A stretch of DNA of 64,000 bases. It comes from Clytia hemisphaerica (lineage: Eukaryota; Cnidaria; Hydrozoa; Leptothecata; Clytiidae). Under the pieces are notes generated by a model. The model searched no databases. It was not told the DNA's origin and saw only the letters and a list, made by a program, of their open reading frames with translations. The position numbers and the translations under genes are program-made. This document shows, piece by piece, positions 1 through 64,000 of the stretch (position 1 is its first letter; each line of letters opens with the position of its first letter). The stretch is from assembly GCA_902728285.1 (NCBI GenBank), contig CACVBU010000743.1:715068-779067 (forward strand), in the 5' to 3' direction.

Positions 1-1398
1 GCTAAAGTTGTCGGCATGAGCGGTTTATGTATGGGCGGTAAGAATATGTCACATTTTGAAGATTTCCTCACAATTCGCCCATTGTTATCAAAGTCACGTC
101 GGATGGGCGCTATAGCAGGTTTTGACCGGTGAATGGTTGCTTTATTCGTTGTGATAGAGCTTCCATCATACGGAAGTGAATGCATTTTCGTTGTCATCTA
201 AACCTTCGAATAAAGAAAAGGAAAATTCTGAGTTTGGATAAATCAGGTTAAATCCACATTTAGTTGTTCAGAAATTTTCATCGCAGACGTCCTAGAATTC
301 AGCAAAATTTAATAAAGTATCTAGAATCTGGACCAAATTGTTAAACGTATTGTCCATTTTCCCTGGAAGTTTTATTTAGATTTTTTTCTGAAATGTCCGT
401 CTATGTGCTTGAACTTCAAATCAAATCAAATATCTATACAATGAAAGGCACAGTTCAATTGAAAAAAGCGTTTCAAAAATCTTGTTTTTTTACAATATTC
501 AACCAATGTCGATTTTTCCTTCCTTCCTTTGGCAAGAAAATAGAGAGTCACTACTTGTGTTATTGTAAATTGAAAACCAACTTGAGGTTTTTCACTCTTT
601 AACTAGAAATACATCTGCCTTATATTTTTGCCTGAAATATTTAAGAACTAAAAAACATACACGGGAAATTACCAGGAACATAATGATGTTGAATGAATGA
701 ATGAATGATGTAACATAATCTTTTTGAAATTAATAACCTTTTATATCACAACAAATTTTAAGGGGGGCTGACCATGGCCTACAGTCATTGTGTTTCATGA
801 CGTTTCATGAAATAACGATTACCTCTATCCATTGAGAAAGTGCAGATATATGGTCTATATCAAGGAAAAGATTTTCCTCGTTTTTCTTATCTAGCAAAAA
901 ATGCTCTGGTTTGTTTTTTGATATCGCTTAATCAGCAAGCAATAAATATCTCTCTTTAACCCTTAGACCACGAGGGACGCGTATATGCGTCCAAAACAAG
1001 CCAAAATACTGAGTCTCAGACTTGAGGCCATAGCTCCTGACCACTTGATTTAAAATGCTTTTAGAAAGAGTATAAAAAAAAGCTTTCCAATGGTACCAAA
1101 ACCATCTTCTAAATCAAAAGCTACAAGCTTTTATGGCAATTTAAAGTTTTGAGTTTCAAAAAAAAAGTTAGAAAGATTTCAACTTAAAAAAGAAGGACAC
1201 AAAGGGTTAATTTGATCTTCAAGGGACCAAGAATTTAATTCAAATTAGAAAAAGATTCGAATAACAGAAAGTGCTTTAAACAACTTTCCAGTTAAAGGGG
1301 ACAAGTATTTTAGTTCGAATTACAAAGAGATTCGAATAATAGAGGTTCGAATTAAAGAGACTTTTATGTAATTTCTTCTTTTCTCTATTTATCTACAG
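1..1398. other. No gene supported; repeat remnants
   Basis: No coding exon can be supported. A GTAAGA donor-like site lies at 38, but the sequence before it cannot join the exon at 1399 in phase without a stop. About 1235-1370 holds fragments with alternating TTCGAAT and ATTCGAA motifs that resemble the pogo-like elements found elsewhere in the window. A short GAATGAATGA run lies near 690-705. The first exon of the membrane-protein gene that follows should lie here or before the window. Confidence 0.5.
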
Positions 1399-1595
1399 GT
1401 GTCATTATCTAAACTTGGCAATATCAGAGTCTTCCAAAGATTGATAGTGGCATTTGGTACGTCATGGGCCATCCACTATTCCTTCATACATAGGGAAGAA
1501 TATTTATCGAAACTGAAAGACCCTTTGGTTGGTAAAGATGAGTTGACTTTGATCTCTTTTATCGTGAATTGCGTCCTTGGTGCTGTCTTTATGAG
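1399..1595 (+). CDS. Internal exon, unrecognised multi-pass membrane protein
   Basis: The exon follows a clean acceptor (atctacag) and ends at ATGAG|GTACGT, entering in phase 0 and leaving in phase 2. The other two frames contain stops. It encodes 65 residues: a hydrophobic stretch around LIVAFGTSWAIHYSF, a charged loop (HREEYLSKLKDPL), then a second hydrophobic stretch (LISFIVNCVLGAVF). The 2-nt overhang joins the exon at 9412 to restore an Arg codon and extend the second helix. No start codon is seen, so an upstream exon is missing. I do not recognise the family. The intron after it is about 7.8 kb, opens with a TCTG microsatellite (about 1655-1690) and is full of transposon copies. Confidence 0.5.
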
Positions 1596-1654
1596 GTACG
1601 TATTTTTATTCTTATTTTGGTTTCTTTTGACAAAAAAGCTGACGATATCTTACT

Positions 1655-1690
1655 GTCTGTCTGTCTGTCGATCTGTCTGTCGACCTGTCT
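1655..1690. repeat. TCTG-type microsatellite
   Basis: A run of imperfect CTGT/TCTG units lies about 60 bp inside the intron that follows the exon at 1399. Confidence 0.8.
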
Positions 1691-2533
1691 GATAGTTTAT
1701 CCCTGTTTAAAACACTGTTTCAGTTTTCTGAATTGAAAAAGTTGAACCGGGGGTGATCTTTCAAGTAAGCACAAATGTTGAGAAATTCTATTGTTTTTTC
1801 TGCCTTGTCAGCATAGAGGTTTTTCTTTCTATATCATAAAATATAATATCTTCTAAGGTGTGTTTAAATTGGGTTAAACTTGCGTCGGTTCAGACATTCA
1901 AAATCAATCCACGGTTACAAACAACAAAAATGGATATCATAACAACCTCTCGTTGATATCAATGGGGAAAGGAAACCCCTTCCTTTTTTAACGATGTTAA
2001 GGTTTGAAAATTATGTTCTCGCTTTTGAAACTGTCTAATGAATTTTCATTTCTCGAGTTACTGGACTTGGGAGTAAAATCACAGACATCCATAGTAAGAC
2101 AGAAGATGGAGCTTTCTTTCTTTTCCTGGCAGTGGGTCTTGAAGCAAAATGAGCAGAGGAGAATATTTTTAACTTCAATGACTTGAAACTTTCAAAGATG
2201 CTGCTAGTAAAAACTTGATAAAAGACGGCGCTTTAGAGCCAGTAGTGATCGAGAAAGATCCTATCTAGTGTTCGTTAAATGATATCTGTGTGCGAAACAA
2301 AATAATTGGGAGGTGGATTATAGTTCTCTCGATATTTCATTCACTTTTTTACTATTCTAAAATCAAGATTAAGAGGGAAGGTGGGGAATGTCTTCTTTTG
2401 AACCTGTTTTAAACGACGTTTCAAATATCAACAGTTTTTCTTTTTACAAAAACCAGTGTTTATCCAGCCTTGATATAAAATAATTCTAATACTGGATAAA
2501 AGAGGTGTTCCGAATTGAAATGTAAGCCTTCTA

Positions 2534-2792
2534 CACGTTTTTTATAAGAACAAAATATATAAGAACATAAGGCTTCGCTGGCCAAAATGTTAAGAACAGC
2601 TTAAATTTACAACCTTACATTTTAAGGCTCTGTGGACTCAAAAACACCCTATTTCTTAGGAAAATGGTCTAAAATACTCACAAAATGGTCAAAATAAGAC
2701 CATGTTAAGAACATTTTTAGGCTTAAAACTAAAAAAGTTAAGAACATCCGAAGGCTTCAAAATTTTGGATGTTCTTATGAAAGAAAAAACAT
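2534..2792 (+). mobile_element. TIR element, TATAAGAAC family, copy A
   Basis: The left end CACGTTTTTTATAAGAAC and right end GTTCTTAT...AAAAAACATG are inverted, flanked on both sides by TA, which suggests a Tc1/mariner-type TA duplication. There is no ORF. The interior is rich in the words AAGAAC and GTTCTTA. Copy E at 62270-62497 has closely similar interior sequence in the opposite orientation. Confidence 0.8.
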
Positions 2793-3407
2793 GTATGAAG
2801 TCATAAACTTAACTCGATGTTTTGATCAGTTTTCCCTAAATACAGCTCTTACTCTCTATTTATTGATTCGTCATAAATATGTCACTGGCAAGCTCAGCGG
2901 AACAACCGTTAAAGTGGGGAGGCTGAAGGCTCAAAAAGAGATAAATTTGCTAAGAATTTGAGAAAAAAATCTCATTTGCTCAAAAGGGGAGAGACTGAAG
3001 TATCCCCAGCCTCCCCGCTTCTGCCGGGCCTGACTGTATAAATATGATCATATGATAAAGGTGAGGCTTGAAATCATAAACCATACAAATCATCAAGGCA
3101 TAAATCAATCAAATCAGTCCTTCACTGGCAACAACAACAAGTATAATTTTGCGTAATGAAAATCGAATTCGACAAATGAAAAACGTAAAACCATGAAGGT
3201 GCCGTAGTTTCTACGCTACAAAAGCTTGGCAAAAAGATATTTACGACGGAGCTGGATTCGTGGCGTAAGATTTTCACAGACTTTTACCGGATAACAGGCT
3301 AAAAACTTTCAATTTTAACTACTGATACAACTTTAATTCTTTGTCGCCGGCCTGTGGTCCAAGACTTTTGACCCGTTAGGATTTGTTTGAATGGATAGAT
3401 CTTTTCA

Positions 3408-4130
3408 TAAAATACGTCATGAACATCACTTGCCTTCCTATTTAACCAATTTCCATGGTGATCTTGTCCCTTGAGACATTAAATGTTTTTTTATGAACAG
3501 AAATTAGTTGTAATAAAATCCGCTGGAAGTTGATCACGATCACCTTGGTAATAATTTCAAAACGAGGCAAGCGATGTTTGTGACGAAATTTATGAAAGAG
3601 TTTATTGTTATGCAATCAATATGTAAATTAACACGGGCCTTGTCCCTTGAGACATTAAATGATTTTTTATGAACAGAAATTAGTTGTAATAAAATCCGCT
3701 GGAAGTTAATCACCTTGGTAATAATTTCAAAATGAGGCAAGCGATGTTCGTGACGAAATTTATGAAAAAGTTTATTGTTATGCAATCAATATGTAAATTA
3801 ACACGGGCCTTGTCTCTTGAGACATTAAATGATTTTTTATGAACAGAAATTAGTTGTAATAAAATCCGCTGGAAGTTAATCACATTGGCAATAATTTCAA
3901 AACGGGGCAAGCGATGTTCGTGACGAAATTTATGAAAAAGTTTATTGTTATGCAATCAATAGTGAGGTTAAGTATACCGGGATAATCACGACGACGGACG
4001 AAAAATGTAATAGGCTAGTGGAAATACGAAATTTGATTGGTTGAAACTCACTAGCCTGTTAAATTTTCGTTCCTCGTCGTGATTTTACCGATTTACTTAA
4101 CCTCACTAATATGTAAATTAAAACGGACCT
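3408..4130 (+). repeat. About 170-bp tandem array grown from a TIR element
   Basis: The marker ttgagacattaaatg recurs at 3471, 3647 and 3817, giving periods of 176 and 170 bp. Each unit ends in a GAGGCAAGCGATG/CGTGACGAAATTTATG block. The inverse of that block (TACGTCATGAACATCACTTGCC) occurs once, at the left edge near 3415-3435. This matches the two ends of the single-copy elements at about 20926-21130 and 27365-27540, so the array looks like one TIR element whose right half was amplified in tandem. Confidence 0.75.
3961..4107 (+). mobile_element. 147-bp foldback MITE with empty-site evidence
   Basis: The ends AGTGAGGTTAAGTA and TTACTTAACCTCACT are inverted, and the arms extend about 44 bp each (CACGACGACGGACGAAAA against its near-inverse). 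It interrupts the third unit of the tandem array between TGCAATCAAT and ATGTAAATTA, with AAT on both sides. The two neighbouring array units carry the uninterrupted sequence, so they are natural empty sites and support a 3-bp target duplication. Confidence 0.85.
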
Positions 4131-5250
4131 TAGAAATCATCATATTGTAAAAATTATCCACGATCAGCTCGCTGTTCACATTAAAGAATTCTTTAAAACT
4201 TACCTACTTTTTCAAAGTCTGTAGGATGCTATAGAAGAAAACTTCAGTTTGGCACAGGTAACAGGAATCGCATTTTAAACAAAAATGAACGCATCAATAC
4301 GTCTCAAATATGTTCTCTTTTACACGACAACCCAAAACTACCCTTTTCTTTACTTCGTTTCAAAAAATAAAGAAGAGGAAAAAAAGAAGAAACACAAAAT
4401 TAAGAATTGGAAAGAGAGAGGTATCTAAAAAAAGGACAACGTTTTTTGGATTTCGTAATCCAACTGGGGGTCCCGTCGCACCTTAATTACCCCCTTATCG
4501 GATGCGCTACTAATGACGTGGTGTTTTACACCTATCCTATAATCTGTTATACTTGTGGGTTGTTTGAAATTGAATTTTGTACTACCTGTTTCATTTTTTA
4601 TATGAAATTTCTCATCTCTCCTTTGTTTGTTTTTATCCTGTACTGACCCCCTGGTTTTTTTTATGTCTTGGTGTAGTCGGTTGTGTAAGGTCAAGGTTTA
4701 CTTTATTAATTATGGTATGAGGGTAAAAAAAAAAGAAAAGGAAAATACGAAGAAAGAAAAAGTGAAGATTAGAAATGTAGAATACAAAAGAAAAACAAAA
4801 GAAAGCTAGAGTGAATTTTTTTGTATTTTTCTCCCCCTCAAAAAGAGAAAACCACCTGCAGCTTACTAATATAAAATGAATAACAATAAAAAAAGTTGTA
4901 ACTGTTGATATATAAAATGTTCGAAAGACAAGTTAAGACTTTGAAAAATGAAACTACAAAGGGACAAATAAAAGGGACGAAGAACTTTATCATTATTTAG
5001 GTGAACAATAAAGCATGTCCTAATCACAAGTTATTATTCTATATTTTATCCAGTTTTATCCGTTCATTGAGCACGTCCATCGAAGTCCTTCTGTCCTTTT
5101 AACTGCAAGATTTATTTTCAAATTTTTATAAGAACAATTCTATATAAATTCACTCAAAGCTTGAATTGTTTTCAACACTAAAATAAAAATTATTAAAACA
5201 ACATGAGACTCATTAAAATTCTTCGAGTTATTTACATTTAAAGTATTTAG
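4131..5250. other. No gene seen; AT-rich intergenic or intronic DNA
   Basis: The short open frames on both strands here have skewed composition (A-rich near 4720-4805) and no splice context or known motif. I see nothing else. Confidence 0.5.
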
Positions 5251-5257
5251 TTTTCTG

Positions 5258-5910
5258 ATATCCCGATGGCGGATTGGCGGTCGCCCACGCTAAAGCTCCA
5301 AAGGAGTGGGTCAATTTCCCACCGGAGAGGAACTTTAGTCGGTCTTGATGTTGCCCATCCCCAGTCGGGTTCAACTACCCTTGCGCGTGAAGATATTTCG
5401 GAGAGACCCACCAATCCCCCATGACGACGGCTGGGGTCCAGGTCTCGCGCTGCAAAATCCTTGACGTAGTCTCGTAAAATACCGCAATATAAACCTTCCA
5501 GATGTTGATAATTTCCCCGACCTTCAGGGCTTCAGTATGTGTCTTATGAAAATTTCTACATCTGGGTGTCAGATAAAGCCTTTAGACAATAACTTGATAC
5601 GGGGCAAAATTCTTCTGGCTCTAAAAAAGAAAAAGCAAGATAACATAGAAAGATATTATCAAATTTTATTTTGTAACACGACGACAGGGGGTTGGTTCTT
5701 TGGTAGAGTATATAGAACGATTCATGAAATTTATAAACAATGGATCGTAGAGATCTTCCAGAAGATAAATGATACTCTCCTCTTGATAAGAACGATATTT
5801 ATAAGAAAGCGAGGATAAATTAAAAGAGCAGACCTTGGTCTTATCTTATATCCCGAAGGCGGGTTGGCGGCGGTCCATATGCAAAAGCTCTAAAGGAGCT
5901 CTCCCATCGT
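5258..5910. mobile_element. Fragments of the GGCGGATTGGCGG TIR family
   Basis: Sequence from about 5258 (ATCCCGATGGCGGATTGGCGG) to about 5583 matches the element at 40050-40502 closely, including the CCCAGTCGGGTT and CTTCCAGATG blocks. A second end in the same orientation (ATCCCGAAGGCGGGTTGGCGG) occurs at about 5850-5910. The two end copies suggest two partial or rearranged insertions. The small open frame at 5537-5818 lies within this and I do not treat it as a gene. Confidence 0.65.
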
Positions 5911-6106
5911 ATCAGAAGAAAATCACTGCATCGAGTACTGCATCTACCTTCTTAGTAGCTCTGTTATAAAAAGACTTGCCAAGGTTCATGAAAGCAAAAA
6001 GACTGATACCATTTGATTTCTCGCTAGATTGCTTCGCTTCAGCCAATCGCAAAGCTGTAAAACGGAGTTGATTCTTTTTAATAGGATGAAAACTTGATAA
6101 AGATAC

Positions 6107-6244
6107 AATAAAGTCTCCATAACTCGAACCTCTACAGCTAGATTATCTCCTTAAATAAAACAAGTTTAATTGTCGCTTCAGTTAACAATGCCTTATCAAC
6201 CTTACTCTTTAACTCGAGCATGTTCGAGTTACGGGGACTCCACT
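6107..6244. mobile_element. pogo/Tigger-like non-autonomous element, fragment
   Basis: The left part AAGTCTCCATAACTCGAACC and right part GTTCGAGTTACGGGGACTCC are inverted, ending in CACTGTA. These are the hallmarks of pogo/Tigger-type MITEs (CAGT-GA ends with AT-rich TTCGA subterminal repeats). Confidence 0.6.
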
Positions 6245-6249
6245 GTACC

Positions 6250-7040
6250 AGCAAACTTTACAGCGCCACATAATAACCATAACCTGTTCTAACATTATCC
6301 CCAATAACACACTGGGCCCAAAGGACAAAAGTTTGGAAATAGGGAGTGGGAGAACAACAAGATAGTATTTCTTACATTTTTTGTATTATTAAGGCATTAG
6401 TAGAGCTCTAGGGTCACATTACATGAGTTAGAAAATAGTAAACTTCAAATTTTGACTTTCTTTTGAGATTTTTCATGAAAATTGAGATTTGTAGCTTGGA
6501 AAATGCAGGCAAAATTTGAACTTTTAAACCGCTAAGTGTCACATCGAAACTCCAGCATTTTTGGAAAGGTTAGCGTCTGTAGTTTTCAAAACATATATGG
6601 TTTTGATATGTGACACTTAGCGGTTTTGAGATATTTGGACATTTGTGGTTACCTAGCATTTTCGTGATGAGAATTTTGACTGAAAATTTGAATTTTTTCT
6701 CGTTCTTGGATATTTATACTTACTTTTAAGCAATTTCCCTTTAGAATATAATGTCTCTAAAGGTTATCACACAAAAGAACTGATTTACAAGCTGAATTTA
6801 GATCAGAATCTTCAAAAATATGCATTTTTCACTTTTTTTGATTTTTCATCAAAATGTGGTTTTCAGTCAACTTTGGAGCCACATAACTTGAGTTACAGAT
6901 CAGATACAGACTTGAAACTTTGGCATCTTATCAGAAATTTATTCAAGATTCCATAAATCATATTATTAAAGCAAAATTTTAACTTTCGTTTTTTCCCTAT
7001 TTCCACCTCTGGGCCCACTGTGAATAAGTCAGTTATTTAA
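6250..7040. other. No gene seen
   Basis: AT-rich DNA without an exon or a recognisable element. Two diffuse, internally similar stretches occur (TGACACTTAGCGG appears as a direct and an inverted motif near 6528-6630), suggesting an old, unclassified repeat. Confidence 0.45.
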
Positions 7041-7045
7041 AAAAA

Positions 7046-7456
7046 GGCGCAGTAGTGTAGTGGTCATCGTTCTTGACTTTCGTGCTGGAGGTCAGGGTTC
7101 GATTCCCACTCGGTGCTGCGATTCACTTGGCAAGTGAATGTACCTTGGACCGGGTCAACCCATACCATGTGAGGGGAATAGGGTACCATCATTCTGATAC
7201 AAGAGTATGGGGAGATATGCTGGACATTGAATGTGGTGTGGTGATGGTACTCATATGTTCAGTACCTGCGAGAACGCAAGGTTCTCCCGTACTGTGCGAG
7301 TATCATCATCGATACAGCACGGCTCCGATGTGTCGCGAGCACAGAGTACAATGTCTGGTAAGTGCTGTGATTTCCCTATCTAGGGGTAGGAAACTATCCT
7401 GAGATAGGGCCCGATCCAATGATATCGGAGGGTCAGCTTCTCTTCTCTCTCTTCTC
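7046..7456 (+). mobile_element. tRNA-derived SINE, copy 1
   Basis: The head carries an A-box-like TAGTGTAGTGG and a B-box GGTTCGATTCC at tRNA spacing. A ~330-bp body follows, starting at GATTCACTTGGCAAGTGAATG and ending in a TCTTC-rich tail. The body is shared with copies at 19632 and 58476. The left flank AGTCAGTTATTT is found again at the right end once the TIR element inserted there (7466-7809) is removed, giving a 12-bp target duplication. The open frame at 7073-7402 is SINE sequence. Confidence 0.9.
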
Positions 7457-7465
7457 AGTCAGTTA

Positions 7466-7809
7466 CTCTTGTCTCCCGAATAGACGCCCCCCCCCCCCCC
7501 GCTAATTGTTAAGAGACAAAAAAATCCATCCCCCCCCGCTCTTATTAAGACCACCCCCCCCCCCGCTAATTAAATTCGAATAATTCAATATTTTATTACA
7601 GTGTAGATAGACCTTAAACTTGTTAAAATTTTCCTTTTTGTTAGTATTGGTTCTTATTTTACGTGTTTATTTGTTAAAGTTTCTTTTTTGTTGTTGAAAT
7701 TGATACCAGTTAGAAAAAAATCTCTCTTCAAACTACCCTCTTATTCCATCCCCCCGCTTATTAGAATTTAGAAAATTTTCCTACCCCCCGTCTATTCGGG
7801 AGACAAGAG
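7466..7809 (-). mobile_element. TIR element, CTCTTGTCTCCC family, copy 1
   Basis: About 21-bp terminal inverted repeats (CTCTTGTCTCCCGAATAGACG and its inverse) are flanked by TA on both sides. The interior has several C tracts. It is non-coding and 344 bp long. It sits inside the 3' target duplication of the SINE at 7046, so it is younger. Copy 2 (23749-24106) is the same element in the opposite orientation. Confidence 0.9.
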
Positions 7810-7811
7810 TA

Positions 7812-8464
7812 TTTGCCACTGAGCTTTTAAGTTGGGAAAGTTTCTCGATTTCATTTTTAAAGAAAGTGATACTTATTCAATAGTACCCAAACTAGATGCT
7901 GGTCATTATTTTTTAAGTTGATAGCATCATTATGTTGTAAACTGACCCTCATCGAGTAGTGCTACCATTAGTCAAACTTTGGCATTTTCAGGGGTCCACG
8001 ACTTTAATACAATACAGGTCCCGTTCAACTTAACCTTGTGACAGAGCATCCATCCTGCCAATATGAGGATCTGACTTAAAGGGGTATGGCGAATATGAGG
8101 ATTTGAACTGGTTTTTAGCCAAAACAATCAATTCTGCTTGGCTTTTTTCTTAATAACGAAAGTAACTGTGTTTTTATGTTTGTTTCTGTTTATGACTGGC
8201 TTTTGATTCTGATGCAGTTTGGTGCAATTTTTTGCTTTAGCCAATCATCGCGCTCAAAAACTCATTTAAAATTCATCCCAAATTTGGATGAAAAAGATCA
8301 GAGCGATGCGTCAACTTCGTAAATTCTCCTAAGCAGCCATGGCCTTTATAGAGTATATACGTGCCAGCGTGGAGTAATCAGAATCTGCTAGGAGATTACA
8401 TGCAATTAATAATTTTGTTTATAGATTGACATGTGGTCGGTTGAAAGAGAAAGACGATATTCAC
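7812..8464. other. No gene seen
   Basis: Nothing recognisable on either strand apart from AT-rich unique sequence. Confidence 0.4.
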
Positions 8465-8466
8465 TC

Positions 8467-8594
8467 ATTTCATTTCTGCACTACTATTGGTCTCACAACT
8501 CTCATCATTCTTGCATCCATCTTCAATTTCCCTGCTGCTTTCTTCGTCGCTGCTCTTTACGTCCCTGTTATCATGACTTCTGATAGTCAGAAAT
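8467..8594 (-). CDS. Possible last exon, acidic Ser-rich tail (weak)
   Basis: On the minus strand a plausible acceptor (ttctgactatcag) precedes an open stretch encoding about 41 residues. It is rich in Ser, Glu and Asp (DEESSREIED, then CKNDESCETNSS) and ends in TGA. The codon-like, polar composition differs from the AT-rich surroundings. No partner exon was found, and it would lie inside the long intron of the plus-strand membrane-protein gene. It may be a chance frame. Confidence 0.2.
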
Positions 8595-8730
8595 GGTGAG
8601 AATGAATTTTTTACCCTAGTGCACACTTTTCGAGATGTAACCTCGTCCACGTGTAAACTAGGCTTTATTTACGTCACTGAAGGACACCTTTAACAGCACG
8701 GTCGGCTTTTGAGGAGTATAGGCCCTTTCA

Positions 8731-8890
8731 CAGTCGAAATGGATAATGGGTAATCAGGACTGATTACGCCTCTCATAACGGCTTTCTGTTGGCTAGACGC
8801 AATAAGCTTAAAAAAATTTCAAAACTTTGGACCAATAAGTAAGTCGTCATTTGCGCGCAGAGGTCCTGATTACCCATTACGCTTTGCGAC
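8731..8890. mobile_element. TIR element, TAATGGGTAATCAGGAC family
   Basis: The inverted ends (GATAATGGGTAATCAGGACT and AGGTCCTGATTACCCATTA), preceded by GTCGAAA and followed by TTTGCGAC, span about 160 bp. It is non-coding. A related half-copy may lie at about 40512-40540 (AATAATGGGTAATCTGGACT). Confidence 0.7.
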
Positions 8891-9411
8891 TTCAAAATAG
8901 CCTATGTTAATGGATTTACAAGGAATTACGTCAAAGGTCTTTGTTTTATGAGAATGTCTTTGTTTTATGAGAATGTCAATGCAATGACTTAAGACAATTT
9001 GACTTCATTCTTCCTGGTAAACTTGAACCCAGTCTCCTAACGCTTTAAAGGTCGATAGGATTATACCCTGGTGTCGTTTGATGTGAGCCCCTTCTCAGAG
9101 ATTTGATGTTATCAAGATTGACTCCAATCAGTGGTTTCAAACCCAGGAACAAATGAGATTTGTTTTTTTTTAATTACGTAATCTTTTAATTTGGAAAAGC
9201 TGAAAATGTCCGGGTAACATCTGGTGCCGGGAAAACAAGGGAAACATAGAAAGACATTCCAGGTCCTATTTTTTATAAAATTCTTCAACTTTCAGACCGT
9301 TTGGAAACGTGTACTACCACAAGTCTTATAATTAAACATATAAAGAAATACAGACTTTTGAGGCTAAAAAATAATTGATTTTTCATTTTTTTTTTTCTTC
9401 TCTTTTTTAAG

Positions 9412-9670
9412 GTTGGTCAAATTTATACACCTCATCACTTTGATTTTATCAATGCCACCTATATTCCTACTTGTAACTTCATCTTTTGCTCATCTGGATC
9501 AAATGCAAGAAAAACCTGCCAACGTACAAAAAATGTATGAACTTTCTTTAAATGATTGGTCATGGCAAATGAGCCTTATTCAAGATTATGATGGCATCGG
9601 GTTATGGACTTGGAAAGTCTTTTTTATAGCTTTGCTTATGTGGCTTATGTTGACGTCAGCACCTGTTTGA
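9412..9670 (+). CDS. Terminal exon, unrecognised multi-pass membrane protein
   Basis: The acceptor has a long pyrimidine tract (tttttcttctcttttttaag). Reading continues in phase 2 from the exon at 1399 and ends at TGA 9668-9670. The peptide starts with a strongly hydrophobic segment (LITLILSMPPIFLLV), followed by a polar loop rich in Gln, Asp and Asn with three Trp residues, then a last helix (VFFIALLMWLMLTSAPV) that runs to the C-terminus. With the upstream exon this gives four candidate membrane segments in about 151 residues. No motif I know is present. The pairing of the two exons rests on phase and on a continuous helix, not on homology. Confidence 0.5.
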
Positions 9671-10450
9671 TAAGATTTTTAGGGGAATTTGAATTAATTT
9701 TGATAGGATTTTAAGCAATCTTACCGTTATCAACAGCAACATGACTGAATTTTCTTTATACATTGTATCCAGTCTCCAGCCATCCAGTCTCAAAATCTTT
9801 TTGGATTCAGTAGTTTAGACTAGAGGGACGCAACAGTGTATGAGAGGAGATTGGGTAATTCCATTTTAAATTCATACAGGGGGTGGACGAACATTTCCAG
9901 AGGGTAATCTGAGAAGAATTTACAGGGAAGTGTTTTTCCATTTTTCCAAGGGGGGGTCAAAAGCTATTCTAAAATTTCCAGGGGATAAAAGATTGATTTT
10001 AGTTTGTCCATCCTCACTTTAAGGTATGAAAAAAACTTTTCCCAGGGTAATTTTTGGAATTTTACCATTTTCCAGGGGGTATCCACGCATTTTCAATAAT
10101 TATTTTTTGACTTGAAAAGGTTTGTATACCCCCTTATGGTTTTTTAATGGAACAGCCCATTTTTATGACACTTCTCTAGATCAAAAGTTATGGGCCTATT
10201 TGTGGTCAAAAACTGATGGAAAACAGGGAATTTCCCCACAATCTGCATTAATTTATGCAAAATTAAACACCTTTTTGACCACAAATAGGCCCATAACTTT
10301 TGATCTAGAGAAGTTGGGACTTTGGTGTAATACACTTTTTTGCTCAGTTTGAAGAGCTCTATCATGTGATATAGGCCTTTTTTTAATTTGAAGACCCCCC
10401 AAAAATCATGAATTTCCAGGCCTTGCAATTTTGCCTGGAAACGCAAAAAA
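9671..10450. repeat. Low-complexity CCAGGGGG-rich repeat with inverted pair
   Basis: After the stop at 9670 the sequence alternates GGTAATTTT and TTTCCAGGGGG words. At 10172-10213 and 10273-10314 lies a near-perfect inverted pair of about 42 bp (CTTCTCTAGATCAAAAGTTA and its inverse) with a ~60-bp spacer. It makes the two opposing open frames here share a peptide. I see no gene. Confidence 0.65.
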
Positions 10451-11500
10451 TCGCCAATTACTCGTTACTTGCACGATAATATCGTGGAAACTTTTTGATT
10501 TTGGAATCTACATATACTAATTCGTGAGTTTCCACCAAAAAAAGTTAGTTCTAAGATGTGTGTCACGAAAATCGTTTTCTAGCCACTTTTTTCGATCTCA
10601 GCAGCGGGACTAAATGTCAATTGAATTGAGTCGACAATCGAGTTAATCGAAATAAGTTCGACTCTCAAACGTAGAATCGGAACTCAAAGTTGTAGAATTT
10701 AAACTGAACCAATCGAATTTTTAATGCATATTAGATGCTTAACCCCCAGAAATATTAAACACAATGCTCATAGTGTGCAGAGGGGTCTGTCCCCCCCCTT
10801 TATTTCCCCCCCTTATGCACCCCCTATTTTCGAACCCGCACTATGCATTCAAATTTAGGTAAGAAAGGTATAAATGGCGCCGCTGCGAAAAATTGCATGT
10901 ACATTGCAATTTGTCGGACTATACCCAAGCTTTGACCAATTAAGATAATACATAATTTAAATTTTTACCAAGAGTTTTCCCCTTTTTATTGTTACCTCCT
11001 AAAAATCCCCATTTTCTCAGAAAATCTCTTATTCCCATAAAGCTTTCTTAAAAGTTGGACCCCCCCCCTAAGAAGGGTTCACCTTATGCTTCACATCCTT
11101 CTATTTACTTTTAGAAGAAAATAAAAAGCATGAATTTCTACTTTAAAGCTATACAAAACAATAAAGCTAGTTTGATGATTACAACCGATAAACCAAACAA
11201 GACTTTGGTATGGAAGAAACGCTTCAAAGTCAACAAAGTCCACCATGGAAAAGGCAGTTAATCCAACGCCCCACCCAACAACATAATAATCATGTGTAAG
11301 AAGCTATCGTAAAACAAGAACCTGTGAAGAGTCATTTAAGATAGGACCGCTTGAGATGGGCTGTTTATTTTCGGTATGTATTACTTTTCATTTCACTTTT
11401 AATCGCGAGGTTCGAAAAATATAATACAGTCAACTTTGAATTTGAACCTCTATTATTCGAATCTTTCTGTAATTCTTAAAAAGTTTTGCTACAATCATGG
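10451..11500. other. No gene seen
   Basis: AT-rich with C tracts (about 10780-10815, 11065) and a TTCGA-rich patch at about 11435-11480 that resembles pogo-like debris. Confidence 0.45.
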
Positions 11501-11504
11501 TCGA

Positions 11505-11910
11505 AATAGAATGAGAATTCCGGTTATTTTAACGTTTTTCAAGATTTAAAGTTCTGGCGAGAAAGTCGATTTTGGCCTATCTTTTTAACTTAATCGAATA
11601 TTTCAATTTGGGAGGGGTTGGCAGACTTCCAGGCTATATTCTGAGCCTAATTGGAGTATTTTGATCCTCAGATCCTAAGGTCCTAAGGTCTTAAGTCTAG
11701 TGTTAAAACTCTACTCTTCAACTTTAGACTACTCTACTTTAGAGCACTTACAAATCGATTGTGGTTTCAAAACTTCCCGGTGGATTTCCCTTTTTTCTCA
11801 AATATTACGACCATGATTGTAGGTCGTTACAGCCATTTCTAGCTATGTCTCTCGGCTTCATATTATCTCTAAATGAAAGGCGACCGGAAAATCTTTGTCA
11901 TTGAAGGTCA
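11505..11910 (+). mobile_element. Dispersed repeat related to the 41925-42508 element
   Basis: GAATTCCGGTTATTTTAACG onward, through CAGACTTCCAGGCTATATTC and GTTTTGAAACTTCC-like words, matches the reverse complement of about 42000-42330 with moderate divergence. It has no coding potential of its own. Confidence 0.65.
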
Positions 11911-12373
11911 TCACACGTGAATTTTCAGAGAAGTTGAGCTCAGTAATAGTATGATCCCGATCCCGATTTTGCTAGAGCGGAGGAGGTCAAAAAGGGTGTT
12001 TCTAAGTCACTCAGGCGGGGCGATATGGGTCGGGCGGTTGGTTTAGGTTTTAGAAAGGTTTTGGGATTTTTCAAAATGAAAAACTCTAAAAAGCGAAAGC
12101 TAGATTCACTCGCAAAATTTTGAGGAGGTAAAACTACTGTGATAAATGTTAATCTAAGTTTTAACTGCCGCACGCATAAAATTGATAAAGTTGATACTAC
12201 AACACATGGGATCTAAAGGAAACTGTGTATCACTAAAAAGAATAAGAATGTCTGTTTTACAATTTCTCATATTTTTCAATTTCTCGGAACTATGTCTCCT
12301 TGACTTACCCTAAATACGCCTCTGCATTGTTGACAATAGCACCATGTGAAAGATTTGATATATAGATAATTTT

Positions 12374-12465
12374 ATCAGTAACAGGAAACATGTGCGAGAT
12401 AGCAACAATTTTTTAATCAGAATTGTTGCTATCTCGCACATGTATCCTGTTACTGATAACATTAT
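12374..12465. mobile_element. Foldback insertion in the left arm
   Basis: TCAGTAACAGGA...CATGTGCGAGATAGCAACAA is followed, after a few T and A bases, by its inverse ending TCCTGTTACTGA. This is an almost complete palindrome of about 85 bp. TAATTTTA on the left and TAACATTA on the right could be a diverged 8-bp target duplication, hinting at hAT. The uninterrupted sequence is in the right arm near 13533-13550. Confidence 0.7.
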
Positions 12466-12683
12466 GGGAGTTTCTAAACATCGACTAAAAATGGCGACCA
12501 CGACCAGCGACCAGATAAATTTGGGTTATCGAGTTTTTTTTTCTTTCTCCGACGTAGAGTGTCTCTCCTTATCATTTGAATATATCATATTGAAGAGTAA
12601 GCTCACCCCTGTCTCATCTATTTAGAGCCACATTCCCTATGCATAAAACAACCATTCGACGCTCTTGGAGTTTGATTATGGTG

Positions 12684-13028
12684 CCCGGGGGGGGCACTCA
12701 AGGTAAATGACCTACCAGACGTTCGGCCCTTAAGGGTAGGTTTTTCATAGTTCAGCTAGTGCACTGTAAGGGTAGGAAATTACAAAACTGCACTGAACTG
12801 CACTGTAAGGGTAGGAAATTGTGATAAAAGGCCAATTTTTTGGTAAAATTGGCACAAAATTGGTCAGTTTTGGAGGAAAAATTCCACATTTTCTTGGAAA
12901 ATTTTGAAAAAGTGCACTGTAAGGGTATGATTTTTCATGGAAATTCACTGCACTGTAAGGGTCCGATTTTAGAAGCCAAATTTTGGGCCGAACGTATGGT
13001 CGTTTTCAGATCGAGTGCCCCCCCCGGG
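12684..13028 (+). mobile_element. CCCGGGGG-ended MITE, copy 1
   Basis: The ends CCCGGGGGGGGCACTC and GAGTGCCCCCCCCGGG are inverted, flanked by an exact 8-bp duplication TTATGGTG (12676-12683 and 13029-13036). The interior repeats CACTGTAAGGGTA words. It is non-coding and 345 bp long. Confidence 0.92.
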
Positions 13029-13873
13029 TTATGGTGTCAATTTCTATCCTTTTGTATTATCAGCATCAAAATAATTAGCGGCATAACATTTTTTGAAATT
13101 GGTTTGAGAAGCTTTGTATTTCATCATCAGATTGTTATTTCTGTCGAAATTAGTCATTTTGTCAGCATAAAGACAATAAAATGATTGATCTGGATTGATT
13201 AGATTCATATCTCTAAAACTGGCCTTCCCAATTTTTTCCTACTGACAAGTTCTATTTATTCATATTGAAGGCATCCCATGCAGCATGATTAAAATATTTG
13301 GTGTAACAAAACTTAGAGACACCATACTTAATTTAATATTTTTGTCAAATCGTGTCACTTTGTCAAGAAAATGACTGATTACTTCAAAGGTCACTTTTTA
13401 GTATTCTGAGGACTTGATTTAGACATTCTCTACGGTGGAGAGAGCAGATAAGCTCGATAACCCAAATTTATCTGGTCGCCGGTCGTGGTCGCTGGTCGTT
13501 GTCGCCATTTCTGGTCGATGTTTAGAAACTCCCTAAAATTATCTATATATCAAATCTTTGACATGGTGTTATTGTCAACAATGTACCCAGTTATATCTTT
13601 GTTGGATTATGATCAACTCATCATCATTTTGATCGAAATAGCTCTCAACATCGAAACTGAGATTACGATTATCTTTCCATTTTGAAATTCTACTCTCAAA
13701 GCATTTCTTCTTTTTCGGAGCAGCTGGACAAGGGGTTAACACTCCGTTTCTTTTTTGGATTGGTGTTGATGCTTCCATTGCTTATTTGAATAATGTATTG
13801 AGAGTGCGACCAATAACCTATTAGTGTAAATATCAGTCTATTTTAGCAGTCTAACTCTTATTCTGTAGTGTTG

Positions 13874-13965
13874 GATGTGTCACTCCCTTTCTGTGTGACA
13901 TCACTCACTTTCTGTGTGGTGTCGCTCACTTTCTGTGTGGTGTCAATCACTTTCTGTATTGTTAC
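13874..13965 (+). repeat. 21-bp tandem repeat, about four units
   Basis: CACTTTCTGTGTGGTGTCGCT-type units repeat about four times with small changes. Confidence 0.85.
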
Positions 13966-13969
13966 ATTC

Positions 13970-14929
13970 AAAAGAATGTGCCAGAACTATCACTAATCTA
14001 CTACTACATTTTCATCATGGACATTTTTATAAAGTGTATTCTTTTTCTTATTCTTATAAAAAAAGCGTGTATTTTACGTGAAAAGCCCATTAATCTAGAA
14101 CTTTTAGACAGTCTATCAATTGTCTTTACAGGGTCTACAGCCAGCCGACTCGGCTATTTATGAGCTAAACGTTAGATTGGATGGATATACCTAATAATTT
14201 TCAAATTGTGTTTTTTTTTCGGGGGGGGGTAGCATTTTTAGGAGAACAAGAATATCATCAACCTAGTGTATTATCAACGGGGACGAGGTTTTAATGTACG
14301 CGACCCAGATTTGAAAAAGAGCTCCCGCAAAGCAGTCTTATTTTTGGAACTTTTTTAAGACAAAAACGATTGATTTTCATATATTTTATACCCCGCCCAC
14401 ACACAATCTCACATTTCACCTGTTTTATAAAAAATGCTGAGAATTGAGTTGATTCGCACTAAATCGCGAAGAAAAATTCTACTTCAAGAAGATGTAAATA
14501 TGCAACTGGAAGAAGAAAACTTTATGAAAATCATGATAATGTAAACAAAAGTAAAAACAAAGTCGTTATTTTGACACTAGTTTGATATAGCAAATATGCT
14601 TTTCTATGTATATTTTTCTTGTGAAATGCTTATTAACATGCACTGTCTCAAACCGTAGGTTCGTATTAATTTCATTTTACCCTAGGGTATCAATTCAATA
14701 CGGAATACTTACCTTTAGATGTAGCCAGGGATATTGTTTTCTGTTGTATCGAGTTTGGATTTATATATTGACTAGATCTGTGATGTTTGCAAGATGACTG
14801 AATAGAAATTGGCTACTTGAAGCATCACTATTTCTTGGTTATAAGTATTTTTATGTCGATTAGATGTGATTGAATGATTGAATTTTACGGCCAATTTTAC
14901 AAAAAGGATACTTAATTAAGACTAATGAA
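13970..14929. promoter_or_regulatory. 5' flank of the adhesion GPCR gene
   Basis: Between the 21-bp repeat and the start codon I see no exon. A short piece of the TATAAGAAC element family (TTCTTATAAAAAAAGCGTG) lies at about 14045-14073. In the receptor's frame the last stop is TGA at 14879-14881, so ATG 14930 is the first start available. Promoter position is inferred only; no convincing core motif was seen. Confidence 0.35.
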
Positions 14930-16115
14930 ATGGACAATCCCAAAGTTACATTTTCCAGTGGTAATCAAGATCGTTTGAATGAATCTAACGACGAGACGGT
15001 TGAGTTTGGTGGATTACCAGAAGACGTACAATGTAGCGGAACCATCGCTGAACTTACTAACCCAACTCTTGTTCAAGCTGTTATCTCTGGCAGTTCACTT
15101 GAAGATGGTGGATATTTAGAAAACAGTTCAAAAGGATCTACAAATAGACTCATTGATGGTGATGACTCCTCGAACCAAATTGGGAAAACAGCGGAATCAG
15201 CTAAAGTGATAGATCCAGATACACTCGATAGTAAAATTGAAGATTTCAATGTTTCAGTAGTTCAAGATAAGGTAAACGATCCAGGAAAACGCTTTGTTAG
15301 TAACCATGGTAATATTGCTGATGATACTGTTAGTAACCACGGTGATATTGCTGGTGATGCAGTTAGGAACCATGGTAATGATCTTACTGGTGAAGTCGAC
15401 CATAAGGCGTCTGATCTTCGAAATACAGACGAAACAACGGAAATTGAAAATGTTGGTGGTTGTAAAAACAGCCCAATTGACCGCCAAAGAAATTTTGAAC
15501 TGCCTGACCAATCTCTGGCAAAGGAAAGTGACTTTTTTATTCCTCCGAAGGATTATGATTACAATACCAAAAATGAAGTTCATTCGGAAGTCGCTGATGA
15601 TTTTTTAACAACTTTTCAAGAATCTCCCATGAAAGATGATTTCTGGTCAAATGATACGACGTTCAGATTTAATAACAGCTATAATGATGCTGAGATTGAA
15701 TCACCAGCAACGGCTGGGAGGAAATTAGGTTCTGTAGTCTATGACTTAAATACATCTGAGATTGAAAACACTGATGGTATTTCCATAGAAAGGCCGAACT
15801 TTACTTCTAATATTGGCGATGAAAAACATGGCTTTACAAACCTTGGTTATGTATCTGAACTCGATGAACCTGCTGGCATTTTGAGACAGTCTCAACCATA
15901 TTTCTTTCCTACTAAAACACCTTCTAATTCAATGAAATCACAATCAACTTCCAAAGAGATTCTACCTGCACCCATTGATGGAGATTTCTTCACCAGTAGA
16001 GAAAGCAAGCTACATCGAACTATCATTCTTCCATTACTGTTGATTTTTGTTCTACTTATTGCATCCACTATCACTATACTTATTATTAGAATTAAACTGG
16101 GTGAATCAAAGAAAG
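14930..16115 (+). CDS. aGPCR exon 1: cytoplasmic-type N-terminus and membrane anchor
   Basis: ATG 14930 is the first start after an in-frame stop at 14879. The first ~360 residues are polar, rich in Asn, Asp, Ser and Glu, with no signal peptide and no known domain. Residues ~122-155 hold a short repeat (VSNHGNIADD, VSNHGDIAGD, VRNHGNDLTG). A 24-residue hydrophobic segment (IILPLLLIFVLLIASTITIL) lies between basic flanks (LHR before, RIK after). It ends at GAAAG|GTGAGG, phase 1. It could be a separate type II protein, but the phase-1 junction to the mucin exon fits and the open frame beyond the donor is short. Confidence 0.75.
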
Positions 16116-19100
16116 GTGAGGTCCTATTGTTTTTGAAAACCCGCGAAGCTTCTGATTGGTCAAGCGCCGAAATTCTATTGTAATGTCACGTGACCTAGGT
16201 AGGATTTCCTTCCTAACCACGGCATACTTTTCAGCAAAAGTACGCCATCTAGCCTTTATAAATCTATTGGTGAGGTGTCCAAGATGGCAGATTACTTACG
16301 GTTCATTGATAATACGGAAATCAACCCTCTTTGTCGAAAATTCGAAACCCCTCTTCAGCCTCTTTTTGATAAATAGCATTTTCTCTTTGATTAAACCGTT
16401 CTTGTTCTCCCACCAGAGAACTATTAATTTCTGAATAATTCCTCCTCAGCTTCTTTTTGATATAGACAACAGTCCAAATTATGATATACAATAGACTCCC
16501 GGTTATTCGAAGCTCCAAGGGGGATAAGAATTTACTTCGAATAACCGGGAGTTCGAATGACTGAAGAATTCATTTCCCGCCAGATTTTCAACTTAACAAT
16601 AATAGGATGGCCTTTTCTGAAGTAATCGAGGTATTGTGGTTAAGTTGAGCGTAATAAACACAGAAATTGCTTTTTTCGGAGGAAAAAGGTGTTCTCACTC
16701 GATGATCTACCAAAAAGAAAAATTCGAATAACTGAGGGTGGTTTAGCCTATAATTGGCCCAAGGGAAATAGAAATCACTTCGAATAACTGAAAGTTCGAA
16801 TAACCGAGAGTATTTTTGCCTGAGTTGGGTAAGTAGATCCAAGGGGAACGCCATCTCACTTCGAATAACCGAACTATTTGAATTAGTGCAGGTTGGAATA
16901 ACCGGGAGTCTACTGTATATTATCACTTGGATATTCCAATAAAAATATTTCTTAGACCCTCAGTTGTTATTATTTGCGTTTGGGAAAATTGGAACTTAGA
17001 CCACTTAGCTATCATTTTGAATTAATGTTTTTTTCTCCCTTCTCCGAGCTATGGTCTGTTTCATTTGTACTTTTTTTCTCTTCTACTAAAAAAATCATCT
17101 ATCTATTTTCGAAAAAAAACTTTGAGATAACATTTTTCTTCATTTTCTTTGGATTTAGATTCTACCAACAACGAATTTGTGCAGGTGTTAAATTCAACAT
17201 ACATTCCAACAGACGTTCTATCACCCTCTTCAAAATGGCTCAACAATACAAACATCCTCTTACCTTCAACAAACATAGTATCGACTACCACTCAACAAAC
17301 ACAGTCCAATCAATATTTGACCGAATCACTTGAACCATCAACTCAGCTGCTTGTTAAAAAGTCAACACAATATTTTACGAATTTCAATTCGTTTCAATCC
17401 AGCATAATATCCGATACGCAATCCAACTTGGATATTAAGACAACAAAAATAGCAAAATCTTCGATTTCCGGTCAAGCTACAACAGCTATTGCAACTACTA
17501 CTTTACCAAGTCTTTCAGTTCAAAATTCACAATCTTCATTAGAGACTTCCCAAACATTTTCAATCACTGAACAATATTTATCCAAATCGTTTAGCAAGGG
17601 AACCGTATCAATTAGTCCTATAAAATCATCCTTTGTTAACGCTACAAGTATTACCGTGGCCGGTAATAGTAATTCTCTTGAATCACAAATGACATCAATG
17701 CATGTTCCACACGAAGAAGCCTCCCCTTCAACTGATTACCTGCTTCAAGCTACATTACCAAGTGAACATAAATCGATCTCATCATTTGCACCATCATCAT
17801 TACCGTACAGCAATTCTCTCTATTCATCTCAAGAACTATCAAAAACACTGGAATCTCCTTCCTCAATCGAATCTTCCCAAACAGAAAGCGACCAAACTTT
17901 ACCCTCGATGACTTTTAGCTCGCTACTGGAATTATCAACTGTAGAATCAAATCTACCATCATCACTTCATCTGTCATTATTATCTTCAACTTTATCTATC
18001 ACAAACTTGGAATCATCGTTTGAAAGCTTGCTCACACCCTCGTCAAGCATCGACCATACCAGCTTGATATCGTTAGCTAACAGCTTTCTATCGTCTTCAC
18101 CGTACATGGATCAAACCACAGTTCTACGAGCATTTTCAACAAACGTTTCACCAACACTTTCCCCATCGTCGATTCACTCTGTAATTCACGGTTCCAATCC
18201 ATTCACAACTGTATCAACAATCCATTCAACATTCCAAACATCCTACAAAGATCTCCCTATCGGTTCAACAAATAACCTAGTGGCATCAACTGCTATCTCA
18301 AATCCGGAATCTTCAATCGAAACACAAATAATTAAAGAAATTACTTCCAGTTCAAATTTACCAAACATGTCAACTAATCTCATTGAACCGACCAAAACCT
18401 CAATCACTATTTCAACCGAATACGAAAACGAAAGTGAAATTACAAATATATTATTAACAGATACCGTCAAAACAACTGCTCTTGGCAATTCAAGCTCATC
18501 ATTAAGATCTACATCAGTTTTAAATGCTGGTGAAGTCTCCAGTACGTGTACTACGTCTTCAATCCTCAGCAGTCGCCATGCCACAACTGTTTTGACAGAA
18601 ATGATGACAGAATCGAATTCTAATGTTTCTGAAACAGTCACAAACCGTATTTATCATAGTGAATCTGTATCACATTCGACAGAGCAACTTATTCGACCAA
18701 CCAGCACTGGCTATCAAATGTCATCCATTTTATCCAGTATTTCAACAGAGGAGCCAAATCTAGGTTAGGAAAACTATCATTTTTAAATTTAAACGATGGA
18801 AGTCTTGTCTCCACGTTTGTTCCTCTTAGATGAAGCTCATCTTAGAGTATATAATAGTCTAAAGATCTCTCAAATTTAACTTTTCTGGAATTTTTTAACC
18901 ATGCCTATTCATAGGTTGAATAGCAAGCAGACTTGTACCATCTTTATTCAATGTAACCTTTCGGCCACACTCAAGCTCAAAATTATGTTTTAATCAGGAG
19001 TTTTATTAGGCCTGGTAGAAGAGGGTCACCATTCGAAATCAAAGGACGAAATTTTATGGAACTTTATTACCATCTTCTTCACTATTTCAGATTGTGCCTA

Positions 19101-22100
19101 CAAACTTCAAATGAGCCTTATTGATTATTGTAGTAACTTAATGTACTTATGCGGCCACACCTAACTCAAAATTATGCTCTAACCAGTGCTATGAAATATG
19201 AGTTTCATTAGACCTGGTAGACGGGTCACCATTTGAAATCGGAGAGCGAAATCTACGAATCTATCGAACTACGGTTACAATTCTCGTATGATAATTCAAA
19301 CTTCTTCACTATTTCAGATTGTGACTACAGACTTGGAATCTACCGATCACCAGACAAAAGCTTTGTAACAATATGGAAAGATCAATCAACCAACCAGCTT
19401 CTCGTCACCAAAGGGAATCAAACAGGCTTGAATGGAACTTTTACCGACCGCTGTTCGAAATTCAGTTTCATATCAGATGGTGTTTATATATTTTTTGAAG
19501 ATAAATGTTCATTGAAACTGAAATCAGATAATGGAAACATGACCATTTATCAGAAGTTGGTGTGTTATAAAGGTAAAAAGAGACTTTATGAAGCCTTTGC
19601 AAGCTTGAAATTCACTGTTTGTACATTTTGAGGCGCAGTTGTGTAGTGGTCATCGTTCTTGACTTCCGTGCTGGAGGTCAGGGTTTGATTCCCACTCGGT
19701 GCTGCGATTCACTTGGCAAGTGAATGTACCTTGGCCCGGGTCAACCCATACCATGTGAGGGGAATAGGGTACCATCACTCTGATACAAGAGTATGGGGAG
19801 ATATGCTGGACATTGAGTGTGGTGTGGTGATGGTATTCATATGTTCGGTACCTGCGAGAATGCAAGGTTCTCCCGTACCGTGCGAGTATCATCATCGATA
19901 CAGCACGGATCTGATGTGTCGCGAGCACAGGTTAGGGCCCGGTTCGATGATATCGGAGGGTCAGCTTCTCTTCTCTTCTCTATACATTTTGTTTTATAAA
20001 CGACTCAAATTTTCGGCTCTGGTCTGGGGTTACCTTTTCTGAGAAATTTGCTTTGAGCGCACCTAGTATTATACGATATGCTTTTTGAGTCAAGGGGTAC
20101 CGTTTGCCATGGTTAGATAATCTAAAAAGCTTTTACTTTATGAGATAGTGGCAAAAGTTGGCTAATTTGAGCTTTCGAGTCTTAGTAACCTTCCTTAAGT
20201 GGATTGAATTTGGCGATTGGCCAAAATGAAATTTTTAATTTGGCAAATGATCAATTTTCTATAAATTGGTGGGGATTTAATTTTGCAAATGATCAATTTT
20301 CTATAAATTGGTGGGGATTTAATTTGGCAAATGATCAATTTTCTATAAATTTATGGGGATTTAATTTGGCAAATGATCAATTTTCTATAAATTGGTGGGG
20401 ATTTAATTTGGCAAATGATCAATTTTCTATAAATTGGTGGGGATTTAATTTGGCGGATGATCAATTTTCTATAAATTGGTGGGGATTTAATTTGGCAAAT
20501 GATCAATTTTCTATAAATTTATGGGGATTTAATTTGGCAAATGATCAATTTTCTATAAATTGGTGGGGATTTAATTTGGCAAATGATCAATTTTCTATAA
20601 ATTGGTGGGGATTTAATTTGGCGGATGATAAATTTTCTATAAATTGGTGGGGATTTAATTTGGCAAATGATCAATTTTCTATAAATTGGTGGGGATTTAA
20701 TTTGGCAAATGATCAATTTTCTATAAATTGGTGGGATTTAATTTGGCGGATGGGAAGGTTTAAGGCTTTTATAAATTAAAGATGACGTGGTATTTTACTA
20801 AAAAAATGCATATTATGTAAAGAACTTCTATCCTAAAAGATTCTGCTAGATTATGCGGGGATTTAATTAGACGTATTAAATTTTGCGAATGATCGATTTT
20901 TTAAATTTTGGAGGGGGTAATAGACCTTTACATAAATTACGTCACAAACATCACTTGCCTCGTTTTGAAATTATTGCCACGGTGATTAACCCCCCTGACT
21001 CCCAGCGGATTTTATTTAAACTACTTTCTTTTCATAAAAAATCATGTAATGCCTTAAGGGACATAATCATCATAGTAATTGTTTGAAAACGAGGCAAGTG
21101 ATGTTCGTGGCGTAATTTCTGAAAAGGTCTTTTTGGCGATTTGTATATGTAATCACATGATAACGAGTGTAATTTTCGAATTGTACGAGTTATTATGTGA
21201 TTACGAGCTAATCGCACAATGGCTTTCACTACTTTTTCCCAGTTAGGAAAGTAAATTACAGAAATTACACCGAGTTTTATATTTTTCTCTTCTCTTTATG
21301 TCTTTCTTTTATTGTTGTTTATTGATTTTCTTTCTCCACAAAATAAATTTCGAATTCAATTAAAACGTTCGATGTAAGAAAAAACATTAAAATCAATTTT
21401 GTAAACATTGGTGCGGCATTGGAGAGTGTGATTAACGATTAATTGCTTTCTACAGGATGCAATTAACGATTAATTGCTCCCTTTGAGGGCGTGCCAAATA
21501 AGAAAAAATAACCCATCGTGCGATTATTCCCAAAATTTACTAAATTTGCCAAATTTTTAATTCCCACCAAAATTAATCCATTTACATTTATTGTTGATTA
21601 TGAAAATGTGTATCATAATTTATAACGATTGTGATTGGCTTAAAAACAAACGAGAAGGATAATACGAATTTCTTTACATATATGTAATATGAAAATTTGT
21701 GTCTATATAGTTTATCGTGCAGATAATTAATTAAGCTATGGTGCACTGCTAGGTATTTTATTAACTAAAATTTGCCTTTAATCTATTTCTTTTTACAATT
21801 TTATTAAGATTCAACCGAGATGAACTGCACCAGTATAAACGGATTGTACACAGAAAATAACCTACTGGATTCACCAAAACAAATGTTGATACATTCTAAC
21901 CAAAGCAATAAATCCATCGAAGTTCTAACATCTTATGGCGATAACGAAATAATATTAGGGACCGGTTCGCTCGTACATAATTGCTTTGCTGTCTTGTTGG
22001 ACCAGCATACTCAACAAACTTTTTTCTTAGAAAGAAACCAGACGTCTTGTCAATTGATACTTCTGCAAAGCGAGATGTCAATAATGATCACGTACCAAGG

Positions 22101-25100
22101 AAATGATTGCCACGGTAAAATATCATTTTAAGTCATTTTTCTTTTTAGATAATGGTAATTTTCTTCAAATATTGACGTGCCAATCAAATACGGCGAGGGA
22201 ACTTATTTCAGCGGGGAAACTATTTTGCAAAATTCCTCAAACTCGCCAAAAATTAGTTCTAGTCAAAATAAGTTTTCTTAAGGTAAAATGCTATTTCGAT
22301 GCCTAACTGTAATAAGTGTTAGTTTCTGTAAAAAGTTGAAGGTTAAAGATTTCAAAATTTGAGACGAACCCCAGATGATCTCGGAAACGTCTGAGGGTCC
22401 TGAGACGTCTGAGACGCTGTTTTAAAGGAAAGAAATAGTCAAACTTTGAGACGAACCTCAGATGATCTCGGAAACGTCTGAGGGTCCTGAGACGTCTGGG
22501 ACGCTGTTTTAAAGGAAAAAAATAGTCAAAATTTGAGACGAACCTCAGATGATCTCGGAAACGTCTGAGGGTCCTGAGACGTCTGAGACGCTGTTTTAAA
22601 GGAAAGAAATAGTCAAAATTTGAGACGAACCTCAGATGATCTCGGAATTGTCTGAGACGCTATATTTCCTAAGAATAAAGGTTAAAGATTTGGAGACGTA
22701 TTGAGACGTATTCTGCTGAATCTGGAATTTGTTTCCTTTCTAAAAAAGCGGCTCGAAGAAAGTAATAAATCCACAAACAAATAGATTTCTTTTATTTTCT
22801 AGATAAAGTGAATAACACTCAAGGAATGCTCAGTGAACGTAAGTGCTAAGTACATTGTTGTCATTTTTTCTCGAAAATATTACAGCAGAGTATTTCCAAC
22901 CAGGGACTTCGTCTCGCGTGTCGTGAGGTTTAAGAATTATAGTGAGTATGACAAATTAGGATAACTTTGCTTAGGGAAATCGTCATTTTTGGTCCAACTC
23001 GTAGGAGTTGGATTGTGCTTCATGGTCAAGCAGAGAAAATTTCAAAAGTGAGTCTTTCCAGCGAGATTTTAAGCCAAAAAGTCAAAGTCAAATAAAATAC
23101 ATTTTCAAGTCAAAAAAACTTTCAAATAAAAATTAAACCTTTCAATTTTCAAATACGTAAAATTTCCAACCGAATTTATGGAATTCCAAAATTCTATAAC
23201 TATATTTTTAACAATCTTTTCAGGATGTCCAGATATGTTTGGCTTCTACCACCATTCAAATAATACCATGTTAATCTCCAATACATTACGAAGTATCACC
23301 ATCTTGCAACTATCATTCAATGGCCAAACATCCTTCAAAACCTCACAAATGTTGGGATGCCAGCTCCCACGGTTGGAGAACACTAACAATTCGAATATAA
23401 TAATGGGCGGCCAGTATTTTAAAGAAGCTTGTTTATTCATTCTTGATAAAGATCCTTCATTTTTTGGTAATCAATATGAAACATGGACGAAATTGGAATG
23501 TAATCGTGGTAAGTTTGAATCTTGTAACTAAATTCCTCAACACGAACGATAACCACCTTCTTGCGTATAATTATCGAACATTATATATTTCTAAAACACT
23601 ACACTACATAGTAAAGATTTACACTACGTAAACACGAAGAGATTTATATTATGTACAATTAAATATTAAATTGCATATAATTTGCGTGTGTAATTCTAAA
23701 TGTAGCTGTTAATCGTGTATCTTATCGGCCAAAACTTAGTCGGCCCTACTCTTTTGTCTCCCGAATAGACGGAAGGGGGGGGTCCGAATAAACAGGTGGG
23801 TAGGAAAATTTTCTAAATTCCAATAAGCGGGGGGGGGGGGGGGGGGTAATTTGAAGACAGAATTTTTTTAAATTGATATCAATTTCAACAACAAAAAAGA
23901 AACTTTAACAAATGAACACTTAAAATAAGAACCAACACTAACAAAAAGGAAAATTTTAACAAGTTTAAGGTCTATCTACACTGTAATAAAATATTGAATT
24001 ATTCGAATTTAATTAGGCGGGGGGTCTTAATAAGAGCGGGGGGGGGGGGTGGATTTTTTTTCTATCGACAATTAGCGCCGGGGGACGTCTATTTGGGAGA
24101 CAAGAGTAAGTGACTAAATTTTGGCTTGGTGACTAAAATTAGGGCCGACTAAAAATTTAGAAATGGCCAAAACTTAGTTATTAGTCGGCCCTTAGTGACT
24201 AAATTTTGACGAGGTGACTAAGATTAGGGCCGACTAATAATTAAGGCCGACTGAAATTAAGGCCGACTAAGTTTTGGCCGATAAGGTATTCTTTCAGTCT
24301 ATGGCACACGTGACTATAACAAAATGGTCTTGATTTACTTGAATTGACAGTATAAGACCCGGCTCGAATCACCAAAATAGTCTATTTAGTGATTCGAATG
24401 CCGACTCGTTAACCAATAGGTCACCGAACCGCTACAAAATTCCATAAATTGAGCAAAATTATAAAGAGACATGTATAGTACGCATTGGGTACATAGACCT
24501 TGCGAGTTTTTGAATAATCATTCTCTTGTTCTTCCATGTCCAAGTGTCTCTAGAAAAGCACTGCGGACCAAAATTTTGCATACTTATCCCCTTAATAGTA
24601 CCTTGCACCAATTTTTACCAAAATTAGAGCTCATAATTGAAAATTTTCTAAAATACGGACACTTCTAATTAACAGACACTAACCCTTTTCCCCGAGGTGC
24701 CCGCTAATTGGAGGTTTCACTGTATATGCGTTGCGCTCAATACTTGCGCTGATTCGGTATTTAGTCGCTTCTAATTGCTCATTGACGTTTCAACTTTTAA
24801 ATATGCTTAATAAATAAAAAGTAATTCTAAAATCAATAATATAAAAAAAATCATTTTCAAAGAGTTTTACTCCATGCTGTACCATAACACAGAGCTAGCT
24901 CTTCGCCACTTTTGATATCCTCCTTCGCGAAAATGATCATTGTGTCACCGATGAAAAAATGAAAACAGTTCGGCTTCTCGTCATTGTTGAACAAACTTGC
25001 TCTCAACATTAATGCGCTGCCTTTTTGAGTCTCAAACCCTCTATGGTCTGGGTCAATATTCCAACCGAATACATTGGTATCGAGAACAGCCTGGATGTAA

Positions 25101-28100
25101 GCTCTGGTCAAGTATGAGTTTTCTATAACGACTTCATCTGGTGATTGTGGGAGGAAGGGTTTCAAATCTTGACATAGAGATCGATAACCAAACCATTTTA
25201 AATCTTGAATTAATGGTAATCGAATCGGCTCCGATTCTTTATACCGTTGATAATCGAGCATCAAGAACTTCTTAGCTAATAACCCATCGTGACGGAATAG
25301 ATTCAATAGCTTTGTTACAAGATTGATTCGATTATCTTTAGCTATCTTGTCTCCTCCCTCCAATGAGCGTGTTATCTGGGTCGTCTTTTCTAAATCGTGA
25401 TTTGAAAAGATCATACGATCAACAATAAGAAATGTGCCTGGCTTGATATCCGCTGTGGCAATGAGACCACGTCCTTTGTCAGGAATGTAGACATTCTTGA
25501 TTGTGTTTTCAACCAAGTAATCAAATGGTAGATTCTCCCCTTTCAACAAGTTTTGTTCTGCATAATTGATGTTTTCCAATTTTGTGATCAGTGCTTCAAT
25601 ATCGACCTTCCAGAAATCCTCCAAAGATTTATCTCCCCCACTGACAATCTTTGCGTATTCAATCTTTCCAAGTTTTGAAAACGCCTTAGTCATATGATAT
25701 CTTGATTTTTTTTTGACAGTGAGCGCATCATTCTTGACAATTCTAAGACAAGCATTTGCGGCAGCGATTGCTGATTGGTTCATCTCAAGCTTGGAGAAAA
25801 CCAATGCAATGTTGTTTAGAATAACACAAATGTTTTCACTGTTTACAAAAGGCCATGTTTTTTGGCTTTCAAGTGTATTAAAGATGTCAGAAAATAGGGA
25901 AAGCCAGAATTCATCGCGATCATCAGATTTAATTGTAGGCTCTGGCATCTATATTTTTGTCATCAATGAATAATACAGCTGCAGAATCTAATAAGGCATC
26001 ATTATAATGACCCGCTTGTATGCCTAGTTGAGATCTTTCATTAAGAAAATCAATCATATTACCAGACAATCCTTTTAAACCATCAAGATACAAGTCGAGA
26101 GCTTGAATTAAATTGCCGTCTTTGAATAATATCTTACCCTTTTCTCTTATATCATTAAAACTGAACTGTCCGTCCGAACCGATTGGTAGCAATTGAATTT
26201 CTGCTGGTGAATCAACACGGATCCCGTATTTTCCATCTGTGAAAATCTTGTAATAAGGTTCAGCGATTCTTAATCTGGTGCCAATTGGTATTTTAAGTAA
26301 AGTAGTTTTGATTTTAGATGAGCTATTTTCACCATCGATCACATTATAAAGTGCAATCTGAACAAAATCACCATAGTCGTCTTCGATGAATGTAGTGACA
26401 CCTGTCATTACGACGGGATTTGCAATTATACGACCTTCAATATATTTACCAGTCAATGTTTCAAACAACTCTAAATCTTTGATGAAAGCTTTGTTTAATT
26501 TAGTGAAAGGTGCTGCTATGCCACCATCTTTGAGGACAGAACTGTGAGATGTTACGTCAGAAACAGTATCACTTTTAGCCCTTTTAATAACCCAGTCGAA
26601 AAGTTCTTCATGATTTTTCAATATTTCATCTCTTGGAATTTTCATTCCCCATGGATATATTGTATTTTTTCTTAAATTCGTCCAATCCTTCAAATGTATA
26701 GATGAACTGCTTTCAGTTAATATAGCTTGCATCAATGCTTTGTCATATTGCTCTATAAAGGTGAACGGATTTGTTGTGTTAGAATCGGATGTGTTAGAAT
26801 CGGATGTGTTAGAATCGCTATCCAATAATAGCTGAAGGTATTTTCCAGTCACGACATATTTGAAGGCTGATATAAGTTTATCTTTTTGTGGTGAATCCAA
26901 GCCTTCATATTCTGTTTTAATGTCTTCATTACAGTATTCTTGAAATACTTTCAGCCACATGTTAGTAAAATTGTTCACTGTTTGCGCCTCTTTAATGAGA
27001 TGATAATGATTGATCTTCAAAAATCTCCAAAGAGGGAGGGATCTCTGCCACCGAAAAAATCAAACAAGAGTTTAAAAAAGATACTTTTATTATTTTTATG
27101 GCATTATTTTATTTTTGAAAAAATTTTATTACCGAGTTCATTGAACATTTTTACGAATAATTCAATGAATCTCTTTCATGATTTATTTAAGCCTTTAAAT
27201 AGTATTCAATCGCAGAGACTGCAATTCATGAAGTGAAATTGCTTTGGAAAAAAAACTTTAAGATTCAAAGAAAAATCCAAATGTTGAATGATCGTCGTAC
27301 CCCCTTTGATCTGAATAAGCATACTAAGGATCAAACCTAATAGGCATTTCATAAATTATTTTGAGTGCAACGATTGCCTAGTTTTGAACCCATTACCAAG
27401 GTGATTATATCCCTCGAGTCTTAAAATGACCCTTTAATAAATAGAGTCGACTTTTTTTTCTGGGAATCAATTACCATAGCAATATCTTGAAAACGAGGTA
27501 AGCGTTGCGCGTGACTTAATTCATGAAAAGGTCTTTTGCTTGCTAGATACTCAGTGTGTACAGTATTTTATTAAATACACCAGGAAATCGATCCGCAAGG
27601 GTTTATCTTTTATGAATTACAAGGAATTGATGGACTTTTTGGCAACTTACGAAGTTAATAAACAACGTTTACTTTTGACTTATTTTTTAGATTCCACAGT
27701 ATTTGTTTCAAAACCACGACTGGTTGAAAATGTGGATCACATTGACATTGGATTCTGTTCCTTTATTTACCACGATGACGTCGCATATCAGAACCCTGTT
27801 ATTTTACGGAATGGTTTACCAATTATCCAGAACAGTAAAATCCAATTCCTACAAAAAGTTGGAATTCTTTCAGAATTTGAATTTAATGCGTATACAGTAC
27901 AAAGCTATAACGATACTGGTTTGTATCAATGCCGAATTGAAATAGAGGAAAACTCAGAAGTGATAACGTATTTGTCGGAAGAAGTTTGTATTGGATATCA
28001 GCAATTTCCTGGTAAGTAATAGTTATCGGACAGTTGCGAGTACAATATGAGAAATATTTTACGAGTTCCGAGATTTTTCAGTACAATACTTTAAATAATA

Positions 28101-31100
28101 CGGATAATCCGGAACGCAAGGAGTGCCACACCTGAACCAAATATTTTGGAGACCAGATAGTATCGATAATAAAAAAACCTTCTTAGTAATTTTTCGTTTA
28201 ATTTCATCATGAATATTCTTACAAAGTATATTCTTTTAAAAATGCGTGTAAAGTGGAAATGCTAAAACCAATATAGCTTTACATTTTGAATAACTAATAT
28301 CCAGAATACCCAATATTTTTACATTTTCTCTACCTTGATTGTAAATTCAACACCTAATTTGCTTTTTGCTTTTCAGTTCCAGTTTTTCAAACTCCGCCCA
28401 TCGTCGTATCCACATCAGATCAAGTGGGAGGTCTTCAAAAACTCCATGGCTGCTCAATCATAACCAAGATACCTACATCCAGAGCTCACTTTTACTATAT
28501 CAAGAACGATTTCGATTCGTACTCCGTTGATAACGAGCGACGTCTGGATCAACCGTTTCCCGATTTGAATTTTACTAATCCGACGTATTCCGATCAAGGT
28601 TATTATCAATGTATGTTGGTCTATCACACTGATGAGAATGGGTTGGAACAAAAAGTCTTTTCCCCAGTTGTTGATGTTCAGTTTCAAGGTTGGTGACCAT
28701 ACTTTTATGTTTCATTTGTCTCGTGCCAAGATGGCAAATTTTCTGTTACAAGCGAGGTTAGGCATAAATATATTCATGATATACCCGGACCATTTTCAAA
28801 TATTTCGACATTTCCCCAACATTTTCTTACACCTATTTTGGGATTATACTTTGATCTTCATTTACCCAGTGGTCATTATGGCCCATTTTTGCAAATAGCC
28901 AGATTAAGCGTAAAGCTATTCATGATATATGCAGTCTTTTTACCAATTTACGATTTCTACAACTTGAGATCGCGGAATATCATAGAATTTGATAGGGATA
29001 GCTAAGAAAATGCAGCGAACGTGGATTATGCTAAATCAATTACTGTGTGTCCCATAAAAATAGTAAACCGACCGAGCCGTGTCGTAGAGATTCAAATTCA
29101 AGTCGGAAAAATATCCAGAAAGCAAGTTCCTGAGAAATTTCAAATTAATTATTTCAGAAAATTGAAATACTGAGTCAGCAATATTTCTAACGAATTTTCC
29201 CCCTTTTTTAGATGTGTCAACAACCAAAGTGGAAGTTCGTTTCGTAGATTTCCAATACAACCCTGCTTATGGTGATCGACAATCAAATGAGTTCAAAGCC
29301 ATTGAAAAAGAAATTCTAGATACCGTAAGTATGCCCCCTTCTCACAGACCCGCTTGAAAAATCGGTCAAAATATCGTCCTCAGTGGGAAATTATCCTCCA
29401 GTTTTTGTCCCCACTGAAAATAATTAAATAAAGTAATACTCACTGCAAAATATCATGCTATTTTTCCAATCCCCACTGAATTTTCTGAGTTGAAAACAAA
29501 AGAATTGAAATCCCAAGCAATAAAAAATTGGGAATATCAATCCCCATCGAGTTTTAGTCAGTTATTTTTATCCCCACTGGCTAAAAAAATCCTACCGGGT
29601 CTGTGAGAAGGGGGTGCATGTAAGTCCAATAGGGATGTATGTTTTCTGAGTGAGTAAGAAACCGGGCAGTATGGCTCTTTTTTCGCCACTTCTTTTTAGC
29701 CGTGCCTTATAAACCATCCAAGGCTTGCTTCCGTTAAAATAATTCTAGTCAACAAATTGTTGTGAGAATCCTAGCTACTTGCAACTGGATATTGAACCCA
29801 AGCATATTGAACCCAAGCAAGTGTAACCGAAAGCTAGAAGTGAATCTTAGCTGGGATTTGCAGCCACTCATTTTTTGCTTTAACTGTGCCGCCCCCGTGG
29901 TTTTCACTAGTGTCCGTTACAGTGATAGCAAAGGTGGGAAGATATGGCGGTATGTCGTTATGACGGTATGTCGTTATGACGGTGTACGGAAAAAAAATAG
30001 GCGGAAGAGTTTCGAAGAGACTGGCAAACTCTACCGACTGTAAACTCTTTTCGGCAAAAAGAACTCGTTTGCGAATTTTCTTCGCCTTTGGGATTATTTC
30101 TTAGATAGTGATTTGTCTTAGACTATAGCATAGTCTAGGTTTTCACATGATTCCTAGATTTGAAGAGAGATTTAATTGGTTAATTGTCTGAACCTATCAA
30201 TCTAGATCTTCAAAATCTATTTCAATGTCTTTTTGTTTCAGATGAGTTCAGCGTTGGATATCAATAATACGGCTAGCAAAATCCAAATCATTAATATCAG
30301 GTAATTCATTCTTCTTCGGATTCTATCTTACAATTGGCATCCGAAGAAGAATGAATTACCTGATATTAATGAGAGTGAGTATACCACCAAAAAATTTCTC
30401 TTTCATGCAAATTATCTTGAGTTCTTGAATTTTAGACTAATATGAATCTTTCTTCGTTAAAAAGGGAAAAAATGTGCTTTTTATTTTAATCTGATTCATT
30501 GGATAAAATGTTATGCTCAATTTGTCATGCTCAACTGAATAAACGTTCTTAATATGTTGGCTCAAAATCTAAAAGCCTTAAATAAATTTTAACGAATATT
30601 ACCATAGCCCTTTTTTTAACATAAGACCATTCTGCTTCGTTTCTTTACAGACCAGGCAGTGTTATTGTGGATTTACAGATTCTTGAAGCCAATCAAACGT
30701 TCGAGGAAAAGTTAGAGAAATGTAACGCACAGCACATCGAACGTTTGCAATCTTCACTTGATTTTGTCCAATCAAATAGCAACAACAATATAGAGATTAC
30801 GTCACCCATCTCCCTAGGTAAGAAATGTTTTACTCTAGAGCAACTTCGGTTAGCTTGGTATTATAAGTTCTTCCGTTTCAGCGATGTATATAAAGAGACT
30901 TTACCCTTTTGAAATTCTGCATTTTAATTAAACAAAATTTCAAGAATATTTACTAATTTAGGCGTAAAATCCATTTTCAGTTTCAACCAAAAAACCTTGT
31001 TTGACCACTGAGCCTTAATTAGTTTCAGTGTAAATAGCAAGTTATGGAGATCCTTACAACAGAGTCGTTTTAAATATTCTTAGTCTGATTTTGATATTCA

Positions 31101-34100
31101 CGTGTAAGCTTTTTGAGAACTTGACCTATTTTATTTCCTCCTGACCGCAAAAGACGAAAAAAGGAAGTACCCAATTCCTTTTTGGACCTGCCTCCGGGTA
31201 CCTCCGGGTACCCCGGTGGAGGTCCTTTAAATTAACCCATGTCCGTTCGTCTGTTGCCAGCTTTTCTCAGGATTGGCTCATTAGTTTTTGCTGATTTTTT
31301 TCACAAAGATGTAAAATGGCATCGGCCAAAATGTGACAGAGCCCGATTTTCGAACAAAAATTTTTTTCCGGCCGAAAATGCCGGAAAAACTGGTTTTTTG
31401 GCATCTTCTCGAGATTTTATCATTAGTTCTTTTTTTTTTTGCTTAAAGATGCGTATTAACAATGCCCAAAAAATGGTCGAATCCGATTGTTGGGAAAAAA
31501 TTTTTCCGGTTGAAAATGCCGAAAACATGCCGGAAATCGCCGTTCTTCTAGATTTTCATTGGACTTTTTCCTTATAATTGGTTGTTTTTTCATTCAAAAA
31601 CATTATTAATAAAATAAAAATTGATCAATAAAATTGATTTTTGAAGCTGGAACTATTCAAAAATTGCCGGAACAACCTATTTTCGCCGGAAAGACAGTAT
31701 TTCTTGAATTTCTCGAGCTGTACTTTATATTTTTTTATGAAATTTTGCACACTGATGCAAAATGACAATTCCTAAAATGTGCTATGCCCGAATTTCAAAA
31801 AAAAACGAAAATCGCCGTGTTTGCAGATTTTCATTGGATTTTTTCCTTATATTTATATGTTTTTTACACAAAAACATTATTGATAACATGCTCACCATCA
31901 AGCATGATTCAATTGTCAATAAAACTGATTTTTGCGACCAGAACTCCTATAACTCTTCCCTCTCCCCCCATCAACAATCAATGATGAATTTATTGTGTTA
32001 TGCATTTTCGCTAAACGCTATATTTTATGACTGATTTTTTCATTTTTATCCTCGCATTGCTTTCATCATCAGGTAGGTCCATTCAGCATCTAGCTTGTTT
32101 GTTTTTTTGCGGTCAGGAGGAAATAAACGACACGACACCTAAATGCATTATCAAGGATAAGTTGGAACTGAGATTTGAATTTTTTTTGATAAAAAGTTTA
32201 TTTAAAATAGTAAAAATTAGTTTAGAAATTATTATAAAATATTAAAATTAGTAAAATAGTAAAATGGTATAAAAAAGTAAGAAATTAAAAAATCTAAAAA
32301 TTAGCTGCTGGGATTTATTCCCAACATTCTGTAGATGGGAAGTGATGTCCATTTTGGTAGAACACTTTGGGAGTAGATTGTTTGGGTGTGAAACCAGGAT
32401 GTTTCTTGAAACCAGGTGAACCAGATTTCTTTGGTTTAGGCTTGATGTCGTCAACTGATTGGCTTGATTCGAGTTTCGCTTGATTTTTGCTATCAGTTGG
32501 GACATTTCTTTTAACCTGTTGTATGCCTTCTTTAATGAAAACGGAAGTCATTGCAATCTTTCCATTGCGCCAATCTTGAGAATCATTGCTTTGCATTCTG
32601 ACATCCTTTTGTAAGCCAGCCATAGGTTTGTCTTTGGCAGCACGTGGCGCCTTCTTGTCTAATACTTGGGCGATGTAACCTTTCTTGACGGCTGTGTCGT
32701 TTTCTTTGGTAGCTCCAGGGGCCTTCTTTCCTAATGCTTGGGTCATGTGACCATTCTTGACGGTTGTGTCGTTTTCTTTTGTAGCTCGTGGTGCCTTCTT
32801 TCCTAATGCTTGGGTATTGCGGCTTGTTTCAGTAGATTTATTGTTAGCTTTGTTTAGATTCTTTTGTTTGTCCGGCGAAGCGCTGTTATGTTTCGATTTT
32901 GTAAATTTTTGGACATGTGTCTTTTCAGCTGGTTTTTCATTTTTCAACGCCCGACGCTTCTTCTGTTCAGCAAATTTTTCCGTCAGTGGTGATTGAGGAG
33001 CTTTTTGGGGAACGAACGTCTCAACCTGAAGTTTATGAAAATAGAAAGTTTGATAACTCGAACCTATCGAATGTCTCCTAAACTCCAGGCTCAGTGGGTT
33101 TACCAACTGACGGTATGTGCGGAAATAAATTGGCTTTTATGATCGCACTCTTACAGTGCAGCGAAAAATCAGAATTTTTTCTGGATTTGCTGAAAATTTT
33201 CCATCCTTACAGTGCTTTTATCAAAAGTCACCCCATTCCAGCTATCCTAAAAAATATACGCTCAATTGCCGCACATACCCGACTGTCAATTTGCCTGACT
33301 TCACCCCCCCCCCCCCCCACAACCGGCCTTAACTAGAACAGGATTTCTGGACCTTTCATTATAGTATAAACCAATTTGAACAAATTTGTGTTCCTTGTGC
33401 GTGTTCGAGTTATGGAGACTAATCATGGATTAAATCAATGATCTAATAATAGAATGCATTTATTTGAAACTTTTTGAAGACCAACCAAATAAAACTTTAT
33501 AAATTTAATTACCTCGCTCTGTTTCTTTGCTAAAGATTGTTGTGATTTGAGCTCTTCGGTCACAACAGGTACCATGTGTGGTTTCTCTAATCTGACTTCA
33601 GCTTTTTTGTCTACTGGTTTTGTCAACTGTTGTTGCATGACAATGTCATTTCCACTTGGTTTGTTTTCTGGTGGTGAGCTTGTGCCCATTGAATCTTCAT
33701 TTTGAAATTCTAGATTGGATTCTTTTGTGCGTTCATTTTCTTTCTCTTTGATGAGAAGAGTGATCTGGTTTTTCAACTTGATATTTTCATTTTTGATCTT
33801 CTTTGCTTGGTCACATTCAAACAACATATTTTCAATTTGCAAAAGGGCGCATGTCAACCTTTGATCACTGTCATTCTTTTGTTTCAAAGCATCTTTTAAT
33901 GTTGACTTAAGTAAATCACGTTCATCCTCAAGGTTGTAAATTCGTTTGAAAAATTTTCCACACAGGTTATCAAGTTTCGAGTTGAATCTCTCGGTTCTAG
34001 CCTTCAACTCTTTTTGAGATACTTCATCTAAATCTTTCTCTGCTTCTTGGACTATTTTCATTTTTTCAGCTTCTTTCGCCAAAAACTCCTCTTCTCTTGT

Positions 34101-37100
34101 TATTCTCAATTTTTCTTCTTCCTTCAACTTTTCGACCAACAACTGTCTCTGCTCCTTACCATCGTCCCATTCTTTCATTTGATTCTTCGCTTTTTGGACC
34201 AACTCCATCACCTCTTGTGCATTCATTATATCCATCATATTATTAAATTAAAAATCTCCAAAATTAACACGTCTTAATACGTTCCAATTCGATTCGAGAT
34301 TGAAAAAATATTTTTCACAAATTTGAAATATCTTGATTGCAAAAAAAATATTTGACGTCAAATATTTCTCTTCCTTAAAAGATACTCAGCGTCAACGTCA
34401 CTTTATGCGTGTTTGTAAATACTGATGCTAAAGCATTTTTTACATGGGGGTATCTTGTTGACCTCTAACTACTTAACTGGATCGGGCTACCCGTATACAG
34501 GAAGCGTGTCCCGGTTTAGAGTTGACTAGTCCTCCATTTTGTCTTCGAATATTTTGATATTAGAACGTTCTAAAATCTAAGGTAAATTGGAAAACAGCAT
34601 GGCGAAATAGTCGGCTTCAAAACATGGACACGCTTCCACGGGAAATCTATGTAATGAGCAATTAGCCTATCTCATGTGTAAAAGAAAATGATATCTATGT
34701 GGGGGTATCTTTTCATAGTTAGTCTATTGGAATCCTTAATATTAATTCATCTTAAACATAGTATATAGCTAAGCTACGTATCTTATCCTTCGTCGAGTGT
34801 AAAACTCCCACTCGTCGGGATTTGCGTACTGCTTTTGTTTTGAATTTTGAATTTTTCCGGATACATCGCATGCGCACTGAGTTTTTGATGAAACAATAGA
34901 GAGTTTTGAAACCTAAGCTAGTCAGCTATGTTTTAAACATTCTTTTATTTTAAATCTCTATTGATAAACTTCTTTCGATTAAAATTCTATGATGTTTGAT
35001 CCCATTAAAAAGCAAATTCCCGGTGGGGGTCACTAGTGGCCGCCCATAGCAGTGCTTATAGACCAAGAGTAAGGCCTAAAAGCCTTGAGCTGTCTATTGT
35101 GTAAACTATGTCTCAGTGTAATTTTCGACGAAGGTTTAACGTGGGAAAAACATGCGAGCCTTGCTAGACAAAGAGCCTATCTTGGACTCAATAAAATCAA
35201 AAGGGTTAGTTCGACATTGAACGATAGCACGAAACGGTTATTGGTAAATGCAATGGTATATTCACATCTCGGAATTTGCGTTAATACCTGGAGCAACACT
35301 CTATCGCATGTTCGTAGGCGATTTGATTCTTTGTCTAGACAAATCGATCGGGTCACTCCAATGAACAAGCCTTTTGGAAAAGTTGCTGATTACAGTACTG
35401 CTCTCATGACTTTCAAGACTGTTCAAAAGATATGTCCCTCTTATCTATCCAAACGTTTCGTTCTCTGTGGAAATGGTGGTGAGCCCGATGCGCAAGGTGT
35501 AAATACTAGAGCTGGATCAGAGAAGAAAATTCGGATACAGAGAACAAGAAATAAATTTGATTCTAAAACCTTTTTATACAATGCTACAAACATTTGGAAT
35601 AGTTTGCCTACCGACCTCCGCCAAACTAAATCTTTGGTCACTTTCAAGTCCAAAGCTAAATCATATTTTTTCCAATAATCATACAGAGATTAATATATAA
35701 TAATGTTGCCTATCGTTCTTGTTTCAGTTTCCGTATTCGTTCTTGTTCTGTTCACAGTGGCCCTTCGTGGAAACAATTCTCCAGCCGCCTAAAAGCTTTT
35801 GAATTTTTCGGAGCATGCCACTTAAAACATATGTTATTATTGTTATTATGTAATAGTCTTTTATAAAGCTTGTGAAGATCCTACTTCCTTTCTTATAGAT
35901 TGTTGTCAGCCTAACGAGAAAGGCGAAGAGAATTACAAAGGAAAGTACACGTATAACCATACCCTTATCAAAACCAACATCAACAAAACATGTGCTTACC
36001 AATCGAATGCACAAATTGGTCGCAAGTGTAAGGGAAGCCTTAAAGACGGGCCTAGTTGGCAAGAAGTAGTCACTGAACCATGTCCTGCTAAGTTTAAAGT
36101 GACCAATGACTTGATACATTTAACCAAGGTAATTCATTACGTAAAGAACTATCCCGGTGGTACGAGGGCTGGCGGATGACGAAGGGTATGTGTGGATGGG
36201 ATATCCCAAACTGACCCTTAAAAAGACGAAATTTTACTAAAAGGGTCACTTTATATGGAGACTTTTTTACGATTTTTCTCTTGAAACTAAAAAAATTGTC
36301 CTAAAATCGCGAGATTTCGGAGGCTTAGAAAGACAGCTTTAAAATTATCCGATTTATGTAACCCTTAAAGAGATTTGATGGTTAACAGAAGAACCCTAAT
36401 CATCGTCTGTACATACCCGCAGCACCTATTTTTTGACGTTGTCCCCAATAGGTATTCTTTCACTTTCATTGATATCAGTAGAAACATTTTTTGGTCAATA
36501 ACGGTGATAAATTGCCGCACAAGTCATGTTGGTTTCGAGTAAATTATTCACCCTAGAACTTTGTGCCATTGATAGCTCACAGGGCACAGAAAGTCGCTCA
36601 ATACTTGTAATGTAACTTTTAAGTTTCTCAACGAAGCCTAGAGGCGAATCTTCAACCTTTCCCTTGCAAAGAAAATGTGAAAGCTTTAAAACCTGCGCCG
36701 CATTTTGGTTGACAGATTGAATCTAGCACTTTCTTTGTTTTCAACTTTTACTTTGTTCTAATTCTTGCAGTAAATGTTACTTCTAATCCAGCGTTTGTTT
36801 GAAAAGCACCACGCGGGCCGCGCAACTTATGTAGGAAATAAATGGCTATAAATCCTATATAGAAGATTCGACTCCTTTTTAAAAGCAACACTTGCCATAT
36901 TTATTACTTCAAACCTTTAATCTCTTGTCCATTCTTTTCTATATACGCCTAATTCCAATGCATCACCAATATTTTCTAACTCAGCAAACGTCTTAAATAT
37001 TCTTAAAGGGATTCTTGCATGAAAAATGAATCTTTGTCATGGCATAGCTATCATGAAAGGCATTTGAAAAATTCAAGTCAAAGTTGTTAACTGTGATTCT

Positions 37101-40100
37101 ATCCCAATATATTGCCATAGATATTCTTTCACTTTTATTGTTATCAGTAGAAACATTTTGTCGCCAATATCGGTGATAAAATGCCGCATACCTCATGTTG
37201 GTTTTCAACTATGCTTTCTTCAGCCTTGAAAACTTTGCACGTTTGATAACTCACAGGATACAGATAGTCGCTCAATTCACGTAATGCAACCATCCCAGCT
37301 TGCACACAACGTTATTTCAACGTTCATCTAACGTTATATGGACGTTGTGAACGTTAGATAAACGTTGAAACAACGTTGTGTGCCAGCTGGGATTGAGTTT
37401 CAAGCCGAAGGCTAGAGAGGAATCTTCAATCTTTACCTGGCAAACAAAAATATGATGCCTTTAAATTTGCGCTGCATTTTGGTTGACAAATTGAATCTAT
37501 AACTTTCTTGTTTTCAAATTTTACTTTTTTCGAATTCTTGTAGTAAATGTTACTTCTAATGCAGCGTTTGTTTGAAAACCACCACGTGGGCCGCGCAACT
37601 TATGTAAGAAATAAGTGGTTCCATAAATCCTATTTAAGATTCCAACCTTATTAAAGGCAACTTTAAACCTTAACTTTAAACCTTTAATGTCTTGTTCGTT
37701 CTTTTCTATATACGCCTAACTGCAATGCATCATCAATATTTTCTAATAAAGCAAACATATTAAATATTTTTAAGCTGTCTTATGCTGTCCTTTAAAAACC
37801 TATCGTAACCGATTTGATGATATATTTTAGCGTTATAGTAATGTGGGAGGGGGAGTGCCTACTTCGCAACATTAGAAAAGAACAACAAATTTAAAAAAGG
37901 ACTACAAATTTCACCATCCACAACCCCAACCAAAGTGTGTGTTACACCTTTACGTATTCATTCCTCTTTGTGTTTTGCGTATAATAACGACTAACAGTTT
38001 ATAAAAATAAAAGATTTACGCGTGCGCTTTAACTTTGTTTTGAAAATGAAACAATAAATGTGAAGTAGTGGAGTACTCAACTTTCTAAACAAAGAAAATG
38101 ACTTTTTTTCTATAGACATCTAATTGCAATGGATCATCTACATCGCCAACAAATACAACCACAATTTGTCCAACACCTTTCGAAGTCACCACACATCTTC
38201 TCAACATTCTAAACAACAACACCATCAAGATTGAACAAGACGTTGAATTCATCTCAGAAATCATTGATCATGTCATCCAACACATAAATGCTGACACTAA
38301 TATCACTGACGTTAGAAAGGTAACTTGAAATAATCATAGGCTGTGCGGCTAATGGGCTGGGATTTCAAAATCATCTATAGTCAACTCACTCTAGTTCGAA
38401 TCTTTGTTTAATTCGAAATAAGATACTGGTCCCCTTAGCTGAAAATTAGTTTAAATTAAATTACTCTCTAATTCGAAGAAAACTTTGGTCTCTTTAAGAT
38501 CGAATTAGAGAGAGACAACTGTATCTTCAAGACCGATGTCTTGAAATAATATGAAGAGTTTGTGAATAAGCCTCTTCTGTATTTCTTGCAATGGTTGATT
38601 AAACTTAAGCATATTTTTCCCGCTAAGATGATTTTTAGGGGTAGGTCTCACCGTTGCCCGAGGGCCACTTATAGCTTTTTGATAGACTGTATACCCTGAT
38701 AAGTGATCCGGTGTAATTTGGCTGACTCGATATTTTGGCTTTGCTTGAGGTGGTAGCAAATCCATGCCACTAGATTCAGTCCCTTTTTGGAGAAAAGCAA
38801 ACAGAAAACCATGACCAATTTATAGAACATATTTTATTGTGTTGTTGTTTTCTTATAATTTTGAAAACGGAAGTGAAAAAATTCAAGATGGCGCGATACC
38901 TCTACTGCTACTTCACTGGACTCAGCGCCATCAAAATCATCAGAAAGCAAAGTTCAGTCAGAAGTAGACTCTAATCTAGTCCCACTGGGGCTCTGCTATG
39001 GGGTTGTAGCAAAAATTATTCCGTATTTTCAACTTTTTCAGATCACCACAAACCTATTGAAAATCGTCAACCAAGTCATGGACATCGATATCCAATTGCT
39101 TCAACAATCACAAAACAAGTCAAGCACTACAGAAAACATCCTTCTGAACCTTGATACACTTGCTCTCAAAATTGGTGAAATCATTCGGCAATACCCTAAT
39201 ATGGAAATTGCGATTAATTTCGAGAATATTGCCTTCATTATTGGGTACAAGCTACCTAACAACTTATTGATCAGTAGTAATCAATCAAGTAATGGCCAAC
39301 CATCCTTAACTTTAAGTCAAAATACTACTAGCAATAATGAAGATTCAAGTGTGGCCAGTTTTTATTCTGGTGCAAACACATTCATGGATAATGAAGATTC
39401 CTTGGTGTATTCCTATTTGTTCAACAAACCAACGCTTTTCAAAACAAAACAATACCAAGCAGGACGGGTAAGCTCGATTTCCGTAATCTCTTTTTCGTAC
39501 ACAGTGAACCAATTAAACAAGGAATTTCCTTACTTGAAAGATTACTTGAAATTGTTCTTTTCTCAATATTGAGACCACCCATCTCATTGAGATGAGTCCC
39601 TCTTATTCCCAAAAAAATGATTTCTCATTAAAATCTGAATTCATGGAAATTGATAATGATGTTCTCTATCCATTTTGGGACTCACCTATGTACCAATCAC
39701 GCGTTCACACTTATTTAGTCAACATGCAATAATCCTGCAGCTTTGAAAGTCGAGTCACGGTCGTTGCAGATCTATCTTTCGTCCTACCTCTCTGAAAGGA
39801 ACCAACCGAATCTATCTATTGTTATTTTACGTTCAAAGTTTATCTGGCACCCAGATGGTGAAATTTTCATCCGACACGCTAAAGCTGTGAAAGTCGGGAA
39901 AAGTTCCAACATCTGGAAGGTGTAGATAGCGGTATTTTTTTATCAGACTGCGTAAAGGATTTTCCACTGAAAAATCCTCTCGTTTCAGGGATTTTGGGGT
40001 AACAAAATATTCTCAACCTTACGGGCAAGAGTCCTTGAGCCCGACTGGGGATTTATCTGATATTCCGATGGCGGATTGGCGGCTGCCCACGCTAAAGCTC

Positions 40101-43100
40101 TAAAGGAGCGCGCCAATTTCCCATCGGAGAGGAATGATAGTCGGCCTTTGATGTGTCGCCTCCCCAGTCGGGTTTGACTACCCTTGGGTGTAAAGGTAAA
40201 AATATTTTGATTGGACCCGCCAATCCCCGAAAACGAGGGCTGGGTTACCAGATCTCCTGTTGTAAAATCCTTGACGCGGTCTTGCAAAATTCCGTAATGT
40301 AAACCTTCCAGATGATGAAAATTTTCCCGATCTTCAGAGCTTTAGCGTGTCGGATGAAAATTTCACCATCTGGGTGCCAGATAAACTGGGGATATGACAT
40401 ATCAAAGGGCGACCGACTTTCATTCCTCTTCGATGCAAATCGCCCCGCCTCTTTAGAGCTTTAGCGAAGGCGGCCGCCAATCCGCCATAGGAATATCAGA
40501 TAAGTTTGAAGGGAATAATGGGTAATCTGGACTGTTTGTGCCCCGATAACTGCCTCCCATTTGTTAACTGTAAAACCTCAACAGATTTAGATCAAAAGTC
40601 GTTATCTGAGCACGAGGTTTTTGTTTTTAACAAAATCTTCTTTAGGTTGGTTATGTTGGTAGTCCAGTATTAGCAGTCACCATTTCAAACAATGAAACCA
40701 TTGCACAGAATCAATCCATCGAATTGAGCTTTGTTGTTCCACCAAACTTCTTGAAGAATATGACGAATGAAAAAGTGGAAGAATTATGCTGCTTCTGGAA
40801 TTTCACCACAGGTTTAGTAAATATTTCTCGCATGTTTTCAACCATAAAAAGCCAAGCTTGCGAGCCTGATGCAGTGGTAGACACTTGCTTATTAAAAAAC
40901 AAGAGTTTGAAATTTCAATTATATGTTAAGATAAATCCGTGAGATTTAAATCAAATTTGTTTTCCGGTAGTATTTATCTGAGTTTTTTTGACCAACGACT
41001 CTTTTTGAGATGAAATTCTAAAGTACTTAATGCCTAACAGGATCAGATTGGAAGTTAAACGCTAATCCAGGGAGGCCCAAGGAGCAGGATTAAAATCACG
41101 AGAGTGAAAAAAGGTTGTAGTTAGATATAACATTTAACAAAAATGATTAAAATCTTACGCCCTTTCGTACGCTTTCTTTTAGACACTTGGTCTAATTACG
41201 GATGCCACAAAGTTGATAGGCCATCAAATCGTGATGACGTCATCACGTGTCGATGTAACCATCTTACGAACTTTGCGGTTCTTCTTGATGTCGAGCAAGG
41301 TTTGTTTATTTACAGCGGTGGCCCCTTCGAAAGCATACCTGACGAAAATTGTTGATTACAGCTGGCAAAAAAGTTTTAAAGGCTTTTTATTGAATGAGTT
41401 TTACAAAATGCTACAATATCTTGAGAATCAATGCAAATTTGGTCAGCACTCTAGTGGTCCACCATAGTTAATTAGGAAAATAATTAGTGAAACTCGAACC
41501 CAGTGTTTTTTGTTGAAAATTTTTATTTTACTAATAATGGCACCACAATTTACCATTGCCGTACTATAGATAGATAAAGTCGATCTTTTCCGTGGATAGC
41601 TCAGTAATCTAGGACGGTGTCAGCATGCTCGGCTATCTAAGGTGCATGGATTCGAACCGCGAAACTCTGGTTTTGGGCGTTGACTCCTTTGACCACTCTG
41701 CCATTACTCCTTATAACTAAGATTACAAATGTCATATTTCAGGTGTGGTATACAACCCTCTTGCATTACAATATGTTTCAATCATTGGTTGCTGGATATC
41801 GATTACTGGGCTTGTCATAACCATTGTCTGTCATCTGGTGTTTAGGTATGAAACATTTCCAACAAATTAAAAATGTGTGAATACAGTCGACGCTCTCTTA
41901 TTCAATTTTCAAGGGGATTGGGCTCATAGATTTACAAAGCCCGAAGAGCTAGATGTCGTGCTTTGGCTGAAAAGTGTGCTGTGGTTAGGTAGGTCACGTC
42001 TACCTACAATCCTTCAAGAAATATTTGAGACAAATGGGAAATTCCCCAGGAAGTTTTGAAACCAAAATCAATTTGTAAGTGCTCTAAAGTAGGTTCGAAA
42101 GGTAGAGTTTTAACTCTGAGTTTTAACGCTAGACGTAACACTTAGGACCTTAGGATTTGAGGATCTAAAAGTTCAAAAATGGTCCAGTAAGGCTCCGAAT
42201 ATAGCCTGGAAGTCTGCCTACCCGTCTCAAATTGAAATGTTCGATTAAATTAAAAGGAATAGCCCAAAATCGGCTTTTTCGCCCGAACTTTAAATCTCGA
42301 AAAACGTCAAAATAACCGGAATTCTCAATATATTTCTTGAAAGATTGTAGATCACGTGACATTACAATTAAATTTCAGCGCTTGACCAATAAGAAGCTTC
42401 GCAGGTTTTCGAAAACAATAGTAGAAATACTTTTTGCGATATTCACTTTTTTTGTTGAAAGAGCTTAAAGCACGACATCTAGCCCTTCGGGCTTTACAGA
42501 AATCTGTGATTGGACTTTCATCGAATACCTAAAAAAGAGGCATTTTTAGCATTATTTGGCAATGAAATGCGTACCGATGGTATTCGAATACCTAATTTGA
42601 TTTCAATTGAGGTATTTTGGACATAAATTGAGATAAAAAGCTGAGTTGCTAGGCATTTTCGGCTCAAATTCCATTTGCAACTGCAAGCTGGAATCCGGAA
42701 AATCCTTAGCAACTCCAGCCACTAGCTGAAAATTGGAGATGCTTATAAAAAAATGTGTTGTAAGTTGAAAAGGCTTGCATAAAGACGATATTTTGAAAAT
42801 TGGTCCAATTATCTTACCCTATAGACTTTTACTCTTTACCTAATTGTATTTTAAAGTACATTTAGAGTCCAACCAAAAAATAAAATAGTTAAAAACAAAA
42901 TCTCTGTTAGCTAGCCTCTTCACTGTCTCTTCGCATTTCAAACATTACCCACTACAGGGTGTCCCTAATTAAAGTATCGAGTTTGAACATGCGATTGAGT
43001 AGAAAAGTTTGTGTGTGTTATCGCTAAAATATAAGAACGTTCTCCATCACAGAGGCTTATTACAAAAGGTAGTTACAACGTATAAATTAATCGTAATGAC

Positions 43101-46100
43101 AAAGAAAAAAGAGGGAGAGCTTAAAATACAATTTTGTAAACACGCACATAAAACTTTCTACTCAATCGCATGTTCAAACTCGATACTTTAATTAGGGACA
43201 CCCTGTATAACATAATAGTCATTATAAAAAACCCCGGTCGGCGGTCTGGCTTTCTGTTCAATTTTCTTTTGTTGCAAACAAAAGGCAAGTTGCGATTTGC
43301 ATACTTTTTGATCACCTTACCAAAATCTCCTCTTGGGATTGGTCTATTTTCCAATCACATAATAAAAAAGTTTGCAAAATAAATCGATTTTGGTACGTAG
43401 GCTCCACCTTTTAACAATAAAAAGAGACAAAAGCCTTCCAGACCAGTGTTTTTATAATGACTTTGATAACATGAATACTCAATGATTTTTCCACAGAAAG
43501 GTGATGCGAAAACTGCCACCAAAGATTTTGATCAACCTCTGCGTTTCAATACTTGCTTTGCTTTTGGTATTTCTATTCGGTGTCGACCAATCAACGTCCT
43601 CGTCTCGAATCACGTGTCAAATCATGGCTGCACTTCTTCATTATTTCACGTTAACTACATTCTGTTGGACCCTGGTTGAAGCGTACAATCTGTATAAAAA
43701 CTTTGTCAAAATATTCAATATGGGTGGATCGAATAAGAAATTCATGTATTTCGCAATGTCCTTTGCATGGGGTATGTTCTTATTTAGTTCTTTTTCTTGT
43801 TTTTTTATATAGCTCTGTTACTCCAAGGTTTCAGGTCCGATCCATTGGCTTTAGCGTTCAGAACTGCCCTATATTTGCAGATTTTGAATATAGGACAGCT
43901 GTTTTTCATACCAAACATTCGCAATAGAATTAGAAAATCATGATACGAAACACGAGATAAGTTTGAAAGAAATCTTATCCAAATCTTTGCTATAATTCGA
44001 AGAAAATTTTTGGTCTCTTGAAGATCGAATTAGCAAATTAGCTATACGTCTTTTAATCTGAAATGATTTGCTTCTCTCAGGTTTTCCATTGCTAATTGTT
44101 GGCATCTCAAGTTCAGTTGCACCTCAAAATCTGGGAAGCAAAGATTTGTAAGTACAGTTGACGCTCTCTAATTCGACGTTCTACTATTCGATAGGCTCCC
44201 TTATTCGATGAAATTTATGATCCCCGTCAACAAAAAACTCCCATAAACGACGCTCCCTTATTTGATAAGCTCCCTTATTCGATGAAAATCCAATTCCCCT
44301 TGAAGATCGAATTAGAGAGCGTCAACTGTATTGTAATTAGTCCTGTTTGAAAGTTATGTTATTTCATCATTAAGTTGTGGCCCACCTCCTTAGTTCCGAA
44401 CATGTTTTTAAACCCACTGCTCCCTTCTTCGTCCTTCTTTAACATTAGAATATAATTATTGCTATCCTGCTATGAAGTGCTTTATTTTGCTCTTCTATAC
44501 CGCTTTGCACTTATCTTTCAGAAGTTTTCTGCAACTGTTTCTTCTAGATATCTTACTATACTAAATGAGTTTATGAAAAATGTCTGTAACGCTAGCCCAG
44601 TAACATATGTTAAGGTTTCTAAAATTTGAACGCTGCGGCTGGAAAACCTATCCACCTTCGATACAAAAAGTCTCGCGCTAAGTTTGACAAGCGTAGAAAA
44701 CTCGGATTAGAGAAGACTCTACACTGCTATTTGTAAAACTTTTTCAAAGGAAAAGAAATACATTAGAATAAATATAAATATTATAAGACTAAATCAGTTA
44801 AAAACGAATAATAAGAGGCAAACAAATCAAGTATCACAAATCCACATCATAAGGATAGTGGCATAACCTTGCGGTCACGCCGGGCGCAAAACAAGGGCTA
44901 TTTGTAAACGAAAAAAGTTCTGACGTCAATTTCATGAAAAAGTACTGCGACGTCATAAAGTTTCAAATAAAAAGATGTGGCATTTTTGTTGCACGATTTC
45001 GAATTATTTTATATCAACACACGCAACAAAATCCAACATTGTTGTTTGATGATTAAACTTCGTCTAACATTATTTAAAAAGGTTTCAATGTTGGTTGCAT
45101 TGCATATGCGCCAGTCTTAAGCTGTCCGCATGCGAAGCCAACAAACGGGAAAACCTTCAGTGCTCAATCGCAAAGCGCGAGCCTCTCCTTCACAACTAAG
45201 GCTTTTTCTTTCCTAGAAGCAACCCTCTCACCACCTCAGACACCTTTGGGCGTCTGCAACGACGGGTACCCTCGATAATTTTGACAGGGTCACTATGGCA
45301 TTTCATTGAACACAAACTTCCGTTATCTTAAAAAGACATATCATCGAGGCTTACAGACACAAAATTTTGACTAATGTAGAAAGTTTAGAAGTATATTTTT
45401 TATTATGTATTTGGCATTTTAAGCCAAAACGATGTCAGGAATTAACCCACATTATAGTATTTTAAAGGCTTTTGATGCGCAAGCAAAACCGTTAACCGGC
45501 GTTTACGACGACGGGAACCGTCTAGTAAACTGCTAATTAATTTTTTGAAACGTTTTATGAGGAAGGGCGATTAGCAACTTTTCGTGTTTCAGTTTGGTTA
45601 AAATGTTTCGAGTGGCCCCAGCCATAAAGCAAATCAATGTTGAATCTGATTGGATTCAATTTTTTAAACTAAAGATGTTTCACACATCTTAATTATTCTA
45701 CATTTTTGTCATTTTTTAGTTGTGTGGTCATTGGCAATACCTTGTACATCGGCCTGTTAGCGCCAATCGCTCTCATCCTTCTCATCAACTATTTCGCCTT
45801 TGGATTCATTCTCAAATCGATTACGTCACGAAAAGTGGTTGCCAATAGTAACAAAACACAACAAAAAGACGAACTTCAACGTCAGTTACGATCTGCCTTC
45901 ACCATAGCAACGTTATTAGGAATGACGTGGATTTTCGCCATTTTGGCAATCGGTGACGTCAAAGAGACATTCCAATGGCTATTCAGTATCTCAACCTCTC
46001 TACAAGGATTTTGCATCTTTGTCTTGTATACTGTCAGGAATCCAGAAATACAGAATGAATTTTACCAATGTTTGGGTGTGGAGAGAAACAATAAGAAACA

Positions 46101-46197
46101 TAGCACCGCATCCTCAGCCGAATTAGCACCCATGCGTAACCGGAACCATTCAACCAGCTTTTTCAGCCGTGGTACAACAAGAAAGACCACCTTATAA
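14930..46197 (+). CDS. Adhesion GPCR, 20 exons, mucin-Ig-SEA-GAIN-7TM
   Basis: This entry spans the spliced gene; exons are listed separately. Summed coding length is 6711 nt (2236 residues), with phase kept at all 19 junctions. Predicted order: N-terminal cytoplasmic-type region 1-360, membrane anchor ~364-387, mucin stalk 397-930, four-Cys modules in 931-1224, Ig-like 1225-1435, SEA 1436-1548 with GSVIV at 1495-1499, HormR-like 1549-1625, GAIN 1626-1929 with HLT at 1917-1919, 7TM from ~1932, tail ending KTTL. By family knowledge, GAIN self-cleaves at HL|T and the exposed TNFAVLL-type segment is the tethered agonist. SEA plus Ig upstream of GAIN recalls the vertebrate ADGRF group, but I do not claim orthology. 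The extra N-terminal anchor instead of a signal peptide is odd and would make eight membrane passes. Two minus-strand genes sit in its introns. Confidence 0.85.
16116..16205 (-). mobile_element. Repeat fragment directly after the exon 1 donor
   Basis: AAACCCGCGAAGCTTCTGAT to ATGTCACGTGACC matches the reverse complement of about 42345-42435, which is inside the 41925-42508 element. The match begins only a few bases after the splice donor. It extends the exon's open frame beyond the donor to 16183. Confidence 0.65.
16488..16915 (+). mobile_element. pogo/Tigger-like element (ACTCCCGGTTATTCGAA ends)
   Basis: The left end AGACTCCCGGTTATTCGAA and right end GGAATAACCGGGAGTCTACTG are inverted. The interior has many TTCGAATAAC words. 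The right end reads CTACTG|TA, as expected for a TA target. It is non-coding. Such ends are typical of pogo/Tigger non-autonomous elements. Confidence 0.8.
17159..18763 (+). CDS. aGPCR exon 2: mucin-like Ser/Thr stalk
   Basis: The acceptor is tttggatttag and the exon spans 1605 nt, phase 1 to phase 1. It encodes 535 residues dominated by Ser and Thr with scattered Pro and Leu and almost no Cys, typical of a heavily O-glycosylated extracellular stalk. Several N-glycosylation sequons occur (for example NST, NTN, NVS). No exact repeat unit is visible. The donor is TAG|GTTAGG, a slightly weak site. Being one symmetrical phase-1 exon, it could be skipped without breaking the frame. Confidence 0.8.
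19010..19130 (+). pseudogene. Ghost copy of the exon 3 start
   Basis: This stretch and 19200-19340 are diverged direct duplicates: GGCCTGGTAGA/GACCTGGTAGA, GGTCACCATT, then the same CTTCTTCACTATTTCAGATTGTG. The acceptor and first ~25 bases of exon 3 are thus copied at 19080-19112, after which the reading stops matching. The downstream copy (19318) carries the full open exon. Confidence 0.75.
19318..19572 (+). CDS. aGPCR exon 3: four-Cys module 1
   Basis: Acceptor cactatttcag, donor AAAG|GTAAAA, 255 nt, phase 1 to 1. The module opens with CDYRLGIY, has internal DRC and DKCSLKL, and ends LVCYKG. Exons 4 and 6 repeat the pattern C-x4-G-[ILF]-Y, then C, then C-x-[LF]-x-L, then C-x(1,2)-G. The module is not one I recognise; it should be extracellular and disulfide-bonded. 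Several N-linked sites are present (NQT, NGT, NMT). Confidence 0.75.
19632..19982 (+). mobile_element. tRNA-derived SINE, copy 2
   Basis: Same head and body as the SINE at 7046, with A-box-like TTGTGTAGTGG and B-box-like GGTTTGATTCC. It is flanked by TACATTTTG on both sides (target duplication), lies about 60 bp into the intron after exon 3, and is shorter at the 3' end than copy 1. Open frames on both strands here are SINE sequence. Confidence 0.9.
20230..20750 (+). repeat. 42-bp minisatellite, 12 units, intronic
   Basis: Units of TTTAATTTGGCAAATGATCA plus TTTTCTATAAATTGGTGGGG repeat head to tail. Because 42 is a multiple of three, the plus frame stays open over 191 codons (NLANDQFSINWWGF units) and a minus frame is also open. 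Units 3-6 and 7-10 share a four-unit super-pattern (an LWG unit, two WWG units, then a LAD unit), about 168 bp. A decayed unit sits at about 20850-20920. No splice sites fit, so I treat it as non-coding. Confidence 0.9.
20926..21130. mobile_element. TIR element, CATCACTTGCCTCG family
   Basis: The left end ATTACGTCACAAACATCACTTGCCTCGTTTTGAAA and the right end, its near-inverse finishing at GGCGTAATTTCTGAAAAGG, enclose about 200 bp. The same ends border the array at 3408-4130 and the copy at 27365-27540. Confidence 0.75.
21809..22114 (+). CDS. aGPCR exon 4: four-Cys module 2
   Basis: Acceptor ttttattaag, donor CACG|GTAAAA, 306 nt, phase 1 to 1. Shows CTSINGLY, then HNC, SCQLIL and a terminal DCHG, in register with modules 1 and 3. 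It carries several NxS/T sequons (NCT, NQS, NKS, NQT), in keeping with an extracellular place. Confidence 0.8.
22361..22662 (+). repeat. 87-bp tandem repeat, about 3.5 units
   Basis: GAGACGAACC starts units at 22361, 22448, 22535 and 22622, exactly 87 bp apart. Each unit contains GAGACGTCTGAGACG, itself a short palindrome-rich word, and the units differ at only a few positions. The last unit is cut short. It is intronic, between exons 4 and 5. Confidence 0.93.
22803..22838 (+). CDS. aGPCR exon 5: 36-nt microexon
   Basis: A strong acceptor (ttcttttattttctag) and a consensus donor (GAAC|GTAAGT) enclose exactly 36 nt, which reads open in phase 1 to 1 as DKVNNTQGMLSE plus a split codon. It links modules 2 and 3 without shifting frame. 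It could be alternatively used. Evidence is splice-site quality and phase only. Confidence 0.55.
23224..23508 (+). CDS. aGPCR exon 6: four-Cys module 3
   Basis: Acceptor caatcttttcag, donor CGTG|GTAAGT, 285 nt, phase 1 to 1. Shows CPDMFGFY, LGCQL, ACLFIL and LECNRG, matching modules 1 and 2. Confidence 0.8.
23720..24286. mobile_element. TIR element, CTTATCGGCCAAAACTTAG family, split by a younger MITE
   Basis: The left end TCTTATCGGCCAAAACTTAG and right end CTAAGTTTTGGCCGATAAGG are inverted with TA on both sides. The interior repeats GGCCGACTAA and GTGACTAAATTTTG words. The element at 23749-24106 is inserted about 29 bp in from its left end. Confidence 0.8.
23749..24106 (+). mobile_element. 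TIR element, CTCTTGTCTCCC family, copy 2
   Basis: TIRs CTCTTTTGTCTCCCGAATAGACG and its near-inverse, flanked by TA. The interior is the reverse complement of copy 1 at 7466-7809, with G tracts in place of C tracts. Confidence 0.9.
24290..24856. other. No gene seen (intron)
   Basis: AT-rich intron DNA between a transposon and the 3' end of the nested SET gene. Confidence 0.45.
24857..26960 (-). pseudogene. TPR/SET-domain protein gene, intronless, one frameshift
   Basis: Two overlapping minus-strand frames form one protein. The upstream part (26960-25929) has a domain with GVTTFIEDDYGDFVQIALYN, GTRLRIAEPYYKIFTDGKYG and IRVD, which I know from TPR/SET-domain proteins common in fungi and protists, then a TPR. 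The downstream part (25948-24857) adds TPR helices and a SET domain: GRGLIATADIKPGTFLIV, LFNNDEKPNC and GEELALCYG. The NHSC-type motif has become NNDEKPN, while the late SET tyrosine remains. They join only by a +1 shift in a ~20-nt overlap; TAG directly precedes ATG 25948. The usual start is ATG 26960, since upstream codons lack an ATG. It lies antisense in aGPCR intron 6 and may be a retrocopy. It could be a sequence error rather than a dead gene. Confidence 0.7.
26765..26820 (-). repeat. In-frame 15-bp repeat in the SET-domain gene
   Basis: Three near-identical 15-bp units encode a repeated SDSNT peptide, a length-variable spot inside the N-terminal part of the protein. Confidence 0.85.
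27365..27540. mobile_element. TIR element, CATCACTTGCCTCG family, diverged
   Basis: The right end TTGAAAACGAGGTAAGCG and GTGACTTAATTCATGAAAAGG match the right ends at 20926-21130 and in the 3408-4130 array. The left end (CGATTGCCTAGTTTTGAACC) is more diverged. Confidence 0.6.
27691..28011 (+). CDS. aGPCR exon 7: Ig-like domain 1
   Basis: Acceptor cttattttttag, donor CCTG|GTAAGT, 321 nt, phase 1 to 1. The Ig hallmark is YNDTGLYQC (D-x-G-x-Y-x-C of strand F), with the partner Cys in GFCSF about 60 residues earlier. The usual Trp of strand C is not obvious, so it is a divergent Ig fold. Confidence 0.85.
28377..28688 (+). CDS. aGPCR exon 8: Ig-like domain 2
   Basis: Acceptor gcttttcag, donor CAAG|GTTGGT (weak at +3 to +6), 312 nt, phase 1 to 1. 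The strand F motif is YSDQGYYQC; the early Cys is in LHGCSI. Again one whole domain in one symmetrical exon. Confidence 0.85.
29212..29324 (+). CDS. aGPCR exon 9: SEA domain, first part
   Basis: Acceptor ccccctttttta|g, donor GATACC|GTAAGT, phase 1 to 0. VEVRFVDFQYNPAYGDRQS followed by EFKAIEKEILDT fits the first strand and helix of a SEA domain. Confidence 0.8.
29334..29616 (+). mobile_element. CACCCCCTTCTCACAG-type TIR element, copy 1
   Basis: The ends CCCCCTTCTCACAGACCC and GGGTCTGTGAGAAGGGGG are inverted. The interior is rich in TCCCCACTG words. It begins only about 10 bp inside the intron, right after exon 9's donor. The donor hexamer GTAAGT recurs shortly after the right end (29620-29626), perhaps as part of a target duplication. 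Copies 2 and 3 are at 49504 and 57110. Confidence 0.85.
29905..30145 (+). mobile_element. Dispersed repeat, GTCCGTTACAGTGATAG family, copy 1
   Basis: GTCCGTTACAGTGATAGCAA through CTCTACCGACTGTAAACTC to TTAGATAGTGATTTGTCTTAG and the palindromic ACTATAGCATAGTCTAGG. It recurs inverted at 54195-54435 and direct at 54990-55215. Confidence 0.75.
30242..30300 (+). CDS. aGPCR exon 10: SEA domain, middle part
   Basis: Acceptor tttttgtttcag, donor ATCAG|GTAATT, 59 nt, phase 0 to 2. It encodes MSSALDINNTASKIQIINI plus a split Arg, fitting the helix-turn-strand of SEA. Its last 11 bases and the splice donor are part of a perfect 32-bp inverted repeat (30290-30321 with 30339-30370). Confidence 0.75.
30290..30370. 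repeat. Perfect 32-bp inverted repeat spanning a splice donor
   Basis: The left arm 30290-30321 (last 11 bases of exon 10 plus 21 intron bases) pairs fully with the right arm 30339-30370; the loop is 17 nt. In RNA this would bury the 5' splice site in a strong hairpin. Confidence 0.95.
30651..30817 (+). CDS. aGPCR exon 11: SEA domain end with self-cleavage site
   Basis: Acceptor cgtttctttacag, donor CCTAG|GTAAGA, 167 nt, phase 2 to 1. It opens RPGSVIVDLQIL: GSVIV corresponds to the GSVVV site where SEA domains (as in MUC1) cleave themselves between Gly and Ser. A ~45-residue polar linker follows, with one Cys and NQT as a sequon. Confidence 0.85.
31132..32127. mobile_element. About 1-kb TIR element with internal repeats
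   Basis: TTATTTCCTCCTGACCGCAAAA at the left and TTTTTGCGGTCAGGAGGAAATAA at the right are near-perfect inverted ends. Inside are about three degenerate direct repeats (TTTTCCTTATA..., AAACATTATT..., ATTTTCATTGGA). The longest frames are about 110 codons without a domain. It is non-autonomous and lies in aGPCR intron 11. Confidence 0.75.
32315..34238 (-). CDS. Lysine-rich coiled-coil protein, two exons
   Basis: Exon 1 runs 34238 to 33513 (242 codons, donor GCGAG|GTAATT) and exon 2 runs 33025 to 32315 (236 codons and stop, acceptor aaacttcag); phase 0 joins them, 478 residues. Residues ~10-175 are a long heptad-like coiled coil rich in Lys, Glu and Leu (MDIMNAQEVMELVQ start). Exon 2 is basic and low in complexity, with three ~22-residue repeats around LGKKAPRATKEND. 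There is no signal peptide and no known domain. A minus-strand AATAAA lies about 115 nt past the stop (32202-32197). It sits antisense in aGPCR intron 11, and its own intron holds a decayed CCCGGGG-type element. The function is unknown; a cytoskeletal or scaffold role is only a guess. Confidence 0.8.
33083..33326 (+). mobile_element. Decayed CCCGGGGG-family element
   Basis: AGTGGGTTTACCAACTGACGG, GTATGTGCGG and CTTACAGTGCAGCG match the interior of the copy at 52176-52516, and a C tract ends it near 33304-33319. The terminal G tract on the left is lost. It fills most of the coiled-coil gene's intron. Confidence 0.65.
35085..35678 (+). mobile_element. LINE (non-LTR retrotransposon) ORF2 C-terminal remnant
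   Basis: An open frame of ~197 codons reads like the region after reverse transcriptase in CR1/Jockey-type LINEs: LTWEKHASLARQRAYLGLNK, LVNAMVYSHL, and the typical end YNATNIWNSLPTDLRQ then TFKSKAKSYFF. The catalytic part is absent, so it is 5' truncated. It lies in aGPCR intron 11, same strand. Intact reading suggests a fairly young insertion. Confidence 0.8.
35899..36128 (+). CDS. aGPCR exon 12: HormR-like cysteine module
   Basis: Acceptor cctttcttatag, donor ACCAAG|GTAATT, 230 nt, phase 1 to 0. A pair of Cys at the start (DCCQPN), then YTYNHTL, NKTCAYQS, IGRKCKG, a GPSWQEV Trp and EPC follow the W-T-C-RxC-W-C order of hormone-receptor (HormR) modules that precede GAIN in many adhesion GPCRs. 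Confidence 0.75.
36150..36425 (+). mobile_element. Decayed CCCGGGGG-family element (intron 12)
   Basis: CCCGGTGGTACGAGGGC at the left and CATACCCGCAGCACC at the right, with interior ACCCTTAAAGAGA and CCCTTAAAAAGAC words, match the copy at 48128. Confidence 0.55.
36450..37790 (+). repeat. Tandem duplication (about 0.65 kb x 2) with ghost exon 13 starts
   Basis: Marker words recur about 0.66-0.75 kb apart: TCAGTAGAAACATTTT, GCCGCATTTTGGTTGACA, TAAATGTTACTTCTAAT and GGGCCGCGCAACTTATGTA. Each copy ends in TTTTCTATATACGCCTAA followed by CAATGCATCA, a decayed version of the real exon 13 acceptor and start (TTTTCTATAGACATCTAATTG). The second copy is interrupted by the element at 37294-37391. Confidence 0.75.
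37294..37391. mobile_element. ACAACGTT palindromic element
   Basis: CCCAGCTTGCACACAACGTT and its near-inverse ending GTGCCAGCTGGG enclose repeats of AACGTT/ACGTTGAAAC words. AT flanks both ends. The first duplicate at 36450 lacks it, so it is an empty site. Part of a similar element is at about 63000-63090. Confidence 0.85.
38116..38319 (+). CDS. aGPCR exon 13: GAIN domain, helical part
   Basis: Acceptor ctttttttctatag, donor AGAAAG|GTAACT, 204 nt, phase 0 to 0. It starts with a Thr/Ser/Cys-rich linker, then an amphipathic helix (FEVTTHLLNILNN, VEFISEIIDHVIQHI) as in GAIN subdomain A. Confidence 0.75.
38379..38522. mobile_element. pogo/Tigger-like element
   Basis: Left TAGTCAACTCACTCTAGTTCGAA and right TTAGAGAGAGACAACTGTA are inverted. 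AATTCGAA words fill the interior. Intron 13. Confidence 0.75.
39042..39467 (+). CDS. aGPCR exon 14: GAIN domain, helices to strands
   Basis: Acceptor caactttttcag, donor GGACGG|GTAAGC, 426 nt, phase 0 to 0. Helix (ITTNLLKIVNQVM), then ENIAFIIGYKL and a Ser/Asn-rich insert, then SLVYSYLFNKPTLF as GAIN-B begins. The frame stays open past the donor to 39572 by chance. Confidence 0.75.
39740..40502. mobile_element. Composite TIR element, GGCGGATTGGCGG family
   Basis: ATCTGATATTCCGATGGCGG at about 40051 and CCGCCATAGGAATATCAGAT ending at about 40502 are inverted ends with TA outside each. A second inverted pair of about 48 bp lies at 39838-39887 and 40340-40389 (CTGGCACCCAGATGGTGAAA). Related fragments are at 5258-5910. 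Intron 14. Confidence 0.75.
40646..40811 (+). CDS. aGPCR exon 15: GAIN-B and first GPS cysteines
   Basis: Acceptor aatcttctttag, donor CACAG|GTTTAG, 166 nt, phase 0 to 1. PVLAVTISN and IELSFVVPP are GAIN-B strands; LCCFWNFTT is the standard GPS opening (C-x-FW-x-F). Confidence 0.85.
41183..41299 (+). CDS. aGPCR exon 16: GPS cleavage motif
   Basis: Acceptor gctttcttttag, donor CAAG|GTTTGT, 117 nt, phase 1 to 1. WSNYGCHKV, then CRCNHLTNFAVLLDV: the four GPS cysteines with those of exon 15 and the HL|T cleavage triad. TNFAVLL would be the tethered agonist. Confidence 0.93.
41591..41690. mobile_element. tRNA-like sequence, probable SINE head
   Basis: The plus strand shows TAGCTCAGTAATCTAGGA (A-box-like) and GGATTCGAACC (B-box-like). 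The minus strand shows ATGGCAGAGTGGTC and GGTTCGAATCC, like a tRNA-Leu/Ser head. A clean acceptor stem is not seen on either strand, so a functional tRNA is unlikely. Intron 16. Confidence 0.4.
41743..41845 (+). CDS. aGPCR exon 17: TM1
   Basis: Acceptor catatttcag, donor GTTTAG|GTATGA, 103 nt, phase 1 to 2. YVSIIGCWISITGLVITIVC is TM1. Confidence 0.9.
41925..42508. mobile_element. About 580-bp TIR element (ACAAAGCCCGAAG ends)
   Basis: TTACAAAGCCCGAAGAGCTAG and CTAGCCCTTCGGGCTTTACA are inverted ends, followed inward by GATGTCGTGCTTTG and its inverse. The interior matches 11505-11910 and 16116-16205 in inverse orientation. Just upstream (about 41880-41920) is a pogo-like left end fragment. Intron 17. 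Confidence 0.75.
42955..43205. mobile_element. Mariner-like MITE, CAGGGTGTCCC ends
   Basis: About 52-bp inverted ends (CAGGGTGTCCCTAATTAAAG, CGAGTTTGAACATGCGATTG, AGTAGAAA) with TA duplicated outside. CAGGGTGTCCC is a common mariner-superfamily end. It is 251 bp, non-coding, in intron 17. Confidence 0.9.
43497..43771 (+). CDS. aGPCR exon 18: TM2, TM3 and start of TM4
   Basis: Acceptor tttttccacag, donor ATGGG|GTATGT, 275 nt, phase 2 to 1. ILINLCVSILALLLVFLFGV is TM2; ITCQIMAALLHYFTLTTFCW plus LVEAYNLY is TM3 with the conserved Cys and the family's W-LVE-x-x-LY signature; FMYFAMSFAWG starts TM4. Confidence 0.93.
44081..44147 (+). CDS. aGPCR exon 19: TM4 end and ECL2
   Basis: Acceptor gcttctctcag, donor GATTT|GTAAGT, 67 nt, phase 1 to 2. 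FPLLIVGISSSVAP completes TM4. Confidence 0.88.
44155..44328. mobile_element. pogo/Tigger-like MITE 7 bp inside intron 19
   Basis: CAGTTGACGCTCTCTAATTCGA and TCGAATTAGAGAGCGTCAACTG are inverted ends with TA outside. The donor GTAAGTA just precedes it, its last TA being the target site. 174 bp, non-coding. Confidence 0.93.
44330..45719. other. Intron 19, no further gene
   Basis: After the MITE I see only AT-rich intron DNA without exons. Confidence 0.45.
45720..46197 (+). CDS. aGPCR exon 20: TM5-TM7 and tail
   Basis: Acceptor cattttttag, stop TAA 46195-46197. CVVIGNTLYI carries the ECL2 Cys, IGLLAPIALILLINYFAFGF is TM5, FTIATLLGMTWIFAIL is TM6 with the GMTWIF signature, and SLQGFCIFVLYTVRNPEIQN is TM7. 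The ~50-residue tail is basic and ends KTTL, a class I PDZ-type ligand. A donor-like GGTAAG follows the stop at 46211, so a 3' UTR intron is possible. Confidence 0.93.
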
Positions 46198-46241
46198 TGA
46201 TATGAAAGTTGGTAAGTTTTTTTTGCTGCTTAAAGTATCTA

Positions 46242-46416
46242 CAGTGATCTCTCGCTCGAATTCGAACTTCTATTATTCAAACCTTTCTGTAATTTGAACT
46301 AAAACATTCGTCCCCTCATTTGAAAAGGAGCATAAAATGCTCTCTGTAATTCAAATCTTTTCGAATAAACGTAATAAACTTGGTCCCTTTAAAATCGAAT
46401 TAGAGAGAGTCTACTG
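46242..46416. mobile_element. pogo/Tigger-like MITE in the receptor's 3' flank
   Basis: CAGTGATCTCTCGCTCGAATTC and GAATTAGAGAGAGTCTACTG ends with TA outside. It contains AATAAA at 46364-46369, the first poly(A) signal I see after the stop. Confidence 0.85.
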
Positions 46417-46569
46417 TAGATTAGCTGTTGGGAATTTACCAGCCATAACATTTCTTCATTAAAGTATCTTAGTAAGTTTTGCAAAGATTGAAAACTTAGT
46501 AAAATCCTTAAAGTACCACGCATATCTCCTTAACATAACGCTTAACTCTAACAATCTGACTGGTTATGA

Positions 46570-46655
46570 AACAGTCCGCATTACTCGAAATTCCATTATT
46601 CGAACAAATTTGTGTTCCCCCTGCGTGTTCGAGTTAGGGAGACTTCACTGTAGTT
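46570..46655. mobile_element. pogo-like fragment
   Basis: ATTACTCGAAATTCCATTATTCG to GTGTTCGAGTTAGGGAGAC and CACTGTA; a similar piece lies at about 33350-33422. Confidence 0.55.
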
Positions 46656-46659
46656 CGTT

Positions 46660-48115
46660 TGGATTTTGTTAAGCAGGAAGTTTCGTAGGAAAAAGGCGTG
46701 TCATTTTCACTGCACGAAACTTAATGAAAACAATATTATCTTCTGGGCAGACACCAGCAAGGGTTGTTGCACGGAAAATGCTTTTATACTATGGTCTGAG
46801 AAATTGCTTGTGGAATACACCTTTCCCAAGTTGGTCGATTTCTTTCCGAAGCGTTTGGTGATACAAAGTCATTCTGAAAATTTGAGATCAAAAGCTTTTT
46901 CCGTTCCTTTTTTATGGCTGTTTTAATTCCTTTGTTTTTACGGTCAAACCTACCGGACCTCGTTTCTATTCCTTTTCTATGGGATATTTTTGTTTAAGAA
47001 AAAACTTTAAAATTGAAATATCTCAAGAGCCTTTCAACACAATTCTTTTTTTGTTGATTTCGTATTTCGTAGTAGAATCTTTCTAAATTAAATGCAAGTA
47101 GAGCATAGGGTTTTGGAATAGCATTTTTCAAAAAGTCGAAATAAACTCGGGAAAGGTGTATTCACGCCATAAAAGATTCTTTCTTAATAGATCTTATCGG
47201 AGTAAGATCTCTGTGGGATTGTTTTTTAGAGAAATCAAAAACTCCGATAAGATCTATTTCGCTAGTTTAATTTAAAACACTCGCAAACTCTTGTTGCTTG
47301 TTTTTTTTTTGTTTTTTTTTTTTTTGCTGAAAATGTTCCTTCTGCTAATCCGATCGCAAACTATAATCGAAAAGCCTTTTGAGTTTTGTAAGAATTTTTG
47401 TTAATTATAAATCCTTGGTGTAAATCCCGTTAAATTTTGTTTCAATAAATCCAATAAAGTTTGATAAACAGGATTACAAAATCATTAGCATAAAACAAGA
47501 TGCAACTTACAAATTCTGAAAGATGTTGAAATTTCGACCTGTTTTTGTTTGGGGAAACGTTTTGTCGAGGTCGATTCTTAGGCTTTAGTAATGTATACTG
47601 TTTTTGGTATTACGTTTTTGCAAAAGACAACTCGATCAGTCGATACAGAGTTCTTTGAAGATTCAAACTAAAATGAGAAAAACATAGGCTTTGATGGATA
47701 TTAAAAGTACGACCTCTTTTGGGTTTTCGACTCTTTTTACCGATCAGTATTGTCAAACCATCACTACATTAAATGCTGTGTTCTTCGAGAAATGTTTTGT
47801 TTTAGTTTTCTTGGAAAATTCTTAGATAGATGGAGTGTCATTTTTATCATGATTTTTACAAAGAATGATTTATGTCTCGAACGACTCTCTATAAAAACTT
47901 TCATAAACAGTTGAATGTCAAAAAGCTAAATTTTTAAGATATCTGTGGTGTTACCAATGGACATGCAGTTGTCGTCCAGTCTGTTTGACGATGTGTTTGT
48001 CTTTGATGTATAAGTATAGTTTTTATCATTTGTGTCATTGGTTTCCTTCAGGGTTTCACTTTCATCAGAATTAAATCCTCTTCTCGGATTAATAAAATTT
48101 TCACTTGATGTTTTG
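46660..48115. other. No gene seen; one short foldback
   Basis: AT-rich intergenic DNA. 47186-47258 is a short foldback (AATAGATCTTATCGGAG and its inverse) related to the one at 53441-53621. Confidence 0.5.
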
Positions 48116-48127
48116 GAGGAGGGAGAT

Positions 48128-48483
48128 CCCGGGGGGGGGGGGTATTAGGTTTGCGAGGTGACGGGTATGTCCGAGCCGAAAATCGAAAATCAACCCTTTG
48201 AGAGACAAAATTTTGGTGATTTTGGGAACCTTTGAGAGACTTTTCCTAAATTTTGGTCCATTTTTTCCAAATTTTGGTCTGATTTTCACCAAATTTTGGT
48301 CAAAACTTTTGGAAATCGTGACCCTTTGAGAGAGAAATTTTTGATTTTCGTGATTCTGGGACCCTTTCAGAGACTAACTTTTGAATTTGTACCCCTTTGA
48401 GAGACTTTTGAGGAATGAGAAAAGGTACCATTATGGCTCGCACATACCCGGCACCCATTTTGCCTAAGCACCCCCCCCCCCGG
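48128..48483 (+). mobile_element. CCCGGGGG-ended MITE, copy 2
   Basis: CCCGGGGGGGG at the left, CCCCCCCCCCGG at the right, flanked by an exact 8-bp duplication AGGGAGAT (48120-48127 and 48484-48491). The interior repeats ACCCTTTGAGAGAC words instead of the CTTACAGTGCA words of copy 3. 356 bp. Confidence 0.92.
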
Positions 48484-48491
48484 AGGGAGAT

Positions 48492-49500
48492 TTCTTATTC
48501 AAACGAAGATCAGGAAATCCCAAGACTTTTATACAGCAAGGCTTTCTCGAAATTCAAATTCGAAGCTTGTCACTTCAAATTTATTATATGATATTTGGTT
48601 GGATTTAAAAGCTTTTATGAAGTAAATTTTGACATGACAGAATGTCAAAAATATTGATGTATAATTTTTGTCAACTTTATGATTGATGGACTGTTTGAAA
48701 ATAAAGAATTTAAAAGTTTTTTTTTGACCATTCAAAACGTCAGAATTTTTGTTTCTACAGAACTCACTTTAAATGTAAGATGATCGACCTAAAATGAGGG
48801 TCTGTAAATTTTCTCATTTTGGTCTCATTAGCGCCTCATTAACACTTTGCTTATCTTCATTGTCAAGTTGTTTGCAGAAATGATTGATACCTCTGGAAGT
48901 TTAAGAATTTTAATTCTTGCATTTTTGTACAAAATATTGAATGAATGATTTATTTTATTGGGCGTTTTTTCGTCTCTCGTTTTCATATTTTGATCTTTTG
49001 AAAGTTTCTGTGTGCCTAGCAAAGTACGGTAGCGTAGACAAGGGGGCGTAAAATTTGAGAGAGTAGATTTTTATGACACGATTATTATCTTTTTATAAAA
49101 TGAATAGATAGTTACTGTTTCATAAAAATCTGCTCTCCTACACAAATTTTGCACCCTCCTGTCTACGCTACTTTAGTAGCCCAAAAAAAATATAATTGTT
49201 TGAAGGTTTCAAGAATTCTTTGATGCAAAGTTTTATTACTACCACTAGGGGGGGGGGCATTATTCACAATCTCCCAATTTATATCAGAGACACTTTACAA
49301 TGTTGAGTTCTTGGTCATTTTCAGACTCAACATTGATAGTGGGGTCCAGGAGATTTTGCACAAAAGTGTTTAGAATTCTTCCGCCTCAAGATATTTGTTG
49401 GGGGACTGTAGAATCAACACCCTGAAAAAGACTGGAAAATCAAGTCAAGCCTTTCTGCGGGTGTTTCCTATCAAGATGGATTTAAGGGATTCAATAACAG
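48492..49500. other. No gene seen
   Basis: AT-rich. At about 49022-49170 an inverted pair (GTAGCGTAGACA...GGGGGCG with TGTCTACGCTACTTTAGTAG, plus AAAATCTGCTCTCCTAC) marks a small unclassified foldback of about 150 bp. Confidence 0.5.
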
Positions 49501-49503
49501 ATA

Positions 49504-49788
49504 ACCCCTTCTCACAGATCCACTGGAAAAATTGGCCAAGACATCTTCCCCAGTGGAAAATTATACTCTAATTTTTGTCCCCACTAAAAATAATCAGATA
49601 AGCAAATCCTCACTGCAAAATATTGTGCTATTTTTTCCATCCCCCCACTGCATTTTCTGGCTAGAAAACAATGGAATTCATATCCCCAGCCACAAAAACA
49701 TGCGAATATTAATCCCCATCGAGTTTTGGTCCGTTATTTTTACCCCCAATGGCTTGATAAAATCCCACCGGGTCTGTGAAAAGGGGGT
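49504..49788 (+). mobile_element. CACCCCCTTCTCACAG-type TIR element, copy 2
   Basis: ACCCCTTCTCACAGATCC and GGGTCTGTGAAAAGGGGG ends, with the same TCCCCACTG-rich interior. ACAGAT occurs just outside both ends. Confidence 0.85.
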
Positions 49789-49789
49789 G

Positions 49790-51510
49790 TACAGATTTTC
49801 AACATACGTTTTCAAATAAGGTTATGAGAAGAGGATGGGCGGAGTAAATTTTCCCTTAAAAATAAAGAATGTTTCTTCTTTAGGACGAGTTTAAAAAAGG
49901 CTGTTCAACTGTTACGTATATTCTGAAACACTGAATCAATGATTGAAATTATCTTTTTTTCTGTTGATAAAGATGATGGAGTCTCCCACAGTGCCTAATT
50001 TACGAAAAAAAAGGTTTCAAAAAGTTTTCCATAACAGTAACAGTAGGGTTAGTATAATAATGTGTCGGGTTTGATTAATAATTAATGATACACCCCCTTC
50101 TTATTTTGTTATGAAAAGCAATTGAGATTTATGTTCAATTCTGAAATACTTTCACTTTTTTTTTAACAATTTGATTTCTTTAATTTGTTTGACTCTATCT
50201 CCCTTATTTTCTATATAGATTTTTTTAATGTTAAATCTTTACTTTTTCATCTCTATCATGTTGTTTGGTGGGTATGATTTTACTGTGACTAAGGTTCTTC
50301 ATTTTTCACTTTTTTGACACTGGACAGGATGTCTTTGTATGGGTGGAATGGGTTATTCCAAAAAAGATTTGTCCCCTCCCCTATGTTGAGGAGGTCTTTT
50401 TTGGGAAAGGGGTTACTTCCCTTGGATTTTTTTCACATTATTTTGACAACCCTGGATTTTAGACCTCATTTTACTGACCACCGTGGATATTTAAATTTCG
50501 GGACCACCCAGGACACCATACCTCCTCGACATAGGGGCTAAAGACTATTTCTGGAATAGCTCAGTTTGTGATAACTGGTGTCTATAGTTCATACTAATGT
50601 GACAGGGTAACTTATTTTACCTTCAGGAGACATGTCCTTTATTTATATAAAGTTCAACCTGTGAGTCCAATTTCGAACTCAAAAATGTAGTGTTGTCCAG
50701 TCTGGGACCATCCATATAGTAAGTACACAAAGAAGGTGGAGAGAGGGTTTAGCGAAAAAAAGTAGCGCTTTTTTCTAAAAAAGTGTGATCAGTGAAAGAA
50801 TTAAAAAATCTATTTGGCTGTGATATTAACTGTGAGGTGGGAAATTCGAACTCATAGCCCAAACCGTACATTTGGCATTTGGCATCAGTATATATATAAG
50901 ATGATTCTCCCCAGGTTAGTTAACACTTTTATTTGAAACTTTTAATTTTTTTCATGGGCTGTCATTCGTTGATTTTTTGGATAAATTTTCATTTGAGACT
51001 ATCCACCCCAAGCTGTCTTTAGGTGTAGTGCAACCCATGTGATTGAGACAGAATTTCCAGGTATTTCATTGAAAAATCAAGATTTTGAAAGAAATTTTTT
51101 TTAATTAGAACAAACTCAACTACAAAAACCATCTGCTTGGACTTAATTTTCTTTTCCGAAATTAAAAAAAAGTCACAAAGAAAAAAATTCCGCAATAAAA
51201 CAGAAAAATTAAGATCTGCAAAAAAAATACAAGGTAAATAAAAATTAGCGATTCCTTTACTATTCATGTATGTTTACTTTAGGTGAGAGTCTCATAATTT
51301 TCCTAAATGAAAAAAAGTTCTTCTAGAATACAAGGTTCCAATGTACAAAAATATATCATAAAAATTCTTCAAATCAAAGTCTATGCCGCCGCCAATACGA
51401 TGCTCTCATAATTTTCAGTATTTGTTTTTCTGAATGGAAAACTTTCAAGTGGTTTGTTGCAGGGATAGAAGTAGATGATGGTGCTGTCTGTTTAGGTTGA
51501 TTTGCAAATC
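49790..51510. other. No gene seen
   Basis: AT-rich, with several short open frames lacking splice context or motifs. Confidence 0.45.
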
Positions 51511-51513
51511 TTT

Positions 51514-52830
51514 TTAGGTTTTAGTCCACCGGGTTCTCTTATCAAAGTCACCGTCAACGAGAAATGACGCTCTAATATTCGATAACTCATTATCATCGAC
51601 CGCGGTCGAGATGATGGATTCCACCCTATGGCGCCAAGAATTGCGGTCGCGCATGGCAATCTCCAGGTCACTATAATGAAGCCCAGTGTCCTTGCTGACT
51701 GCGTCAGTAAAAGTTAACTTTCTCGATCTTTGAAACAACCGCTTGGGCTTCCAGAGTAAGAGAGAGGAGATGATTTCTGCGGACGCACGAAGGGAATGGC
51801 CAGCAAACTGAACACGCCTAGCCTTTAAGATGTTGGAAGCGAACCATAGATGGTGTTTTTGTGCCAGGAAAGATTTTTAATTCTTATTAGAAGGCGTGTG
51901 TACGTTCCATCGAGTTGTTTTTCTAATTTACGTGTGAAGGACCACGTTTCCGAATCATAGAGAAGAAAAGGTTCTATGGTGGATTTAAAAACTTTGATCT
52001 TAAGGTTAGAGTCAAGAAGAGATGTCTAAATTTTGTGTAGTTTGTTACACGCACCCCAGACAAGTGCTTTGCGAATCTTATAGACATAAGCCTATGGAAT
52101 TTGCAGCCAATTCTAGTGCATTTAGTAATTTTTGAGCGTCTGCAAGCTTAGAACTGGTCAGAGCTATATCATCAGCCCGGGGGGGGGGCACTGGGTTTGG
52201 GGACTGACGGTATGTGCGGGCCAAAAATTGGCTTTTAAAATTGCACCCTTACAGTGCAGCAAAAATCAGTGAAAATCATACCCTTAGAGTGCATTTTCCC
52301 CAAAATTTTCGATCCTTTTCGTGCAAAAGATGGTCAATATTCTAGCATTTTTGGTCAAAATATCTAGATTTTTCAAAAAATTTCTGAAATTTCTACCCTT
52401 ACAGTGCATCTCTAGTTTTTCCGACCCTTACAGCGCATTTAAAACATATTGGAAAAGGTACCCTTAGGACCCGCTCATACCCGTCGGTCTTTTTGCCCAG
52501 CTGCCCCCCCCCCGGGATCATCAGCAAAGTCTGTATCAGTGAGATAAGTTGCTGGACTACGAGGCCAATGTTTATCTTCAAGAAGAAAACCACAATGTGA
52601 GATTTTATCAACAGAAATGCGCATGATGTAATCTACAACTAAAATAAAAAGAAACGGGGCGAGGGTATCACCTTGAAAGATATCTACTAAGATGGGAAAA
52701 GTATCAGTCTCGCCGTCTGTAGTCTGGATAGAAGATTTGGTGTCTGTATAAAGAAGCTTGATGGCATTAATGATTTTCGTGGGAATGCCATATAGTGAGA
52801 GGATATCAACTGTATTTAATATTGGTGGTT
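51514..52830 (-). mobile_element. Decayed LINE reverse transcriptase, split by a MITE
   Basis: Reading minus: LSLYGIPTKIINAIKLLYTD, then FQGDTLAPFLFILVVDYIMR and TDTDFADD, then (after the insertion at 52176-52516) IALTSSKLADAQKLLNALEL, and near the end ARRVQFAGHSLRASAEIISS, LLLWKPKRLFQRSRKLTF and RDRNSWRHRVESI. These are reverse-transcriptase palm motifs and the C-terminal part of a non-LTR element of a kind widespread in marine invertebrates. Several frameshifts and stops show it is dead. Confidence 0.85.
52176..52516 (+). mobile_element. CCCGGGGG-ended MITE, copy 3
   Basis: CCCGGGGGGGGGCACTGGG and GCTGCCCCCCCCCGGG ends, flanked by the 8-bp duplication ATCATCAG (52168-52175 and 52517-52524). 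The interior repeats ACCCTTACAGTGCA words. It is inserted in the FADD codons of the LINE. 341 bp. Confidence 0.95.
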
Positions 52831-53440
52831 GTGAATATTCAGATTCAAGCCTTTTCGAAAGTAAATAGGATTTTAAAACATTTTGTAGAGGGAGTCCGGA
52901 ATTATACTATGTTTGTATGGAGTCGTTTTTCCTTTACTCTCCAATGTGATTATTTCCTACTGTTTCCTTTTCAAAGGGAGTTTGTTAATGTTACATATAA
53001 GTTCTGTTTGATATTACATACATACAATCAGCCTGTACATGTGCCGCCTCCCTCTGCGGGTGCCGGTCAGGTAGAACACACACAATAGATTTTCTGCAAT
53101 TTGTGAAAAAAGAGTCGGCTACAGGCTGTTTAAGTTATCCTATTGTTTTTTCTCTGTGATTTGATTTGATTTATTAAAGCTGGTTGGTTTGACTCGTGGC
53201 TGAAATGAAATCTTTCTTTTCTAGTAGTTTGCTTGTCGGTTTTAATCGATTGGTAAAATTTATGGAGATATTTTTTTGTGTCCGGCCGGAAAAAGAATAT
53301 CGTCTTCTAAGGGAATGAAATGAGTATTATGACAGGTCAAATTTTTGAAGCACAAATTTTTTAACACTTGTTGTAAACTGAAGGGTTGATGTTCATTCGA
53401 ATTATAGAAGTTCGAGTTAAAGAGTCTTCGCTGTATTTAC
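52831..53440. other. No gene seen; pogo-like scrap
   Basis: AT-rich; TTCGAATTATAGAAGTTCGAG and AGAGTCTTCGCTGTA near 53395-53436 are pogo-like debris. Confidence 0.45.
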
Positions 53441-53621
53441 AATAGACCTTATCGGAGTTTTTGATTTTAATAAAAAAGTGATGCATTGTGGGATTGTTTC
53501 GAGTGTATTACAATAGAATTCCCTCCAGGAATTTCTAAAAGATTTCTATTGTAATACACTCGAAACAATCCCACAATGCATCGCTTTTTTAGAAAAATCA
53601 AAAACTCCGATAAGGTCTATT
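53441..53621. mobile_element. Foldback element, AATAGACCTTATCGGAG ends
   Basis: A near-perfect palindrome: AATAGACCTTATCGGAGTTT, ATGCATTGTGGGATTGTTTC and TGTATTACAATAGAA are followed by their inverses. 181 bp, non-coding. A deletion derivative is at 47186-47258. Confidence 0.92.
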
Positions 53622-54194
53622 ATAATGGAAAGTCTGTCCCCTGGGAGGCATTTTATTTAGAACTAGAAAATTGACCTTTAAAAGGAAGGAAGAAATTTAG
53701 CTTTTTTTTAATCGTGATCCTTTGAGGAGGTAAGTTTTCAATTATTTTTGTTTTAAAAAGCTTTTTAAGTGGGTTGGGTTTTGTTACCAATAACGAGATG
53801 TTTGAGTTACAAAAGGTACCCTTTACCAATTATCGCACATAATATTTTGGAGATTCTATGCACTAACAATTTCTGTTGAAAAGGGAGGGAACCAAAATTA
53901 ATCAAAATCTTTTACAATACTTTTCCGAGGGGGCTTTCGAGAATCCGGTATTTTTGAAATTGACCGGTATTCCGGTATTTTGTACCTTTGGAAGCCCGTC
54001 TGTTAAAGGAAATCCGTCAAGTTTCTTTTGTAACATGTGGATGTCCGTCCCAAAAAAGCTCTTAGTGTCATAATTTGGGGTCAGATTCTAGACATTCCAT
54101 CGAGATTTACCAAAGCTGGTTGCAGCACTGTTTTATACCTACGATGAGGTGATCTTTCTGTTGAAAAGCTGAACTCATCGAAACCTTTTCTCCT

Positions 54195-55215
54195 AGACTA
54201 TGCTATAGTGTAAGACAAATCACTATCTAAGAAATAAGCCCAAAGCCGAAGAGAATTCGCAAACGGGTTTTTTTTTGCCGAAAAGAGTTTACAGTCGGTA
54301 GAGTTTGCCAGCCAGTCGTTTGCCAGTCGTTTCTTCGAAACTCTCCAGCCGATTTTTTCTCCGTACACCGCCACAACGCCATAACGCCATATTTTCCCGC
54401 CTTTACTATCACTGTAACGGACGATAACACCGTCTACTTTTCTCCTTACAGTCATCTGTTTTTCACCCTGCAACAATAATATATCGAAACGTATAATTAT
54501 ATATCTGGAGGGCACATTGCTATACATTGTATATCTGGAACTATAATTTTTATTTTGACTTTCTATTTAAGTCTCTTTAAAATAGATTGAAATAGTTGTT
54601 ATTGCGTGTCGAAAATATTTATACCTGGTTGCCTTGAGTGATATTTATATGATTTTACAACAACTTCTTTTTTACTTGGCAAAGATTTTTTCCGGGTTTT
54701 TTTTATCAGAAGCTCTGAGGGATGTATAGAGATTTCTTGATGTTCAGAGTCATTTTCGTTCTCATTTGGTATGCTCTGATCGGATGGAGGTCAACAATCG
54801 GCCATTTCATGTTTGTAATGAATAATGGGAAATCAAGGGATCAAAACCGTTTTTGAAAAGTCATTCCCAGTACAGGTTAAAGATTAATTTAAGCTCGAAA
54901 TTGTTGTATCCCAGCCGCTCGTAAAATTTCAACTGTGTAGCCTTCTTCGACTTAAAAGGAAGTCGTTTTCAAAGAAGAATCTAGACGATGTTATCGTCCG
55001 TTACAGTGATAGTTGAAGGTGGGAAAATATGGCGTTATGTTAGTATACGGAAAAATATCGGCGGAAGAGTTTCGAAGATTTTGACTGTTTTTGTATTTTG
55101 CGACAAAAGCGTATAGTCTAAGACTGGCAACTCTACCGACTGTAAACTCTTTTCGGCAAAAAACCGTTTACGAAAATTTTCTTTGACTTTAGGCTTATTT
55201 CTTAGATAGTGATTT
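54195..55215. mobile_element. GTCCGTTACAGTGATAG family, inverted pair
   Basis: 54195-54435 (minus) and 54990-55215 (plus) are copies of the repeat at 29905-30145, facing each other across about 550 bp of AT-rich DNA. They may be the arms of one element or two insertions. Open frames on the minus strand here are repeat sequence. Confidence 0.7.
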
Positions 55216-55259
55216 TAATTCAATTACTCGTTTTAGGTCGTCAAGCTATAACTACTTGA

Positions 55260-56530
55260 AAAGCTAAAAAAAGTTAGGAAGTTGCTCTTTAAAAAAGACA
55301 AAACGAAAATTTTGACGTCACATCCAAAATTTCTTGTTGAGTTAGCTAACTCGATTTTTTTTATCAAATTGAAATTTTCGAGTTAGCTAACTCAATTCTT
55401 CGGTCAAATTAAAATTTTTCAAAATTTTCGAGTTAGCTAACTCGATTTTGTTTAGCAAATTAAAATTTTGGAGTTAGCTATCTTATACAAAAAAGTGTTG
55501 TGCATCTACAAAAACTAAACAAAAGCACGCTGTTTTTATTTTATGTAACACTTTGTGGTTTATTTTGCTTTCCTTTACGGCATTTTCTAAATTGGCGTTT
55601 AATGTACCTAAAACAAAGAAATTTCCAGTGGAGTGGACAAAATAATTGACAACGGTTAGATAGACGATATCGGCTTAACGTGAAAACTCAGATTTGATCC
55701 CCGAATATTGCCCACACTGCTTTGTGCGGAAAAAATTTCACCGTGAAATTTTTTCCGCGCAAAGCATTGTGGGCAATATTCGGGGATATATCTGAGTTTT
55801 CACTTAAGCCGATATCGTCAATTGTTTAGTAATCGACCACATAAGGAATGGAACTTTTGTAGAAGAATTATCAGATTTTGTCGCCATTTGCTTTTATTCT
55901 TTAACACTCAAAGGAAACCTAAAGGATTAAAAGCGTGCTATAAGAATCTATAACAGCTGACATGTTCAGTCAGCGGAATTAAAAAATATAAAGCCGCTTG
56001 ATTGTGTCAATTTTTTGGCCATTCTCAAGTATATACAAATCGTAACTATTAATTTTGGACGAAATCTCCCAAAAGAGAAAATTCCACTTATAAAAAGATA
56101 CTCCCCTGTTGGAAACATTTTTTCCGACCTCGTTTATTGGAACAAATTCACCATATTCAGAAAGTACGGAACTGTACAGCTATCAAAATAAACAATATAA
56201 ACAAAAACGTGTTATGTAAAAACTGTGTGATTTTGTTTATTTTCCGTAGATACGCGACACTTTCTTGCATAAGATAGCTAACTCGAAGCTTTTAATTTGT
56301 TAAACAAAATCGAGTTAGCGAACTCGAAAATTTTAATTTGATAAACAAAGTCGAGTTAGCTTACTCGAAAATTTCGAAAGGTTGTAATATCACAAAAGAA
56401 ATTGAGTTAGAGAAATCAGAAATCGAGTTAGATATTTTGATTGTGACGTCAAAATTTTCGTTTGATGACATCATAACGCCGTCTTTTGCTAACTCGGTTT
56501 TCTAACTCGGTTTTTCTAACTCGGGAATTC
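55260..56530. mobile_element. About 1.27-kb element with GAGTTAGCTAACTC-rich inverted arms
   Basis: ACGAAAATTTTGACGTCAC (left, about 55303) and GTGACGTCAAAATTTTCGTTT (right, about 56442) are inverted. Both arms carry several copies of the palindromic CGAGTTAGCTAACTCG or halves of it. No ORF is seen in the middle. The foldback at 55660-55820 is nested inside. Confidence 0.8.
55660..55820. mobile_element. Foldback element, AGACGATATCGG ends
   Basis: TAGACGATATCGGCTTAACG, CCCCGAATATTGCCCACA and GCGGAAAAAATTTCAC are followed by their inverses; almost fully palindromic over 161 bp. Its centre matches the sequence cut by the window end at 63949-64000. Confidence 0.9.
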
Positions 56531-57100
56531 CGAGCCTCTTTATCATCTCGTACATTTTTAACAATTTTAACCTTTATTTCATTCATGACGTAAGTTTATC
56601 AGTTTATTGATCTACGTAGAATATCCTTTCGCCTTGTATTTGAGGGGAAGAAATCAAGTTAATCAATATAAAATCTTTTTTGATGATCTGCTCAGGATAA
56701 AGCTTAACTACTACCAAAAGAAATAATTTCTTCTTTTTTTTCATGAATTTTTCACGGCTGTACTTCCTCTTTATTTTTTTATCACCAACCTACTATATCA
56801 AAGATTTTTTTGCCGCGATAAACTTTTCTTTTATTTATTATCAACCTTTTCTTTGTTCATGTAGGACCAAATATTTTTCTCTCCATTGTCTTATTATTTT
56901 TCCTCCCGTAAAATTTCATTTCTTGTTTGCAATAATATTCCTTTCTTTGCCATAGTTTATTCATTGGTCATAATATTTGGAACATGCATATTAAGGTAAT
57001 ATTAAAACAACAAGTATGTCTATGTGTGTTTTTGGACCTACAGTACCTCAGAGGTCCTTTAATTTAACCTTTGTTTGTTCTTTCGTTCGTCTGTTCCGTT
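56531..57100. other. No gene seen
   Basis: T-rich DNA; the open frame at 56743-56955 is compositionally T-rich and has no support. Confidence 0.45.
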
Positions 57101-57109
57101 CATCTGTTA

Positions 57110-57412
57110 CACCCCCTTCTCACAGAACCACTGGGACCCCTTCCCAACTGGAAAAATTGGCCAAAATATCGTCCCCGGTCGAAAAATATTCTCCAATTTT
57201 TGTCCCCACTGAAAGTAGTGGAAAAAAAACAATCCTCACTGCAAAATATTATGCCATTTTCCCCATCCCCACTGAATTTTCTGACTTGAATAGAAAAGAT
57301 TTGAAATCCCCAGCCATAAAAAATATGAGAATATCAATCCCCATCGAGTTTAGTCCGTTATTTTTATCCCCACTGGCTGAAAAAATCCTACCGGGTCTGT
57401 GAGAAGAGGGTG
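57110..57412 (+). mobile_element. CACCCCCTTCTCACAG-type TIR element, copy 3
   Basis: CACCCCCTTCTCACAGAACC and GGGTCTGTGAGAAGAGGGTG ends. ATCTGTTA before and TTCTGTTA after is a 7-of-8 match, suggesting an 8-bp hAT-type duplication. The open frames here are element sequence. Confidence 0.88.
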
Positions 57413-57640
57413 TTCTGTTACCAGCTTTGTTCGGGATTGGCTTGTTCTGATGTTCGAGAGATCTGTTCTTGAGAGAAAAATAAAACTGATTCTTTGTTGG
57501 ACTATATGTGGAAATATAGAATATTGGAATTATGACAGTTTTGAGAGGGGTAAATTTTATGATTTTGGAACCCTTGTCCTGCTAACTGCTTCCGAAACTT
57601 GTTTGCCTTGTCGCGAACAACTTAAAATGTCCTAGTTATA

Positions 57641-57987
57641 CACGCTTTTTTTATAAGAATACACTTTATAAGAATGTCCATGATGAAAATGGCCGAAAAA
57701 TTAAGAATAATGCTAAGAATATCACCATTATGGAATTTTGCTACTCAAGCTAAGAATGTCATTATAGAGCATTTTCAATTATAAATTGTCAATTACCCCC
57801 AAGTAAGGCTCACTTCTTTCACAAAAAGGCCATTTTATGCTTAAGACATATACTAAATGTTAAATCTATTCTGAATTAGGATCCTAACCTAAGAATGCTG
57901 TAAGAATATTTTAGGATGATTTTCCCAAAAAAGTTAAGAATATCCATGATGAAATGGATTTTCACCATTCTTATAAAAAAAAGCATG
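57641..57987. mobile_element. TATAAGAAC family, copy B
   Basis: CACGCTTTTTTTATAAGAAT and TTCTTATAAAAAAAAGCATG ends, TA outside. The interior is rich in TAAGAAT words. Confidence 0.8.
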
Positions 57988-58140
57988 TAGCTGATCTATT
58001 TTGGAAACAAAAAAAATGTTTTTCGTAAACAAAATTTTTTAACCTTTTTTTCATCGGACTTCAACTCCATATGGTGTTTGAAATGTAGCATTTTCCCTCA
58101 ACTTCCAGACCCTTACAAAGAGAAGCCGAACTATCAAATA

Positions 58141-58360
58141 CACTCCTTTTTTATAAGAACTAGTATATTACAAATCTTTGATGAGGTTTGGTTGTTCTTA
58201 TCCTGTTTTTCTATTTCTTTGTAAATTAGGTTAACCTACTTTTTACTAACTTAACCCCACAATTTACCCATTCCAGGGTCATCAATGTTCTTAAATTGTT
58301 TTTATTTTTCAGCATTTTTGAGCTTTGTTATTCTTATGAAATTATTCTTATAAAAAAGTG
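58141..58360. mobile_element. TATAAGAAC family, copy C
   Basis: CACTCCTTTTTTATAAGAAC and ATTCTTATAAAAAAGTG ends, TA outside. Confidence 0.8.
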
Positions 58361-58475
58361 TACAGTAAAAAAACAAACACTCTGAAAAACTTTTTAAAAA
58401 CAAGTCAATTAATACTTTTTATCACAGTTTGAAGCAAGGCATCACAACTTTTGTTTTCCCTTCTTTTTCTTGGCA

Positions 58476-58863
58476 GGCATAGTGGTATAGTGGTTATCAC
58501 CCCCGACTCCCGCCTGGGAGGCCCGAGTTTGATACCCACCGTGTCTCTACAATTCACTTGGCAAGTGAATATACGTCGCCCTTCGCCCGGGTCAACCCAT
58601 ACCATGTGAGGGGAATTGGGTACCATTACTCTCATACAAGAGTGTGGGTAGATTAGACAGAGATTGTGACGTGCCGTGTCACTCATAAGGTTCGGCCTCG
58701 CGTGAGCATCGCTCTCCCAGTATCGTTCGAGTGTCATGGTATACGCCATGACTTGTCAGCTTGCGCCTGTCAAGTAGCAGTGTCTGTCAGCGCCGTGATT
58801 CCTACCCTTCGTGGGTAGGACCCATCCCGAATGCGTTCAGAGGGCTCGTATCTATCTATCTTC
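58476..58863 (+). mobile_element. tRNA-derived SINE, copy 3, different tRNA head
   Basis: Head GCATAGTGGTATAGTGGTTA with GAGTTTGATACCC as B-box, unlike the head of copies 1 and 2. The body from AATTCACTTGGCAAGTGAAT onward is the same family. TTCTTGGCAG flanks both ends (target duplication). The body is diverged, so this is probably an older or sister subfamily. Confidence 0.88.
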
Positions 58864-58947
58864 TTGGCAGCGAAGTAAACTAAAGATGTTATGATTACAT
58901 AAGGTATAATAGTTCTTTCTTTCTTGTGAGTAACAACAAATTTAATA

Positions 58948-59492
58948 CGGTAGAGTCTCTTTAACTCGACTCGAGGCATTCCCGGGGGCACTCGATTTCG
59001 ATACGACGGTATGTGCCGCGCAAAATCTGCTTTTCAAAATCGTACCCTTACAGTACATTATGTACATATCTTCAACCCTTATAGTGAACTATATTTCTCA
59101 GCTGTAAATCTGCGTGAAAGAAGAAGCTTGGGAAATTTTCTGTTTCAAAGAAAAACTGGGAAAATTATTCTTGTCAGCTGTAATTATCAGACAATAGAAA
59201 CTTTTTCAAACAAACGAGAAGCAAAAACCTTTCTTTTTTAAAAACAATTATTTTGAATTTGTTTTAAAATTCGACCTTTGCATAGTGAAATCTCACAGAA
59301 ACACACCCGTACAGTGCATTTTGGGATGCTGAAAAACCCCACCCTTAAGCACGGCACCTGACGTAGGCCAGATCATATGAGTGCCCCCCTCCCCCGGGGA
59401 GGCATTGTTTAGTGAAGGGACAAGAAAGCTTGTTCGAATTAAGAAGATATTCAAGTAATGGAGGTTCGAGTTCTGGAAACTTAACAACTGTA
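58948..59492. mobile_element. pogo-like element hosting a CCCGGGGG MITE
   Basis: CGGTAGAGTCTCTTTAACTCGA at the left and TTCGAGTTCTGGAAACTTAACAACTGTA at the right are the inverted ends. The middle is interrupted by the element at 58981-59398. Confidence 0.75.
58981..59398 (+). mobile_element. CCCGGGGG-ended MITE, copy 4
   Basis: CCCGGGGGCACTCGATTTCG and GTGCCCCCCTCCCCCGGG ends, exact 8-bp duplication GAGGCATT (58973-58980 and 59399-59406). The interior has ACCCTTACAGTACA-type words. 418 bp. Confidence 0.93.
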
Positions 59493-59493
59493 A

Positions 59494-59737
59494 TACACCA
59501 GTAAAAAATTTCTGAGGCTCGACTGTTTTTATTTTTTTGGCAATTTGAGCCTCAAATTGTTCTTATCCTGTTCTTATTATAGGATGCAATTAAGGTATTT
59601 TAGGCGTTATACCCAATTTTTACTACTTTAACCCCTAATTTGCTTGAAATTGAGTAATTTCAGGCTCAGCATTGTTCTTATTTTTTGGCGATTTTGAGCC
59701 TCATTGTTCTTATAAAATTGTTCTTATATAAAAAAGT
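59494..59737. mobile_element. TATAAGAAC family, copy D (left end diverged)
   Basis: The right end TTCTTATATAAAAAAGTG|TA is intact; the left end CACCAGTAAAAAATTTC has lost its match. It shares GAGCCTC and TTCTTAT words inside. Confidence 0.6.
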
Positions 59738-60419
59738 GTATATTACTGGAGTAAATGTCTTTGTCTATGTCATGAAAGTTTCATGAAGATTTACCATCAA
59801 AGTGAAATTAAGACCATTACTTAAAGAGTAGATGACTAAAAACCATCATTGCTGGTAAGCCCCTTTGGATTGAACCACGATAAACGTCTTACAGGTTACA
59901 TACTAAGACAGAAGTGTGACATGTTTAGTGTTCATGTGCGGGAATCAAAACTAGATCCTCAAATATCAGAAATTTTTAGAATTAGAAGATGCTCGCGCGG
60001 CAATTGGCGGCTACGGTCGAAAAGTTGTATTCTTGGAAAGTATTTTAGACCATAAAACAATAGGACATCGAATTTCTTTCAACTTTCCTTTGTTTCCATT
60101 CATTTTCCGCTGAAATAACTTTTTTCTTTCATTTTTCCCTTCTCCTATCCCCCGCTGTCTGGTATATTTGTCAGTATCCTTAAAACAGATGGCTCAAAAA
60201 AATTTCACGAGCCACATTTTTTGACAAATAAAAACAAGGGAATCTAAAATCTCTTACTTAAGTTAATATTGGAAGTCTCGTTGGAGCGGTAATCTGATAT
60301 TTTCCGGATTTCAGAGAGGGAGCTTCCGAAAAGACAATCACTTTTATTTTGGCAAAGGGTTAAGTACTGGTTATCCTTTTTGATCCTTTTTTGCATCATG
60401 CTACCTTTTTTTTTGTAAG

Positions 60420-60972
60420 ATACACTTCTGACTCACAGCCCAGGTCGAATTTTGTTCCTCAAAAGGGATAAAAGTTCCTATTGAAAACTGAATGGGGATA
60501 GAAATTTTATTGTTCCAAGGTTAAAAAATCTAGTGGGGATAGTTTTGGAGTGCAACTTTTAAACATTAAATTTCGAGTGAGGATAAAATCAAAGTTAAAG
60601 GAAATTTTCGCTAAATTTTCCAGTGAGGCTGAGGTCCCATCGGTTGTTTGACACAGTGGTGTTAAGATGCTGGAAAGGGATAAAGTGTTATAAGTATAAC
60701 AGGTACAAGTACATCCCAGGTTCAAATCAAAGAAAAATTGTAACGAGCTGAAGCATGAAGCTGAAGCTGAGTGTTAAACAGGTTTAAGTCCTTCCCTTAG
60801 AGAGACTTTTTTACAATTTTTGCTTTCAAATCAAAAAAATTACCTAAAAATCCGACCCTTAGAAAGACTAATTCAAAAATTTCTGATTTTCCAACCTTTA
60901 GAGAAACTTTGAAAGGTGAAAAAAACGACCCTTAAGGCATGCACATGTTTGCCTAAGCATCCCCCTGGGAAG
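60420..60972. mobile_element. Decayed elements of two families
   Basis: 60440-60660 has TCACAGCCC, GTGGGGATAG and GAGTGAGGAT words, like an inverted, diverged CACCCCCTTCTCACAG-type element. 60795-60972 has CCCTTAGAAAGAC and AAGCATCCCCCTGGG, like the right part of a CCCGGGGG element. Confidence 0.5.
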
Positions 60973-61263
60973 GTTTTATATAAAGTATTCTTGCAAAGTA
61001 GGCTCGAACCCAGTCTAATTTCATTTCATTACTTTTATCAAAGTTATAGTTCAATGTAGTGAAAGTAGTTATTATTTTCATCTGTAAAATTAACAAGTCC
61101 GTCAAAAAAGATTTTAATTTTAAACACTTAGTCTTATTGAGTCGCATTATAATCCAACGAATTAATTTCCTAAAATTCCTTGTAATCTAGTCTTAGAGTT
61201 TACAGACACGTACATAATCGATGAGAAAACTTATTCACGGTTTATATCGAGTTTGGAAACTAT

Positions 61264-62058
61264 TCTAGTCGCGAGTTAGTGAGTTGCTAGTTTCGAGTTG
61301 GGGAGTTAAAACATTACCGGCTACCGAAAAAGAATAACATACATCAAAAGTACGATTTTGAAAGTAAATGTAATATGAGAGTAATATATATAACACATAT
61401 AATACGTATAATACATATACCACCTGTAATATGCTTATTTGCCTTAAACACGTGCGCTGAGAGCATGGAAAGCTATTTTCTACTGTCAATTCATATCCAT
61501 TTATATTTCCTGCATCACATTGAGTATAAATATAATTCTTGATTAAAGTGACTTTAGAACCATTGTATTTTAAAATGTGATCAAAATTTTTATTAAAAAG
61601 TGTCAATTCCAATGATAAAATGACAAAAGAAAGTGTCATTATTTTTCTAGCTCTATAAGCTATCTCTACGATTTTTTTGAGGCTAAGATGACTGTCAACT
61701 TATATCCTTTTATACAATAAGCATCACTTGCAGTATGATCAATATTTTTGGGGGAATTTGTTTGACAATCATTGTATTTAAGATTTTGTCAATATTTTTT
61801 CAAGAACGTGTCATGTTGTCAGCATTATGATAATGACATAACAGTACTAAGTATTTTGGCTTTGTTAGCCAGCACCTTACCATTTTTATGATATTAAAGT
61901 CAATAATATATTTGGTACTGGCTAATTTGAAATTTGTACTTTTGGGCTACATTAGTTTCAATTAGAAAATTTTCGGTCACTGTAAAATTTTACGAACTCC
62001 CCAACTCGAAACTAGTAACTCCCCAACTCCCCAACTCACCAACTAGAACATTACCTAG
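61264..62058 (-). mobile_element. TIR element carrying a duplicated exon-like segment
   Basis: CTAGTTTCGAGTTGGGGAGTT (left) and AACTCCCCAACTCGAAACTAG (right) are inverted, with extra GGGGAGTT repeats at the right. On the minus strand 61640-61440 encodes a hydrophobic start (TLSFVILSLELTLF) and KYNGSKVTLIKNYIY, CDAGNINGYELTV, FPCSQRTC. 61855-61700 encodes a diverged copy (KYNDCQTNSPKNIDH, AYCIKGYKLTV), frameshifted near its start. It could be a captured host exon. Confidence 0.5.
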
Positions 62059-62269
62059 ACTCGTTTATATCTTATTAATGAGAAAAGTCTGAATCTCAAT
62101 TTCAAAAAAATGGCTAACAATATATTGAATTCTATATACTGTTTGAAATTTTACAACACTTCATTGTCGAGGCTTGCTTAAAATTGACCTGAACAGTTCT
62201 TATAAAAAATAGAAATAATTTTTTGAGATACCTTTGAAAAAATCAAGTTTGAAGCAATATTTCAAACTA

Positions 62270-62497
62270 CACGTTTTTTTATAAGAATGTCCAAAATTCA
62301 TAGCTTTTTGGATTTTAAGCCTAAAAATGTTCTTAACATGTTCTTATTTTCACCATTTTATGAGCATTTTTGCCATTCCTAAGAAATCGGGTGTTTTAGA
62401 GTCCGCAAAGCCTTAAAATGTTCTTAACTTGTTCTTAACATTTTGGCCATCGAAGCCTTATGTTCTTATATATAATTTGTTCTTATAAAAAAGCGTG
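62270..62497 (-). mobile_element. TATAAGAAC family, copy E
   Basis: CACGTTTTTTTATAAGAATG and TTGTTCTTATAAAAAAGCGTG ends, TA outside. The interior is close to the reverse complement of copy A. Confidence 0.85.
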
Positions 62498-62687
62498 TAG
62501 GATGCTTGTTAATCTTCGCCCACAATGCCTTGCGAACATAAGGGAACACGCTTAAAGACAGCACTGTCTCGAAACTTTGACTATATGCTACAGCAGACTG
62601 TAGAACAAACTTTTTATATAACTTTTCAAAGTCCAGCGGCACGTCCCCGTCGGTCGTCAAGGTCAGTGTCAGTGGGCTCATACTACC

Positions 62688-62855
62688 AATAGACGATATC
62701 GCGTTTAGATAAATGCAATGCATTCTGGTTTCTCGGGGACTCTCAAAGGAATTATAATGTCGATTATATAATGATCTGGAATATATTATAATTCCCTTGA
62801 GGGTCCCCGAGAAACCAGAATGCATTGCATTTATCTAAACGCGATATCGTCTATT
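62688..62855. mobile_element. Foldback element, AATAGACGATATCG ends
   Basis: AATAGACGATATCGCGTTTA, ATGCAATGCATTCTGGTTTC and CGGGGAC are followed after about 55 bp by their exact inverses. 168 bp. Same terminal motif as 55660 and 53441, different interior. Confidence 0.9.
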
Positions 62856-62859
62856 GACA

Positions 62860-63948
62860 GAATGTTAGTGAGACACAGTGATGGTGTTATTCAGATGGTG
62901 AAAGAGTATACAAATTTTCATTTACAGAAATGAAGTTCTCCTCTGGTTAAAAAAAGAAGGATATATTGTCTTTTGGCTCCAGTCAAGTCCAGTTGGTTGC
63001 GGAACGTCAAAAAAACGTCCAACTTACGTCTATAACGTCCAAAAAATGTTTATTATTGAATGTTAAAACGACGTCTATTGCCAGCTGAGAGTCTTTTTTA
63101 ATGTGATTGTGTGATCGAGAGTCAAGTAACTTAGCTTGGTTGATCAGATGTTATGATTTTGTCTATGTGTAGTTATTGTATAGTGGACACCATTAAGTTT
63201 TGCTCGACTGTGTTTAATATTCAATTGCAATCTATGAACACCTTCGTGGCGTGATTGACATGAATGGCCAATCTATCTAGAACAGTTTGGGAGAATCACA
63301 GTAAAATCCTGTTTTCTTGATAAGTGAATACGTCTAAATTTAAGAGTCTTCAGTTATATTTTTAAGAAGACTACGTATGCTGAAAATAGCAAAATTCACT
63401 TGAAACATCACACTTATTATAAGGGATTTGCACTTAAAAGTGAGCATTTGGTAAAGTGCCAGTGCTCTTAAAAGTCTCCCAAGTGTGTTTCATTCATTTT
63501 GAGAAAAGTGCTCTTATTTTGAATTTTTTTGTCCAGGAATTTACTGTGAATGATTATATTTTATTTCAATTGTTACTGTGGGTTCCAAGACCATTCTTTC
63601 CATCAATTAAATGAAACATTGAATAGGCGGGGGGGGCACTAGTGATTTGAGAGGGTAGTAGTGGTTTGAGAGGGGCAGTAGTGATTTGAGGGGGCTAAGA
63701 AAACGAAGGTTAATAGTTTTTCCTGTCTTTAAGGGCCAATAAAACCCTGCTTAATTCATTAATACTGACTTCAGCCCCCCCCCACCCCACATAAATTGGA
63801 ATAGTTGAATTTTAGTCAATCGAGGTAAAATTTGTAGAGAATGGGGTGATAATAGGTATAAAAATGCCTCAATTTTGTAGACTTGTAGGACTCACAAAAT
63901 CGGGAAATAAGACTATTTTGATAGTCTACAATTTTGCCGTCCTTTAGA
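62860..63948. other. No gene seen; two repeat scraps
   Basis: 63000-63090 has AACGTCC/ACGTCTA words ending GCCAGCTGAG, like the element at 37294. 63626-63700 has GGGGGGGGCACTAGTG, like a CCCGGGGG left end, with GATTTGAGAGGG repeats. Confidence 0.5.
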
Positions 63949-64000
63949 ATGGACGATTTCACCGTGAATTTTTTTACGCGCAAAGCATTGTGGGGAATTC
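63949..64000. mobile_element. Foldback element cut by the window end
   Basis: GACGATTTCACCGTGAATTTT and CGCGCAAAGCATTGTGGGG match the centre of the foldback at 55660-55820. Confidence 0.7.

Follow-up and report, generated by a model that had tools for sequence, protein, structure and literature searches.

The jellyfish Clytia hemisphaerica appears to have an adhesion G-protein coupled receptor (GPCR) gene with a membrane anchor encoded in its first exon. We consider it probable that this receptor is made without a signal peptide, that the exon 1 helix is a type II signal anchor, and that the ectodomain is consequently fixed at both ends. The gene occupies 20 exons between positions 14930 and 46197 of the window, our term for the whole 64 kb stretch of DNA analysed (from contig C517 of the 417 Mb genome). 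All introns are bounded by GT-AG (19/19), with consistent phases, and the exon chain encodes a single frame of 2236 residues with its sole stop at 46197. From the N to the C terminus, the predicted order is a 364-residue head, the anchor, a Ser/Thr-rich stalk, three Cys modules, two Ig-like domains, a SEA domain, a Cys-rich domain, the GPS and the seven-helix (7TM) domain. We conclude that the anatomy of an anchored adhesion GPCR gene is real, and we infer a continuous transcript from exon 1 to the 7TM domain. The features of the gene are as follows.

14930-16115, plus strand: exon 1, ending in phase 1
14930-16021, plus strand: exon 1 head, residues 1-364, predicted cytosolic (residues 115-364 are in UniProt A0A7M5WJ87; residues 1-114 and the start codon are predicted from the open reading frame)
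16022-16087, plus strand: putative membrane (signal) anchor, residues 365-386, from hydropathy
16115-17159, plus strand: intron 1 (16116-17158) plus the exon base on either side; joins in phase 1, with a donor scoring 7.3; junction present in A0A7M5WJ87
17159-18763, plus strand: exon 2, starting in phase 1; mucin-like stalk, Ser/Thr-rich (38%), residues 396-930, the first 13 of exon 2 being in A0A7M5WJ87
19318-19572, 21809-22114, 22803-22838 and 23224-23508, plus strand: exons 3-6; three divergent Cys modules and a 12-codon linker exon
27691-28011 and 28377-28688, plus strand: exons 7-8; two Ig-like domains, the first assigned by eye and the second by Pfam V-set
29212-29324, 30242-30300 and 30651-30817, plus strand: exons 9-11; SEA domain, from Pfam
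35899-36128, plus strand: exon 12; Cys-rich, occupying the position of a hormone-receptor domain, conserved in paralogues
38116-38319, 39042-39467 and 40646-40811, plus strand: exons 13-15; GAIN region, from paralogue matches, and from 39078 onwards in NCBI protein P0122
41183-41299, plus strand: exon 16; GPS, CRCNHL/TNF, with the predicted cut (slash) between residues 1918 and 1919
41743-41845, 43497-43771, 44081-44147 and 45720-46197, plus strand: exons 17-20; seven-helix domain and C-terminal tail, from P0122 and Pfam 7tm_2

Exon 1 encodes a polar head and a hydrophobic anchor

The Met at 14930 is the first in its frame, and further Met follow at codons 234 and 335. The open reading frame (ORF) runs from stop to stop between 14882 and 16183 (433 codons, or 417 counted from that Met). 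When the whole window was shuffled 30 times in dinucleotide blocks, the longest plus-strand ORF starting with ATG had 163 codons, and the mean was 110. Hence, the exon 1 ORF is not a product of chance. The encoded head is acidic and mostly polar; residues 1-363 comprise 18% D+E, 9% K+R and 18% S+T, with two Cys. Within it, a 33-nt unit occurs three times (15295-15393). The head matched no Pfam family. Searched against the genome at E up to 0.01, exon 1 matched itself and nothing else, and thus has no paralogue at this threshold. Among database proteins of about 217-691 amino acids, the sole match to exon 1 was a 100%-identical Clytia record, A0A7M5WJ87, and the head had no other relative.

A sequence-only reading of this DNA had claimed that exon 1 encodes some 360 polar residues, with no signal peptide, and then a single hydrophobic anchor. 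Both claims stand. In a hydropathy scan of the model, exon 1 contained no signal peptide, and the first hydrophobic segment appeared only at residue 365. This segment, residues 365-386, has a best 19-residue mean hydropathy of 2.88, the highest of the eight stretches listed in the protein. The gene thus lacks the cleaved N-terminal signal peptide that is usual, if not universal, in adhesion GPCRs. It has one helix N-terminal to the ectodomain and no signal peptide, as in an eight-helix adhesion GPCR of the ADGRG7 type.

The orientation of the anchor bears directly on the proposed topology. Charges flanking the anchor are near neutral, with net values on the N and C sides of 0 versus +1 (15 residues) or +2 versus +2 (10 residues). 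These do not favour an inside N terminus and are the weakest point of the topology. Note that the Cys modules, SEA domain and GPS belong outside the cell. Therefore, the N-terminal side of the anchor must be inside the cell and its C-terminal side outside. We also counted N-glycosylation sites, per 100 residues, and compared them with expectation from composition. The head is near expectation (1.9 versus 1.5), while the Cys modules (3.4 versus 1.6) and the part from SEA to GPS (3.0 versus 1.9) are above it. The stalk is below (1.5 versus 2.4), which carries no weight either way.

Public protein records support both ends of the gene

The donor of exon 1 scores 7.3, the best of the 19 donors. 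UniProt A0A7M5WJ87 (P0121), a Clytia protein of 294 amino acids, equals model residues 115-408 with 100% identity. It spans the predicted junction of exons 1 and 2 exactly and then continues for 13 residues of exon 2. We conclude that splicing of exon 1 to exon 2 is supported. Hence, the phase 1 join between exon 1 and the mucin stalk, previously proposed from phase, is now borne out by a public record. Since both ends of this record lie inside exons, it has the look of a fragment assembled from RNA rather than of an ab initio prediction. In the Clytia genome paper, gene models are said to come from assembled RNA reads. XLOC/TCONS names occur in PMC10620158. The start of the record, at 15272, follows an AG, so an upstream splice there is possible.

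The same record bears on the idea that exon 1 is a single-exon gene, unrelated to the receptor, that reads to the stop at 16183. The frame does stay open for 22 codons beyond the donor, but A0A7M5WJ87 leaves exon 1 exactly at that donor and enters exon 2. This contradicts a single-exon gene, and we find the idea scarcely credible. Exon 1 ending in its own 3' UTR, an outcome that the sequence-only reading had named as fatal to itself, was not seen; the public record splices on.

At the other end of the gene, NCBI Clytia protein P0122 ("adhesion G-protein coupled receptor G2-like") agrees with the model at 531/531 residues, beginning at Met 1706 (exon 14) and ending at the stop. This confirms exons 14-20. 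Starting as it does at an internal Met, P0122 may represent a separate unit. Note that there is no Met between model residues 1474 and 1706. Hence, the start of P0122 says little about where the transcript begins, and the record may be incomplete. In the databases searched, we found no record for residues 1-114, nor for residues 409-1705, which include all joins between exons 2 and 14. A query with residues 1200-2236, against proteins of about 1230-3913 amino acids, found no further Clytia record among the best 120 of 1729 matches, where an identical protein would rank top. Similarly, none was found with residues 1100-1802 against proteins of about 387-1230 amino acids, for which the 7999 candidates with most common words were scored. 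Both queries would miss models built of exons 2-6 only.

The joins of exons 3-13 rest on frame, phase and splice sites and, for exons 8-13, also on paralogues. All eight joins from exon 1 through exon 9 are in phase 1. The donors of exons 2-13 score between 0.8 and 6.8, thus no lower than the donors of exons 14-19 (-2.7 to 6.7), for which there is record support. The locus could instead hold two genes. In that case, exons 1 to about 6 would encode a mucin-like type II membrane protein of their own, and the GPCR would begin further down, with its own start. The public records are split in a manner consistent with this, A0A7M5WJ87 containing parts of exons 1-2 and the NCBI record beginning in exon 14. 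Furthermore, introns of the model hold coding sequence on the minus strand (a SET-domain gene in intron 6 and two long ORFs in intron 11). However, frame and phases are continuous, with no stop and no terminal exon, and A0A7M5WJ87 just breaks off 13 residues into exon 2. In addition, paralogues have Ig, SEA and Cys domains upstream of their GAIN-7TM part. The sole signal-peptide-like match between exons 3 and 7, at 19803 in intron 3, was rejected as part of a repeat, its translation also being found at 7061-7402. We therefore judge two genes unlikely, and favour one gene that runs from exon 1 to the 7TM domain.

The introns contain other features. The SET-domain gene (24857-27059, minus strand) scores 50.4 bits with Pfam SET and is SMYD-like by eye. 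Its frame changes near 25930-25948, so there must be an intron or a break at this point. The two minus-strand ORFs of intron 11 (32315-34247) have 273 and 270 codons, stop to stop. Neither matched a Pfam family and one is coiled-coil-like by eye. A 72-nt tandem repeat lies at 32626-32815 in the same intron. Tandem arrays also occur in intron 3 (20234-20747; 42-nt unit, 12.3 copies) and intron 4 (22352-22656; 87-nt unit, 3.5 copies).

Two candidate cleavage sites lie between the stalk and the seven helices

The three Cys modules are encoded by exons 3, 4 and 6. Identity to the first is 25% for the second and 24% for the third, and the three look like copies of one kind. They gave no sensible Pfam match and no PDB match. 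The second Ig-like domain scores 25.1 bits with Pfam V-set, just below the cut-off of 26. The SEA domain passes its Pfam cut-off (31.0 bits against 26.4) and holds the sequence GSVIV, with G1495-S1496, which we take to be the site of SEA self-cleavage (motif G/S[VI]xV, cut at the slash). For exon 12, there was no Pfam match. A general search of NCBIfam gave nothing useful.

Pfam GAIN did not match the model at E up to 1. A GAIN region is suggested by paralogues, which match over exons 13-15, and P0122 aligns by sequence to solved chains of ADGRG6 (from residue 18 of P0122) and ADGRG2. The GPS scores 41.3 bits (Pfam cut-off 22.5) and contains H1917, L1918 and T1919, in agreement with the pattern H-x-S/T. 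Cleavage motifs of SEA domains and of the GPS are both known. Given G-S-V-I-V in the former and H-L-T in the latter, both cuts are plausible. For the seven-helix domain, 7tm_2 scores 142.3 bits on P0122 (cut-off 20.6), as expected of an adhesion (class B2) GPCR. The closest solved chain to P0122 is ADGRG2, among the best 60 of 96. Named vertebrate matches, among the best 120 of 1729, were ADGRG6, ADGRG2 and ADGRL1-3, with a few unnamed. ADGRG7 was neither among these vertebrate matches (best 120 of 1729) nor among the solved chains (best 60 of 96).

Across the genome, 102 matches to 7tm_2 exceed the family cut-off, with exons of one gene counted separately. For a jellyfish, this makes a large set of secretin/adhesion receptors. 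Towards the 3' end of exon 20 (46100-46212), another frame, VVQQERPPYNDMKV by eye, runs past the stop to a GTAAGT and ends in PPYNDMKV. This could be an alternative tail or chance. The frame ending in PPYNDMKV was not found in the paralogue loci examined.

Paralogues share the receptor part of the gene

Paralogous loci on contigs C435, C285 and C398 have the order Ig, SEA, Cys domain, GAIN, 7TM, where Ig and SEA were assigned by eye. Since they keep this order, exons 8-13 of the present gene are tied to its 7TM part. Upstream DNA was read over 20 kb in two loci (C435 and C285) and over 10 kb in two others (C751 and C398). We scanned the upstream pieces of C435, C285 and C751 for signal-peptide exons in phase 1. 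There was one match, in C435, and none on the minus strand.

C435:1087666-1087702 (locus L039): plausible signal-peptide mini-exon, phase 1, with a counterpart in L037 (C751)

The C435 match reads MISYVLVVFGLA, with a hydrophobic core of 2.67 and a donor score of 3.1. The stretch in C751 has the same shape and donor; because C435 and C751 share 93% identity in this region, it is not independent of C435. The 5' ends of C285 (20 kb upstream) and C398 (10 kb upstream) were not found. Given the plausible signal-peptide exon in C435 and C751, the anchor would be special to the present gene, having taken the place of a signal peptide there. C435 and C751 are near-identical paralogues that also have C-type-lectin-like exons and long Asn/Thr-rich repeats.

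More distant homologues were also considered. Hydra vulgaris LOC105845287 (P0001) is 40% identical over 33% of the searched part. Its single hydrophobic segment, near residues 40-58, scores 2.48 and comes after a second Met at 41; it could be a signal peptide or a short anchor. Among the best 120 of 1729 matches, from residue 100 to about 700 residues before the C terminus, the highest mean hydropathy was 1.94. The exception was P0076 (2.82 at residue 895), whose segments we interpret as its 7TM domain.

Two further loci drew our attention. At C398:248401-258400 (L038), an Ig-like unit of about 1.14 kb is repeated in near-unchanged tandem, giving five ORFs of 327 codons each, together with two that are partial. 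At C782:261780-261917 (L026), there is an isolated copy of the end of exon 11, from the SEA domain, with 76% protein identity and a frame that runs past the donor position. It looks like a moved genomic piece.

A candidate alternative first exon lies within a repeat

We scanned the window for signal-peptide exons that could replace exon 1. Upstream of exon 3, none was found in phase 1, either with strict settings (4000-22000; minus-strand control 0) or with looser settings (from 8000, before 19318). Hence, a signal-peptide first exon spliced to 17159, a second outcome that would have spoken against the sequence-only reading, did not emerge. Note that the scan can miss such exons, since its hydrophobic-core test passes 75/108 homologues that start with Met. 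Between 8000 and 39000, there were three matches on the plus strand and three on the minus strand, or three versus six with looser settings. Two of the three plus-strand matches begin at the same place, 32027.

32027-32072, plus strand: candidate alternative first exon in intron 11, signal-peptide-like, MTDFFIFILALLSSS, with a phase 1 donor that fits exon 12

If this exon were used, the working receptor might consist of a signal peptide, the Cys domain, GAIN, GPS and 7TM, with the exon 1 form as a side product or alternative. The candidate has a hydrophobic core of 3.4, a donor score of 7.1 and the right phase. In addition, variant 1 of ADGRG7 is a shorter form with a signal peptide, made from an intronic promoter, according to PMC11039983, and plausible signal-peptide mini-exons occur in C435 and C751. 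By analogy, 32027-32072 could give a short unanchored form such as ADGRG7 has. However, the candidate sits in a transposon-like repeat (31130-32127) with 34-nt inverted ends. This repeat has 1799 candidate places genome-wide, of which 40 were scored, and all 40 matched.

The copies allow the candidate to be judged. Of the 39 other scored matches, 19 copies were examined, and the start codon is missing in every one, which makes the frame seem private to the intron 11 copy; the donor letters are kept in 18/19. A private frame might signal use, but private changes are common in this copy. Outside 32027-32072, it differs from at least 80% of aligned copies at 23/562 covered positions, in a comparison that took the longest match per copy; 32027-32072 itself was compared only in the 19 other copies. 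Chance is therefore enough to explain the candidate. Furthermore, scan matches were no commoner on the plus than on the minus strand. No transcript containing 32027-32072, or linking the C435 mini-exon to receptor exons, was seen. We conclude that 32027-32072 is at chance level. It is possible that a transposon has supplied a first exon here, but a working receptor that starts from it is improbable.

A model for a receptor fixed at both ends

We return to the receptor that starts with exon 1. From the anatomy we infer its topology, its two cleavages, how it would respond to force and what the head might do. Acting as a type II signal anchor, the exon 1 helix would keep the head, of up to 364 residues, in the cytosol. 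The stalk through the GPS would be threaded outside, ahead of the 7TM domain. Being anchored in front, with the 7TM domain behind, the outer part would form a loop held by the membrane at either end. The SEA and GAIN domains would each probably cut themselves, with the halves staying together non-covalently. Three chains are thus predicted. The first would comprise the head, anchor, stalk, modules, Ig domains and N-terminal half of SEA, the second would run from the C-terminal half of SEA through the Cys domain to GAIN, and the third would be the tethered agonist with the 7TM domain.

The sequence-only reading had proposed that, after cleavage, the released ends would still be held by the first anchor. 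For the largest fragment this stands. It does not hold for the piece between SEA and GPS, which would be held by non-covalent contacts with its neighbours only. Force on the stalk or Ig part would load the anchor in parallel with two breakable joints, and opening of the joints would expose the agonist to the 7TM domain. The large fragment, with its anchor and head, would remain on its own cell, where the cytosolic head may hold or signal.

Most models of adhesion GPCR activation have the outer fragment leave or be pulled away. With an outer fragment that is tethered to the same membrane, force can have different effects, and the fragment acquires a cytosolic part of its own. Clytia, as a laboratory animal, makes such a receptor accessible to experiment. 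In its fullest form, our proposal is of a twice-cut receptor, fixed at two ends, whose anchor diverts force past the joints in SEA and GAIN. The head would be a second signalling or cytoskeletal arm, kept with the outer fragment after the 7TM domain is triggered, and the arrangement would have arisen independently of vertebrate ADGRG7. We put this forward tentatively and, taken whole, it is doubtful.

Comparison with known systems

Several known proteins share parts of this layout. ADGRF5/GPR116, ADGRF1 and ADGRG6 have Ig and/or SEA domains followed by GAIN, GPS and 7TM, and so may also be cleaved twice. The Clytia gene resembles them in this respect, but they start with a signal peptide, where the Clytia gene has an anchor, and their SEA-side fragment is not known to be anchored. 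The TMPRSS11 proteases are type II SEA proteins, with a cytosolic N terminus, a signal anchor and the SEA domain outside. Unlike the Clytia receptor, they are proteases and are not known to have GAIN, GPS or 7TM domains. To our knowledge, ADGRG7 has no SEA domain, Ig pair, mucin-like stalk or set of three Cys modules, whereas the Clytia gene has all of these and belongs to another phylum. A separate origin seems likely.

ADGRG7 is nevertheless the closest precedent. PMC11039983 reports ADGRG7/GPR128, in 2024, as the first eight-helix GPCR, with both termini shown by tags, in COS-7 cells, to be cytosolic. The most abundant form is described there as lacking a signal peptide and having an extra helix N-terminal to the ectodomain, such that the outer part is anchored at both ends. 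Since this has been published, such a topology is evidently made in cells. The sequence-only reading was correct that adhesion GPCRs usually have a signal peptide, but this is not universal, and the reading omitted the ADGRG7 precedent (PMC11039983). Among the matches listed in our literature search, with subscription journals mostly outside its coverage, ADGRG7 alone was found as an eight-helix adhesion GPCR. A survey of choanoflagellates kept sequences with six to eight helices, allowing for signal peptides and prediction errors (PMC12716839). Hence, such cases may hide in other sets.

Like ADGRG7, the Clytia gene has no signal peptide, a helix N-terminal to the ectodomain and, by prediction, a doubly anchored outer part. 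The helix of ADGRG7 is at the very N terminus, whereas that of Clytia is preceded by as many as 364 residues. Were the jellyfish receptor, with a head of this size, to be a second case, this would point to more than one origin of the design. We conclude that the doubly anchored adhesion GPCR is an idea already published for ADGRG7, to which the Clytia gene adds a longer head, a stalk, a SEA domain and a new phylum.
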